Shown here piece after piece: positions 1 to 64,000 of a DNA stretch of 64,000 bases. The translations under genes were made by a program, and so were the position numbers. This DNA comes from Tribonema minus. Its lineage: Eukaryota; Sar; Xanthophyceae; Tribonematales; Tribonemataceae. Location: positions 124,001 to 188,000 of the forward strand of contig JAFCMP010000024.1 in the NCBI GenBank assembly GCA_017506865.1. Reading direction: 5' to 3'. The notes beneath the pieces were generated by a model. That model had not been told where the DNA came from. It saw only the letters and a program-made list of their open reading frames with translations, and did not search any database. Each line of letters opens with the position of its first letter. The first letter of the stretch is position 1.

Positions 1-1015
1 TCAAACGTGTCAGCCTCGCTCCCGCACAGGGTGCCATGACAGTCCAACTGCTGCACAGGCTCGCTCCTTCTTCCCGTCGTCAGCTCATCTCTTGTGAATA
101 TCAAGCTCTGCACGTCTTGCAGCAGCATTGGTCGCCTGGACGCTGGTTGCGGCACTCATGCGCGAGTTGAGGTTCAAATGCGAGTTGAAGTAAACAATGA
201 AGTTGAAGTTTGAACAAAGCGTGACGACGCGTCTGAGTGCGCGACACCAATCGCGACATGATGTTTTCTGGCTGTCAAGTCACGATAGTCTGGCCGTCGC
301 GTCCCTGTTTGAACACAACCTGTCAAAGTGGTTCTATACCCGTAGATCTTCACACACTTCAACTTCACCCAAGAGAGAGCCAGAGAGTGAACACCCTTGA
401 ACAGGCTGCCGTCTGCACAATAACATACCACGCTGGTGCACCGTCGCCTCCATTGCACAGGAATCTCTTCGCTCACTTGTAAAGTCCAGCCAAGCACCTT
501 ATTCAACATGCACACACCAGCCTCAGAAGAGGTATACATGTACCAGCTTGCATGAAACACATGCAAACAAGGCGCGCACTTGAGCTGGTCACATTTGGCT
601 CCATGTGAAAACACCCGCCATGGACGTGCAGCGACACAATGGTTCACGAGTGTTCATGCCACGTGTATGCCATCACCCGGCAAATGACACAGAGGGTGAC
701 GGCAAGCACATGCGCGTGCACGCCACAGTCACCTTGCACGCCATCAGAACATGCAAAGGTTCAAACAGACGCACTTGCAGCTTGTGCAGAAAGAGCAGCC
801 ACCAGCGGAACCGGTGATGCAGCATGCAGGTTTCCATTTATTCCCATCGTGCGGGCATGTATTCACACGCGGGCTGCTGCTGCCAGCATACAACGTGTCA
901 AAGCCAAAATGAGGCCTGTGTGTGTATCATGCTCTGTGTGTCGCACCGTTAAACTTGACAGGCTTGCGCATCTGTACAGTACTTGTACTTACATCTAGCT
1001 TCTTCAGCGAAACGA
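1..1015. other. No gene recognised upstream of the G-patch gene
   Basis: I see no convincing exon here. Open frames are short and lack recognisable motifs. Several GTTGAAGT / CTTCAAC words occur (around 175-215 and 355-365), like those in introns elsewhere in the window, so part of a neighbouring gene's intron or UTR is possible. The stretch holds the 3' flank of the minus-strand gene that ends at 1016. Confidence 0.5.
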
Positions 1016-1999
1016 TTACAGCTCCTCGGCATCGTGATCGTCCTTTGCGACGCCGGGGCAGTGCTCATCCATGTCCCCCGCGCTGTCGTACCGTGTGCCG
1101 CAGTACAGGCAGTACAGGTGCGTGCTCCGTAGGTACTGCAGGCAGCACGCGAGCTGCTCTGCCATGCTGAGCGCTGCCCACTCAGCGCGCAGCTCCTCCG
1201 ACATCATGCCGCCATCAGCGTCATCGCCGCCGCCGCCGCCGCTCTCCTCCCCCGCTGCCGCCGCTGCCGCCGCTGCCGCTGTCGCCGCTGCCGCTGACGT
1301 AGCAGCACCACCGCGTGCCTGCGCCGCCGCGGCAAAGCTCAAGTCGTCCTGATCGGCGCCGTCGTCGTCAGCTTCAACTTCAACTTCAGGTTCCGGCGGC
1401 CACAGCGGCGTGCGGCCGCTGACGCCCGTCGCCACGTCCATCTGCTCCACCAGGCGCTGCGCCTGCGTGAGATCCGCCGCCAGCCGCCGCGCTGCGAACT
1501 GGCCGCTCATGGACGAGCGGAACTCCTTGCGCGCCGCCAGCTCCTGCGCGCGCGCCCGCTGCTCCCTCTCGGCAGCGGCGGCCTTCGCGGCGGCGCGCCT
1601 CGCCTCCGCCTTCGACTCGTGCCCCAGGCCGCTCCTGTTCTGCTTCACTGCCGCCGCTATCGGCGCGGTGATGCCGGCCCCTCTCTTGCCCAGACCCGCA
1701 TCCCGCTTCCAGCCGAGCTTCATCAGCAGCTTGAAGCCAGGGTTGGTTGCCTCTATAGGTGTGTCGAGGCCCTCGATTCGCCGATCTGTGGCTAGTGCAT
1801 CCACTTCCTTTCTGGACAGCGTCCGCTGTTGTTCCTGCGGATGGGGCTTGAGTGCACTCCGAGCTTTCAAGCTTGAAAGTGGCTGTGGTACAGTGAATGC
1901 TGCTGACATGTAGTCATCTGCATCGTGATGATGTTGCCGTCCTTGCTGTTGGGTCTCTGCGGCTGCTGCCAGGCGTGCCTTCTTGAACCGCTTTGCCAT
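1016..1999 (-). CDS. GPATCH11-like: G-patch domain protein, GPATCH11-like
   Basis: Intronless ORF of 327 aa. A basic N-terminus (MAKRFKKARL) is followed at about residues 85-125 by a G-patch (GFKLLMKLGWKRDAGLGKRG, then GI..PI), a glycine-rich module that in this family binds or activates DEAH helicases. A charged, probably helical stretch follows (about 130-190), then acidic and poly-Ala/Gly low complexity (about 205-262). The C-terminus has the DUF4187-like signature of GPATCH11: a YLR helix, YCLYCGTRYDSAGDMDEHCPG (a C-x2-C...H-x-C metal-binding pattern) and a DDHD end. Domain order and length fit GPATCH11 (about 285 aa in human), which is nuclear and linked to splicing. The low-complexity insert explains the extra length. 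It is read away from the plus-strand gene starting at 2191; the roughly 190 bp between the two starts must hold both promoters. Confidence 0.88.
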   Translation of the reverse strand: MAKRFKKARLAAAAETQQQGRQHHHDADDYMSAAFTVPQPLSSLKARSALKPHPQEQQRTLSRKEVDALATDRRIEGLDTPIEATNPGFKLLMKLGWKRDAGLGKRGAGITAPIAAAVKQNRSGLGHESKAEARRAAAKAAAAEREQRARAQELAARKEFRSSMSGQFAARRLAADLTQAQRLVEQMDVATGVSGRTPLWPPEPEVEVEADDDGADQDDLSFAAAAQARGGAATSAAAATAAAAAAAAAGEESGGGGGDDADGGMMSEELRAEWAALSMAEQLACCLQYLRSTHLYCLYCGTRYDSAGDMDEHCPGVAKDDHDAEEL

Positions 2000-2190
2000 G
2001 CCTGCCTGTGTTTCGACTCACCAAGCTGAGAATGCAACTGACTACAGCTACACACTCTGTGCAGGGCCTTCCAAACCAAATTTTGATTTGCGGATCATCT
2101 GAACTTCAAATGGGCGAGTCGCGAGATTGAGGTCGGCGTCAAGTTTGCTGCTGCACTGCTGCAGGCGCCATCGGCCTAGTGAGACGGCGA
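2000..2190. promoter_or_regulatory. Short divergent intergenic region
   Basis: Only about 190 bp separate the start of the minus-strand G-patch gene (1999) from the start of the plus-strand PLP-enzyme gene (2191), so the two probably share a bidirectional promoter. No TATA-like element stands out. Inferred from gene positions only. Confidence 0.4.
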
Positions 2191-5100
2191 ATGCGAGTCT
2201 GCGTTTGCCTGTGCCTCGCGGCCACAGCAGCAGGGTTCGCTCCCAGACCTTGCTTCAGCAGAACCAAAGTCAGTGGCAGCTGCAGCTACGGCGGCGATGG
2301 AGGTCCATTGCAGAGTGCCATTGCGGACAGCGGTGCAGCTTTGCGACGGGTTGAAAATGATGACTCCACAGGTGAGCTGCTGCGCAGTCATCTGCTGGTC
2401 AACTGTTTGCTGACTCGGTTCATCACAGTTTTTTCGGCTTGAACTTTGCATTCCTTTGAGTAATGGCATTTGCCACGATGCTTCAGTTTGCGTGATCACA
2501 GTGTCTGCAAAAGGTGTTGCCACACACTCTTGTGAGAACCTAATGGTGCTGTCGCTGTTTCCATTTACTGCTGCAGACTCACTACCAATAGCGAAGGATG
2601 TGGTCGCGGAGGCGGCAGTGAGACTGCAGCCAACCTTTGCGGAGATTGACAGGCATACACAAAGCATGCTGCGGCGGGTGCTGGACACCTTTCGGTGCCA
2701 TCAGGTGATTATCATGTTCAACACATTATTGAGCTCTGTGTGGCGTGCTGCAGCAGCAGATACACACAGATGTTGACTGCCTATGGGTATGTCCTGCAGT
2801 GATTAATATGTGATTCTCATCGGGAGCTGCCAAGATGATGGCAGCAGCGTAGGTAGCGCAGCCCACTGCGCAATGGTTCCGGTATTGCGTTCGAGCCCTG
2901 CACTATTTGTGTGACGGCCGAGCAGCAGCTCGCCTGCCGACCTTGTGGGTTTACCAACAGTGGGCATGACATTCTCAAGCCGCTTGTGGCGCGCACAGCG
3001 GCAAGACTTGCGAGCACAGTTGCACCTGCAGACCTCTCTTCCCTTGTCGGGTGGGCAGCAGCATGTCCGCTGGGGTAGGCAGTTGCAGCCATGGCAACAT
3101 CAGCACGGTGCTCTCAGTGACATCCTGTGTGGCTCCCCAGCGCTCATCCGCCTGCACAACTTTCCATCGGCTACCTCTACTTGCACTTTCGCCCTCCCAT
3201 CTGTTGGTACCGACTTCTTGTGGGAGGCGGTGCTTTTGTGTGCAGACGCCCACGTCCCAGCGACTCTTCTCGTGTTCTTGTGCATTAGTTGAACTTGAAC
3301 TATTTTCTTACACTCATTGGCAATCTTTACCCCCCCCCAGGTCGGCAGCTGCCCGTGGACGGATACGGCCACGGTGCTGCACCTGAACTGCCGTTTCATT
3401 TGTGTTGCTCTAATTTTCATTGCACGGTTTTCGCTTCGTGCATGCCGCTCGTCAAATGCTGACCTCCACATGTCTTCAACTTCAACTCACCCCGTCATCA
3501 GGTCGGCGGCAGCATGTTTGCGGGCATACACACTACAGCCACGGCGACGCCCCTCAATCGCCGTACCTCCACATTTCTTCAGCTTCAACTCTCTGCCCCC
3601 CGCCCCATCATCCCGTTCCCCAGGTCGGCAGCAGCATGTTTGCCGGCGTGGACGGCTACGGCCACGGCGACATCGGCCGCGACACCCTCGACGCCGTCTA
3701 TGCGGAGCTCTTAGGCGCGGAGGCCGCGCTCGTGCGCGTGCAGTGCTTCAGCGGCACGCACGCGATCGCGTGCGCGCTGTTCGGAGCGCTGCGGCCCGGT
3801 GATACGCTGCTCGCGTGCAGCGGCGCGCCGTACGACACGCTGGACGAGGTCATCGGCACGCGCGCGCCGCTGACCGACGCGTTCGACGCGACGGGGGAGG
3901 ATCCGCTGCCGCCGGGGCTTATTGGCAACCTCGCCGAGGTATGTATGTATGCAGTGTGCAGGGTCAGGATGACCTGTTTGACAGAAAATAGAACAGTCTC
4001 GTGGTGTATTGGTCGTTGTCCTCATACGCCATCAAACTTTGCAATGGGCGACGGTCCCCTGCCGCCGGGGCTCATCGGCAACCTCGCCGAGGTGAGGGAT
4101 TTGCACTAGCGCTGACCAACGACAGACGGAAGCGAGGGTACTGACACTCCACAACAGCGCTCAAGCAAGTGTTTGTGTATGTTATCAGGCTGTCTCTCTG
4201 TTGTGAGCAGAGGAGCAACTGTTGAAACCGCCAACCAACTGCAACTGACAATTGAACTTAGGTGACACACCCAGTGGCACCACAGAGGTACGTACTTCAA
4301 GTACATGTTGGGTTGACGTTAGGGTAAGAGGTGGGGCTGGAGACAGGGCAAGCGTCAGGTATTATGCGGAGAAGCGGCGTTGTAGTGATGGGCTTCTTGA
4401 GTGTCTGACGCATGAGTTGGTGTGGTATACTCTGAAGCGCATGCGTGGTCGTCACCGCTCACGGCTGTGAAACTTCCTGCTCTTTGATCCTCGACTTGAA
4501 GCGTGCTTCACAACATTGCATTCGGGGCAACTCTCTTCATCGGCGACCGCGCCGTGCCATGTGCGTACGCCTGACGAGCTCTGGGCAGTCTCTTTGATTA
4601 CCACCCTGATGGCGAGATGCAAGTTCACTCTCACGCCACTCCAACTTTGTGTCTGATATGCCTCATTGTTAGCTCTCCCTCGTTACCAACCGCTGAGGGG
4701 CTCATCTGTTACGAGGGTCATCTGCTGTCGCGCTGATGCACTGACCTCTGCTCTGCTGGCTACTCTGCATGGCCGCTGCAGTCAGTTTGAGATCACATAC
4801 TCCCAGGTGCCGCTGACAGAGCGCTGCGTGTTTGACCTGTAAATTGGCAATCGGCAAGCCTGAGCATTTCAAGACGCTCCAAGGCTTCCATATGCTGCAC
4901 GACTCCTCCTCCCTCGCATCTGTCACCGCTCTGACGCATTCAACTGATTTGTTGACGATTCTACTCTTCCTCTGCAGTTTGGGATCAGCTACTCCCAGGT
5001 GCCGCTGACTGAGCACTGCGCGTTTGACCTGGATGCCATCGACGCCGCCATCGCCGCGGACCCAGCGGTGAAGGTGCTGCACGTGCAGCGGTCGTGCGGC

Positions 5101-8100
5101 TACCAGTGGCGGAAGTCCCTGCCCATTGCAGAGATAGAGAGGTATGGATTAGGTTAGGGTTAGGGCAAGGTCTAGGGCTAGGTTGACTTGGGGTGCAGCG
5201 GTCGTGCGGCTACCAGTGGCGAAGTCCCTGTCCATCGCAGAGATAGAGAGGTGCGCTTTAAGCGTAGGGTAAGGGTTAGAGTGAGGGTTAGGTTTAGCCT
5301 TGGGATAAGGGTTTGAATAGGCATTAGGGTCAGGGCTATGTAAGGTTAGGATGTGAGCAAGGTGCGTTCTGAGGGTAGGGTTAGGATTGAAAATTAGGAT
5401 GAAAGGTGCGTTTGAGCGTAGGGTTAGGACCAGGGTTAAACTGAGAGATTCGAAGTAGCACGAGGGCACAGGTTAGCATTATAATTAGGGTCAAGGTTAG
5501 GAGACCTTGCAGTGAAGGTGCTGCATGTGCAGCGGTCGTGCGGCTACCGGTGGCGCACGTGCCTGCCCATTGCAGAGACAGAGAGGTGCGGTTTTTGAAA
5601 GCTTAGGGTTGGGGTAAGGTTAGCAGAAGGGTTAGGGTTAGCACTAGAGTTACGGTGAGGAACAGTATTGATGATTTATTGTCAGCGGCACCGCAATTGA
5701 GTTCCAGGTCGCTTAACTTGAACAACAGCTCAAGTGCTCTGCTGACGTGACCCTTGTTGCTCCGTCTTGCTGTGGAAGTTGGACGCCACGACGCCTGATG
5801 GGTTGCCGTCAGACGTACCTGCGCTTATAGCTCTTGAAGAACTTATTCCCTCATTTCGTCATGTACATACAATGTCGCCTGCGGAAGCAGAACCTGGGAT
5901 CAACAACTGATACGAGAGCGGGGCAGCGATCGGCTGACATGCAGCCCTAATCGTAACTCTAGTCCTAACCCTGCCCATCAGCGCACTATCCACTCTCAAA
6001 GAGATAATGATGCTGTGGCAAGGCATTAGCACTAGGTGAGTTGGGCAAGGCACAGTGTTCAACCCGCTGCCACATCACCAACCAATCTTCTGTTAGGGGC
6101 TGTCGTGTAGCTTTGCTTTTCCACGGACATATTTCAGTGGATGCTGCTTGCTACATTCAGTGAAGCTGAAGCAGTGCAACCACAAGAACGACGCGACGCT
6201 AGGTTGCTACAGTTTTCATCCGGAGCCTGCAAAACAACTCCCCCCAACTGACGGTCTGGTCTCGCCAAGTGACACGTGTAGCACATTTGTACCTCTTCTT
6301 GCGTTCCACCTGCCGCAGATTCTGCACGCACATACGCACGCGCTGGTTGACCCGTCCAGATCTGGTGATATTCGTAGACAACTGCTACGGAGAATTCGTT
6401 GAAGATCGGGAGCCGCCGATGGTCGGCGCCGATCTTATTGCGGGGTCCCTCATAAAGAATCCAGGTGGGTGCCTTGGCGCTGAGCATTGAGCACTATTCC
6501 CAGCGACGCTCACGTGTGCGTTGAAGTACGCTGAATTGCTTTGTTGACATTTGGCGTAATGGGCCTTGGCACTGAGCAATGAGCATTAATGCCAATGACG
6601 CTAAGGTGTGCGTCAAAGTAGGCTGAACTACATTGTTGACGTTTGGCGTAATTGGCCTTGGCACTGAGCGGTGAGCATGAATGCCAATGACGCTAAGGTG
6701 TGCGTTGAAGTACGCTGAACTTCATTGTTCGTATTTGGCGTGATTGGAAGGAGCAGCACATGCGATACCTGCGCCGGAAAAGCCAGCGATGCAGTTTTTG
6801 CTGGGTCGTTGTTTAGTCGACAGCTGCATGTGCAGCGTGGGAAGCGACTGGTGGTTGGCGCTGACTGAATCGTAAGCCACCTCAACAGTCACCAGGGGCG
6901 GGTGCCCTAACGCTAGCCCTAAAACCCCAACCCTAACCCTGATTGCAGGCTCAGTTATTTTCTAAAGAATGCCACCCTATCAAGACACATTGAGGTCAAT
7001 TGACAGACGGTGGCAACAGATTGTGCATGGCCGCCTAGGGATGGGGTTAGTGTTGATGTTGTTGTCATTGCCACCATTCATTGGCCTGATCCAGTGGCCA
7101 TGTCCGTTGCTGGCACGATTCCGCATACCGCGGTGGCTTGCCCTAGGGGTAGAGTTTGTTGACTGAGTAGAAGGCTCTTTCATCGCTGCTACTGCGCACA
7201 CTTGGTTTTAGTCAGGCCAATGACCCAGAGCAGCTGCCGTCGTCAGCGTTTTCTGAATGTCTCACTGCGGCAATTGTCGGGGCTGAAACAATGAGCAAAC
7301 ACGAAGTTTGCGTTGGTTTCTCCTTTCCACTGCAATTCAATCATTTATTAGTTATTGACTGCAGTGATGGCACTATGGATGGCATTGATCACACTATTTT
7401 TACGTTTGCCTGGAACCTGACTCCGTGAACGACTGTGACGGTGGTGCCAGCGTTGCCTCCCAGGTGTTTCGTTCTCGCTGCAATGGACTCACAACACAAC
7501 AGATGGTGGCACCAGCACTTTGATTTTTGTTCAACTGCGCAAATGTAGGGACTTTACCAATGCAGGCGGAGGGTGCACAGGCTTTCAAGCGTGTTGTTAC
7601 AACAGACGCGCTGGTAGGGATTCTATGAACAACAGTGGCTGTAATAAGGCTTTTTTTGTGCCCATGCGGTACCTACCATACAGCGCTTTTACTTGTTTTG
7701 ATACTGACTGCAGTGCACTTCGCAGAACCAACTCTGCAGGATCAACTTTAGGACTACGTACTGCGAAGTGTTACATATACGTATATGATACACGTGGTGA
7801 TGTCAGGTTTTGAAGACCGGTCCGGCCATTCCAGTAAAATATAGCATTTGATGTTGAGCTGAGCCACTTTTTTGCCCACACCATTGAAATTACTTTCCCA
7901 CAAGTACTTGTAAGCTTTTCGCATACTATATTCCAACAAAGCTTGTTGCGATGCGCTCCATGCGGTACCAACTTTCAACGACCCACCCAGCCATTCCAGC
8001 TGAATACAGCAGTGAACGATGAATTGGGTCACTCATTCGTTGCCCAGATTATTGAAATTACAATATGATAGATCCATATCGTTGATAGTACTTTTCTAGA

Positions 8101-11100
8101 GCTTCTCGCGTACTTCACTTGTGAAGTTATCAATCGTATTGTTGTTGTGACGCCCTCCGGGCGGTACAGCATTCAATGATGCATTGTGCCATGCCTTGGC
8201 CAGATCATTGAGTGTACTTGATCAGAGATTCAGATCAATGACGTACCTTTCCCTCCCGAGATCCTTTTGAGCTTTCGCGTACTTCACTTCTGAAATCTTC
8301 AGACAATTTTTGTTGTGATGCCCTCCAGGCGGTACCATAGCACGAAGCGGCGGCTACATAGCGGGCAAGAAAGCGCTCGTGCGGGCAGCAGCCAACAGGC
8401 TGGCAGCACCAGGTGAAAACTTGTTTTCTTTTCAAAATAAGATGTCCCATGATTTCAAAATACTTGTCCACATGAATACGCTTCAAGAGAATTTTAACAC
8501 CGTGTCCCATGGCTTCAAATATTTGCCCACATAATTGCGCTTCACTTGAAAACCGCTGCTTGTTTTCAAAAATTGTGTCATCCGCTCAGCAAACTCAAAG
8601 CATGGGCATCTCGAATAGAAATCAACCTGTGCTTCGAGCTGGAGCACTAGAGCGGTTGACTATATCCGGGAGCCGCCGACTAGTGCCACTGCGGGCGGTT
8701 TCATCGAGCAGCCTTACTGTCGGTGCAGCAGCTACAGGGCATTGGGCTGTGTAGACACTGCATTTGTGGCACATGCTGATTTTTCATCATCATGAATGGT
8801 ACCCTACAAATACTGACATTTAATGTTTTAATGTACACCATGGCGACAACACTACTGTGCCTGAATTACTTTTTTTGCGTCATGAATTCATCATCAGTAC
8901 GGAACAATGTATCAGTGCGCTGTGCTGCATTCAGCTTGTATGCAACGGCAGGAGCACGTTTTGGCCTCAGCAGCTGTCTGTGTCAAGTCGCAGTTGCCGC
9001 TCTGTAGCGCTATTCTGTCAACATCAACTCATGACGTTTCAGAATGCAACCTCGGGACATGTCCCTGCCAGTGTTGTGGGGTGCACGCAAAGATAGGCAA
9101 AGTCACTATTGTACGCTGCATACTGCATAAAGAGTGGGTTGACAGACGATCAATCACGAGCACCTGCAGTGCGCATGTCAGAAGCTGGCAGCACCTGGCT
9201 AGGACACACGAGATAACAGAACTCCATGCCGAGCTGCTGGGTAGTGGCGCGCAATGGTCACGAAGGCGCATCATGCTGCCTGGCTAGACATGCAACATGA
9301 TCAAGCGCGTGGTCTGGCATCTACTCCCGGCAAGACCATGGACTCTTCATGTTTGTGTTACAGTTTGGCCTTGATCTATAATCAAGATGTCCAAATGCAG
9401 CACATGCTTCCGCGGATTCAGACGTTCTTTGAGTGCAATTTGACGTGTCCGTGTATGCGACGTTGTGCACGTGACGCTTTGTAAATTCGACGTACGCCAT
9501 GCAATCCGGTATGACTAACCCTAACCTCACCCTTAACCCTCACCCTAACCCTACCCTAAACGCAACTTCAAGCCTTATTCTGCCCTCAACTCCAAGCCTC
9601 GCTATAACCTCAGCAACCTCGGGGCCTCTGATTGTAGAAACAGAACAGCATCAATGGTGGTAAATTCGACGTACGCCATGCAATCCCGTATGACAGCCAT
9701 GTACCTACAGCAACAGGCACCTCGTGGCATACACTTGGCGAGACCATGCGTGTGGCGGGTGATGACACGCTTCATCTCTACATTTTGTATCGCTCGAGGC
9801 ATGCCGTCAAAGTTCAGGGCTAGGGTCAGGGTTAGCTGTGGCACGTCAGTGCGCACCAGGGACCCAATGTCAGCACGTGCTGAGCACTGCTCCGTCACTT
9901 GCCGCAACAGGCGTGGCAGGCGGCGCCACACTGGGGCAGAACCGCAACCTGTACCAGGGCCTGTTCATGGCCAGCGGCGTCGTAGGAGAGTCGCTCAAAG
10001 GCGCCAACCTCGTTGCTGAAGTACTGGGCAACGGCTACCAACTACCTACCAACCCCGCGCCAGGCGCCGCGCGCACGGACATCATACAGGCCGTGCAGCT
10101 CGGCACCCGAGAGGTGAGCAATGTTGATGTTTTTTTTTTTTGCGCTGTGCATCATGTGACACACGGCAGGTACTGTATCAGCTTTGCAAATATATGTTTA
10201 AGCAGCCACGCCTCAGGCCTGCATGCAAGTCCTGATGGATAAAATTCTTCCGGACAATGCACTTGCTGACATGTGTGTGCACCAAGCTTCTGCAGATGCA
10301 TCATGAAGTCGCCGTTTTTGTTTGCGATCAGTGCGCAATGCAAAGAGCCCGAGGTAGCGGTGATCAAGGGCAAGACAAATCAGTAAGCACTGCGTATTTG
10401 TGCCATCATAGAGTGAATGCACTGGTTTTAATTCCTGCTTTACTAATATCAAATTCATGTCATTTTGTTAGCCCGATCTGCCTTTGTGCTTCGGCCGTCA
10501 GAAGCGCCGCACATCACATTTAGTACCTTCCAACATACCTACTTTCTCAAATTATCATGCTGCAGACGGCTTTTACTCAGGCGTCGCATCGCAGCGTGTC
10601 TCAACACTTTCTGGTACTTCGGAAGTATGAGGTAGTACACGCAGACCGCTCTGGTGCTTTGTTCACTGAAAGTAACTGAAGGTATGCAGGTACATATGTA
10701 CGTACCATGCCTTGCCTTGCACCCGCCCGTCGCGCTCTCTGAGCTCCGTGTTGTCGTGTGCGCGCTGCCCCCGTGTGCGCTGCTGCAGCGCACGGTGGCC
10801 TTCTGCAAGGTGGTGCAGAAGCTGAGCCCTGTGAATGCGTACTACCGGCCCGAGCCCGGAAAAACTCCAGGGTACGGGGATGAGGTGAGACACTTCTTGA
10901 CGTTTTTTTCTTATGTTGAAGTTTTTTTCTTGTTGGTTTTTCAGTGAACGTTTCACGTCAGCGCGTACTATCGGCCCGAGCCTGGAACCACGCCAGGGTA
11001 TAGGGACGAGGTAAGGCACCTTTGTGTATTTGAGCATACATAAACATCCCAAGTTGTATCAATAGAAGATGAGTACAGTGAACGAGCTTGCTTCTTCAGT

Positions 11101-12595
11101 GGAGGCGAAGACAGCAAATTTTGCAAAAAATCCGCCTAAAGGTGGAATACCTGCAAGAGAAAAAATTACAAGAATTGTTGTTAATCCTAATGTAAGGTTA
11201 GTTTTTCCCCATATTACCAAATCTGTTAAATATAAAGTAATACCATTTTTGTTTGCGTACTACCGCCCTGAGCCCAGCACCACCCCTCCAGGGGTATGGG
11301 GACGAGCTGAGGCAACTTGTTGAGAATTTTATTCTTTTTCTGCGTCATACAGAAGATGAGCCGCGTGAACATGTCGAGGTACTACCGAGCCTGAGCTGAG
11401 AGCCATTCCGGGAAATGGCGATGACGTGAGGCAGTTATCGAATGTTTTTACTCTCGGCTTTTGTGCGTATTTGTGATTGTTTTGAATGTTTACACAGGAA
11501 AATTTTGGGCGCGCATGTTTTTTGATGTGGTGCTTGGTGTACTCCATGTAGCCATATCTTGAACTTCAATGCTAGCGCAGAGCGTGTTTGCAGCTGTGCA
11601 TTCGCACCCGGTGAACGCGATCGTTTCGGGAGTGCGCCCTTGCCCGCCGCTGATGCTTCCAGTGCGCTAGACTTGTGGAGGTTCACGTGCGCTAGCGTCA
11701 TCTCCGCCGCCCTCTGGTGGTGACGTTGGTGCTGGATTTGTGCTTCTGAAGCTACAGAGCAGGCACCGCCAAGCCTGTTAGCACCGACCACGCCATCATT
11801 TGGGCACAAAAGTGGCTCTACCGCTAGCCCTGTGGAGGCCTGCCTGGTGTGCAGATCGCGTCATATTGCTGTGCTGCTGTCTTTCGTATGCGTCGTACGA
11901 CCGCCAAGCTGCGTTTCACGCGCACATGCGCATAAATGGATTTGAGGGTCAAGCGCTAGGCACTATGGGCCTGGCGATGCGGACATCTCCCGCCACGCAT
12001 ACCACAGAGACTTGGTACTTACGTTTGAAGAGTAAGCATGTACATCATGATGCTTTCTGCGAGAAGGCACGCATGTCACGATTTTCTGACCCTGAGGAAT
12101 ATGGTACCTGTTTGTGGTATCTTCATGAGACGGTTCACCTGTTGCTACGCGCCGCAGGTCATCCTGGCGCCATGTCATCGCTGGTCGCTGAACTGGAACG
12201 TGGAACTACAGCAACTTCAACAGCGCCAAGCTACAAGTAACACCTATACTTTAAAGTATTTATCTAGAAATGTGAAAAACCTGAAGCGGACTGTGCAGCA
12301 GGATTTGTACGCTTCTTGACCAAACTTGTTGCATGTTCCCCTTTCAGCGTTGTACGCTTCTTGACCACACTTGTCGTGTGTTCCCTTTTCGTGTGACTGC
12401 ACGCCTGTTGCCACACGGCCACAGGTCATCTTTGCGGACGGCACCTTCACGGATGGCAGCACCCTAGAGCTGAGCGCTGACGGCCCGCTGCGCGAGCCCT
12501 ACGCCGTCTACGCGCAGGGCTGCACGCACTGGACGCACTGGGCCATCATCCTAGAGGAGGCGCTGGTGCAGATGGGGCTCGCACGTGCGGAGTGA
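2191..12595 (+). CDS. PLP-dependent methionine gamma-lyase / 'aluminium resistance' family enzyme, probably plastid-targeted
   Basis: Nine exons join in phase to 495 codons: 2191-2371, 2577-2704, 3624-3938, 4978-5141, 6319-6464, 8329-8412, 9911-10113, 10789-10884, 12425-12595 (TGA). The core matches the Met_gamma_lyase family (COG4100, bacterial YnbB-like), a fold-type I PLP enzyme. Seen are GYGHGDIGRDTLD, SGTHAIACALFGALRPGD and PYDTLDEVIG in exon 3, RSCGYQWR in exon 4, VDNCYGEFVE and the PLP-lysine segment SLIKNPG in exon 5, GGYIAG in exon 6, LYQGLF and LKGA in exon 7, TPGYGDE in exon 8, and LELSADGP in exon 9. The family is annotated as cystathionine beta-lyase-like; its true substrate is not settled. 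The start MRVCVCLCLAATAAGFAPRP looks like a signal peptide plus FAP-type transit cleavage site. An upstream in-frame GTG at 2179 was not used. Introns hold degenerate copies of exon edges, listed separately. Confidence 0.88.
3051..3560 (+). repeat. Three decayed acceptor-side copies of exon 3
   Basis: Exon 3 starts at 3624 with cag|GTCGGCAGCAGCATG and runs into GGCTACGGCCACGGCGACATC. Degenerate versions of the same acceptor plus about 50 exonic bases start near 3051, 3341 and 3502, all upstream of the true exon. The copy at 3502 is nearest to the original; the one at 3051 has lost its acceptor. None continues into the rest of exon 3, so they are not alternative full exons. Confidence 0.85.
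4050..4095 (+). repeat. Decayed donor-side copy of exon 3
   Basis: The last 40 bases of exon 3 (ending at 3938, CTCGCCGAG|gtatgt) recur here about 153 bp downstream as GACGGTCCCCTGCCGCCGGG through CTCGCCGAG|gtgagg, with a good donor. Confidence 0.85.
4786..4842 (+). repeat. Decayed acceptor-side copy of exon 4
   Basis: Exon 4 starts at 4978 with TTTGGGATCAGCTACTCCCA. The same first 50 bases, with substitutions, occur at 4786 after a gtcag acceptor. The copy then meets an in-frame TAA where exon 4 has GAT, so it cannot replace the true exon. Confidence 0.85.
5146..5660. repeat. Degenerate interstitial telomere-like TTAGGG tract in intron 4
   Basis: TTAGGG and close variants (TTAGGGTTAGGGCAAGG, GTAGGGTTAGGAT and so on) run for about 500 bp, interrupted by two copies of the exon 4 donor edge. 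The sense strand is G-rich here, the opposite orientation to the CCCTAA tracts that precede acceptors. Confidence 0.8.
5193..5588 (+). repeat. Two decayed donor-side copies of exon 4
   Basis: The end of exon 4 (GCAGCGGTCGTGCGGCTACC through GAGATAGAGAG|gt, donor at 5142) recurs at about 5193-5252 and 5515-5588, each followed by a usable gtgcg donor. The intervening intron is filled by degenerate TTAGGG repeats. Confidence 0.85.
6465..6745 (+). repeat. About 105-bp tandem repeat, three copies, starting at the exon 5 donor
   Basis: Immediately after the exon 5 donor (6464|gtgggt) a unit beginning TGCCTTGGCGCTGAGCATTG recurs at about 6563 and 6655 as GGCCTTGGCACTGAGC. Each copy holds a GACGCT(A/C)A(A/C)GTGTGCGT core and a GTTGA..TTTGGCGTAAT end. 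This is a clean example of tandem growth of an intron from its donor side. Confidence 0.85.
7941..8172 (+). repeat. Two decayed acceptor-side copies of exon 6
   Basis: Exon 6 (84 nt, 8329-8412) is entered through TGTTGTGATGCCCTCCAGGC and continues GGTACCATAG. Weaker versions of this acceptor context occur near 7941 (GCGATGCGCTCCATGCGGTACC) and 8143 (GTGACGCCCTCCGGGCGGTACA), about 170-200 bp apart. Confidence 0.7.
9484..9700 (+). repeat. Intron 6 repeats: telomere-like tract and duplicated 35-mer
   Basis: A CCCTAACCC-type tract lies at about 9513-9564. It sits between two copies of the segment TTCGACGTACGCCATGCAAT, at about 9486 and 9664. No coding potential was recognised here. Confidence 0.6.
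10955..11432 (+). repeat. Three decayed donor-side copies of exon 8
   Basis: Exon 8 ends GCGTACTACCGGCCCGAGCC ... GGGGATGAG|gtgaga (10884). Degenerate copies with donor-like ends follow at about 10960-11012, 11255-11312 and 11380-11430. Each is truncated 5' at about the GCGTACTA point, that is, only the last 50 or so exonic bases are copied. Confidence 0.88.
12152..12190 (+). repeat. Decayed acceptor-side copy of exon 9
   Basis: GCCGCAG|GTCATC followed by diverged sequence at 12157 resembles the true exon 9 entry at 12425 (CCACAG|GTCATCTTTGCGG). It is short and imperfect, so less certain than the other copies. Confidence 0.5.
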
Positions 12596-13375
12596 CACGG
12601 GGACATTGTTTCTCATACGCAGCGCTGGTGATGCTATTGGACTTTTTCAATAACAGCAAGCCAGCGAGCACTGCCTCTCAAGCATCGTGTGGTGATGGAA
12701 GTTGGATGCGATCACAAAGCTGCGCGTGTTTGACGCACTGGGCCATCAACCTAGAGGGGGCGCTGGTGCAGATGGGGCTCGCACGTGCGGAGTGACACAG
12801 GGCATTCTTTGTTGTACGCAGTGCTGGGTGATAATGAATTTGTTTTAATGACAGCGAGCACTCCCTCTCGAGCCGCTTCTGGCGATGGAGAAGTTGCTTG
12901 CATTGATAAAGCTGCGCGCACAGGACGCACTGGGCAATTATCCTAGAGGAGGCGCTAATGCAGATGGGGCTTGCGCGTGCAGTGTGACACGGTGCACTCC
13001 TTCACGTACGCAGCGCTGAGCGACATAATGGTATTTGTTTCAATGACAGCGAGCCAGCGAACACAGCGCTGCTGTTGAAGATGTTGATGGCAATGACAAA
13101 GCTGCGCGAACAGGACGCACTGGGTGATCATCCTAGAGGAGGCGCTGACGCAGATGGGGCTCGCACGTGCAGAGTGACACGGGGGCATTGTTTCTCGTCC
13201 GCAGCGCTGGCCGATGATGAATTTTGTTTCAACGACAGCGAGCCAGCGAGCACTGCCTCTCAAGCAGCGCGCGCTGTTAGAGACGTTGATTGCAATGACA
13301 AAGCTGCGGAAACGTGACGCCCTGGGCCAGAAATCTTTAGGAGGCGTCTTGTGCGCGCAAAATGACCCAGGCGCA
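12596..13375 (+). repeat. Four decayed tandem copies of the gene's 3' end
   Basis: The last about 65 coding bases of exon 9 (GACGCACTGGGCCATCATCC through the GTGCGGAG-TGA stop and ACACGG) recur after the true stop at about 12733-12800, 12925-12990, 13113-13182 and 13310-13372. Stop positions are spaced about 189-201 bp. Divergence tends to increase with distance. The copies keep the stop codon and 3' flank, so the same duplication process acts on a terminal exon where no splice donor exists. Confidence 0.9.
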
Positions 13376-13677
13376 GTGCTTTGATGATGATTTGTTCAGA
13401 CATTCGCCGTTCGGCGGCCACGGCGTTCGGCGGGGACGTTACGCAACCACGCTTGCCCTCCTATAGAAGTACACACTTGGTCGTCATTAAGACACTTTCA
13501 GACTGCCACACGACATATAGATTCCGTACAGCAAGCTTCAAGTTGGATACCATTCATCTGGGCTTTTTCGCGCCCTGAGCGAGAATTGATAAAAAGTACG
13601 TATGGACTTGTATTTATAAAGGCCCAAGGGAGGCCGGGTTGCCTATGCAATCGAAAAGCTTGCGTCAACGCAGCAGC
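13376..13677. other. Intergenic, downstream flank of the retrotransposon
   Basis: No gene seen. CTTGCCCTCCTATAGAAGTA at 13452 and ATAAAAAGTAC at about 13590 resemble sequence at 18002-18045 on the other side of the element in the same orientation. These may be remnants of flanking repeats, but the match is short. Confidence 0.35.
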
Positions 13678-15489
13678 CTAGTCTGCGCTGTGCCCTAGGA
13701 GTTTGGATACCGGCGCCGAAACACAGCCCAGCATTCGCGCTCCACGTGTGTATGCCATGATGCGCTCCGCCAACTCCCGCGCCAGCGATATGCTCAGCTC
13801 AATGTGGATCTGACGCTTAGCTAACCCGGCCTTGCGTAACACATCTGCCTTCCCCCCCCCTGAGCACAGTGCTGAGTGCATTGCCAACTCCTTAACAAAA
13901 AGGCTTGTCTGCTTGCCCAGCCGTCCGTACGACTCCTGCGCGAATGGCACAAAAGCCCAAGATGACGTCAAGGTGCCGGTGTGGTGCTTGACCTTCGCGT
14001 CCTCCCCCACCCCAGCAGCATAGCCGTCCGTGTTCGAGGCATTTGTTTTGCCTGTCAGGTACGAGCTCGCTGTGGGCGCGCGCACACTTGTGTCTAGCAC
14101 TATTCCCTTGTTACGGTATGCACTGCTAAAGTGCAGACACCCTGGGTCAACGACTGTGTCCGCCCGATACCCCGGTACCTTGAAGACGCTAGCGTCCTCA
14201 TTGCGGACAATAGAGACATGGTGCTGTCTCAAGATGCGCTGTAGGCACCGCTTTTGGGCAGTGTGTGTCGCGTTGTGCCCCCGTATGTGCTGGCTGGGGC
14301 AGCTGATCGCATGCGTGGAGGTGGGGCTCACGTCACTGCACCGCCATGGGCACACCTCGCCCTGTATGCCCCACCCGTCTATAAAGATCGCAACCTCGTG
14401 GCTGCTGCCATACTGGACATGGGCGCCGCACCCGGGCGGTCATTGGCAGCGGGTGGCACGCTCATCCACGCCATTGCCCCGGACGCACGCTGGCTGCGCA
14501 GCTGCGCCAGGACCCGCGCGCTAGCCTGTTGGCGGCGGCGGCTGGTGTCACGCGAGTCACCAATAAGTGTAGCCTGCGTCGGCTTGCCCACGGCACCAGC
14601 CGAGGCAGCCTCTAGGTCCTCCACCAGGCAGTCCTCGTATTGACGTCGAAGAACATTTGAAAGGCCAGCTTGTAGTCCGTGCGTGAAGTGACCGCGCCGG
14701 CGGCGGGGCACTACCTTCCTGCAGATCTCGTCAGCATAGGCCTCCCAGTCGTCGTCGTCGTCCTCCTGCCCGCCGCTGCAGCTGCTTTCTTCCGCGCTAG
14801 TTTGTGTTTTAGCAGGATCCGCTCCGCTCATCCGCGACCCTGAAAGCCAAGAAGCAACCGAGGCCCTTGTCCAGTAGTAAAGTCTCCAGGGCAGAACTGA
14901 TATTGAGGTTGGGTTATGCCATGCTGTAGCCCTATGTCAGGGGCATCTGCTGACTACTCACTTGTTGAAGTTGATATTGATCCTGATGTGATATTGAACT
15001 TCAACGGTGATATTCAAACTTCAACTTCATGCCCACTTCAACTGTCATGTCACTGCTCAACGTGCAATGGCACGGCTCCACCCATCTCAACTTCAACCAC
15101 CAAGACCTCTTCTGGTGCGTCTGAGTGAGGCCAACAACCTACTATTATCTAACTTCAACAGAGGGTCTTGACTGACCTCACTATAGCATAAGTGCTCGGT
15201 TGCTTTTTGGGTTTCAGGGTCGCGGATGGGCGGAGCGGATCCTGGGCGTGGAAGAGGCAGCCGCGGCAGCGGCTTGAGGGCCAGGTACGGTCGCCGCCGC
15301 AGCGGCCGCCTCGGCGCCAGGCACAATGCCGTGGGTGTGTGGGGCTGGCTCAGTGGTCCCCGTCTCGGTGACGGCAGTTGCGGCGTAGATCGCTTGCACC
15401 GCAGTGGGGAGCGTCGACGCTGCGGCCGTCGTATCTGCTGCCCACCGTAGCAACGATGCTGGGAGCTGCTCGGCCTCAGCTGTGCGTGA
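13678..15489 (-). pseudogene. C-terminal part of the retroelement: zinc finger and nuclease-like domain, disrupted
   Basis: This continues the RT protein after the premature stop. Pieces are 15489-15226, then an insertion, 14831-14382 (acidic linker EESSCSGGQEDDDDDWEAY), and 14410-13678 in another frame. In the last piece a CCHC finger (CPWRC ... H.ISC) and RGHN are followed by YRADTVVDPG, then IVLDTSV and FVPFAQESYGRLG. The RAD ... LD pattern with a downstream conserved FVPF block recalls the restriction-like nuclease of R2/CRE elements and C-termini often seen on plant and algal RT proteins. A one-base shift lies where MAAATRLRSL would otherwise continue as HEVAIFIDGWG (about 14360-14400). 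It ends at TAG 13680-13678. Confidence 0.7.
14814..15243. repeat. Insertion with 49-bp terminal inverted repeats inside the retroelement
   Basis: 14814-14862 and 15195-15243 are inverted repeats with 46 of 49 positions matching; arms begin AGGATCCGCTCCGC and end AAGCAACCGAG. The 332-bp interior has CTTCAAC/GTTGAAG words (14965-15100) like local introns and no ORF of note. It interrupts the retroelement reading frame. It could be a small non-autonomous TIR element, an introner-like intron, or a fold-back duplication of a piece of the ORF; no target duplication was identified. Confidence 0.75.
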
Positions 15490-18000
15490 TTATTCGCCGC
15501 CATCAGCTGTCAGCGCTCGCGTAGAGCGTCGCACGGCCTCGATGATTGGCGGTAGTCCCTGGTCCTCGCGTATTGCGCATGAGTGCTGCGCGAACCAGGT
15601 GACTGCGCCGTGTTCGTCAGTGCCGAGTCTCAGGGCCCCTGCTGCCACAGTGGCATGAATTATTGCAGGCCGCAGTGTTGTGCATGCCTGGGCCGTGTAT
15701 GCGGCTGGTGCCAGTAGCCCCAAAAGCGGCATGCCCAGACCGCCTCGTCGCTCCGGCAACCGTGACGCCCGCAGTGGCACTGCGATGTCCGTGAGTTCTG
15801 GCGGGCCCAAGCGCGGCAATACCAGCACGCTGCCACTGCTGGCTTCCTCATTGTCACCAGCAGTGCAGGCGGCCAGCAGGTGTGACTTCATGACTGCCGC
15901 GGTAGCGCAGCCGTGCAGGTGCAGCATGCGTCCAAGCGTCCATGCACAGAACCCGTCAAATGCGTGCAGCCATGTCTCACTCAAAGCCGTGTCAACGACC
16001 CGAGCTAAGAAGCCCATGCGCTTCGTCAGTGACCTGCGCAGAATGAACTGTGCTGCCTGTAGGGGATGCCGCGCCATTCCAGCTAGCTGCCACGACAATC
16101 GCCATGTCCCTGCGTCAACAAGATGCTTGCTCATGGCAGCATGCACATAGGCTGGGTGTCCTACCCGTACCCCGACCGACGTAAAGCCCTGACTGGATTC
16201 TGGCATGGTGGCGTGTACAAACGGTATGTCAAGGGCGCGCAGGCGTGCTCTGGCCGCTTCATCAAACACTGTGCCGCGCATGGCGATGGCCAGCGACTTG
16301 TCTGGTCGAACGCGTAGGCCCCCTGCCGCAAGCCGACGGATCACCTCTGCCACCCCAGCGGCCGCTGCATCGTCGAAGTAGGCAGCTTGCAGCACGTTGA
16401 GGTCATCCAGGAAAGCGCAGTGCGGGGCTGGCGGTTCCGCTGTGCTGTGGCCGTAGGCCGGCATACTGCCGGGCGTCGCATTCACTCCATCAGGGTAGAA
16501 GAGTAGGAAGGCCGCTGCCACTGCAAAGTACAGCGGCCCTAGAGGGTCCCCTTGCTGGCACCCTAAGTGGGAGCAGATAATGCGAGCTTCACCGTTCACC
16601 TCCACTCGCATCTCTGGGGCAGTGTCACCACAGTATACGGACTCAAAGTGCGGGAGCAGCTCCGGACAGAAGAGCATAAGTCCCCGCACAATGGCGGCGC
16701 GATCCACACTGTTAAATGCGTTCTCACAGTCCAGCTGGATTGTGGTGCCATACAGCTCGTGCCACACGCGCGCGCGCGCTGCCACATGCTCAACGCCAGA
16801 CCGGTATCCTACGCCAAACTGCGACATGGAGGCCAGCAGCCCCGATATTTTGCCCTTGACACTCCGTGCCGCTGTGGACCCGAGGAGTCTGCGCCAGACA
16901 CTGGAGCAGGCGATCGGACGCCGCTTCTGTCCTATGCCTGAGAGGGCCGCGGCGCGGAGAAGCCGTTGCGATTGCTCCGGCAGCACTTCGGGCTCAACAA
17001 GCAGCGTCGTGAACACCTTGGCCAGGTGATGGGCGAATGCCGGTTCCATCACATCCGATTCTGAATCACCAGCTAGTCCTGGCGAGGCACTGCCCACGGG
17101 GCGGGTGGCTGCTTTCACTGGTGCACCAGGCCCAGCGGCCATCAAGAGGTGTTCATAGCGTAGGCCGTCCAGCCCTCCTGCCTTCCCCGCCCCTGCTGCG
17201 GACAAGGTCGACAGTATGTCTGTCGCCTCCACCTCGAGGCGCCGTCCGGCTGCGCTGGCAGCATCCTCAGGCCTATCGCTGCGATCATGCGCCTGACCCG
17301 ATTCGAAGACGGGACTGCCGCTGCCAGCGGGCCCGGCGGTCGTTGCCACCCCTGCGCCGTGCAAGCAGTGCCGCCGGGCGTATACCAGGCCGCGCACTTG
17401 CTCCATTGGCGTATCGACTACCCCGGGCCGGGTGCCAGTTTCAGGGTGCTTTGCTGCCAGCACCTGTGCCGTGACCTCGTCTGCTGGGGCGCATGCTTCA
17501 CGCGCCTCTAGTCGTGCGGCAGCCAGGCCTACCCCCCGTCGCTTGCCTGAGAGGGCAGCGCATGCTGTTTGCTGCCTGGAGTCAGCCTCCGTCCAGTCGG
17601 CATCGAAGTTCGTTTGTGCCGACGCCGTAGCTGCGTTGTTTGGTTTGGGGGCCCGCAGCGCCGCTGCTGCTGACAGCGTCTTTCTCAGTAGCTCCGCAAA
17701 GTCGCCAGACAGCAACGCTGCCAGCCGGGCCGCAGGCGGCATACCGGTTCCCTCCGGTTGCCTACCAAAGGCCATTGCTGCTAGCAGGTGCAGCAGCCTG
17801 TAGCCGCGCTGCACTAGAGTCTGAGAAACCTGATGAGCAAACGCCCCGGCACTATGGTGGAGGCGCACCCGTGCCGCCTCACGTGCACTGTCTGTGGCGT
17901 CCGCCAGTAGTCGTGTGGCGTGCTCCACTAGCCGTGCCCACTGGGTGCACTGCAGCTGAGTGCGGAAGGGGTTGGCAGTCGTGGTGAACCGTAGCAGCAT
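15490..18000 (-). pseudogene. Reverse transcriptase ORF (836 aa, ends at a premature TAA)
   Basis: The ORF starts MLLRFTTTANPF. RT motifs appear in order: DGLRYEHLLMA (motif 1/2 region), a fingers segment FGVGYRSGVEHVAARA, catalytic motif A in QLDCENAFNSVDRAAIVRG, motif B in GCQQGDPLGPLYFAVA, motif C as FLDDLNVL (the Y/F-x-D-D catalytic pair) and motif D-like GLRVRPDKSLAIAM. The thumb and connection follow to about residue 836. The frame continues past the TAA at 15490 with coherent protein sequence (EQLPASLLRWAADT...) down to 15226, so the stop is a mutation within a longer protein. The catalytic residues look intact, which suggests recent activity or capture. The role was target-primed reverse transcription of its own RNA. 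Confidence 0.85.
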
Positions 18001-19622
18001 AATAAAAAGTACACACTTGCCCTCCTATCTATAGGAGTACATACATACTAGTACTACACCAGCTGCTCGTTAGCACCGAGAGGTGCGGCAGCGCTTGCGG
18101 TGGCGCTGATGGTGGCGAGGGTGCATCAGGCAGCTAGGGGATGGAGATGCTGGCTCTGACTGTGAGCAGGAGCTGCGGAGTCGCGTGTGGTGAGGATACG
18201 GCTTTGGGCAGCAGCAGGGGATATTGGAACATGGGGATGCGGATAGCATCAGGGCACACTGTAGATCGTTTGCTTGAACACGCAAGAAAGAGAACCTCGG
18301 CCAGGCACGTCAGCGGCGTGCTTAGGCAAGGAATCGAGGACCGGGCGCCTCTGGCCCAAATGTATACTAGAGGCATAACCGCGGTCCTCCGGCGTTTTCG
18401 CTCAAGAGATGGAGACATCGGCTACGATAGGTGTGGCTCAGACTTGGTGCCGCTGTGTCTACCACCCATGAGTCTAGTACAAGCCTGCAACGCAGGGCTC
18501 TAAGGGGCCGTCCGATTTTAGTTTTTTGCAATCTTGTCCAACGCATCAAGCCCACCTTGGGGCTGCTATAAATACAAGATCATAAGTACATACATACATG
18601 CATGCGCTGCGCGCCGCAGCGCACTGCCTCTCAGCATTCGGTTCGGTCACAATGTCAACGATGTGGTTGCAAGATCCGCTGAATGTCGGCATACCTTGCT
18701 TGCTTTGTTCCGTGTGCGTACTTGTGCGCGATCCGGATGCACTGCAGCTTCGTCTTCACTGCAGGTATTGTCTGAAATCACAACAGACTAATATGCATGC
18801 AACTTGAAGCGCACTGTCGAGCACGTGCAGTTTGCACCAAATTCCTCCTGTGTCTTGCCTCAAGCATTCTGTCATTTTGGCGTGCTTGGCTTTTCGATTA
18901 GCGCATTGTGATGCTGCATAAGAAGAGAGTGTTCCATGAAAAACCATCGTTCCAGACATTGAGCCAGGGCAGTAATTGACATGCTGGCAGGCGGCACCGT
19001 TCATATCAGCTGGGGATATTCATGCATGCATGCGGTATTGCAAGCACAACATGCATGCGGTGTGACAAGCACAACACAGCTGCCAGAGCTCTGAGCACAT
19101 GATTTTTTTGGGTGGTATTGACATATTCAACAGCTGTATACACAAGCGCTTGTGGTGGATATGGTAGCAAGCCTTGAGGCCGCTACCGTGGTAGTACCTG
19201 ATCAAAAGGTTTTAGCGACGTCCTGTTGGTGCCTGCTGCTGAACCGGAGGACCGAATAGAAGTATCTCCACCAATGCCTTCTGGCAAGCAGTTCAACTCA
19301 GAAAATGGCAAAACGTAGGTACACTGCTATCGGTCGCTGCAGCACTTCCTTGTGCCAAAGCCTCAACTTGCAACTTCAACGCTCGCAGCACAGAGGAGTG
19401 CCGCACATTCGTTATTGCCAACAACATCTGTACAGGGGCTGTCATCCTGCGCAGCGCCGCCGCACTCAGCGTTGCAGCGCGCGCATCAGTTTACAGCATT
19501 GCGCTTACTTGGGTGCGCAGCATACATACATACTGTTAACCACCGTCAGACTTGCTGGGGCATGTAGGAGAGGACCTGCTGCGGGCACGAAAAAGTCCTC
19601 CATGAGCTCGAGAAACCGATGC
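18001..19622. other. Intergenic region with no recognised gene
   Basis: An open frame at 18141-18503 (+) has no recognisable motif. CATGCATGC-rich short repeats lie at about 18590-18605 and 19020-19065. The stretch holds the 5' flank of the retroelement and the 3' flank of the minus-strand plastid protein gene. Confidence 0.5.
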
Positions 19623-20501
19623 CTAGAAAAGAGGGGCATCGTTCAGGTGCCTCTGGATGATGGCGTTGACGATGTTGATCATCTGCACGGCGAGGATAAT
19701 CTGCAGCACAGCAGTCACGGGCCCGGACCTGATGTCGAAGGCAAATGGGTTGCTGGCGCCAATCGGCGCTCGCCTGAGGCAGCGGACAAGTGGCACACAT
19801 ACATAAGTCACTCGGTTCACACGGCGGTATTCACATTAAGCGGAGCGTTTTTAGGTCATGTACAGAGAAGCCATACGCCGTGGAAGCGTGTTGTGTGCGC
19901 ATTGTGCTCTTTGATGTTTGCAGCTGACCGGCGGGTTCGAATGCATCGATCAAGTGACGCTTGTATCTGAGTTTGTTGGCACAACTTGAAGTATGGCGAC
20001 CCTGCTGCTCGGCACAAGTCGCTGATGCTGGATCACCTGCTGCATGGTACTACTAGTCGGTTACAGGCGGAAGGGAAATTGATTTTAACAAATTGATTTC
20101 AACACATCTACTCCTGGTGTCTCAACACATCTACTCCTGGTGTCTGACTACTGGCACTGAGCAGATTTGAAAAATTGACTCTGCCTTGGCTCTTGAGCAT
20201 TGCAGGATCAAACTTTTTGAAAGAGCCTTGTCACTACCGCTCAAGCTCACCTCGTGGACTTCTTGTTTGAGCCTGGAGGTGTCTGCTCTGCCGGCTGCCT
20301 GCCTCCAGCGGAGGGACTGTGCGGGGCCTCTGCTTCGTCAACTTGGGCCATCAGCGGCATCATCCGAGATCTGGGAGCGGTGGCGCAGGTCCTGAAGGTG
20401 ACGGGTACACTCGGTGCGAATGCGTTTGTCGGCGAGAGTGCGGTAGCCAGAAGAAGCACAGCTACGAAAAGCCTTGCGGCACCCGCACTGCTGTTCATCA
20501 T
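19623..20501 (-). CDS. Small plastid-targeted single-helix membrane protein, function unknown
   Basis: Two exons, 20501-20251 and 19773-19623, join in phase (ACGAG|gtgagc ... tgcctcag|GCG) to 133 aa ending in TAG. The N-terminus MMNSSAGAARLFVAVLLLAT then ALSPTNAFAPS is a clear signal peptide followed by an N-A-F-A-P transit-peptide cleavage motif, typical of four-membrane red-type plastids. An in-frame ATG 30 bases further upstream (20531) is possible, but the signal sequence fits better from 20501. After a Ser/Thr/Pro linker the mature part has one hydrophobic helix (VTAVLQIILAVQMINIVNAI) and a short LNDAPLF tail. It could be a small photosystem or LHC-like subunit, but I do not recognise the family. 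It is divergent from the light-harvesting gene at 20969, which fits shared light regulation. Confidence 0.75.
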
Positions 20502-20968
20502 GTTGTGTCTGGCAGCGCAGAAGGACTTCAAGCTGTTTCCTCTGCTATTTGGTCAGCACTCGCGGCGCTGGACCGAGGTGAAGAACACGATTCCGGCGGG
20601 CGTGTGGAACCTCAGTGAAGCCATTCATCTCGGTCCCTGCGGCTACCACCACAGGCCGCCAACACCCTGCACCATCTGTGCAAAATCAACGGCCGCCCCG
20701 AGAACTCGCCCGAGAACTGGACCTAGCAGATCGTGCGTTGTGAAAGCCTCGAGAGGCGAGGTACCTGTTCGTCCCCGAAGCTGCGCCGCAGGGACGCGAG
20801 CATGAGGTCGTCGACCACAGTACGCTCCCGGCTATGTACCGCAGCCCGCCAGGAACGGTGTCCGTCTGCGAGCCTTGTCGTTGTTTGCAGTTTTTCATCT
20901 GAGCTAACAACTGAAGTCACTCTCACTCCAGTCAGGCCCAGCCATCAGCAACCTCCCCCAGCCTAAAC
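20502..20968. promoter_or_regulatory. Bidirectional promoter region between two plastid-protein genes
   Basis: 467 bp separate the start codons of the minus-strand one-helix protein (20501) and the plus-strand light-harvesting protein (20969). Both encode plastid-targeted proteins, so co-regulation from a shared promoter is likely. No specific light-responsive element was identified. Confidence 0.45.
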
Positions 20969-23900
20969 ATGAAGACCGCTTTCGCTGCTTCTGCTCTGGC
21001 CGCCATCGGCAGCGCGGCTGCTTTCGTCGCCCCCAGCTCCTTCGCTGGCACCGCTCTGAAGGTAAGCAAAGCACAGCGCGCAGCCACATCGCACTGTGTA
21101 TTTGTAGGCAAGAGACCAACAGTATTGCAGCAGCGCAAGGATCATGGTATATGTGCGAGCACTCTCACTCGTTCTCTTGGCTCTTCCTGCTGAGGTCTGC
21201 TTCCACAGCAGAGGGCTTCGCTCAACTTCTGTAGTCGTTGAACTACTGTAGAGGGTGAGCGTGTTCTGGTAGGATGGGCTGCTGGCTTCAATTGTTCTAT
21301 ATTTGTGCACTTTTTTTCTGATACAAGAGCAGCATAAGCAACGAGCAGCAGTGTCTAGTTTTTGTCTTGTAGCACAGCAGTTGTTTCATGAAGCCTGGCC
21401 TGCCCTCTCTGATCGTGCCCGATTCACAGCACTTGCGGGCGTGCTTCTTCGCTGAGTTGCACTATGCTCCACCTGCATACTCCCATAACATCAAACAGCT
21501 GCAAATTCACTTGCATTTAAGACGCCTTTGACACATGCATGCTGACTCAACATCCATGTTGATACGGTTGACCCCTCAATCATGATGCATCATGCAGGCT
21601 GCCCCCGTCGCCACCGGCCCGCTGCGCATGGCTGTGGAGGACCTGATCGGCGCTGACACGGAGACCGGCGGCATCTGGGTGAGCACTGACACACCCAGCA
21701 AACATGCACATTTGCAATCGCTACACATAGTTGAGTATTCCTTGATGCAACATCAGTGCCCAACTCTACCCTCGGTCCACTGCCATACCTGAGCACCGTG
21801 ACTTCGTGTGACAGCCCTGCGGCCCGGGGTCATTTGGATACGGTTGGTGTGCAACACTTACAGTGTGGCTGCTTCAGCTCCTGCATGAATCAAATGATCT
21901 AGCTTGCTGCTTCATTAAGTTTTTTGTTTTCTCAGCACGCCCTTGCTGATGAAAGCATTGATAGTCTGATGTCAATTCAGCGTTCAATCAAAAGACCACA
22001 TCGTGCTCCCAGTCCATACCAGGCGCACGAGGTTATGCAAGCAGTGTGCGTGTTAACGTGTATCTCTGCTTGTCTACATGGCACCGTTGCCACTGCATGC
22101 AGCATCATCACCACCCTTATCCGGTTTCAGTCAACTCAACAGCTTGCAGTAACATTTGATCCTTGCACACTTGCCCATGCAGGACCCCCTGGGCTTTGCC
22201 AAGGACGAGAAGTCCCTCTACAAGTACCGCGAGGTGAGCTACAGCGCTCAACTTTAAGTGACTTGTTCCAGCTGCAAGATCAGCCTTTGCGGATGGCAGC
22301 CCTCTTCCGTTTGAAATTGACACGCCTCACCGTGTGCATGTTCTGCAGAGAAGTTTCTCGACAAATGTGGGCTCAAGATGCAGCTACACGTTTAGTGCGC
22401 GCTTGAAGCCAAGTCTCTTGGAACCTGGATGCAAATTGCATGGAGTTGGCATCTGGCGCTCAATGTGTGCTGTGTGCCTGCTGCGGCTGCTGCTGCTGCC
22501 CAATTCTGGTGCGCAACCTGCTACACACCCAGCCGCATCCTTGTCACTGATGCACCTCAGGTGCATTATTGGGTGCAGCAAAGCTTAGATTACATCACCT
22601 GAGTAACACTTGACCTGACTTTGTACTTGATGCCAGTGTCTTCATGTAGTGGCTATGCAAGCGTGATCCCATGAATTAGCTCCATGCTTAATTCGTGAGT
22701 TCATTCATGATCCTGCAGGCGGAGCTGAAGCACGGCCGCGTTGCCCAGCTGGCCATCCTGGGAGTGCTAGCGCAGACCTTCTTCCACCTACCCGACCCTG
22801 TCTTTGCTGGAGGTGCCAGGTGCGTGCATACGAAAAAACAGTGCGAAGCACCGTATTTGAACTGCAATGCATGCTTTGCCCCAACAGTGTTGATCGCGAC
22901 GATGCGCACTTAGCGCGCGCATGCAGTTGCAGGAGATCTTTTGTGTTGTATGCGGTGTCGTGTGTGCGTTGTCGACTGATTGCGAGTTGCCCAGCTTTTC
23001 ACTGTCACGTACGGTAGGTATGTACGACGTTACCCTCCTGCCAGAACGCCCTGGGCATGCACTGAACTGGTAGCTTGGACGGTGTGCCGTCATTCGAGAG
23101 CGCTTGACCAGACCAGCTAGCACGGCCAATGCTGCCATCTGATGATGACACGTCTCTCACGGTTGCCATTGTCCACCGTAGTGACCAGTTGGAATCTACC
23201 AGAATACCTACTGTAGTATGACCATCATTATCATATGTGGCATGAGGATGATATATCTTTGCCACTTGCAGGCCCGTTGGCATTCAACAGAGTAGCCACT
23301 GTAGCATGACCATCGTTGTCATGTGTGACTTGACAACGACACTCGTCGTTTACAGGCCCGTTGGCATCCAGCCAGCAGGTATTGGCCATTGGTTATTATA
23401 TGTGACATGATTATCACATGTCTCTGCTACTTGATCGTTTGCAGGCCCCAGGAGGCCCTGGCCTCACTGATCAAGGAGCGCCCCGAGGCCATCGCCCAGA
23501 TTTTCTTGGCCGTTGGTGTGGTGGAGCTCTTCCTGCTCAAGCAGGTATTTAATTCCACCAGTTTTGAATAGAAGTACCTGACAACTCGGGGCAGTGTTTA
23601 GCGTTGAAATTTGCAGTGCAATTTGCATGTGTACGAGATGATGAATGTAGGTTGCTGTGTACTCCTCATGTGGAGTTGCACCTAGACTAGTGAGGTAACA
23701 GGCTCGAGGTGGTCGCATGTATGTACGTGCATCTCTGCATCGGCTGTACTGTGCAGCGTACATTGTGGCAGTGCAACTCAACCCTGCATCATCAAATGAG
23801 GTCGAAGTAAGGAGCCCTACTAGGGCAGGATTGGGGTTAGGGCTAGCATCTAAGCCCTCAAAACCCACTTTTCCATGACTGCACATCAGCTGCACAAGGC

Positions 23901-24713
23901 CTGCTTAGCGCTTCTGCCTCTGCACCCTTCCATGCCTGCATGTTCATGTATGCATACCAGCCTCCGCATTGCAACGACTCTCACGGTGCACCACTACGCG
24001 CACACTGAGCCCATCTCTCAACGTTTGCCTTGGCTTTCCCCTAACCCTAATCTTATTCCTAACCCTAACCCTAACTACAGGACCCCGAGAAGGCCCCTGG
24101 GGACCTCGGCTTCGGCATCTACCCCGACACCCAGGAGGAGCTCGAGGAACTTCAGCTCAAGGAGTTGAAGAACGGCCGCCTTGCGCAGGTCGCCATTGTC
24201 GGCGCCTTTGTGCAGGAGAAGCTTACCGGCCAGGGCCCCATCGAGCAGCTCCTCGCTGGCCACGTGAGTACACCCATGCATTTTGGTGAACTTGTGGTGG
24301 ACATGTGGTGTTCTCATGGGCTTTGCTTTTATCGTGGAGTGCTCATGTAGGACTTCTTTTTGTTACTGCGTAAGCTTTACAGCATTGATATGTGCACATA
24401 TGATGTATGAAGTGCTCTTGAGGAGAACTTGATCTTGTCAACATATGATGGCGCAGCAGTGTTGATGTCATAGCGATCATGCTGAGTGCGCAGAAGTTGT
24501 TATCTGCGGACAAGACATCTGAAGCGGTGCATCCCGGACCACAGTGATGTGTTTCATTCTTACAACACAACTTGACAATTCACATCTTTCAAGTATGCAT
24601 CTCGCATGTGTTTTACATGTAGAGGTAACCTCTGCTGACATCTGCCCCAATGTGCTTGACCGCTTTCTTTGCCGCAGACCTCCCCCTTTGGCGACGGCCA
24701 GGGCGCCTTTTAA
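20969..24713 (+). CDS. Fucoxanthin chlorophyll a/c-binding light-harvesting protein
   Basis: Seven exons join in phase to 214 aa: 20969-21061, 21598-21678, 22183-22233, 22719-22819, 23445-23544, 24081-24263, 24678-24713 (TAA); all introns are GT-AG. The protein starts with a signal peptide and AFVAPSS transit cleavage motif (MKTAFAASALAAIGSAAAFV). The mature start is near residues 31-41. Helix 1 carries the chlorophyll-binding ELKHGRVAQLAILG (about 75-97), helix 2 is AIAQIFLAVGVVELFLL (about 124-140), and helix 3 is ELKNGRLAQVAIVGAFVQE (about 169-190) with GPIEQL after it. The two E..(H/N).R helices are the pseudo-symmetric LHC pair. Length is normal for FCPs (about 200-215 aa). It harvests light in the thylakoid membrane for photosystem I or II. 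Introns 4 and 5 carry repeats noted separately. Confidence 0.95.
23184..23390 (+). repeat. About 88-bp tandem repeat in FCP intron 4 ending at the exon 5 acceptor
   Basis: Units with (C)AGGCCCGTTGGCAT, ACTGTAGCATGACCATC and TATGTG(G/A)CATGA recur at about 23184, 23271 and 23356, and the true exon 5 begins at 23445 (gcag|GCCCCAGG). Two copies keep a plausible cag|GCCC acceptor. Using them would add PVGIQ-type sequence and end out of phase, so the model skips them. Confidence 0.8.
24045..24080 (+). repeat. Telomere-like CCCTAA tract forming the exon 6 acceptor region
   Basis: CCCTAACCCTAACCCTAACT directly precedes ACAG|GACCCC (exon 6 starts at 24081). It supplies a pyrimidine-rich tract and several CTAAC words, the usual branch-point core, so the telomeric repeat probably works as splice signal here. 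Confidence 0.7.
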
Positions 24714-26345
24714 GTGGCTCTGATGCTCAACTTCGAGCGTCAGTCGCCGCTGTGAATAGTGCACAGGCGCATGGGGCCCTGCAGTGGCCCCTGCGCACCA
24801 CCTTAAACGAGTGCCACGGCTCATCTGGTGGCAGTCAAATATAGTGATTTTTGAGAAGTGAAGTGAAATCAAGCCGGGTATGTTGTGAGCTTGAAACCGG
24901 TTGTGGATATTGGAGTAAATATTAACGCCTTTCGGTCGCATCCAGACCGCATGAACTTTTGTTTGCTTCCTCTTGTGTGAGCGCGGCGCACTATTACAGC
25001 GTGGTTTTTGACTTCTCTCTGAAATGTTGCACCTGACTAACCCATGTACATGCAGCACCTGTGCGCGCCTGCATTTCAGGCACGTTAGGCCTGGGTAGTT
25101 GTGTCGAGCAGGTTGATGAATTGACCCACAACAACAATTTGACTATTATCTAATGTATTGTATGTTGTGTGTGATGTTAGCGACGGTACATTCTTGATGA
25201 TATGAGCTTATGCACTCAAAACATGAATGTCATTTCAGCTATAAATCTTGTGTCAAAAGTGTTCCGGGTACTGGTGCGCTTGAGGGGCAGTGCACAACGA
25301 AAAAGAGATGTGTGTGCACACTTAAATTGTCAACTTAAGTCAACCAGTTTTGTAAACATGTGTCAGATTTAGATGTTGTTGATAATAAAGAAGCACAACA
25401 AAAAAAGTTGTGTGTGCATGCTTATAAATACTGTCGATTCAAGTCAACCTTTTTTGAAAACATGCCAGATTTGGATGTTGGCTGGTCAGATGTGGATGTT
25501 GGCTTGTCGTGTATGCATTGTGCAGTCACAAGAGGTTTGCAACTCTTGCCAGTCTCACATGAACCTCCTGGTCAAGTTTGGTGAGGTGTCTTGGCGTCAA
25601 GGTGGAACAGTCATCGAGCAAACTTGCACAATCCTCACATACATCACAGCGAATGTAATACGTATGCCAGATATGCACCAGAAAGTAGAGGCAGGTGCAG
25701 GAGACTTTTCAAGGGCTTCCGGAAGAGCTGACAAGTAAAGTCATTGCCGCATTGACGCGATGACGATGCAGTATACAAAGCATGCGGCGCAACACATCCG
25801 CACTCCCGCAACACATCCGCACTCCCACAAGCGAAATGTGGTGACGGCAGTGCTCAGCTGCTGCAGCAGACATTTGCACATGGATTCAACGCTGCCGCTC
25901 TGAGAGACTCCTCACCTGTTTGATTTTGTTGACCACGGGTTACGGGAAGCTAGCCGTGTAGCACAGGCATCTGCCGCGCTGAGAGACTCCTCACCTGTTT
26001 GATTTTGTTTACCACGCGTTACGGCAAGCTAGCCGTGTAGCACAGGCATCGCATGCAGAGCCAACAACGCAGATTCCGTTCAACAGCAACAGGACAGCAG
26101 CGCTCAGCTCCTGGCCAATGGGTGAACCACTGCGGCCAGGTTCAGCCAGCCATTTAACATGCAAAGGCGCAAGACAGTAGGAAATTCACATGATGATCAA
26201 AGGCACTCAACAGTCAGAATTTCACATGATGATCAAAGGCACTCAAAAGAGCACGCCCATGGGCCTCAAATGAGCTTGTCGAATGCATTTGCAAATGGTG
26301 GCCAACGGCAACTTAAAGCTGCACACGCGCCCCTGAACACGCGCA
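24714..26345. other. Intergenic, AT-richer region with two short tandem duplications
   Basis: No gene was recognised. The open frames (for example 25373-25738) have no motif or convincing composition. A duplicated unit of about 80 bp (GAGAGACTCCTCACCTGTTT ... GCTAGCCGTGTAGCACAGGC) lies at about 25892-26050, and a 39-bp unit (TTCACATGATGATCAAAGGC) occurs twice at about 26183-26248. Confidence 0.6.
25892..26050. repeat. Tandem duplication of about 80 bp
   Basis: Two copies differing at only a few positions, sharing CTGAGAGACTCCTCACCTGT, GATTTTGTT(G/T)ACCACG and GTGTAGCACAGGCATC. The low divergence suggests a recent event. Confidence 0.85.
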
Positions 26346-28040
26346 TCACGGGTACCGCGCCTTGCGGTGAACGCGGCACGTGCAGCCCCGCGCTTCCGCC
26401 CACGCCAAGAGCGCCATGTTGCGCGCCTCCGCGGCTATGTGGCATATGCGCTCCTCCCACTCGCAGCCGTTTGCGAGGGCCCACTCGAGAACATGAATGT
26501 GACCGTCGCGCGCCGCCGCCACGCACACGCCGCTGCCCCGGAAGGCCCCGTGAGCCTGCAGCCACCGCAGCGTTTGCACGCGGCCGTGGGCGGCTGCGGC
26601 GCACGCGGGGCTGGTAAGAAACGAGGCTGAGAATCCTTGTGCGCAGAGCATTGGTGCTTGCGACTCCGCTGGGTCTTCGAGGATTCCTGCGGCGAGCATG
26701 TACGCCAGCACCTCCAGGCGGTCGTTTTCGGCTGCCATCTGCGCGATCAGCCCCGCTCTCCTGCCGAGGACGCCGATTGTGCGCGCCCACTTGATGGGGC
26801 CTACGCGCCCTGCTGCGGCAGCGTAGACCAGCAGGGGTAAGACGTCCCCTTGCCTGCTGTGGAGCCACCGGGCAGTGGCCGCCTGCGCCGATTCACGTGC
26901 GGCGAGGGAGATCCTTGCGTAGTCCGCAGGCGCGCCGTTGGCTACTGCCCAGTTGAGCATGTCGACGTCGCCCCTCCGCGCGGCGATTTCGCAGACCTTC
27001 TGCTGCCACGCGCAGCCGCTGTGGATGGCCCACCGCAGAACAGCAAGGTGCCCCCCCTTCGCCGCCAGCTCTGATATCTCTTCCGCCTCCCATGGGCACC
27101 CCTGCTGCCGGGCGTAGCGGAGCACGTCTAAATGGCCGCCGCGCGCAGCCGCAGAGCAGGTCTGCGCATCCCAGGGGCAACCGTTATCGTGCACGTACTG
27201 CAGCACGCGCAAGTGTCCTCCCTCGGCTGCTGCCGCGCAGGACCATGTGTTCCAGTCGCAGCCTACGGAGCGCAGCCACTGAAGCACCTCCAGGTGACCG
27301 CCTGAGGCAGCAGTATCAGTAATGGACGACATACGCACAAGGTAGCCAGCGACAACAGTGTCGAGCCACTGCAAGATCTGCAGCTGACCTGACCACGCTG
27401 CCGCCTGTAAGGTCTCCCACAAGTTAGGACTCTGGGCGTGCAGCCACTGCACTGTCTCTAAATGCCCGCCTTCTGCCGCGACTGCGCACGCATTGAGGTC
27501 TAGCTCGAGACCGGCACCTGCAGCCCACTGCAGCATGGCGAGATCTCCCCTCCTGGCCGCTTCCACCGCCGCATCGCTGCTCCAAGGGCAAAGGTTCTGG
27601 TGAGCCCACCGGAGCATGGCGATGTCTCCCCTCCTTGCGGCCTCCGTGCAAACGCGATTGTCCCACTCGCAGTCGCCGTCGCGTAACCATTGCAGCAATG
27701 GCAACTGCCCACTGCGAGCGGCGCTGGCGCATAAGTCGGCGCTCTTGGGGCAACCTCCGCCGCCCGCATCGACAGCCCATTGGAACAAGGAGAAGTTGTC
27801 GACCACGTGCTCTACCGCAGTCATCATGTTGAGCTCCACGTACAGCCAGTAGGCGTGCTGCCAGCGCTTGCAGCAAGACAGGAATATGTAGTGGCCTGGC
27901 CCGACCAAGCTGAATACGTGCTGCAGGCAGACCTCATTGAGGTCGCTGACGGTGATCACGGGTATGTTTTCGGCGGCAACCTCGCTGCGAGGCTGCTTCG
28001 CCGTCCTGGCGGTCTCTGCACGCTCACGCTCACGCTCCAT
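26346..28040 (-). CDS. F-box-like / ankyrin-repeat protein, left-arm copy (intact)
   Basis: Intronless ORF, 564 aa. After a charged N-terminus with a basic KQPRSE patch, residues about 30-60 (ITVSDLNEVCLQHVFSLVGP then SCCKRWQHAYW) resemble an F-box. From about residue 85 to the end run degenerate ankyrin-type units of the 'C.W....C..AA..GHLEVLQWL' class. Examples are CEWDNRVCTEAARRGDIAML, CPWDAQTCSAAARGGHLDVL and CEWEERICHIAAEARNMALL, about 14-15 units in all. Such proteins are numerous in stramenopiles, haptophytes and giant viruses; F-box/ankyrin proteins usually recruit targets to SCF ubiquitin ligases. The target is unknown. It is divergent from the sigma gene at 28814. No frame breaks are seen, unlike the right-arm copy. 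Confidence 0.85.
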   Translation of the reverse strand: MERERERAETARTAKQPRSEVAAENIPVITVSDLNEVCLQHVFSLVGPGHYIFLSCCKRWQHAYWLYVELNMMTAVEHVVDNFSLFQWAVDAGGGGCPKSADLCASAARSGQLPLLQWLRDGDCEWDNRVCTEAARRGDIAMLRWAHQNLCPWSSDAAVEAARRGDLAMLQWAAGAGLELDLNACAVAAEGGHLETVQWLHAQSPNLWETLQAAAWSGQLQILQWLDTVVAGYLVRMSSITDTAASGGHLEVLQWLRSVGCDWNTWSCAAAAEGGHLRVLQYVHDNGCPWDAQTCSAAARGGHLDVLRYARQQGCPWEAEEISELAAKGGHLAVLRWAIHSGCAWQQKVCEIAARRGDVDMLNWAVANGAPADYARISLAARESAQAATARWLHSRQGDVLPLLVYAAAAGRVGPIKWARTIGVLGRRAGLIAQMAAENDRLEVLAYMLAAGILEDPAESQAPMLCAQGFSASFLTSPACAAAAHGRVQTLRWLQAHGAFRGSGVCVAAARDGHIHVLEWALANGCEWEERICHIAAEARNMALLAWAEARGCTCRVHRKARYP

Positions 28041-28813
28041 CTATAGATATCTAGCTTTTCTCTCTCTCTCAGTTCAATCTTCAAGTTTTCTCCACTTGAA
28101 GTGCAGGATGAAGTTGTATATTATGTCCTGGACCGCATGGGGGTTGAGCACACGATAATCGGGCGATAACTAAATCTACGGAGGGGCCGGCGGTTCGGCG
28201 CTGGCCGGCGAGGGCCGCGGCACTTGCAACAGTGCGATGCGGCGGTAAGCACTGACGTCGCCATCAGGGGCAATGACTGCGTTCCAGTTGTCGATCACGA
28301 CACGTGTGAGCGCGCGCTGTAGCGCGAGGGAGGCGCGGCGGCGCCAGAAGGCAACGCGCTGCGCGAGATTGTAGCTGCCCTGCGAGCTCTGCTCGGCGAG
28401 TGCGTGTAGCAGCGCTTGGGTGTCGCGTGACATAGCGCCGAAGTGGTCAAAGGCTGCAGTTGAAGTGTGCAGGAGAACTCTGGTTGAGGTGATGGTATCT
28501 GACCCGTTTCAGCGCAGCGTTCCCTAGCATCCCTCGCCCCCTACCCCCGGATGTGTCAGGGAGGGTATTTGCTTTGAACAGAGTTGATTGACACGCCGGG
28601 ACTGTGAGACATGACCCTACTGTCGAGTAAGCTGCCGCATCCGAGGTGAATCAATCCAGCTGCCCGACGTCAGACAGCACATCGGTGCCACAACAAAAGC
28701 TTAGCCCTCGCACGGCGCCTCTCTGCAGCAACACCTTGCGCTGGTCACCACCGCAACTTGTCCTCCTCGGCCTAGCGCTCGACACAGAAACACGCGTAGT
28801 CTGGTGTGCAACC
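28041..28813. promoter_or_regulatory. Shared 5' region of the left-arm ankyrin and sigma genes
   Basis: About 770 bp lie between divergent starts. It contains a conserved block (about 28478-28590: ATCTGACCCG, CCCTCGCCCCCTACC, CAGGGAGGGTATTTGCT) found inverted in the right arm (38040-38160) and again, more diverged, at 63275-63420. About 350 bp (about 28115-28462) are absent from the right arm; see the small ORF entry. Confidence 0.5.
28176..28433 (-). CDS. Small ORF present only in the left arm (85 aa, uncertain)
   Basis: The ORF begins MSRDTQALLHALAEQSSQGS. It is Ala/Arg-rich and probably helical in its first 60 residues, and ends in a Pro/Ala tail. I do not recognise it. It lies inside a segment (about 28115-28462) that is missing from the right arm, where CACACTTCAACT runs straight into TTCATCCTGCACTTCAAG. 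The ACTTCAACT word at both edges allows either loss by microhomology or insertion. It may be a real small gene, an element remnant, or the interior of an upstream intron of the ankyrin gene. Confidence 0.35.
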   Translation of the reverse strand: MSRDTQALLHALAEQSSQGSYNLAQRVAFWRRRASLALQRALTRVVIDNWNAVIAPDGDVSAYRRIALLQVPRPSPASAEPPAPP

Positions 28814-28911
28814 ATGCCGAGACGAGGCGTGCTGGTGGTTGTGGCGACGCTGCTGGTCGATGCCCGCGCCTTCACCACAGTATCTCCTCTCTGCCGCAGG
28901 CAGTTTGCGTT

Positions 28912-28980
<69 letters not shown>

Positions 28981-30725
28981 CAGGAGCCTGTGCTCCACCG
29001 TGTACAATTCCCACAAAAAGATGAGGTATCAGCAGCAAGGCCTCAGGCAGGCGAGGGCGGCGTCAATGAGAAATAGGAAGATCGCAGCTCGGGACGCGCA
29101 TGATGCGTCAGCATTCATCAACGGGGGGTCTGTCTCGCCAGTTGGCGCTGGTGCCCTTAGCTGGTACCTTTCACGGATGAGCGCTGTGAGTATTTGTGTG
29201 GGCGAGACAACGACATTGCGTGAAGGCGCAGTAGCGATGAGCAGCAATGACAAACAGTACCGCGCAGCGAAACGCCTTGCTTCGTTGTGTTTTGCTGCGC
29301 TATAGCCACGCTTAACATATTATACGGCGCCTGCGACACACCTCTTGTGTCAGCTGACGCATACCCACGCTGCACCTCACATGCACACCGCACGCACTTG
29401 TCCGCAGATCGACTTGCTGAAGCCAGAGGAGGAGGTTACGCCGGCAAGACATATCCAGCTGGGGTTGGAGTTGGAAGCAGCGAAAGAGGAGCTGGCGGTG
29501 CAGTTGCAGCGACAGCCCAGCTGCGCCGAGTGGGCCGCCCATATGAGGATCGATGAGGATACCCTGAAGCTCAACATGATACACTCGGCTGACGCCAAGA
29601 CAACCATGGTTACCGCCAACTTGAGGCTTGCCATGTCCATTGCCAAGCGCTACAAGCGTCGGGTTCTGGCTCTGTCGGACCTTGTCCAGGAGGGGTCGTT
29701 CGGGCTGATGAAGGCTGCGGAGAGGTTTGACCCTAACAAGGGTTTCAAGTTCTCCACGTACGCCACATGGTGGATCAAGCAGTCCATCACGCGCGCCATC
29801 GCTAACTAGGGGCGCACCATCCGGCTGCCTGTGAACGTGCACGACTTGCTATACAGCATCAAGCGCGCGACCAGGGAACTTTTTCTGGAGGTTGGGCGCC
29901 TACCAACATATGAGGAGCTAAGCTTTCGATTACAGGTGGGCAAAGCGGCAGCTGCGAGTGGGCGGCCTGCGTTTCAGCCCCTTGTGGTCTTCCTTCAAGT
30001 TGACCTGGTGCCTCATGACGTCGCTGCTCTTCAATACATTGAATGTCCTGCACATCTCGTTCCACATCGATAGCAGTAGCCGGCGGTTCTCCGCGATGCG
30101 CCTCGCATTGTGACACGCAGTGCTCCCCATCAGTATCGATTGTGCAGGTGCTCAAGAGCCTTGTCATAGTGTGCCTCCAAGCGGATCTCAGCCCCACCAC
30201 AGAAATACCCTGTATGTGTGCACAACTCGGCATCTGACAACCTGACAAGTTGGCACCCGACCCCCCCCTCCCCCCCTTGCCCTACCCCTCCACCCACACC
30301 CTCAGGTCCTGACTCAGAAAATCAAGTTCTGTCGCAAGGCAGCACGCCCCGTGCTGTCCATGGAGCATTTACTCAACAACGCGCGCAAGGGGCCAGCGGC
30401 ATCGCTCGGCAGCACGCCGGGCACGATGCTGGAGGACTCATTGCGTGACTCTGAGTCGGAGGACCGCTTGCAGCAGTCCATGCTCAAGGAGAGCATAATG
30501 CAGCTGCTCGGCACGCTCCGCCCGCGTGAGCAGGAGCTCGTGCGCCTGCGGTTTGGCCTCGACGACGGGCGCGCGCGCACACTCGCGGACATCGGCAGGG
30601 TCTTCGGCGTCAAGCGCGAGCGCGCGCGCCAGATTGAGGACCGCGCGCTCCAGAAGCTGCGCCAGCTGTACCGCAACTACGAGCTGCGCGCGTGCCCATG
30701 TGAGGGCGACTCGGAGGCCCTCTGA
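28814..30725 (+). pseudogene. Plastid sigma-70 factor, left-arm copy, nonsense mutation in region 2.4
   Basis: Exons 28814-29185, 29408-29935 and 30306-30725 join in phase (439 codons if the internal stop is read through). The start MPRRGVLVVVATLLVDARAF is a signal/transit leader; a poly-Gln run of about 23 follows at 28913-28981. Exon 2 holds region 1.2 (LLKPEEEV), 2.1-2.4 ([58 protein letters not shown]) and the start of 3. Exon 3 holds region 4 (LRPREQELVRLRFGLDDGRA, GVKRERARQIEDRALQKLRQ). An in-frame TAG at 29807-29809 stands where the right arm has CAG (the usual Q in N-Q-x-R-T-I-R). Two codons (PG) are also missing after KRR. Sigma factors direct plastid-encoded RNA polymerase to promoters. 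Either a pseudogene or expressed only by readthrough. Confidence 0.82.
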
Positions 30726-33700
30726 GTCGCCGGTCCTCTGGCTCAACACCCCTGACAATCCCCTAACAGGTGCTCTTTGGGGGGGGAATCCCCTGGGGCT
30801 CACACCTGCGCAGCTGTCCCGCCTGGCGCTGGGCGGCCGTTGTGGCCGTGCGCCGTGCACTGTGATGCTGCAACGTGTAACAGGCCAGAAGCCAAAGGAT
30901 GAAAGCGTAAGCTCAGGTTTACTGCTTTGCGCTCTCGCTCCGCCCCCGATGATCCCACATGCACTCTGCACCTCGCAAGTCGCCCCGGCCACCGCCTCCG
31001 GTGACACCGTTTTGTAAATAGTTTTGTAAACACTGTTGCGGCGGGGGGGGGGGGGGGGCTGCTTTTGGGCAGGGTGGGGAATGCAGCAATGGATGATGCC
31101 TTTCATGCCTTTGCCGCTCAGTCTACAAAACAGGCGTCATCATTTAGAGCACAAGAGGTGATCGGGCAGTGTCCACTGATTTGCAGAGTGCTGTGGCGGC
31201 AGCAGCTCCTTGTGCTCTTCCACATTTTTTTTTTCAAAGGGGACTTCGTGCTTGTGCCCAGTGGGCGGGGGGGGAGCAAGGGTGTCGGAGGGGGGGGGGC
31301 TGGGCCTGTGGGTTCGGCACTGCTCATGGTGCAGTATTCTGCAACCACTGCCAGTGTGTGACGCCAGAATTTCTCCTGCGCCTACCTCCCTTGCCAGTTT
31401 TTGTGGGTCTCCCGGGCCGGCGGCAGCGGAGCACGCGTCTTTGGGCATGCGCGCCGCGCCGCCGCTCCCAGCAGCGTTGCTGTCGCTGATGTGCAACAGT
31501 CATACAGCCATATCCCCACGCAAGAGCAAGAGAGCACATGTCAATGAAGGAAATGTTGTCTTGATTGTCGTTTTTTGGGCAGCGCTGCAATGGTATACAA
31601 TCTTTGTGTTTGTTCAGAACTTGCCAGCGTGTTGGTGGAACTTTGCAAGTGGCAACTACTAATGTTAAGTACGGAACACCTTGGCCATTCAACTGTGAGG
31701 TCTTCCAAGCCCACCACTTCCCGCCTAATAGTACGAGGAAGATGGCCGTGGTGAAAACAAACGTCAAGGAATGCTAAGGTTTGTTGTACGTTTTAGTAAT
31801 CCTCACTTAAGGGGGCGAAAAAGTTCACATGGTAGATGTACAGCCTGCCAGAATCATTATGCATCTTGTGGACATTAATATTTCAATGCTCTTGTGGACA
31901 TTAATATTTCAATGCGCATTGACCATTATGAAGTGCACTTCTTCATGACATCGCAATGTGACATCTTGTCCCCCACTACGTTCTCGTACATCTGCATCCC
32001 TCACTTGGACTCCACCATGGGCGCCTACAACACACAGTGGGTACGCCGTGTGAACCACTGCCGATAGAGCTATAGAACCACTGCTGATAGAGCTATAGCT
32101 CTATAGAGCTATAGTCTATAGCTATATAGCTATAGAGCTATAGTCTATAGCTATATAGCTATAGATAGCTATAGTCTATATAGCTTTATAGCTATATATA
32201 GCTATAGATAGCTATAGTCTATAGTCTATATAGCTGTATAGATAGCTATAGTCTATAGTCTATATAGCTATATAGACTATAGTCTATATAGCTATATAGA
32301 CTATAGACTATAGCTATCTATGGACTATAGCTATCTATATAGAACTATAGTTCTATAGAACTATAGCTCTATAGCTATAGCTATAGCTCTATAGAACTAT
32401 ATAGAACTATAGTTCTATAGAACTATAGCTCTATAGCATAGCTATAGCTCTATAGAAGAACTATATAGATCTATAGCTCTATAGAGCTATAGTCTATAGA
32501 GCTTTAGCTATCTATGGTTCTATAGAGCTATAGCTCTATCTATAGCTCTATAGAGCTATAGATACTCGCTATACTCTATAGAGTATCTATGGCTCTATAG
32601 AGCTTATAGAGTTATAGCTCTATCTATAGCTCTATAGCTATAGATAGAGCTATAGAGCTATAGATAGAGCTACAGCTGAGCAATGCTATGCATTGTAGAG
32701 CTAGGTGACTGGCTGCTGCGTTTGATGAAGTGTACAGGCGTGTGTGTAAAGATGCCTGAAAGCGTTGCTTCCAACACATTCTCAGATGATGGACCCCTTG
32801 CACGTGCCTAACACAATCTTGCCATCTTGCCTGATGTTAACTTTCCATTTCAGGATCTGCAAGTGTCAAATGCACTAGTCATTGCATGCAGGACAACAGC
32901 ATCAACGAATGTTCTGAGCATTGAGCCTCTCTCTCGCATACTATGCAGGCGGCCTTTTAGGGCAGAGAGATGCCAGCTGGCCATTGAAATCTGGCAGGCC
33001 ATTGCACGATCATAAGTCATCAAGCACAGATATCATATGCTGATCTCCACGGCATTATCACGAGCATCATGGTTCTTCACACTATGTAGGGGTTCGTACT
33101 TACACCCTGTCCTTCCGAAACCACAGCCTACCTACTAGTTCAAAATCAGCAGTCAGTGACACGTCAACGGCCAGAACTGCGCCCTTGGAGTTAAACAACG
33201 GAGTTCCACCAGTCAGCCGGCACATGCGCTGCTACACCCAGCTGCGCAGGCACGCGTGGCATCAGGGGCTCAGCAAGGGTAATGGCGCTGCCCCCATCAG
33301 TCAACTTCAACAAGCTGAAGGGGCAGCGGCTGTCTCAGGCAAATCTTCAGCGCGCCCATGCTGGCCGCACCATAATCTTGGCATCGGCGCAACTGCCATG
33401 CACTGCCAGCATATGCACCGGCTGCCGGCAGCATAACAGCTGTATGATGGTGTTGCTGGATAAGCTGAGGGGCAGCAGCGACAGCTCCAGCTGTAGCTCC
33501 AGCTACATGGCATGTCCATCTTTGCAGACTGTGCATCTTGCAGAGCACTGACACACGCTCAGTTCCAGAACAAGGCCCGTGTTGCCCAGCGTGTATCTAT
33601 TGCCATCTCTCTTGGTACTGACTCCAAGACAAGCCTGACGTCCCCATACTGTTGAGCGGCTCAGCTGGCCTGACCCTGATGGATGCTCATGACCGTCATG

Positions 33701-35322
33701 GATGTCCTTCTTAGCAGCATGCTGCTGCCGCTCAGCGTGTCCAGCAAAACCATCATGCAGCTGGTATATAGCCAGTGTGTAAGCTGGCAATGCATGGCAG
33801 CTGCGCCGCTGAAACTTTGCCTGAAGCGGCGCCGGCCTTCAGGTTGCTGAGGACCTCACACTGTGGCCGATGGGGGCCCCGGGCAGCGCCCCGATGCCAC
33901 ACTTGCCTGCGCAGCTGGGATTAGCAGCGCATGTGCGGGCTGACTGGTTGTAGTTACGTTGTTGACGTTCTGGCTGTTGACGTAACTGCTGATTTTGTTG
34001 GCGGGCTGTGAGTAGTAAGGACAGCTAGGGTAGTTCCAAATCTTACCGTCACTCTGTGGCATACCGCGAAGGACCACGACGCTCGTGACAATGCTGTGGC
34101 GATCCGCATCTCTTCTAGGTTAGCCGCGGTTATGCAGTGGCCTGCCGGATTTCAATGGCTGGCATCTCTGAGACTCTCAGACTGCCTTGAGAGGCAGTAC
34201 ATGCTCCAGAAAGACTCTGTGGCTCAACACTCAGAACATGTGCGCAACAGTTACTGTTGATGCTGTTAACAATTGTCTTGCATGCAATGACAAGTGCCAA
34301 TGACACTTTCATGAATGGAATGACAACAGCAAGCAATTTGATTGATTGTGGTCAGGTGCAAGGGGTACATCAGGGGACGTGTTTGAAGCATGCAACGCTT
34401 GTAGGCATCTTAACGCATGTAGAATATTGAAACGGAACAGCCAGTCGCCTAGACACGTCATAGCACTGGCGTGCATATCATCAGTTCCATCGGCAGCGCT
34501 TCACACGCCATGGCGTACTCTCTGCGAGTTATGGCAACCATGGTGGAGTCCATGTGAGGGTGACAGGTGTACGATTACGTAGTTGGGGGCCCGGGGAACT
34601 TGAAGTTGCCATACATATGGTGATGCCATTAAGATGCGATGGTCAATGCGCATTGAAACATCAATTTATTGCAGAGTCTGGTGGACCATCCTCCATCTGA
34701 GCATCTCTACACGCTTGACAGCCAGGATTACTAAAAAGTTCAACAAAGCTTGGCATTTCATGGCGCGTTTATTTTCATCAGATAATGTTTCAGGCGGAAA
34801 GTGGTCACGGTGGCCTTCAACTGAAGCGCAAGCAAGTTGAAAGACCTCAGATTTGACTGGCCATGACGCCCCGGACTGTGCGCGGACACTTGCAGAGTTC
34901 CACTATGCGCTGGCAGGTGCGTTTTAAATATTTACACACACATTGTAGCATTGCAGCACTGCCAAAAACAACAAGACAAGAAAGACAACATCTCAATGCT
35001 TGTGCTCTCTTGCTCTCGCGTGGACAAGACTGTATAATTTTGTACATACATCGGCGACAGCAACGCTGGGAGCGGCGCACACGCCCACAATGCAGTGCGT
35101 GCCGCCACAGCCGCCAGATACCCACAACTTCTAAGTGGGAGCGCAAAGCAGACTGAGTCACTTGGCAAGCCTAGGCAGCTGCGCGTTCATGCTCTGGCGG
35201 CTTCTGGCTTGTCACAGGTGGCAGCAGCCCAGTGCACAGCGCACAGCTGTGGCCGCAGCAGCGCCAGGCGGGACAGCTGTGCAGGTCTGCCGCAGGGGAC
35301 CCACCCCCCCAAAGCGCCCCAA
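30726..35322. other. Core of the inverted duplication; possible decayed gene
   Basis: The two sides are homologous, but no intact gene is seen. Blocks that stay partly open in both arms are VSNALVIACRTTASTNVLSI (32866, +) with VSLALVIACKTI (about 34303, -), and a segment around KISSYVNSQNVNN (about 34000, -) with its plus-strand mirror near 33150-33260. A single-copy plus-strand candidate last exon lies at the centre (33544-33655, after ttgcag, coding QFQNKARVAQRVSIAISLGT and ending in TGA). Poly-G runs lie at 31041-31057 and 31267-31302. A tandem 25-mer is at 31864-31913 and a long CTATAG array at 32064-32685. Read as the remains of a third duplicated gene; not identified. Confidence 0.4.
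32064..32685. repeat. AT-rich array of palindromic CTATAG / AGCTATAGCT words, left arm only
   Basis: About 620 bp consist almost only of AGCTATAG, TCTATAGA and TATAGCTATA permutations, all self-complementary at the 4-8 base scale and degenerate rather than a pure microsatellite. The matching place in the right arm (about 34360-34625) lacks it, so the array arose or expanded after the inverted duplication. It could form cruciforms or many hairpins, which fits an unstable palindrome region. Confidence 0.85.
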
Positions 35323-37698
35323 TCAGGGGATTGTCGGGGGGTGTTGAGCAAGGGTGCTGGCGAGAGCCTCGCCCTCAAACGCGTATGCGCGCAGCTTCTG
35401 GTTGCGATACGGCTGGCGCAGCTTCTGGAGCGCGCGGGTCTCGATTTGGCGCACGCGCTCGCGCGTCACGCAGAAGAGCTGGCTGATCTCCTCGAGCGTA
35501 CGCGCACGCCCGTCGTCGAGGCCGAAGCGCAGGCACACGACCTCCTGCTCGCGCGGGCTAAGCGTGTTCAGCAGCTGCGTTATGCTCTCTTTGAGCATGG
35601 ACTGCTGCGCGCGGTCTTCCGGCAGCGGCTCCGAGTCGTGCAGCAAGTTCTCCAGCCGCGGCGTCCTGCCCGACTTGCCGCCGAGTGACACCGCTGACCC
35701 CTTGTGTGCACTGTTGAGCGGCTGCTCCATGGACAGCACCGTGGCGGAGCGCGCCGCCTTGCAATAGAACTCGATTTTCTGGGCCGGGACCTGGGGTGTG
35801 GGTAGGGGATGAGAGGGGGGGGGGGGGGTGGGGTCAGGTGCCAACTTGTCAGGTGCCGACTTGTTAGGTGCCGGCTTGTCAGGTGCCGAGTTATGCAGAC
35901 ATACAGGATGTTTTCTGTAGTGGGACTAAGATACGTTTGGAGGCCCAGCATGACAAGACTCTTGAGCACCTGCAAAACTGATGCTGATGAGCAGCAGTGC
36001 GTGTCACAATGCAGAGGGGCGTCGCGGATGATTGGCTGCTGTTGTCGATGTGGCGCACGATGTGCAGGAGCTTGGACTGCATGTACTGAAGCAGTGACGT
36101 CGTGAAGCAGCAGGTCTGGGAAGACCATAAAGGGCTGAAATGCATGACTTTACTGATGATGACGTCCTGACAACAGCACAATGTCATGCAGCATAAAAAT
36201 GTGTGCTGCAAATTGCCCAGAGCTCTCATCAAGAGATTGGTGACGAATGACAAAGCCACATGCAAGAATCCTCGCTGCATATATCCCCGCTGCATACTTT
36301 GACAACATGAGGCGAGTGCCTGTAGGTGCTGCAAAAAACCACGTCCTCTAAATTTCTACAAGTGCTAAAAATGCAACGCTAGCTCAATAAGGTGCTGAAG
36401 ACAAGCATTGACGCTACCACTCACTTTCACAGCAAACGTCTACCTATCATCCTTGACAGAAAGGAGGGTGATTGTACACTGACACAACACAAATGAGGGC
36501 AAATTAAACCTCAAGATGGGGCTAATACACAGATGCGGTGAGGTACGGCTGCTCAGTTGGCGCACTCACAAGCATGAAATCGCCGCAGAGCAATGCAACG
36601 TGATACTATAGTGGACTGGGATGTGGTCTCACAAACAACACAGCTTTAAACATCAGCTGTAAAAGTTGTGATCGCAGTTGACGTTGAGGTGGCACAAGAA
36701 AGAATTGCAACTGCGCAGTGCGGGCCACCCACCTGCAACCGCAAGCTCAGCTCCCTATATGTTGGTGTGCGCCCTAAATCCAGACTGAGTTCCCTGGTCG
36801 CGCGCTTGATGCTGTTCAGCAAGTCGTGCACGTGCACAGGCAGCCGGATGGTGCGCCCCTGGTTAGCGATGGCGCGCGCGATGGACTGCTTTATCCAGCA
36901 TGTGGCGTACGTGGAGAACTTGAACCCCTTGTCAGGGTCAAACATCTCTGGAGCCTTCATCAGCCCGAACGACCCCTCCTGGACAAGGTCCCACAGAGCC
37001 AGACCCCCGGGCCGGCGCTTGTAGCGCTTGGCAATGGACATGGCGAGCCTCAAGTTCGCAGTAACCATGGTCGTCTTGGCGTAAGCCGAGCGTATCATGT
37101 TGAGGTTCAGAATATCCTCATCGACCCCCATGTGGGCAGCCCACTCAGCGCGGCTGGGCTGTCGCCCCAGCCGCACCGCCAGCACCTCTTTCGCTGCTTC
37201 CCACTCCAACCCCAGCTGTATATGTCTTCCCAGTGTAACTTCCTCCTCTGGCTTAAGCAAGTCGACCTGCACACAAGCGTGTGTGGTGCGATGAGTTGCA
37301 GCGTGGGTATGCGTCAGCTGTCACAAGAGGTGTGGCGCAGGCGCCGTATAATATGTTAAGCGCGGCTATAGCGCAGCAAAGCACAACGAAGCAAGGCGTT
37401 TCGCTGCGCGGTGCTGTTTATCATCGCTGCTCATCGCTACTGCGCCTTCACGCAATGTCGTTGTCTCGCCCACACACATACTCACAGCGCTCATCGTGCA
37501 AGGTACCAGCTAAGGGCACCAGCCTGAGTGCCAACTGGCGAGACAGACCCCCCGTTGATGAATGCTGACGCATCATGCGCGTCCCGAGCTGCGATCTCCC
37601 TCTTTCTCATTGACGCCGCCCTCGTCTGCCCGACACCTTGCTGGTGAGACCTTATCGCTTTGAGGAGATTATGCACGGTGGCGCTTCGCAGGCTGCTG

Positions 37699-37730
<32 letters not shown>

Positions 37731-37829
37731 CAACGCAAACTGTCTGCTGCAAAGAGGCGATACTGTGGTGAAGGCTTGGGCGTTGACCAGCAGCGTCGCC
37801 ACAACCATCAGCACGCCTCGTCTCGGCAT
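35323..37829 (-). pseudogene. Plastid sigma-70 factor, right-arm copy, one-base deletion at the end of exon 1
   Basis: Exons are about 37829-37490, 37266-36733 and 35790-35323. Leader MPRRGVLMVVATLLVNAQAF, then a shorter poly-Gln run (about 10). Exon 2 keeps regions 1.2-2.4 including NQGRTIRLPVHVHD, with the normal Q where the left copy has a stop, but has TCW for TWW in region 2.3. Exon 3 has a consensus-like region 4 (LSPREQEVVCLRFGLDDGRA, VTRERVRQIETRALQKLRQP) and a 17-residue longer tail. In exon 1, WYLAR meets TGA because the left copy's ACCTTTCACGGATGAG is here ACCTTGCACGATGAG, one base shorter just before the donor GCGCT|gtgagt. No nearby donor restores the phase to exon 2 (GTC GAC). 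Intron 2 is about 570 bp longer than in the left arm. It could be a pseudogene, or functional if the deletion is a sequencing error. Confidence 0.8.
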
Positions 37830-38237
37830 GGTTGCACACCAGACTACGCGTGTTTCTGTGTCGAGCGCTTAGCCGAGGAGGACAAGTTGCGGTGGTGACC
37901 AGCGCAAGGTGTTGCTGCAGAGAGGCGACGTGCGAGGGCTAAGCCTTTGTTGTGGCACCGATGTGCTGTCTGACGTCGGGCAGCTGGATTGATTCACCTC
38001 GGATGCGGCAGCTTACTCGACAGTAGCGGTCATGTCTCACAATCCCGGCGCGTGTCAATCAACTCTGTTCAAAGCAAATACCCTCCCTGACACATCCGGG
38101 GGTAGGGGGCGAGGGATGCTAGGGAACGCTGCGCTCAAACGGGTCAGATACCATCACCTCAACCACAGTTCTCCTGCACACTTCAACTTCATCCTGCACT
38201 TCAAGTTGAAACAATGTGAATCGAAGGGAGATGATGA
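37830..38237. promoter_or_regulatory. Shared 5' region of the right-arm sigma and ankyrin copies
   Basis: About 410 bp, colinear (inverted) with 28462-28813 plus about 28041-28114 of the left arm. It contains the conserved CATCCGGGGGTAGGGGGCGA block and lacks the segment holding the small 85-aa ORF. Confidence 0.5.
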
Positions 38238-39968
38238 AATGGAGCGTGTAGAGACCGACAGGACGGCGAAGAAGCCTCGCAGCGAGGATGCCGTCGCTCA
38301 TGCCTCCCCTGGTCACCGTCAGCGACCTCAATGAGGTCTGCCTGCAGCACATGTTCAGCTTGGTCGGGCCAGGCCACTACATGTTCCTGGCTTGCTGCAA
38401 ACGCTGGCAGCACGCCTACTGGCTGTATGGGGAGCTCAAGATGATGACCGCGGTAGAGCACGTGGCCGACAATCTCTCCTTGCTGCAGTGGGCTGTCGAT
38501 GCGGGCGGCGGAGGTTGCCCAATGAGCGCCGACCTATGCGCCAGCGCCGCTCGCAGTGGACAGTTGCCTTTGCTGCAATGGTTGCACGACAGCCGCTGCG
38601 AGTGGGATGAGCGCATCTGCACGGAGGCCGCAAGGAGAGGAGACATCGCCATGCTCCAATGGGCTTACCAAAACCTTTGCCCTTGGAGCAGCGATGCGGC
38701 GGTGGAAGCGGCCAGGAGGGGAGATCTCGCCGAGCTGCAGTGGGCTGCAGGTGTCGGTCTCGAGCTAAACTTTGATTCGGCTCTTGCCGCGGCAGAGGGC
38801 GGGCACTTCGAGACACTGCAGTGGCTGCACGCCCAGGACACACCCTGGGAGTTCAGCTTGGTGAACTCCCCACAGGCGGCAGCGAGGTCAGGTCAGCTGC
38901 AGATTTTGCAGTGGCTCAACACGGTTGTCGCCAGCGCTCTCATGCGCACGACGGCATCAGCGCCGGCGCTGCCGCAGGCGGCCACCTGGAGGTGCTCCAG
39001 TGGCTGCGCGCGGTAGGCTGCGAGTGGGACGTAGGGACGTGCGCGGCAGCAGCTGAGGGAGGGCACTTGCGCGTGCTGCGGTACGCGCACGACAACGGTT
39101 GCCCCTGGGACGCGCAGACCTGCTCCGCGGCTGCGCGCGGCGGCCACCTCGACGTGCTCCGCTATGCCCGGCAGCAGGGGTGCCCATGGGTGCCGCGAAA
39201 GATATCAGAGCTGATCGCTGAGGGGGGGCACTTGGCGATGCTGCAGTGGGCCATAGACAATGGCTGCGGGTGGCGCCACGTCTGCGAAATGGCGGCAGCC
39301 AGGGGGGACATCGTCATGCTGGACTGGGCTCTGTCCAGCGGCGCGCCCCTAGTATACAAAAGGATATCTGATTTCGCTTTTCAGACCCGCATGTGGCTTT
39401 CTGCAGGTGGCTTCACGACAGACGGCAGGACGTCCACATGCTGCTGGTCTGCGCCGGCGCGGGGGGGCGCGTCGCGCTGCTCAAGTGGGCGCACACGCGC
39501 GGCATCCTCAGGTGGGCGCCCACCCGCGACGGCGGCAATGAAGGCATAGACTGGGTCGTGGAGGAAGCGGTCGCAAGCGGTCGTCTGGAGGTGCTGGCGT
39601 GGATGCTCGCCGCAGGCATTCTCCAACGCCCCGCGGAGCTCGAGGCCGCGCTGATGCGCACGCGAGGCACTCAACTGACGGTCTTCAACCCCGCCTGCGT
39701 TGCGGCCGCACACGGCCGCTTGAGACTCCTTCAGTGGCTCAGGGCGCATGGCTTCCTCTGGACGAGGGGCATATGCGCGGCGGCAGCGTGCAATAAGAGG
39801 ATCGGCGTGCTAGAGTGGGCGCTGGCGAACGGGTGCGAGGATCAGGAGAAGTCGATATGCCGCGTGGCAGCGGAGGGGGCGCACATGACTGTCGCTGTCT
39901 TGGACTGGGCGGAGGCGCGGGGGTGCAAGTGCGCCTTTCACAGCAGCGCGTGTCGCACGTACGCGTGA
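38238..39968 (+). pseudogene. F-box-like / ankyrin-repeat protein, right-arm copy, at least three frameshifts
   Basis: The start MERVETDRTAKKPRSED aligns with the left copy's MERERERAETARTAKQPRSE. The frame shifts near 38300 (into PLVTVSDLNEVCLQHMFSLV), again near 38930-38960 (from VVASALMRTT to GGHLEVLQWLRAVGCEWDV), and again near 39385-39400 (into FCRWLHDRRQDVHMLLVCAG). The end is RTYA, TGA at 39966-39968. Between the shifts the ankyrin units are well kept (CPWDAQTCSAAARGGHLDVL is identical to the left copy). Recent loss of function is the simplest reading; sequencing error at three places is less likely but not excluded. Confidence 0.85.
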
Positions 39969-41684
39969 GGTTGCTCGTCACGAGGAGCTAAATGTACAGA
40001 TTGCAATGGGCATTGCTGTTTCGGTGTGAGTGGTGGTGTACTGCTGAGCTTCGTTTTGTTGCGAGTGGCTCCGTTGTTTGCGTGTTTCATCATGCATGGG
40101 ATGTACTGTACTTCCAAGTATGCCGCGTATCAACCTTGTCTTTGTGCATCCAAACTGCTCAGTAAAGATGACCATCGCATTTGCGCAGTGTACGCTAGAT
40201 CTGGCAAACGGACACATTGGTGGCTGAATGACATGTCGTTGTGAGAGTGCCGGGCAAATCTCACGCTAGCTGATTCTATCACTTTGAAAGCACTGCAGAA
40301 AAGCTCCGGCACCGATTTGGTAGACTCTGATGTGCTGGCCATGAATCGTCTTGGTTGCAGAAAGTGCCACAGATCTTCACAGCGCACCGGTACCATCCTG
40401 ATAGCGCCACTTGCTGTACCTATCTGTTTGGTGGCCATTGTCTACGTCTATTGTGCGCCATATGAAATGCGCGCAGGACTTGACTCGGTTGACTTTGCGG
40501 CATGTGACTGGCACACTCCACAAAGTGGGCAGATGCGTGTTTTCCCAAAGGTGCGCACGCGTGCTACAAGGGGTCATGACGAGAAGCATTGGCGCGGAAA
40601 AGCAGCAGAGACTAAACGCCAACGGACGTCGCGATGCATAATTGCTCTGAGCATCGCCATTCATATATCGGTTGCCTTTATTGACACACCAACCATGTTG
40701 CTGGCGCTGCATTGGTGGAATTGGAAGTCTAGACTGCTCCACGTGCAGCCAACTCAGTTACCCAGGTACTCAAGTCAAGGTGCAGTATACTTTACTGAGC
40801 ACCGTGTACACCGCGCCACTACACAAATGTAACTCGCTCCCACGTAAACCCACTCTACAACTTTAAAACAACCACACCAATGACACGTACATCCTACAAG
40901 TCACGGCTGTGCACGACTGGACCGTGCCAACACACTCCGTAAAACCCAGTGCGGCGCTCTCTGGTGGGCCTTGCACGCTAGTGTAATGCGACCACCGCTG
41001 CAACAGCAGCAGCCAGAGTAGTCCCTGAATGCCGCGTTGCCACCACCCTTCACACGTCACACTCGGCACACACCGACCAAAAGCCGCAGAGATGGCACCC
41101 CCGGCTCTGACTGATACAACACTGCTGCAGACACACAGTGTAAATGTGAGCGATCGGGCAACTACCAGCACACATACCAGTCTCTAAATGCTCAAGTTGC
41201 AGTGCTCCGCGCTCAGCCCTGCGCTTAGGGTTGGCACTCCGGTTGCCCACACAAGTACCGACGGCAGCAGCACGACTCTTGCAGCTGCCGAGCCACGGCG
41301 CTTCACGCAGCGGCCGTCACTGTAGGCTGCCTCCTCATCTGCAGCGTCGGCAGCAGCAGGATACGCCCTCAGAGCAGCACCACCGCCACTGTGCCGCTGC
41401 TGCTCGCTGCTGCAGCCGACCACGCAGTTGCAGCGCTCGCGCTGGTGCGCGCGAGAGTCGCTGCACTACATCGCTGACAGCAGTGCTCAGCAGCAGCGCT
41501 CACTCCATTGCTGCGGGGCCCAATTCGCGGTCATCACGGCGGCGGCGGCTGCAGCGCAGGGCGGAATCACCGCCGCTGGCGCATGCCATGCGTTGCCGAC
41601 CTTGCCGCATGCCAGCCTGCGCAAACGCATCGCTCAACTCTTCCCATTCAAGATAAATGGCACCGGCATTGCCCGCTGCCGGCG
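39969..41684. other. Intergenic, no recognised gene
   Basis: An open frame at 40284-40832 (+) has one hydrophobic stretch (LIAPLAVPICLVAIVYVY) but no family resemblance or upstream support. A minus-strand segment coding LEWEELSDAFAQAGMRQG (about 41500-41650) just beyond the stop of the coiled-coil gene may be an alternative 3' exon. Confidence 0.45.
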
Positions 41685-44600
41685 CTAAGCCGCTGCCTCC
41701 GACGCGACGCCGCCGCCGCCGGTCGCCGCGGACGCGAAAGCAGCGGCGGCGGCACCGCCCTTGCGCGCTGAGCGATGCGGGCTGTTGAGCAGCGCTGCAG
41801 TGGCGCCGCCGCCGCTGAGCGCCGCGTCCGCGCCGCCGCCGGCGACGTTCGCGAGGCGCCCGCGCAGCGGCGAGTGGCGGTGCCGCGGCGAGCCCACCGC
41901 GGCAGCAGCGGCAGCAGCAGCAGCGGCAGCAGCAGCAGCGCTCAGGCACTTCCCGCCGTGACGCTCCTCCTCCGCAACTGCCGCAACCGTCGCAGCGCCG
42001 TCGATGGCGGCGGCGGCGGCGAACGCGGCGGCCGCGGCGGCGGCGGTCGCGGGGCGCGGCGACGGCTGCTGCTGCCGCGCGCGCGTGGGGGTCGGCACGT
42101 CAATAGTCGGCGGCGGGCTCAGCGTTCTGGAGCTGGGGGCGGGGGTGGCGGCTGCGGTAGCTGTTGGCGTTGTGAAGGTTCTCATTGCGGACTGCTTGGC
42201 GAATACGGTGAAGCGGACGGGGTCGGAGTTGCGCCGGGGGGACGGGGTGGCGTTGGAGTCCAGACTCTGCAGGGTGGGGGAAGGGGGTAGAGGGGGGGGG
42301 GGGGGGGTCAGTCGTTGAAATCGAGTCAAATGCATTTCGGTCTTGAATTATTGAACCCGTGCCGGTGGTGGACAAGGGAGTGCACGACACGACACTTCGC
42401 CAAGTTTTTTCCGAACGACTGAAACGGACGCATGCTGTCAGCCGCGCCGTGCAGCATCAGTCACACGGTGACAAGGAAGTACCAGGTGCCACCTTTTATA
42501 CTAGTTGAAGCGAGGCACGCTGCGCATTCTGCCATCGTCGCTTGCACCCTAACTAACCACGCTTCTTGGCAAGAGTGCACGAGATGCCCACGACTGAGTT
42601 GAACATGCTGGTGCTTGTACAGGCTGCGCCGCGCACGCCAGCGGCGCGTCAGGTGCCTTTGCGCACAAGGCAATGTTCAGAGGAAGTTGCAGTGGGGCAG
42701 CTGCCCCTCGTGCCGTGCACGGTCTAACTCACACCCTCGGTCAAGCCCCTTGTTGTTTCGCAAAACGCACACATCATGCTCTCGATCGCACCTCAAAAGA
42801 TTATCGAAGTATGCAGATCAAGCACTCTCACCCGAGCGCGCCACCGCGCATGTGCGATGGCTACGTGAGGCCGTTGGCGCAGGTGCCCTTAATGGTTGCA
42901 ATGCAAACTCAGACTGTCAACACTCCTCAACAAATCACTGGACACATGTAGGAAAGGGAACTTTATGGACCACAGTAGCGCGTCTTCATCACTCAATACA
43001 GATGATAAAAATTGGGCTAAATGGACCACTGTGTGTGCTCACCCTAGCGCTGCCACCGCGCATGGGCGACGACCACGTGGAGTCGTACTAGCGCAACTGC
43101 CCCTCACAGTCGCAACGCATACCTCAGAGACTTGCAACTGAACTTCAATAAACCGTTGAACTTTGGTAATATACTACGTACTGTAGTGTGTGCTCACCCA
43201 AGCGCTGCCACCGCGCATGGGCGACGACAAGTGGAGTCGTACTGGTGCAACTGCCCCTCACAGTCGCAACGCATACCTCAGAGACTTGCAACTGAACTGC
43301 AATAAACCGTTGAACTTTGGTAATATACTACGTACTGTAGTGTGTGCTCACCCGAGCGCTGCCACCGCGCATGGGCGACAACAAGTGGAGTCATACTGGC
43401 GCAGCTGCCCCTCTAGCCCCTCGATGCGTGCGAGCATTGCCTTGCAACCGAATCTCAACAAATTAGTGAACTTTGTAGACTACGGATTGTGAGAACTGCA
43501 ACAAATAGTTGAACTTGTATACTACTCACCCGAGCGCTGCCGCCGCGCATGGGCGAAGACCACGTGGAATCGTACTGGCGCAGCTGCCCCTCGAGCCCCT
43601 CGATGCGTGCGAGCAGCGTCTTGCAGCGGTCGTCGTGGTCCTTGGAGACGTCCTGCGACGCCGCAACCATGCGCTGAATCTCCGTGTTGGCGGCCTTCAG
43701 CTGCGCCTTGAGCGTCTTAGCGCACGTCTGGCGGCAAGGACACCGCAAATAAGGAGGATTGGGATTATGCAACGTGAAAAATAATTGCTATACTACTAGT
43801 CTAATACGTCCAACCATGCGCTGAATCTCCGTGTTGACGGCCTTCAGCTGCTATACTACTAGTCTAATACGTCCAACCATGCGCTGAATCTCCGTGTTGA
43901 CGGCCTTCAGCTGCGCCTTGAGCGTCTTGGCGCACGTCTGGCATGAAGAACGCGGTACATAAGGATCATCATGATTTTATGAATACTGCGGAAAAAAAGT
44001 GCTATGCCTCGATCATAAGCGGTGCCTCTGCCGCCACTCATTTACCTCTGACAAGGTTAAACCTTCAATGGCTTTGCAACACATCAACTTTTGTGATTTC
44101 AACCTTAAACTCAATTTGCCACTGACGACCTGTGCCTCCGCTTCTCGTGCTCCACCCCGACAGCAGCAGCAGCCTCAGACGCTGCAGCCGCGCCTCCGCT
44201 GCCAATTCTTCAACTTGAACTTCAGTTCTTGTTGCGATACTTCAACTTCATCACTGACGTGCGCCTCCCGCTTCTTGTGCTCCGCCGCTGACAGCAGCAG
44301 CAGCTCCAGGCCCTGCAGCCGCGCCTCCGCCGCAACTTCTTCAACTTTGACAATTTTAAACTTCAATCTCTTTGAAACTTCAACTTCAAATTCAAATTGT
44401 CACTGACCTGCGCCTCCCGCTTCTCGTGCTCCGCCCCCGACAGCAGCAGCTCCAGGCCCTGCAGCCGCGCCTCCGCCGCCGCCGACACGCCGCTCTTGGC
44501 GGCGGTGGCGGCGGCGGCGGCGGCGTCCGCGGCGGCGGCGGCGCGCTCGGCGACGGCGGCGCGCTGCAGCGCCGCGGCGATGTCGTTGCGCACTGCCGCC

Positions 44601-47600
44601 AGTTCGCTGCGCAGGGAGTGGATGGTGCGCTCTTTCTCCGCCACCAGGGCCTGCTTGTCAACAAAACAAGCGAGTGTGTGTCACTGTTTCGGTAGATCGT
44701 TCACTTCGGACGCCGCCCGCGCACCTGGGCGCGCATGAGTCCAGACACTCATCATGTGGCCTGCTGGCCTATGATGTCTGTACACAATTTTTCTCCCGTC
44801 GCGCACCAAGAAAAGCTTCACAACAACGAAATAGCATACAACATGTAGGATAGGTATCCAGAAAGAAGGCAACATACATACCTGCCCCTGCTTCAGCTGA
44901 GCGCGGAGGCTGGCAGGGCCTTGCTCGCGCGCCTTCTTTGCCTCCGCCACCAAGCAGTCCCTGTCAATCTGCAGACCCTCGAGCTCTTCTTCAAGAACGC
45001 GCTCGCACTCTTGAAGTTCAGCCGCGTGGCGCCGCTGCGCTGCATCCAGGCGCGCCTGTAACAGTTGCCAAGGGGGGGGGCGTCGTTGCGAATTCAGTGA
45101 CTTCTCTGCGACTGTCTATGAGAGCGGCTAGGCTGCTGTAACAGTCGTGGAGATGGGGTCAACGTTCGTTGTGAACTCAGCCATTTCTGTGCGGCACTTC
45201 ATATGCAATGCAGCGGCGCAGCTGATGGCGTGATTCGAGATTGTTGGCGCGCGTGCGCGTGCTGCAGGTGTCGTTGTGTGCACGAAACACGTGGAACAAC
45301 ATGGGGGTTCTCTGTGATCGTTGAGCAATGCTGCCTTGTGTGCCGTGGCCCTTTCGCTGCGCACCGCACGCAGGCTGTGTACATACCCTATACATGCCCT
45401 TTTTGTAAAGCGCAGGCACACGACGTGCCTGGAACAGCGGAGTTCATGCTGAGAGTGTTGGTTGAGCAGTGGTGCGTTGTGAACAGCATCACCACGCCCT
45501 TCACGTACTGAATTTACTTTAAAGTACACCCGGGAGGGAGCTGCACACGATGTACCTGGAACAGCGCGGAATTCCTGTTGAGAGCGTTGAGCAATGCTGC
45601 CTTGTGCACGGCGTCCTTCTCGCTGAGCGCTGCGCGCAAACGCGCGTCGTAGTCTTGGTACTGGCGCCGCGCCTCCGCCCTGAGCTCGCGCTCTTTCTCA
45701 CGGTGCACCTGCGCACGAGCGTTCAAAAGAGGCGGCGGGTAAGACACTGCCGTCAGTTCAACAATGGTTTTGACGACATGTGCGCGATAAATTTCTTTGC
45801 ACAAGAGAGAAAACGTAGACTCCGCCCTAAGCTCGCGCTCGTTCTCGCGGTGCACCTGCGCACAGGGGCGTTTACAAGGGGTGACGGGTGAGAAAATCCC
45901 TCGTTAACTTTTGCGGAAAAACTGCCATGATGGCTTGAGGTCAGCAATGGTTTCAACGACGCGTGCGCGGTCAAGTTGGCCGTACAAGCAAAAGCGCGAG
46001 CTCCGCTCTGAGCTCGCGCTCTTTCTCGCGGTGCACCTGCGCAGGGGGCGTTCGCGAGGGGCGGCGGGCTGGCGAATAGCAGATCAGCGAGCGTGTAGCT
46101 GTAGGTCAAGCAGCGCATGCTGCCAGCCGTCACAAGACGACGACAGACTCCCTTGGGAAATCCCTCAATACATTTTGCGGTGGCTGCACAGCTCTTGAGG
46201 CCAGCAGTGGTGTCAACGACGTGTGCGCTGTGAAGTCGGCCAAACAAGACAAGAAGTGTGGGCTACGTCTGAGCACCTGCGGTGTGCAGCTGCACACGGG
46301 GCCTTCGCAAATCATTCTGGACAGACAGAGGCGTTTGGCGCAGTCTCTGAAAATGTGATCTCGAACAAGGCGATCGCAATGGAGCTCGCGCTCTGTCTCT
46401 CAGTGCGCCTGCGCCTGAGTCACTCGTGGACTCGGCAATTCGTGAGTTGGACATTGTACCCCCAGGAGGGTGGGGGATAGGGTTAGGGCTACGCTGCATC
46501 TGCGCAGATGTGTGTACCCGTGATCGTTGCGCATTGCTACTTTGACAAGTGCGTACATGAAAGGTTTAGCGCCACATATTTTGGTGTACACGAAGCATCG
46601 CATTCTATGACTGCCAGCATAATATACATCAATGATGATCAGTTTCTTGACAAAAAAATCAATGCACGACACATGCAGACGTGCGCAGCACAACATCATG
46701 CAAATATTCTGTCGGTTGTGCTTGCAATAACCGTCTGGGCTAAGGTTAGGGTTTGGCTAGGGCTAGGTGTAGGTCAACCGCGCTCACCGTGCATAGATTG
46801 TCGACGTGCTTGAGCGTGAGGTGTTCCATGGAGCGGCGGGCCGCGTCCCGTGCCGCGCACGCCGCGTCGCGCTCTGCAATGGCGGCCGTTCGATCCCTGG
46901 TGATAGAGCACGGGCAGAAGCAAGCACCTCCGCTGTCGGATACTTCGAAGTACTTCTATGTACTGGGCCCAATGATCAGCTGCTCGTGATGATGGTGTAT
47001 TCATCAGTGTAGGTGGGTATATGCGTACATGTGGGTATGTATGCATGCCGTGTGTGTAGGCAGGTATATGTACACGTGGGCATGTATGTATGCCGTGCCG
47101 CACACGCTGCGTCGCGCTCCGCGATAGCGGCCGCCCGATCCCTGGTGATGCAGCCGGCAGAAGCAAGCACCCCCACTGTCAGATATGTACTGGGCCCAGG
47201 AAAGGCAAGCACCACCGCTCTCAGATATGCCCTGGGCCCGGGGATCACATTGTAGGTTGCACTTCAAGTACTAGATGCTTACTAGTTGCGTTATTTGTAA
47301 GTGTACGCTTCGGAGGACACAGGGGTCCAGACACTTTGCCGATGCAGCATGCCTGCGGGGAGGTCCCCCAACTGATGTGCGTTTGTGTGTGATGCTACGT
47401 TGCGTGTGAGGCAATACATCTCAGTACCTGACTAGATGCATACCTCAAATTTGAATAGAAGAACTTCTTTTCTTCTTAAAAGTATACTACTGATGCATTT
47501 CCTATGCATATGAGGTAATGCTCTATCATACGTGATGCTATGCACCACTGTAGCTGACACATCATATATTGCAGGTGGACCGACTACATAGAGAAGGAGG

Positions 47601-50600
47601 TAGGCAATGGCAGAAAACTGACATCTAGCACAACGACCAAGGTGGCGGCCGCCTGTTGGGGCGCGGGAATTTAGGCACAATGTGAAGGGCGCAAGGGCAC
47701 TTGTCTGCCAATGCACCGGCAAGAATGCCGGAGGCCCATCATAACCGATGGGCCTCCATTGAAGTCTCCCTCATTGAAAGGCACACTGGTGGCACGCGCG
47801 AGCGGGGGGGCGGGCCCCCCTGCCGCAGCTGCAGTATGTATGTAGTAGGAGGTGTGGCAAGTAGTGGTGCGTATGAAGTTCAAGTAACGTATGCATCTAG
47901 TAGAGAGTGTAGGTATGAGTGAAAGGGGTAGGTATGTAGTAGAGGTGGTATGCATGTAGCAAGGGGATCATGTATGTGACGTGTACGGTTTTAGGTGGCA
48001 TGGCATGTACATACACTTCTGTCGCCGAAAGGGCCCGGCGGCGTGGTGCCGCTGCACTGCTACTTCAAGTTATTGGTCATCAACTTTGAAGTCCTGTACT
48101 TCAACAGAGAATGCAGCGCGCGGCTCAGCGCGTCGTCCGTGACCTCGTAGAAGCGCACGACGTCCATGAAGGACACGGCAGCGTGGTGCTGAGCGCTGAA
48201 GCGGTCGCGTTGCACTGCGACTTCAACTGTCGAAGTAAAGTATTGTGATTGAAGTGAGAACAGCGCTCACCTCACGGCCGCGCCTGTGACCCCGTAAAAG
48301 CGCACGACGGCGTTGAAGGACACGGCGGCGTGGTGCTGAACGCTGAGGCGGTCGCGGCACTCCTGGTGTGCCATCTACTTGTCAATTTTTGCGGTCAATA
48401 AAATTCACAAGTACTGTACTTCATGCGCGCATCTCACGGCCGCGTCTGTCACGCCGTAGAACCGCACGACGTCGTTGAAGGACACGGCGGCGTGGTGCTG
48501 AGCGCTGAAGCCATCGCGTCACGACACATTGCACTCCTGCTTTGGTCAAGCTTTGCAGTCAGCTACCGCAACTTGGTCCACAAGCGAGGAACACAGTGAA
48601 AATGAGCACACCTCACGGGTCCGTCACTCCGTAAACCGCACGACGTAGTTGAAGGACATGGCGGCGTGGTGCTGAGCGCTAAAGCGTTTGCGGCGCCACT
48701 TCAAGTTATGCAGTCAGCAAATTCTGAGTCAGGTACTTCAAACAAGAATGCAGCGCGCACCTCACAGCCGCGTCCGTGACTCCATAAAAGCGCACGACGC
48801 GTTGAAGGACACGGCGGCGTGGTGCTGAGCACTGAGGCGGTCGCGGCGCCGCTCCTCATTACACTGCTACTTCAACTTGAAGTACTGTACTTCATGTACA
48901 CACCTCAGCGCGCCCCATCCGTGACCCCGTAGAAGCGCACGACGTCGTTGAAGGACACGGCGACGTGGTGCTGAGCGCTTCAACTTGAGATTATGCAGTC
49001 AACAACTTGAAGTACTGTACATCATGTGCGCACCTCAGCGCCCCATCCGTGACTCCATAAAAGCGCACGACGTCGTTGAAGGACACGGCGGCGTGGTGCT
49101 GAGCGCTGAAGCGGTCGCGGCGCTCTTCGTCGCGCTCCGCGAGCGCGCGCCTCAGGCGGCCACGGCGGTGAATCGGCTCAGACAGCCGCAGCAGGCAGCG
49201 CAGCAGGGAGAAGCCGCGGCGCGCCTGTAAAGGGAGTCACCAAAGTTGAAGTGCATGTTGTTGCTGGTGAGTTGAAGTTGAAGTTTGGCTCCGCGAGCGC
49301 GCGCCTCAGGCGGCCGCGCCGGGGCATGGCCCGGTCGCGCGCAGCAGGCAGCGCAGCAGGGAGAAGCCGCGGCGGGCCTGCGGTGGGAGTCATAGTTGAA
49401 GTGCATAGTTATGATAGTTGAAGTGCATAATTTTGGTGAGTCAAAGGTGAACTTAAGCTTTACGAGGCTATGACTCGTTTGGCACAAACCGCCGGCTGCA
49501 GTGTGAGTCAAGGGTGAAGTTTACTAGAGGGGCGTCCGACAGTGCATGGCGCAGGGTATGAGGCAGCGACGCTCTGGCGTTGAGCGCTGCTGCTGTAGCG
49601 TTCGCGTGGCGTGCAGTGCTGGCGTGCAGTGTTGTTGCGCGCGTCAAGCGCCGACCAGGCGGCGCCCATGAGAGCGAGAACCAGCAGAGTGCTAGGTGAG
49701 CCAAAGTGCACTCTTGAAGTGATGAGTCATACGGCAAGGGCGATTGTATTGTCGCGCTTGCCGTGTTTTCACGCTTAGGTTGATGAAGTGCAGTTGAAGT
49801 TTAGCTTCATGACACGTTTTCCTGTCGTGCTGCTGCTGCGGCAGCCAATCCGCACCAGCCTGTGCACCTCTGCCGCCCTGCACTTTCAAGTGCCGCACGC
49901 CTCTGCCGCTCCCCGCCCTCACCCCGCTTCACACAGTTGAGCGGCTGCTCATGCGACGCGTTGCTCGGCAGACTCGCGCTGCTGCGCACCGTCAGCATGA
50001 CTGGCCTTCTCCTTCGCTGCATGCTCTCGCTGGCGCTCTTGCACTGATAGCACGTGCCGCTACTTCAGTCGAAGTATTGAACTGGAGCAGCCGCCAGTCT
50101 GCCAGTTCCCTCTCGCACTCAAGCGCTGCCTTCGCGTGCATGGGCCCCTCCATGCTGATGCGCCGCGTGTGCGCGCAACATCAACGTCCACAGCAAAATT
50201 CCGAAACCAAGCATGTCTGCTTAACGATCTGGGCCGTCAACAAAGGCGGTATCATAGCTCGTGCGCTCATGCGTGCGCTGCCTTCCGCACAATTCATCTG
50301 AGCCTGCCAACGGCAGCCCTCGACTATGCACCACCGCTGCCAATGGCACCATGCTCCGACACGTCACATTTTATGATGCGCAGATCACAACTTCAAACAT
50401 GCACACTGCATTGCACAGAGATCCCTCGCCCGTGCGCTGTCGGCCTCAATGGTCTCCCGCAGCTCCCCCTGCACGCGGGCGCGCGCACAAACTTCAACCT
50501 TCCAAACTTCAACAACTGCACAACTTCAAACGTCTACAGCGATCCCTCACCCGCGCGCCGTCGGCCCCGATGGTCTCCCGCAGCTCCCCCTGCACGCGCG

Positions 50601-52479
50601 CGCGCGCCGCTGCCGCCACGCGCTCGCGCCGCGCCCCCGCCGCCGCCGCCGCCGCCCGCGCCACCGCGCCGCGCGGCGGCGGCACCAGCACGATGGACGG
50701 GCAGTAAGGGCGCAGGCACGCGGGCGCGTAGATGCCGCTGTAAGGGTGACGTGCCTCGCCCCAACGTAACCCTAGCCCTAGGGTTTGTTCGAGGCGGGCC
50801 AGCGCGGCGGCGACACGCGGGGCGTGCGCGCGGCGTGCTGCGCGCGCGCGGCGGCGCAGCGCCTTGGCGGCTGCGAAGGCGCGGTGTCCGCGGAGCGTCG
50901 CCTGCGCGCGCGGAAGTGTTGAAGTTTCATTGTGAGAAAGCTGAACGAGTGCATGATGGCAGTTTAAGAACGGCTGCAGTTGAAGTACAAGCGCCTTGGC
51001 GGGGCAAAGAGGCGGTGGCCGCGGAGCGTCGCCTGCGTGCGCGCGTGCGTGTGAATGTTGAAGTTTCGTTGTGAAAAGGCTGAATTGAGTTCGTTGCGGT
51101 TTGAAGGGATGCAGGTGCTCGACACACACCGCTTTGCTCCTCTGATGCCAAGACAGCGGTTGAGCGAGTGCTCGCCTGCGCTCACAGTCACTCGATCATG
51201 GTTTAAATTCTGCAACTGTGCATGTACACCCTGTGCTGTTGTGAGAACTCTTGCTACTTTCAAAAACTTCTCGCAGGCGTTTTGGTACTGAACAGATTAA
51301 TTCACGGAAGCCTCTTTCACTTTCTAAAGCTGCTGCGTTTTGGATAAGCGACGAGGTAAAGCGCTCAAGCGCTTGCTGTCATCGCTGCTGTTTGTCGGAC
51401 GCGGAAGCAGGTGCTGGTGCGCCTCGTGTACGAGCCAATCAACCCTAACCCTAACCCTAATCCTAAACCCTATTTCTACGTGGTATGAACGCCCCAGATT
51501 TGCATACACGAACATGAAGCTGGCACAACACTCTTTGGCAAGTGCCGATAGTGTCCATCAGGCGGGTTCAGCCACGTGCGTGTAATGCACCGCTGAGTTT
51601 ATGCAAGAGAATGCAGTCTGCCTTAGGGTTAGGGTTAGCAGCAATGCGCTCAACAGTGGCGGGGATCAGCGCCTGCCACTGGTTGAGCATCGCCGCTCTC
51701 CGAAAGTGCTGAAGTGGGGAATGATGTATGAACACTGTGAGACGCTCACAGACCAGGTCAAAATTTGTTGCTGAGCAAACTACGCCTCCGACCTAATTCA
51801 GCATCTGTGCATCGAACATCGAATCAGTGAATTCTGTGCTTGTTTTAAGTTCACATAATCTTTGACCGCGAGCAAGTTGGAGGTGTGTAGCTTCATCTAG
51901 ATCTGCAGCATATCGAGAGAATGCTTATCATCATTCAACAAATTGAGCTAAAATCAAGTTTCAAGGCGATCCTCAACTCACCTCGTCCTCGGGTGCCAGG
52001 CTCATGTACAGCCAAGCCGCCGAGGCCAGGCATGCCACCCTTGGCCAGCTCCAGTAGATGACCGCCACGCCCCGGATGAACCATCTTCCCCACATGCTAC
52101 AGGCATCCTGCTCATTCGCCTTCCGCAGCCCGCTGACCCATCGCGTCACCGCGCCTTGCGCATCCCACGTGAGAAGGGTCACCGCAGAGACGCCAACAAA
52201 GGTGAGGGCGACGTTGGCTTTCCTGAAACCTAGCAGCGCTTCACGAGTGCTGCTGGGCGTAGCCTCAGCGTGCAAGTTGGCGCAGAAGGTCTCGCTGTCG
52301 GTGGCCGAGGCGTGCGAGTGGCTGCAATGGACGAAGCTCCATAGCGCGAGCAGACCAGTGGTGCACAAAACAAACCAGTGGTCATCGCGAAGGCAGAGCA
52401 GCGCCACCAGGGAGTGGATAACGAATAACGCCGCGGACCATCGCCTCCAGGCAGGTGTATTCACCACCTTGAGCCGCAT
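41685..52479 (-). CDS. Large coiled-coil protein with membrane-spanning N-terminus and poly-Ala C-terminus
   Basis: Exons found (minus order): 52479-51982, 50901-50551, 49224-49034, 46896-46788, 45708-45556, 45055-44882, 44650-44408, 43727-43530, 42266-41685 (TAG). All joins are in phase, giving 832 aa. Exon 1 has three or four hydrophobic segments (SAALFVIHSLVALLCL, FVLCTTGLLALWSFV, NVALTFVGVSAVTLL, YWSWPRVACLASAAWLYM). Exon 2 is Arg/Ala-rich. Exons 4-8 are strong coiled coil: AAIAERDAACAARDAAR, EKERELRAEARRQYQDYDAR, QECERVLEEELEGLQ, EKERTIHSLRSELAAVRNDI and LKAQLKAANTEIQRM. The last exon has SP-rich and long poly-Ala tracts. One or more extra exons may lie at 49.5-50.2 kb. Exon 1 could also be its own gene, since its frame ends at TGA two codons past the donor. 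I do not recognise the family; a membrane-anchored cytoskeletal or flagellar linker is conceivable. Confidence 0.68.
42825..43405 (-). repeat. Four decayed donor-side copies of the 43530-43727 exon
   Basis: The exon's end, read on plus as ACTCACCCGAGCGCTGCC(G/A)C then CGCGCATGGGCGA, recurs at about 42829, 43042, 43198 and 43351 (true edge 43528), 150-213 bp apart. Each keeps a gtgag donor on the minus strand. The copies at 43042, 43198 and 43351 also share the following intron (ACTTCAAT..AACCGTTGAACTT). Confidence 0.9.
43795..43945 (-). repeat. Two decayed acceptor-side copies of the 43530-43727 exon
   Basis: The exon entry (plus: CAACCATGCGCTGAATCTCC, GTGTTG.CGGCCTTCAGCTGC, CTTGAGCGTCTT.GCGCACGT) recurs at about 43811-43852 and 43876-43945. 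Both are preceded by CTATACTACTAGTCTAATACG, so the two copies are themselves a tandem pair of about 64 bp. Confidence 0.88.
44125..44340 (-). repeat. Two decayed donor-side copies of the 44408-44650 exon
   Basis: The exon's last about 75 bases (plus: GCGCCTCCCGCTTCTCGTGC through CTCCAGGCCCTGCAGCCGCG) recur at about 44262-44335 and 44126-44200. The spacer introns carry CTTCAACTT/GTTGAAG words. Confidence 0.9.
45290..45500 (-). repeat. Two decayed donor-side copies of the 45556-45708 exon
   Basis: On the minus strand GCACAAGGCAGCATTGCTCA and TGTTCCA(G/C)|g recur at about 45355-45295 and, more diverged, at 45495-45425. Confidence 0.8.
45810..46420 (-). repeat. Three or four decayed acceptor-side copies of the 45556-45708 exon
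   Basis: The exon entry (plus: CGAGCTCGCGCTCTTTCTC then CGGTGCACCTGCGCA) recurs at about 45815-45865, 45995-46045 and 46378-46415, with a weaker one near 46255-46300. All lie upstream of the exon in transcript sense. Confidence 0.85.
47085..47155 (-). repeat. Decayed acceptor-side copy of the 46788-46896 exon
   Basis: The minus-strand sequence CACCAGGGATCG(A/G)(A/G)CGGCCGC, GAGCGCGACGC, TGCGCGGCACGG recurs about 240 bp upstream, then diverges. Confidence 0.85.
48120..48985 (-). repeat. Six decayed donor-side copies of the 49034-49224 exon
   Basis: The exon's last about 85 bases (plus: CACCTC..CGTCCGTGACCCCG, TAGAAGCGCACGACGTCGTT, GAAGGACACGGCGGCGTGGT, GCTGAGCGCTGAAGCGGTCG) recur six times, at about 48120, 48275, 48432, 48608, 48762 and 48900. 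The true edge starts at 49034. Spacing is about 130-175 bp. This is the longest series in the window. Confidence 0.93.
49288..49385 (-). repeat. Decayed acceptor-side copy of the 49034-49224 exon
   Basis: On plus, GCTCCGCGAGCGCGCGCCTC and CAGGCAGCGCAGCAGGGAGA match the 5' half of the exon. The copy keeps a CGCAG acceptor, but its frame is closed by a TGA and it stops where the exon's middle would begin. Confidence 0.88.
50420..50490 (-). repeat. Decayed donor-side copy of the 50551-50901 exon
   Basis: On plus, CCCTCGCCCGTGCGCTGTCG then GGTCTCCCGCAGCTCCCCC repeats the exon's last about 55 bases and donor (GAGCTGCGGGAGACCAT ... GCGCG). Confidence 0.88.
51000..51062 (-). repeat. Decayed acceptor-side copy of the 50551-50901 exon
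   Basis: On plus, GCGCCTTGGCGGGGCAAAGA then GGCGGTGGCCGCGGAGCGTC, GCCTGCGTGCGCGCG and TGTTGAAGTTTCGTTGTGA repeats the exon entry at 50860-50901 and its upstream intron. Confidence 0.88.
51440..51476. repeat. Interstitial telomere-like CCCTAA tract
   Basis: Tandem AACCCTAACCCTAACCCTAA and a CCTAAACCC end lie in the long intron between exons 1 and 2 of the coiled-coil gene. A TTAGGG pair follows at 51623-51636. Confidence 0.85.
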
Positions 52480-54065
52480 TTTGCAAATGCCCTCGAGGGA
52501 CGCAGCTTGGGAACTCCAGCGTATGCCTTCCCCTTGACCACAAAGACAAGAGCGGGTGCTGCTGCGCAAAGCTGATTGCTGAAGATCGGTGGATTCTGGG
52601 AGGCCTGTACGCTGGCGTTGTTGGCGTGTTGTTGGCGGCGATTTCCTGTTTCTCTCGAGGAGCTTGACCCTGAGCGATCGGTTGTACCCTGATCAGTTGT
52701 CCCCCATGTTTGAAGTTCATTCAACAAAGAGTTTTTTTTGTTTGATCATCATTTTGTGCAAACTGCAATCAACAAATGAAGAATTCTTACTTTATATTTC
52801 AAGGGAAAGCGGGGAGATACGGTTGCAGTGAGTAAAGGAGGGGGGGCTGCTCCGAGCAGAACCTGCAGTCTCAAATGAGGTGTCTGCTCTTGCAACAATT
52901 CAGTCACGCTGAAGTGTAAGCCTCGCTTGCAGCCATGATTGATGTGTGAGGGCGGATTGACTTCAAAGTGAGTGTGCTTGAATAGGGTAGGTAGGCTGAT
53001 ATTGCACATGACGTTGTCCTATGGCATTCTGTCATATTGAACGTGACAACACAGGCCAAGCAACCACATACACGAGACCGTTGAATTGGCCAAACGAGAA
53101 ACTGTTGAACATTCAGAAAAAAACACAGTTGTCGCAAATACCATGCAGCTTCGCTGAGATGCAACAGCATCACAGGTCACATCATAAATGGTTATGCACA
53201 ATAAGCCTGGCTTCAGCTCCGACAGCCCGCGCTTGTGCGCAAATCTTGACACCTGGCCAGCTTTTAAAATCGCAGCTCTGCCACCGCAGCCGCAGCCGAC
53301 GCTGAGCACTGCCTCGGCTCACCAACAATGTCTGTCCTCAACATCCTGCTCCGAGCTTTTGAACCCTGCGAATCGGTTTGTACCCTGAGCCAACCGGTCC
53401 TTCGAGTAGTTGAAGTTCGTTGATACTGAAATGAAGATACTTCACATTTGATTGATGTCAAGGGGAAGGCGGGAAAGACGGTTGTAGTGAGTAAAGGAGG
53501 GGGCTGCCCTGAGCACAACCTGCAGTCTCACATGAGATGTCTCCTTTTGCAACAGGTCTGTCACGCTGAAGCGTGAGCCTCGCTTGTAATCATGATTGAT
53601 GTGTGGGGGCGGATTGACTTCAGGCGAAGTTTGCTTGAGTAGGGTAGGTAGGTCAACGTTGCACATGACGTTGTCTTGTGGGCCATGACATTTTGTCAGT
53701 TTGCACGTGACGATGCAGGGCAAGCAACCAGAGACACAGACCCCCTGGCAAAAAAGAGAAAATGTTGAACATTCAGAAAAACACAGCGTTGTCGCATGTA
53801 CCATGCAGCTTCGCTGGCATGCAACAGTACCACAGGCCACATCCTAACTCGTTACGCAACAATAAACCTGGCTTCAGCTCCGACAGCCCGCGCTTACGCG
53901 CCATCTTGACACCTGGCCAGCTCTGAAAAGGCCTCGCTACCACCGCATTCGCAGCCCACGCCGAACGTTGACTCTCCTCCTCCTCAACTGACCAACATGG
54001 TCTGTCCTCAACAACTTGCAAGAGATCAACTTTGAGCCAGCATCATCGGCAGCCTCTGCAGCAGC
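52480..54065. other. Intergenic region containing a 660-bp tandem duplication
   Basis: Between the start of the coiled-coil gene (52479) and the stop of the p25-alpha gene (54066). Two diverged copies, about 52795-53375 and 53455-54035, share AGGAGGGGGCTGC, AACCTGCAGTCTCA, GATTGATGTGTG, TAGGGTAGGTAGG, GGCTTCAGCTCCGACAGCCC and GTCTGTCCTCAAC. No intact gene; minus-strand frames share GLSELKPGLL in both copies, so a small decayed ORF is possible. Confidence 0.75.
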
Positions 54066-54209
54066 TCAACGCTCATGGTGCTGCTGCTGCTGCTGCTGCT
54101 GCTGCGACTGCGCGAGCCGGTGCAGCGCGCTGGTCATCAGCCACGGTTCCGCACGCGCGCCGGCGCTCGCCATCGCCGCCGCCGGTGCCGGCGCTGAGCG
54201 CTGCTGCTG

Positions 54210-54250
<41 letters not shown>

Positions 54251-57200
54251 GATGGTGCTGCTGCTGCTGCTGCTGCCGATGCTGCTGCTGCGCCGCACCA
54301 TTCGCGTGCGCCGCCGCCGTCGCTGCCGCCGCCTCTCCCGCGGCGCTTTCGCACGAGCGCAGCGGCAGCGTGCCCTTCCCGCCCTTCAACGTACACGCCC
54401 CCGTCTCACCCCGCAAACCACGAGGCACCGCGGTGTCATCACCCTCGACTGCGGTGTCATCGCTCTCAAAGAACTCTCGCAGCGGCGGCAGCGGCACGGT
54501 AACTGCGGGCGCGTCCGGCGCGCTCAGCAGCCGCCGCAGCATGTCGCGGCCGCGGTGGGGGGCGTCTAGGGGGTTTTCGTCGGGGGACAGGTGGCCCCCG
54601 CCGAGGAGGGGGTTTGGGGGTTCGTCCGAGCGCTGCCACAGGGCCAGCAGGCAGTCGCTGAGCATCGCCGCGCCCTTGAGGAGCGCGGCGCTGCGGCGGG
54701 GGGGACAGGGGGGGGCGCGGTGGGTGGTCATCAGTGTTGTCTTGTGCTCACGTTGTAAATGGGGTGTCGTGCTAATGTTGTTGAACAGTCTTTGCTCACA
54801 ACAGTGAGGCAACCACGTTGTTGGAAGGGGTAAAAGTAGCAGCGCTGCGGCTGCGGCAACAGGGGGCGGGATGCGGTGGACTGGGAGGTTTGGTTGCTCT
54901 GCTCATGCCGTGAGTTGCAGTAGCTGATGGCGCTGAGCCGTCCACTTTATTTCTTCAACAGCAGTGTTCGATGGATGAGAGTCGCGCTTGAGCACTCATG
55001 TTCTTGAGCAAGGTTCATCAAGCGGGAGCCGCTGCTCAATGCGATGCCGCAGTGTACACAGTTCGCGCGCACACAGGCACTTGCGCGTCCGACGCAACGG
55101 AGGTGCTGAGGTTCAGAGGCGCGCCACTGCAGGCGCAAGAGGATAGTGTACACGATTTCGAGGGCTTCAACTGCTTCGAAGTACTAGGGATTGGACCTCA
55201 GGATGATATACGCCCGCTGCAAGAATACACAGGATGATCAATGCCTCGATACACTGTTGTCAAGTTCCTTCGCGGATTCCCACAATAATATTGCTTCTGC
55301 ACTGGAAGTGCTCTAAATGTGTGCTTCGGCCAAGTACAGTACTTCTGGCATGTAGTGCGCTGTGAGACGTGCCATCCGGGGCAATCCAGCGCCGCAGCGA
55401 TTGCGGATCACCGCTGCCGGCGTTACCCCTATTGAAGTTCGCCACGCCCTCGTGCACTACAGCGTCTGTCCAACAGCACAGAACCACAACGCCAAGTCTT
55501 CGTGCGGCACACACACACACACGCGCGCGAGGGCAGGCACCGATCATGCCGAGCGCTGCTGCATTTGACGACGACCGTGCTCAAACTTCAACTTGAAGTC
55601 ATGATGCAAGTGGCGCACCAGTGATCGCCGCTGCCACCGGCCGCGGCGCTGCTGCGCAGGCTGCGCGTGAGCGCGCCGCACATATGGCCCAGCAGGGCCT
55701 GCACCTGATGCGCGATACGCGGTGCGCTGCCACCAGCGCTGCCGTCATCAGTGCTCAGGCCATGTGAGGCACCTGGCGCCACTGCGGGGGAACATTGCAA
55801 GTGAGCGTATGCCGGCGCACGGGAACTTCATAAATGCAAGGCCGTGAGTCAGTGAAGCAAGGGTATTTGAGGCACCAGGCGCCACTGAGGGGGGCCGGCG
55901 CGCATGATTTCGCGCAAGGCCGTGGCCTGCACCTGATGCGCGATGCGTGGAGCGCTGCTGCCGTCGCTGCTGCCGTCCTCAAGTACTCAGGCCATTTCAG
56001 GCACCAGGCGGCGCCACTGCGTGGGACCGTTGCACATGAACTTATGCCGCGAGCACATTTTGTTATGCCAGGCCGTCAGCCAGTGATGCGAGGCTATTTG
56101 AGGCACCAGGCGCCACTGAGGGGGGCCGGCGCACATGATTTCGCGCAAGGCCGTGGCCTGCACCTGATGCGCGATTGCGCGGATTGCTGCTGCCGCTGCT
56201 GTTGGTGCTGCCGTCCTCAGTACTCAGGCCGTTTGAGGCACCAGGCGGCGCCACTGCGGGGCACCATCGTATGTGAGTTTGTGCCGGGCGCATGGGATTT
56301 GATGCAAGGCCGTGAGTCATTGAGCTCTCTTCCTAAAACATGTGCTCAAAAACATACATTTTTAAACATACAAAAGCTGAGCACTGTCTTGCAATCCTGC
56401 TGACCTGGGCAAGATGGCGGACTCTTGAAGCCGTACATGCAGTGTGTGCTTCAAAGTAAGCTACTCTGAAGAACTTGCCTATACTATATGTAGTGGTGGT
56501 TTGCTTCTGCAGCATCCACAAGCATTTACACATGGGGTATCTGGCATTGCGTCCTAATAGCAGTTGAAGTACATGCAACAGGGCTGCTCGACCTTCGGTC
56601 CGCTGCTCGACCTTCGGTCCAATCTCGTTGACGCAGCGCCGCGCTGAAACCTTTTTGGCAAGGCAATTACATGCATATGGCAGTCGCTTCTGAAGTATTC
56701 TCAACAAGTACCCCTATTTGCACATGGGGTATCCAGAAATGCAACCTGCAAGCAATTGAAGTACATGCACAGGCCTGCCTCACCTGTTGCGCCGAGTCTC
56801 GCTGACGCAGAGCGGCGCTGCTTATTGTCAACAATGAATACTGGCATATAGTTGCTTGTGAAGCCTCACTGCATTTACAAGTGTTTGCACACGGGTATAT
56901 GGATGTGCGTACCTCAAGCACTTGAAAAACGTGTGTATAGGTCTGCTCACCAGTCGCGCCGAGTTTTGCTGACGCAGCGCCGCGCTGCTTGTCATCGACG
57001 ACGACTGCACACCGCACCAGCACCTCCCACACCTCTGCACAGGTACATTGTAGGCAGCACTGTCACTGATTACAAAAATAGTCAACTGGGGGATCCCATA
57101 GTTCACAAATATCCTGGCAGTGCAAAATGCATACAGACTGAGCAGCATTTGATCTGGCTACGGGTGATGCAGCACCTCCCGAACATCTGCATGGACACAG

Positions 57201-59700
57201 CGCACGCAGCACTGTCGGATATTACAATATTTATTGAGTATTTCACCTCTGCGCAGGTGCAGCAACAGCATGGCCTTCATCAAAGAATCACACTCATGCT
57301 TTGAGTCTGCCTCACAAGTATATATGACATCATTTCCGGAGATCGAAAGAAGCTCTATGCTGATAATTTACGCAGAAATGGGGTACATACAACACAGGCA
57401 GCACTCTCGCTGTAGAAAAGTTACTCAGGCTCAAGTAGTTTTCTCACAAGTATCCAAGTGTTAGTATCCTGGCAGCATCAAACGCGCAATGAGCACATTT
57501 CTGGGAAAGGTATGAAAAAAAACCTCACATTCGAAAAATGCTGACCTTTTCGTGCCCATCTGTCCCTTCAAACAGCTTGTTCCGCAAAATGCAGCCATGG
57601 CTGACTGTTCAGAATGTATTGCAGCGCGCCAACAGGCCTTTGCATTCTGTGCACGCATTCATGGACACCAGATACCAGCGGTTTCGCGCGCGCCGCGCCG
57701 CGTGGCCATTTGCTGAGCGCTGCCATTTCAGAATTAAACAGCTTCTAGAAGAAGCCTGGTGTTAAAGTAGCAATTCGATTGAATAAATTAAAGAAGAAAT
57801 ACCTTTTCAAGTGAGAAAGGCATCACACCCTGTGCTGACAAACGGCGACGCAGCGCTGCCCCCTTGTGAAGCAGTATAGCAGCTGACACGGTGGCGCACT
57901 GTATTCCCACGTGTCTCAGCCAGTCAATGACAATTTGCTCGCCTCTTAACCCTAACCCTAAGTAGCGTCTCAGACAGCCAGATGCATATGCATACTTGTA
58001 CGATTACAGCATTGAAAAAAGGCCACGTCTGCAAGCAGAAGTATGTGCTTTGCACTATACGAAGCACGGGGCCCCTTATTTACAGCAGTGTGGCTTCAAC
58101 AATCGTGGAAAGTCGTACCTTTGAGCGACAGCGGCTTCATGGCGATCTCGCCGAAATCTTGTGGAGCATATTTACGGCAGTGTGGCTTCAACAATTGTGG
58201 AGAGTCGTACCTTCCAGCGACAGCGGCTTCATGACGATTTCGCCAAAATCTTGCTGAGCATCGCTGCCGCAGTCGCGCGTGAGGCACCTTACATAGGCAT
58301 CCGCAAGCTCCACCACTGATAGGAGGCCCCCATCGGTGAGACCTGCGTCACTGGTAGGGGGGGAAATGTCATGAAGGGGGGGGGGGGGGGGGGGCTTCAA
58401 CAATCAGTCTACGCAGCGTTGCACTCAGTGATCACCAGTGCACAGGTCACTCGTTTTTGACAGTGATCACCAGCGCGACAATGAACGAACAGCGGAGAAG
58501 TGGAAGCAGCGGAGGGCAAAACCTCAACAATCCGTCTATGCGGCGTTGCCCTCCGTAATCACCGGTGCGCCAAAGAACGAAGGCGCACTGGTCGCTTGTT
58601 TGACAGTGACCACCAGTGCGACAAAGAATGAAGGCGCACAGGTCACTCAAACGAGCTCCATCACAGGAAGGAGGCCACCGTCGGTGAGACCTGCGTCACT
58701 GCGTGGGCGGAGAAGTTGAAGTTAGGGGGGGGGGGGGGTGCGGAGGGCAAAAGTTCAACAATCCGTCTACGCAGCGCAGCACTCAGTGATCACCAGTGCA
58801 CAGGTCAATCGATTTTGGCAGTGATCACCAGTGCGACAAAGAACGAACGGCGGAGAAGTTGAAGCAGGGGGGGTGCGGACTGCAAAACTTCAACAATCCG
58901 TCTGCGCAGCGTTGCACTCAGTGTTCACCAGTGCACAGGTCACTCTTTTTGACAGTGATCACCAGCGCGACAAAGAACGGACAGCGGAGAAGTTGAAGCA
59001 GGGGGGGTGCGGAGGGCAAAACTTCAACAATCCGTCTGCGCAGCGTTGCACTCAGTGTTCACCAGCGCACAGGTCACTCGATTTTGCCAGTGATCACCAG
59101 TGCGACAGAGACGGAAGGTGCACAGGTCACTCAAACGAGCTCCGCCACTGACAGGAGGCCACCGTAGGTGAGACCAGCATCACTGGTCGGACGGGAAATG
59201 TTGTAGCAGAGGGAACGGGCAAAACTTCAACTATCAGCAACCTTGTATTATTAGTCAATAAAGTTTACGCAGCGTTGTACATATCCACACATATCATCAG
59301 TTAACAAAGTCTACGCAGCGCTGTACATATATATAGACTGTATATATAGAAGTATACGACAGTCAGAATCTAGTGGGAGGGGAAGATCCTATTTTGCGAT
59401 TTCGCTCAGAAGTGATCGTCAAAGCATATTGAGAGACCTTCAAGTTGTCACAAGATGCATGTAGATTTTAATAGCAAGCTTGACATCACCCACTGGGCTT
59501 CGTCACGCCCTAGGCGAGAATTCATGACATGTGGAAGTACAAGTTCAACTACTTGATGCGGAAAGCAGTGTGACGTAGGACAGCATTCCACCATGTGGCC
59601 AATCTGGCTACACACCTGGCAAAGCTCAGCAGCGACTCGTAGCTCATGCAGTCCGCCATGCTGCATGGCTCAGGAGGTAAAAGCAGCAGCAGCAGCGGCG

Positions 59701-59740
<40 letters not shown>

Positions 59741-62700
59741 ACCATGTGAGCAGGAGTGGTGGTGTTGTAGCCTATTAAGCACGATGAGGAAGCCTCATTG
59801 CTCAGCTGTGATCAGTACACGTAAAGCTCTCACAAAGGTAACAGAGACGGGCAGTGCAAGTCGTTGTGTGACTCACTGAGCCGCCACCAAGTCTGGCAGA
59901 CATCAGAACTTGCACGGGGACTTTGAGCATCGCCAGCAGCACAGGCAGGGTTAGGGTTAGGGCTGGCAGCCATAGACTTTCATGACCAGCGTGACGCGCA
60001 ATATTGCCACAATGCACACCACTAAATGCGACGCGGACAACTCACTGAGCACTGTTGTAGCATGAATACGGTAGGTATGCATGCGGCGCGCACCTGCCAC
60101 TGCTCAGCGCACCCGCCTGCCGCCGCGGCCGCCGCGCACCCACACACACACGAACTCGCCGACACACACACACAGAGCCCTGCTGCAGCATCTACAATAA
60201 GCGGCACTGCGGAGAACACGTACTCGGCGCACACAGACGCCCTTGCCGCCGCTGCCTTTAGTGCCCGCCGACATCAGGAGCGCGACTCCAGCTGGCATTT
60301 AGGTGTCAATTGCTTCGCCAACAGCCTTGCTGCTGACACCGTGCGGCTAACTGGGTCAGGGGACCATTACCATCGACCTACACCGATGCCTGACCCCGCT
60401 TTTTTTCCTACTCCTCATCCCAATCCTAAGTCTAACCCTAGCCCAAACCCAAACCCTAACCCTAACTGCAACCCTCATTGTGAGCGCGCACCTGCTGAAC
60501 GCGCGCGCCCGCCGCCGCCGCTGCGTTGACAGCGTGCTCCCTGACGACCCCAAGCATGCTATTCCAAACTTCAACCCTAATTGCAACCCTAATTACAATC
60601 GCGCACCTGCTCAGCGCGCGCGCCCGCCGCTGCCGCTGCGTCGACAGCGTGCTCCCCGATGACACCGAGCACGCGCTGCTGGCTGCCACTTCCGGACTCC
60701 CCGGCTCCCCTCCCTCCCCCCCCCTCTCATCATCACCCCCCCCCGCCCCCCCCCCCTGCCCCCCCGCCCCCCCCTCTGTATCTATCCACCGAGCGCCGCC
60801 GCCGCGCCCCCCGGCCCTAGCGCTAGGGTTCGCCGTGGCACGCCCCCTGCCGCCCCCCCCGTCCCCCTGCCCCCCCCCGCCCCCGCCCCCCGCGTTGGCG
60901 TAGCAACGGAAGAGCTCGGTGAGGGCGGGGCGCACGCGCGCGCTGAGCACTGCCAAATCGGGATCTAATAGGGGGGGCGCGCGGCGGCGGCGGCGGCGGC
61001 GCGCCAGCGGCAGCACGGCGTCCATGAGGAGCTGCTGGAACGCCGCGTCCGCAGCGGCGGCGGCGGCGGCAGCGGCTGCGCGGCAGTACAGCTTGCGCGA
61101 CATCTGAGGGGGGGAGACGGTAGCAGGAATGCGTGAAGGCGGGGCATGCACCGGCAAGCGCCTGACGGGAACTGGGATGTCGGGAATTTGTGCGTTTGTG
61201 CGAGAGACTTGCTTCTACACAGCAGTGCTCAGTTGAGTAAGGCTGGCGAAAAGCAGCGCTCAGGCCAGAGTGGCTCGCCAAAAGCAGCGCAGCGTGGACA
61301 TCCGGCGCCCGTGACATTTGGGCTAAGAATAGCTCATGCAGCCGGCACGGTGAGCTCCGCCGGCAATCGTCCCCCTTCAACCTCAGCTGCACCCGTTTTG
61401 TTGCTTGCGGCAGCTTCGTGAACTGTTGCCTGATGCTGCACAGTATCATGACAGACATCAAGGTGACGGAAGCGTGAACAACCGGCGCGAGTCACGCACT
61501 GCAAGGACTGTGTTCATGGTAGTCAAGTCTGCCAGCAAGGGTACCCGCCGAAGTCAAGCCTGCCAGCAAGGGCACCCGCCGAAGCTGTCCGTGCGCAATA
61601 GCAGTGACCACACAAACAGCTTCAACGCTTCCTCGACTTCAACAAACTTGCACTCACTCACCTCCAGCAGCAGGTCCAGAAACTCGTTGTACGACAGCCG
61701 CGCGTGCTGCGCCGCCGCCACGCGCCCCCGCCCCCTCTGCCCCCCCTCCGCCCCCCTCCCTCCCCAACTGCGCGACCGCCGACTCCCCCCCCCAGCCCCA
61801 CTGGCAGCACCGCCGCTGCCGCCTGCAAACGGTGGCGGCGGTGGCGGACTGCGCGCCGCCGCGCGCCGCTTGCGGACGACGGCAGCAAATGCGAGGTGCA
61901 CATCCGCGGTGCTCAGGACGCGCTGCGCGACAGCAGCGCTCAGATGCGGTTGCGCGGCGGTGCTCAACGTGCGCTGCTGCTGCTGCTGCGGCGGCGCCGT
62001 GTCGGCGGCGGCAGCTGTGTCCAGCAGCTGGCAGTCCTTGGTGAGGCGCAGCAGCGGCGTGCCCTGAGGATGGCGGCAAGGTTGTGGCAGCGTTGAAGGT
62101 TAGTGTAGTCGCATTTGTGAGCAGAATTCAATCATCTTGAGAGTGTGCGGCCTTGAAGTTTGGCTGATCACCTACTCATTTCTCAATGCGTAATGCGGCA
62201 GGCGCCAGTCGGCGCAATCAGGCAATCATTTGTTTGGCAGCAAATGGCAGCGTTGAAGATTTGTTGCGCTTGTGCGCTGATTTAAATTTAAATTGCTTAA
62301 ATCACTTCAAATCTGCTTGCTCAGGCAAACCTTGAGCAACAGCTTTCAAAGATAATCAGCACTTCTCATGGCAACAGCCGCAAACGGCGGCCAGAATTTT
62401 CTTCAAATAGGGCGTTGTTGTTGCTTGGGCGTGGGCCGTCAGCAGCTCTCTGACCTGCGGAGCTGCTGATCTGGAGCACATCATGTTTTGCAACAGGGTC
62501 GCCTTTTTATTATTGTGGAGCAAAAGGAAACGCATTAACACTGTCGTCGTCGTGAACCAGGCTAAACAAAAAGACTACATAGAGCGCCGCGCGCACACGT
62601 TGAGCACTGTCAATGAGTGCAGAGTCAGAGTCGGGTCTTGTGGGTCACCTGGGCATGCGTATCACGTGGTCATAAAGTGCCCTGAGGAGTCTCGTTGAAT

Positions 62701-63880
62701 TGTCTCAGTTGTTTGCTGCTTGTAGGCGAGGGACCCTTCAGGGCGCGAGCCTTCTTAAGTATTTTGGCGCGCGCGCGATTCTCCACACTACCGATGCACC
62801 TGCGTGATGCCACGCTTGCTGATTTTTGCGAGCGGGTATGCGTACGTGCGTACCGCTACAACCGTTCGCCAATCAGCGCGCTGGGGTCGAGTTGCCGCTC
62901 CCCAGCGGGACACCTGGAAGCCTCCAGCTTATTCTGAAGCTGGCTCTCCAGCGCGTGGGATGTTGCTGCAGAGGCAGCGCTGAGCGCGTGCAGCGTATTG
63001 ACACTTGGCACGTGTCGTGCTGCAGTCTCAAGCCTGCGGCCACGCTCCACGGCCTGCCTGCAGGGCGCTCTCATCAAGGTCCCTTTCTCCCAGGAAGTGA
63101 AGTTGTGCGTAACGGCTTTGAAGTTGCTGCGAAGTGAATTTTTCGCGTCGTGGTGCTGTTGGATTTGCTTGACGTAGAAATAACACCGTCTCACAGGAAG
63201 GCAGATGCTCGCAACATGTACGTACTTTGATGCTCAAAGATTTATTGCAAAGAACCTTTTGCGCACGTTCAAAAAACCTTTGCTGAGGTGGGAGCGATGG
63301 TCTCTGACCCGCTTTGAGCGCAGCTTACCCCTTTGCTAGCCTCCTCTACACCATGGGTATGGGTCCCTCGCCCCCTACCTACGGAGGATTGAGGGAGGGC
63401 CTTCCTTGTCAAAACATTTGCTGTTGTTGGTGCGTCATTTCGCGCAACAGAGACACCACCTTGTTATTACGCGCCTGCACACGCCAGCAGCCTGTGTCTG
63501 CGTGCCTGCACACTGCAGAGTCTGCTGCTTGCAGGTAGTACACGGAGGTATATGATAAGCAAACCTGTTCGACGAGTCATTAGACCAGAACCTCGACCGC
63601 ATGCATAGGACTTTGTCGCCGTGTTCTTGACATGACTATACTAAAAACCTATTGCCCATATGGCGTTACTGCTACCGAATACAATCAACAATTACCAGCA
63701 GAGCGAGAAACAAACAAGCCTCGCTGCAGCAAACTATTGCCTCACCGAGAGGTGAAGTGGGTGCAGTGGGTTTCCGTGTATGGTGTAGAAGGTGAATATG
63801 TGCCACAGCTCCTGCTCCACCTCACGACCAGCATCGCTACCGCCTGCACCTTCCTCCACCACCACCTCCCTCTCCTCCAT
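54066..63880 (-). CDS. p25-alpha (TPPP-like) domain protein with poly-Gln C-terminus
   Basis: Exons: 63880-63746, 62063-61662, 61103-60607, probably about 60251-60094 and 59668-59616, then 58350-58211, 57034-56951, 55781-55619 and 54690-54066 (TGA). The first three and last four join in phase; the two middle exons are uncertain. Exons 1-2 match a p25-alpha domain: EQELWHIFTFYTIHGNPLHP, LLRLTKDCQLLD, VLSTADVHLAFAAV and LSYNEFLDLLLE, then SRKLY at the start of exon 3. A Pro/Gly-rich insert splits the domain between AFAAVVRKR and HARLSYNEF. Exon 3 has a long Gly-rich low-complexity run. Later exons are helical (VVELADAYVRCLTRDC, VWEVLVRCAVVVDD, IAHQVQALLGHM). The last exon ends in poly-Gln. p25-alpha proteins bind or bundle microtubules and are associated with cilia. 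I infer a flagellar or microtubule role. Total about 750 aa. Confidence 0.82.
55786..56310 (-). repeat. Four decayed acceptor-side copies of the 55619-55781 exon
   Basis: Read on plus, GGCACCAGGC(GG)CGCCACTG, CGCAAGGCCGTGGCCTGCAC and CTGATGCGCGAT recur with copy starts near 55862, 55998, 56100 and 56238 (true edge about 55768-55781). Spacing is about 95-140 bp, with pairs of near-identical copies (55860-55940 and 56093-56175) that suggest higher-order duplication. Confidence 0.9.
56585..56830 (-). repeat. Two decayed donor-side copies of the 56951-57034 exon
   Basis: The exon end (plus: GCTCACCAGTCGCGCCGAGT, TTTGCTGACGCAGCGCCGCG) recurs at about 56778-56826 (CTCACCTGTTGCGCCGAGTC) and 56588-56645 (diverged, itself doubled as GCTCGACCTTCGGTCC twice). 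Confidence 0.88.
57165..57265 (-). repeat. Decayed acceptor-side copies of the 56951-57034 exon
   Basis: CAGCACCTCCC(A/G)(A/C)AC(A/C)TCTGCA (about 57170-57195) and CACCTCTGCGCAGGTGCAGC (about 57243-57262) resemble the true exon entry at 57020-57040. Confidence 0.65.
58085..58150 (-). repeat. Decayed donor-side copy of the 58211-58350 exon
   Basis: Plus-strand GTGGCTTCAACAAT(C/T)GTGGA, GAGCGACAGCGGCTTCATGG and CGATCTCGCCGAAATCTTG repeat the exon's last about 50 bases and following intron, 93 bp away. Confidence 0.9.
58385..59235 (-). repeat. Tandem repeats upstream of the 58211-58350 exon, including two acceptor copies
   Basis: A unit of about 120-200 bp (CTTCAACAATCCGTCT(A/G)(C/T)GC, GTGATCACCAG(T/C)GC, ACAAAGAACG, GGCGGAGAAGTTGAAGCAGG) recurs about five times. 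Two units contain the exon entry (CTCCATCACAGGAAGGAGGC near 58648 and CTCCGCCACTGACAGGAGGC near 59138, each with GGTGAGACC(T/A)GC). A G-run lies at 58378-58393. Confidence 0.85.
59680..59745. repeat. CAG/CTG microsatellite in the p25-alpha gene
   Basis: AGCAGCAGCAGCGGCGGCAG and following AGC repeats sit immediately upstream (transcript sense) of the candidate exon at 59616-59668, forming a CTG-rich pyrimidine-containing tract before its acceptor. Confidence 0.8.
60418..60476. repeat. Telomere-like CCCTAA tract in the p25-alpha gene
   Basis: CCCAATCCTAAGTCTAACCC then AAACCCTAACCCTAACTGC; a degenerate C-rich tract on plus, so G-rich in the transcript. Confidence 0.8.
60480..60548 (-). repeat. 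Decayed donor-side copy of the 60607-61103 exon
   Basis: Plus-strand GCGCGCACCTGCTGAACGCG, CCGCCGCTGCGTTGACAGCG, TGCTCCCTGACGAC repeats the exon's last about 60 bases plus donor, 125 bp downstream in transcript sense. It is followed by a CCCTAA tract (60420-60475). Confidence 0.9.
63275..63420. repeat. Diverged copy of the sigma/ankyrin promoter block
   Basis: TCTGACCCGCTTTGAGCGCA, GCTAGCCTCC, CCCTCGCCCCCTACC and GGAGGGCCTTCC match, in the same order and orientation, 28490-28575 (and inverted 38065-38150). Here it lies in intron 1 of the p25-alpha gene, so it is more likely a dispersed repeat than a promoter. Confidence 0.6.
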
Positions 63881-64000
63881 GTACGTTTGGTTCTTGGTTT
63901 TAGAACATGTTCAAACTTCAACCGTTATGTGAAGTCTTGAACCTGAGAGGGCGACAGTAGCAAAGCAATGGCTTTGGCTAACAGGAGCCCGGCAGGAAAG
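63881..64000. other. 5' flank of the p25-alpha gene
   Basis: No upstream exon of the minus-strand gene was recognised. The ATG at 63880-63878 gives a compact, charged N-terminus (MEEREVVVEEG), so it was taken as the start. A further 5' exon beyond the window remains possible. Confidence 0.4.

Follow-up and report, generated by a model that had tools for sequence, protein, structure and literature searches.

In plants, small tandem duplications arise from the repair of staggered nicks, and we know of no description of such duplications building introns from exon edges. In the potato RdRp gene, a tandem duplication across an intron-exon boundary is described as having created a new intron, a single case (PMC4974935), and in the model of Rogers introns are gained by tandem duplication of exonic sequence containing AGGT, for which vertebrate ATP2A1 and fission yeast are given as examples (PMC4974935). 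Judged by titles and the beginnings of abstracts, searches of one open-access library yielded no description of genome-wide exon-edge copies in introns. Here we analyzed a stretch of 64,000 nucleotides (the window), part of the 158-Mb genome of the yellow-green alga Tribonema minus, whose introns had been predicted to be filled with decayed copies ('echoes') of adjacent exon boundaries, together with 140 exon places at 40 loci beyond it (74 kinesin, 44 TCP1, and 22 FCP).

When the window was aligned to itself, repeat pairs separated by ≤ 3 kb numbered 76 in direct and 3 in inverted orientation. The PLP gene encodes P0121, an annotated T. minus protein of 495 aa, all nine exons of which could be placed exactly. 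Clear echoes are present at five of the gene's 16 splice junctions (three copies of the exon 3 acceptor, one of the exon 3 donor, one of the exon 4 acceptor, and two each of the exon 4 and exon 8 donors). A sixth junction, that of the exon 6 acceptor, gives a marginal case in which the duplicated sequence is almost entirely intronic, with ~7 exonic bases and the AG gone. The end of the terminal exon is repeated as well, with the TGA stop codon in every copy; the original prediction had the stop codon echoed four times, and we count three extra copies. Among the other genes of the window, the FCP gene was placed by PF00504 matches at 22716-22808 and 24081-24218, and a protein search found no annotated protein for the coiled-coil gene. 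The coordinates of the features are collected in Table 1.

Table 1 Exons, echoes, and tandem arrays in the window
Feature	Position	Strand	Basis
PLP gene (aluminum-resistance/methionine gamma-lyase-like), exon 1	2191-2370	+	exact match, P0121 residues 1-60
Exon 3 acceptor echo, third, most decayed; AG changed to GG; ends by eye	3051-3110	+	sequence
Exon 3 acceptor echo, second; pyrimidine tract and AG intact; ends by eye	3331-3381	+	peptide VDGYGHG matched
Exon 3 acceptor echo, first; AG intact	3462-3548	+	self-alignment pair 3462-3548/3565-3671
PLP exon 3	3624-3938	+	P0121 mapping; splice sites read from sequence
Exon 3 donor echo	4046-4092	+	self-alignment 87.5%, offset 153; residues 197-208 repeated at 4056-4091
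Exon 4 acceptor echo	4783-4839	+	self-alignment 89%, offset 192
PLP exon 4	4978-5141	+	sequence and P0121 mapping
Exon 4 donor echo, first; GT intact	5193-5252	+	self-alignment, sequence, P0121 mapping
Exon 4 donor echo, second; GT intact	5503-5587	+	self-alignment, sequence, P0121 mapping
Exon 6 acceptor-region echo, marginal	8099-8167	+	self-alignment pair with 8269-8335
PLP exon 8	10789-10884	+	P0121 mapping
Exon 8 donor echo, first; GT intact	10963-11019	+	self-alignment, P0121 mapping
Exon 8 donor echo, second; GT changed to CT	11254-11336	+	self-alignment, P0121 mapping
PLP terminal exon 9 with stop codon	12425-12595	+	P0121 mapping
Terminal-exon-end array, unit ~190-200 bp; TGA in all three extra copies	12519-13354	+	self-alignment, P0121 mapping
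Coiled-coil gene region, several tandem arrays	43031-49125	-	self-alignment; strand from reading frames
Tandem array, unit ~134-143 bp	58306-59201		self-alignment

The exon-edge echoes are thus confirmed in the window, and they extend to the kinesin, TCP1, and FCP loci; control flanks were nearly empty. In a strand-aware count, as the original prediction had proposed, the flanks of the 140 exon places contained 148 same-strand and 4 opposite-strand matches (score ≥ 44), whereas in two control sets, made of flanks taken at unrelated loci, the counts were 0 and 4, respectively. After leaving out four exon places that were themselves echoes (16 matches), 136 places with 132 same-strand matches remained, and 118 of these matches were of the predicted kind, with the 5' edge copied upstream or the 3' edge copied downstream. 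The rule that acceptor copies 'always' lie upstream and donor copies downstream therefore holds nearly but not literally, since 12 matches are mid-exon, one is a 3' edge copied upstream, and one spans both edges. In none of the 132 is a 5' edge found downstream by itself, and the one that covers both edges is the only candidate for a complete exon copied with both splice sites, as in tandem exon duplication. The rule itself is expected because selection on the protein permits only arrangements that preserve the exon, and so it is not in itself evidence for tandem-unit duplication; any junction-spanning duplication that spares the protein must look this way. In 67 groups, an exon side carries one to eight copies, in line with the proposal that the duplication is repeated, and many loci are affected. 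Copies and exon are several percent diverged, a level that duplication in the assembly would not be expected to produce.

Whether the spacers between the edge copies are also related decides what was duplicated. Spacer homology (z > 3) was found in 21 of the 25 nearest copies, against 2 of 25 with reversed sequence, 1 of 25 with reverse-complemented sequence, and 0 of 20 in introns without repeats; the echoes are therefore junction-spanning tandem units, repeated with the spacer included, as predicted. We had considered that exon edges were pasted in with unrelated filler, because homology was short relative to offset in the 31 arrays that overlap exons (median ratio 0.31; the 19 other arrays, 1.0), and dropped this reading for most copies when the wider search showed their spacers to be homologous; it may still apply to the four nearest copies with a spacer z ≤ 2.2. 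The unit spacing is broad, 75-200 bp with a median of ~140 bp (144 spacings), without the nucleosome-like peak that the suggestion of nucleosome-sized units called for. Nor are the duplications confined to introns: they also adjoin tRNA genes, where three are 92-93% alike across the full unit, and these flanks together with the PLP stop codon imply that the process is not intron-specific.

These observations are consistent with a reading that we consider probable, in which short local tandem duplications across exon-intron borders lengthen introns and the copies, functionless, are sorted by selection on the protein. Short direct tandem duplications, mostly of 75-200 bp, would arise often in the T. 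minus genome, possibly through a repair event such as the fill-in and joining of staggered nicks. Where the unit spans a border, the copy joined to the complete exon would still be spliced and the other would turn intronic, each such event adding one unit to the intron. Selection on the protein would keep the arrangements with a whole exon, so that copies of acceptors end up upstream and those of donors downstream, and the intronic copies would decay. In 50 modelled introns, 91 repeat pairs are direct and 2 inverted, and recognizable repeats make up 23% of the bases; 22 of the introns have no recognizable repeats at the sensitivity used. Repeated boundary duplication is a plausible main mode of intron growth.

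The same arrays could instead be new introns produced from AGGT-containing exon pieces as in the Rogers model, and tandem duplication does occur near splice sites here. With such an origin, the two splice junctions flanking an intron should be duplicates of one another, but in none of the 50 modelled introns did the likeness of donor and acceptor junction exceed the 99th percentile, and the duplicated units contain intron sequence, so that we regard it as highly improbable. The junction duplications lengthen existing introns, and no modelled intron looks created in this way. An origin of the echoes from introners or other dispersed elements has one point in its favor, a dispersed repeat of ~190 bp (window 4093-4285) that sits at an echo splice site and begins inside the GT of the exon 3 donor echo. 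With its neighbors it reads GTGAGG ... CACAG, and we examined it as an introner. However, comparison with eight other copies places the start of the element at TGAGG, none of the eight starts with GT as it would if the element ends coincided with splice sites, and GAGG on both sides marks it as a separate insertion. The echoes in window 2900-5700 have no genomic copies elsewhere (40 of 89 first-look candidates were scored), and the chance that introners or other dispersed elements account for them is minimal. A genome search with positions 4500-9000 of locus L012 returned only short, low-complexity-like matches, and an exact-match search against plasmid DNA families returned none.

The decay of the copies bears on whether they have a function. 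Mismatches at codon positions 1, 2, and 3 amount to 7.4, 8.8, and 13.3% in donor echoes and to 8.4, 3.4, and 17.5% in acceptor echoes. GT is retained in 19 of the 24 donor copies that align at this position, a further six not aligning there, and 15 of 20 acceptor copies retain AG; neither dinucleotide is conserved above its surroundings. Selection of the echoes as decoy, recursive, or alternative splice sites might be read from the retention of GT or AG in most aligned echoes and from exonic parts that are better preserved than the spacers. However, the overall retention of 34/44 (77%) is no higher than the ~81-87% expected for two bases from neighboring exonic mismatch rates, and pooled over the first two codon positions, mismatch (~7%) equals the additional mismatch at the third (~8%), the pattern of a free copy facing an exon that itself changes mainly at third positions. 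If used, 45 of 50 echo sites would cause a frameshift or stop, and 5 of 50 would leave an open in-frame reading. We therefore consider selected function improbable; codon positions and splice dinucleotides alike decay in a nearly neutral manner, and from their sequence the intronic echoes decay and appear non-functional. Exon definition might let the spliceosome pass over intact echo sites, an echo having no partner site such as a complete exon provides, and edge copies may stay recognizable longer because their exonic half remains exon-like.

Two observations go beyond uniform neutral duplication, the excess of arrays at exon edges and the exonic halves that outlast their spacers. Of 38 young-looking arrays, 29 overlap known exon edges, against 8.1 ± 2.3 expected from random placement, and after correction for age the figure is 13 of 22 against 4.6 ± 1.8; the excess is weaker at the strictest cut-offs (7/16 vs 3.4, P 0.02; 6/15 vs 2.6, P 0.03). 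None of the 12 interior arrays in modelled introns lies above 85% identity, whereas simulations place 45-56% of interior arrays at ≥ 86%. Among pairs with exonic identity ≥ 0.9, 17 of 23 have < 35% of the neutral spacer score, against 8-24% in simulations, and with the nearest copy alone and the wider search the spacer deficit appears in 10 of 19. Exon-templated conversion or junction-targeted duplication would explain both. Targeting, for example through transcription- or splicing-linked breakage that makes edges true hotspots, is suggested by the young-looking edge arrays and the lack of similar interior ones. However, in many edge arrays divergence is much greater in the spacer than in the exonic half, and edge arrays therefore look younger than they are; the stop-codon edge and tRNA flanks are duplicated too, and neutral simulations with random placement give edge shares of 0.43-0.77, depending on the starting intron length, a range that reaches the observed 25/37 without targeting. 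We hold targeting to be rather unlikely. It is somewhat doubtful, but a possibility to be taken seriously, that exons serve as master copies, gene conversion repeatedly rewriting the exonic halves of echoes from the adjacent exon while the spacers drift. If so, the border duplications would be preserved in introns as a record kept alive by the exon template, and intron growth would both happen and leave its memory at the junctions.

Under the preferred reading of local border-spanning duplication, the echoes bear on the open question of how introns lengthen without transposons, offering a countable mutational route that is legible in the sequence of many loci, where codon positions serve as an internal clock and spacers as an internal control. 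Near-identical splice sites ~75-500 bp from the real one are natural tests of splice-site choice and, if ignored, would speak for exon definition in this yellow-green alga.

Among known systems, the plant duplications at staggered nicks resemble the echoes in being short direct repeats in non-coding DNA. Like the introners as described, the echoes supply intron sequence en masse, but introners are dispersed mobile elements and the echoes tested are local (PMC9860276). Tandem exon duplication and mutually exclusive exons likewise place direct exon copies in neighboring introns, though as whole usable exons, whereas a T. minus echo comprises one edge and one splice site (PMC9013439). The Rogers model shares with the echoes a local tandem duplication within the gene that feeds intron sequence, but its unit consists of exon sequence and gives rise to a new intron, which the echoes do not (PMC4974935). 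In the potato RdRp case, the tandem duplicate likewise runs from the last part of an intron into the beginning of the following exon and includes the splice signals, whereas the T. minus echoes occur at many loci, at both donors and acceptors, in up to eight copies, and lengthen existing introns (PMC4974935).

The assembly of Tribonema minus, a yellow-green alga (Xanthophyceae), comprises 158.18 Mb in 554 contigs. The window spans positions 124001-188000 on contig C24, and its self-BLAST returned 76 direct versus 3 inverted repeat pairs spaced <3 kb apart. With a query spliced from window exons we retrieved P0121, a T. minus protein of 495 residues annotated as 'aluminum resistance protein', which defines nine exons of the PLP gene between 2191 and 12595. 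Clear copies in the adjoining intron were found for five of its 16 splice junctions, and a sixth is marginal, its exonic part being ~7 bases. Exon 3 is the clearest example of echoes (decayed direct copies of an exon edge with its splice site and adjacent intron): copies of its start that include the splice AG and pyrimidine run lie at ~3502 and ~3341, a decayed one lies at 3051, and its end is copied at 4046-4092. The splice dinucleotide is gone in the third acceptor copy of exon 3, the exon 6 copy and the second donor copy of exon 8. Three additional copies of the last exon's end are present, all with the TGA. Among the 40 of 89 candidates scored, the 2.8 kb of the PLP gene from 2900 to 5700 had no other genomic match, bar one dispersed repeat and telomere-like stretches. 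A dispersed repeat of ~190 bp (4093-4285), flanked by GAGG repeats and placed exactly at the exon 3 donor echo, has ~20 further full or nearly full genomic copies among the candidates scored, and is probably a small mobile element or retroelement end.

Exon places, that is, protein-family matches marking exons, were obtained genome-wide from searches for FCPs, kinases, TCP1 chaperonins and kinesins. We used 40 of 155 candidate regions (ranks 1-20 and 41-60 by exon-place number, a choice favouring many-exon regions) with 140 exon places (74 kinesin, 44 TCP1, 22 FCP and no kinase), from three gene families in one genome, and compared each exon plus 30 bases with 1.5 kb on either side (score ≥44). 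This yielded 148 same-strand and 4 opposite-strand matches at 52 of the 140 places, while two control sets, made of flanks of unrelated loci, showed 0 same-strand and 4 opposite-strand matches. With all matches kept, the 67 place-and-side groups held 1-8 copies each. Four places that are themselves echoes were left out of the edge and side count; for the other 136, 60 upstream matches copied the 5' edge and 58 downstream matches the 3' edge, and these 118 come from 54 edges of 42 places. Acceptor copies had been said to lie 'always' upstream and donor copies 'always' downstream; the tendency stands and the 'always' does not, as 12 matches were mid-exon, one upstream match copied a 3' edge (FCP) and one spanned both edges. 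A duplication across an acceptor would leave its spare copy upstream and one across a donor would leave it downstream, other outcomes breaking the protein. The side rule is a consequence of selection and thus says nothing on mechanism.

Joining profile-contiguous exon pairs by GT-AG and reading frame turned 63 pairs into 57 introns (median 657 bp), and the 50 well-fitting introns retained, from 25 loci, derive nearly all from two families (27 kinesin, 22 TCP1, 1 FCP). Within these introns lie 91 direct and 2 inverted repeat pairs (by kind, 30 donor-edge, 20 acceptor-edge and 41 interior), and repeats cover 7.9 of their 34.4 kb. Donor echoes occur in 14 introns, acceptor echoes in 11 and both in 4; seven have interior repeats alone, and in 22 we found no repeats. 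If the whole unit was duplicated, the intron stretches behind the exon and behind its copy (the spacers) should be alike. This held for 21 of the 25 nearest copies; with the second stretch reversed 2/25 were alike, with it reverse-complemented 1/25, and in introns without repeats 0/20. Copy-to-copy spacing fell within 75-200 bp in 117 of 144 cases (median 140) without a sharp peak, and the suggested nucleosome-sized ruler is therefore not supported. We also considered new introns of the Rogers type; in 0/50 introns did the donor junction resemble the acceptor junction, so the arrays are not of this kind.

Are exon edges special? Edge arrays made up 25 of 37, compared with 15.1 ± 2.6 under a simple placement null, but simple forward simulations of uniform duplication gave edge shares of 0.43 to 0.77, so this count alone proves nothing. 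In these simulations 45-56% of interior arrays had ≥86% identity, a level that none of the 12 real interior arrays reached. Of 38 young-looking arrays in the 40 loci, 29 lay on known exon edges (8.1 ± 2.3 expected), in a test that scores unknown exons as non-exonic and is thus biased against the excess. Stricter identity cut-offs for edge arrays, allowing for the conserved exon partner, gave 22/31 vs 6.6, 13/22 vs 4.6, 7/16 vs 3.4 and 6/15 vs 2.6 expected. Preferential birth of duplications at junctions can produce such an excess, as can likeness surviving longer at edges. We favour longer survival because, within the same duplications, exonic halves resemble the exon far more closely than the spacer pairs would lead one to expect. 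Among pairs with exonic identity ≥0.9, the spacer fell below 35% of the neutral expectation in 17 of 23 (pairs that share a junction are statistically dependent), compared with 8-24% in simulations at equal cut-off and 18-23% with balanced large deletions; when we took just the nearest copy, widened the search and set the identity cut-off to 0.87, 10 of 19 fell below the 35% mark. Exon-templated gene conversion would yield exonic halves better kept than spacers.

By the side rule, the real product is made from the outermost sites, despite nearer and often intact ones: GT/AG is retained in 34 of 44 aligned echoes, six more donor copies being unaligned there. Using the echo site would cause a frame shift or stop at 45 of 50 sites. 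Exon definition would account for the bypassed sites because an echo is half an exon. Mismatches at codon positions 1, 2 and 3 were 7.4, 8.8 and 13.3% in donor echoes and 8.4, 3.4 and 17.5% in acceptor echoes (the low position 2 value rests on 10 mismatches), the pattern expected of a decaying, unconstrained copy facing an exon whose changes fall mostly at third positions.

Of the 50 modelled introns, in loci L009-L046 beyond the window, 10 carry telomere-like GGGTTAGG, at ~60x the dinucleotide expectation, and a segment of PLP intron 4 is similar to sequence close to the ends of contigs; telomere-like stretches could mark break repair inside introns. Across the 34 kb of intron sequence, octamer TTGAAGTT was counted 17 times and AACTTCAA 12 times, against 0.3-0.4 expected; both are common in the window too. 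The region at 26-42 kb has few tandem arrays with units >60 bp, the CTATAG tract excepted, and an RVT_1 family search gave at least 151 matches in the genome.

Other features of the window
Feature	Position	Content	Basis
Telomere-like stretches	~5147-5660, 9515-9559, 51441-51472		
Two opposite-orientation blocks	~26346-30725, 35038-39968	Each: ankyrin-repeat gene and sigma-70-like gene	Reading frames
ORF	15490-18024	844 aa, reverse transcriptase domain (RVT_1)	
Long repeat tract	32087-32677	CTATAG/TATAGCTA	

The duplications are not restricted to introns, as seen in the PLP stop codon array and at tRNA genes, where direct repeat pairs occur at 10 of 12 loci (~3 kb each, two overlapping one tRNA gene cluster, with flanks perhaps not all intergenic) and three arrays share 92-93% identity across the full unit. 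Two quantitative oddities, the edge excess and the exonic halves relative to spacers, merit a whole-genome test. In the literature searched we found no description of genome-wide exon-edge copies; they extend a known process, tandem duplication, at an unusual density. The nearest published case in that literature is a potato RdRp gene, where one tandem duplicate, also crossing an intron-exon boundary, made a new intron (PMC4974935).
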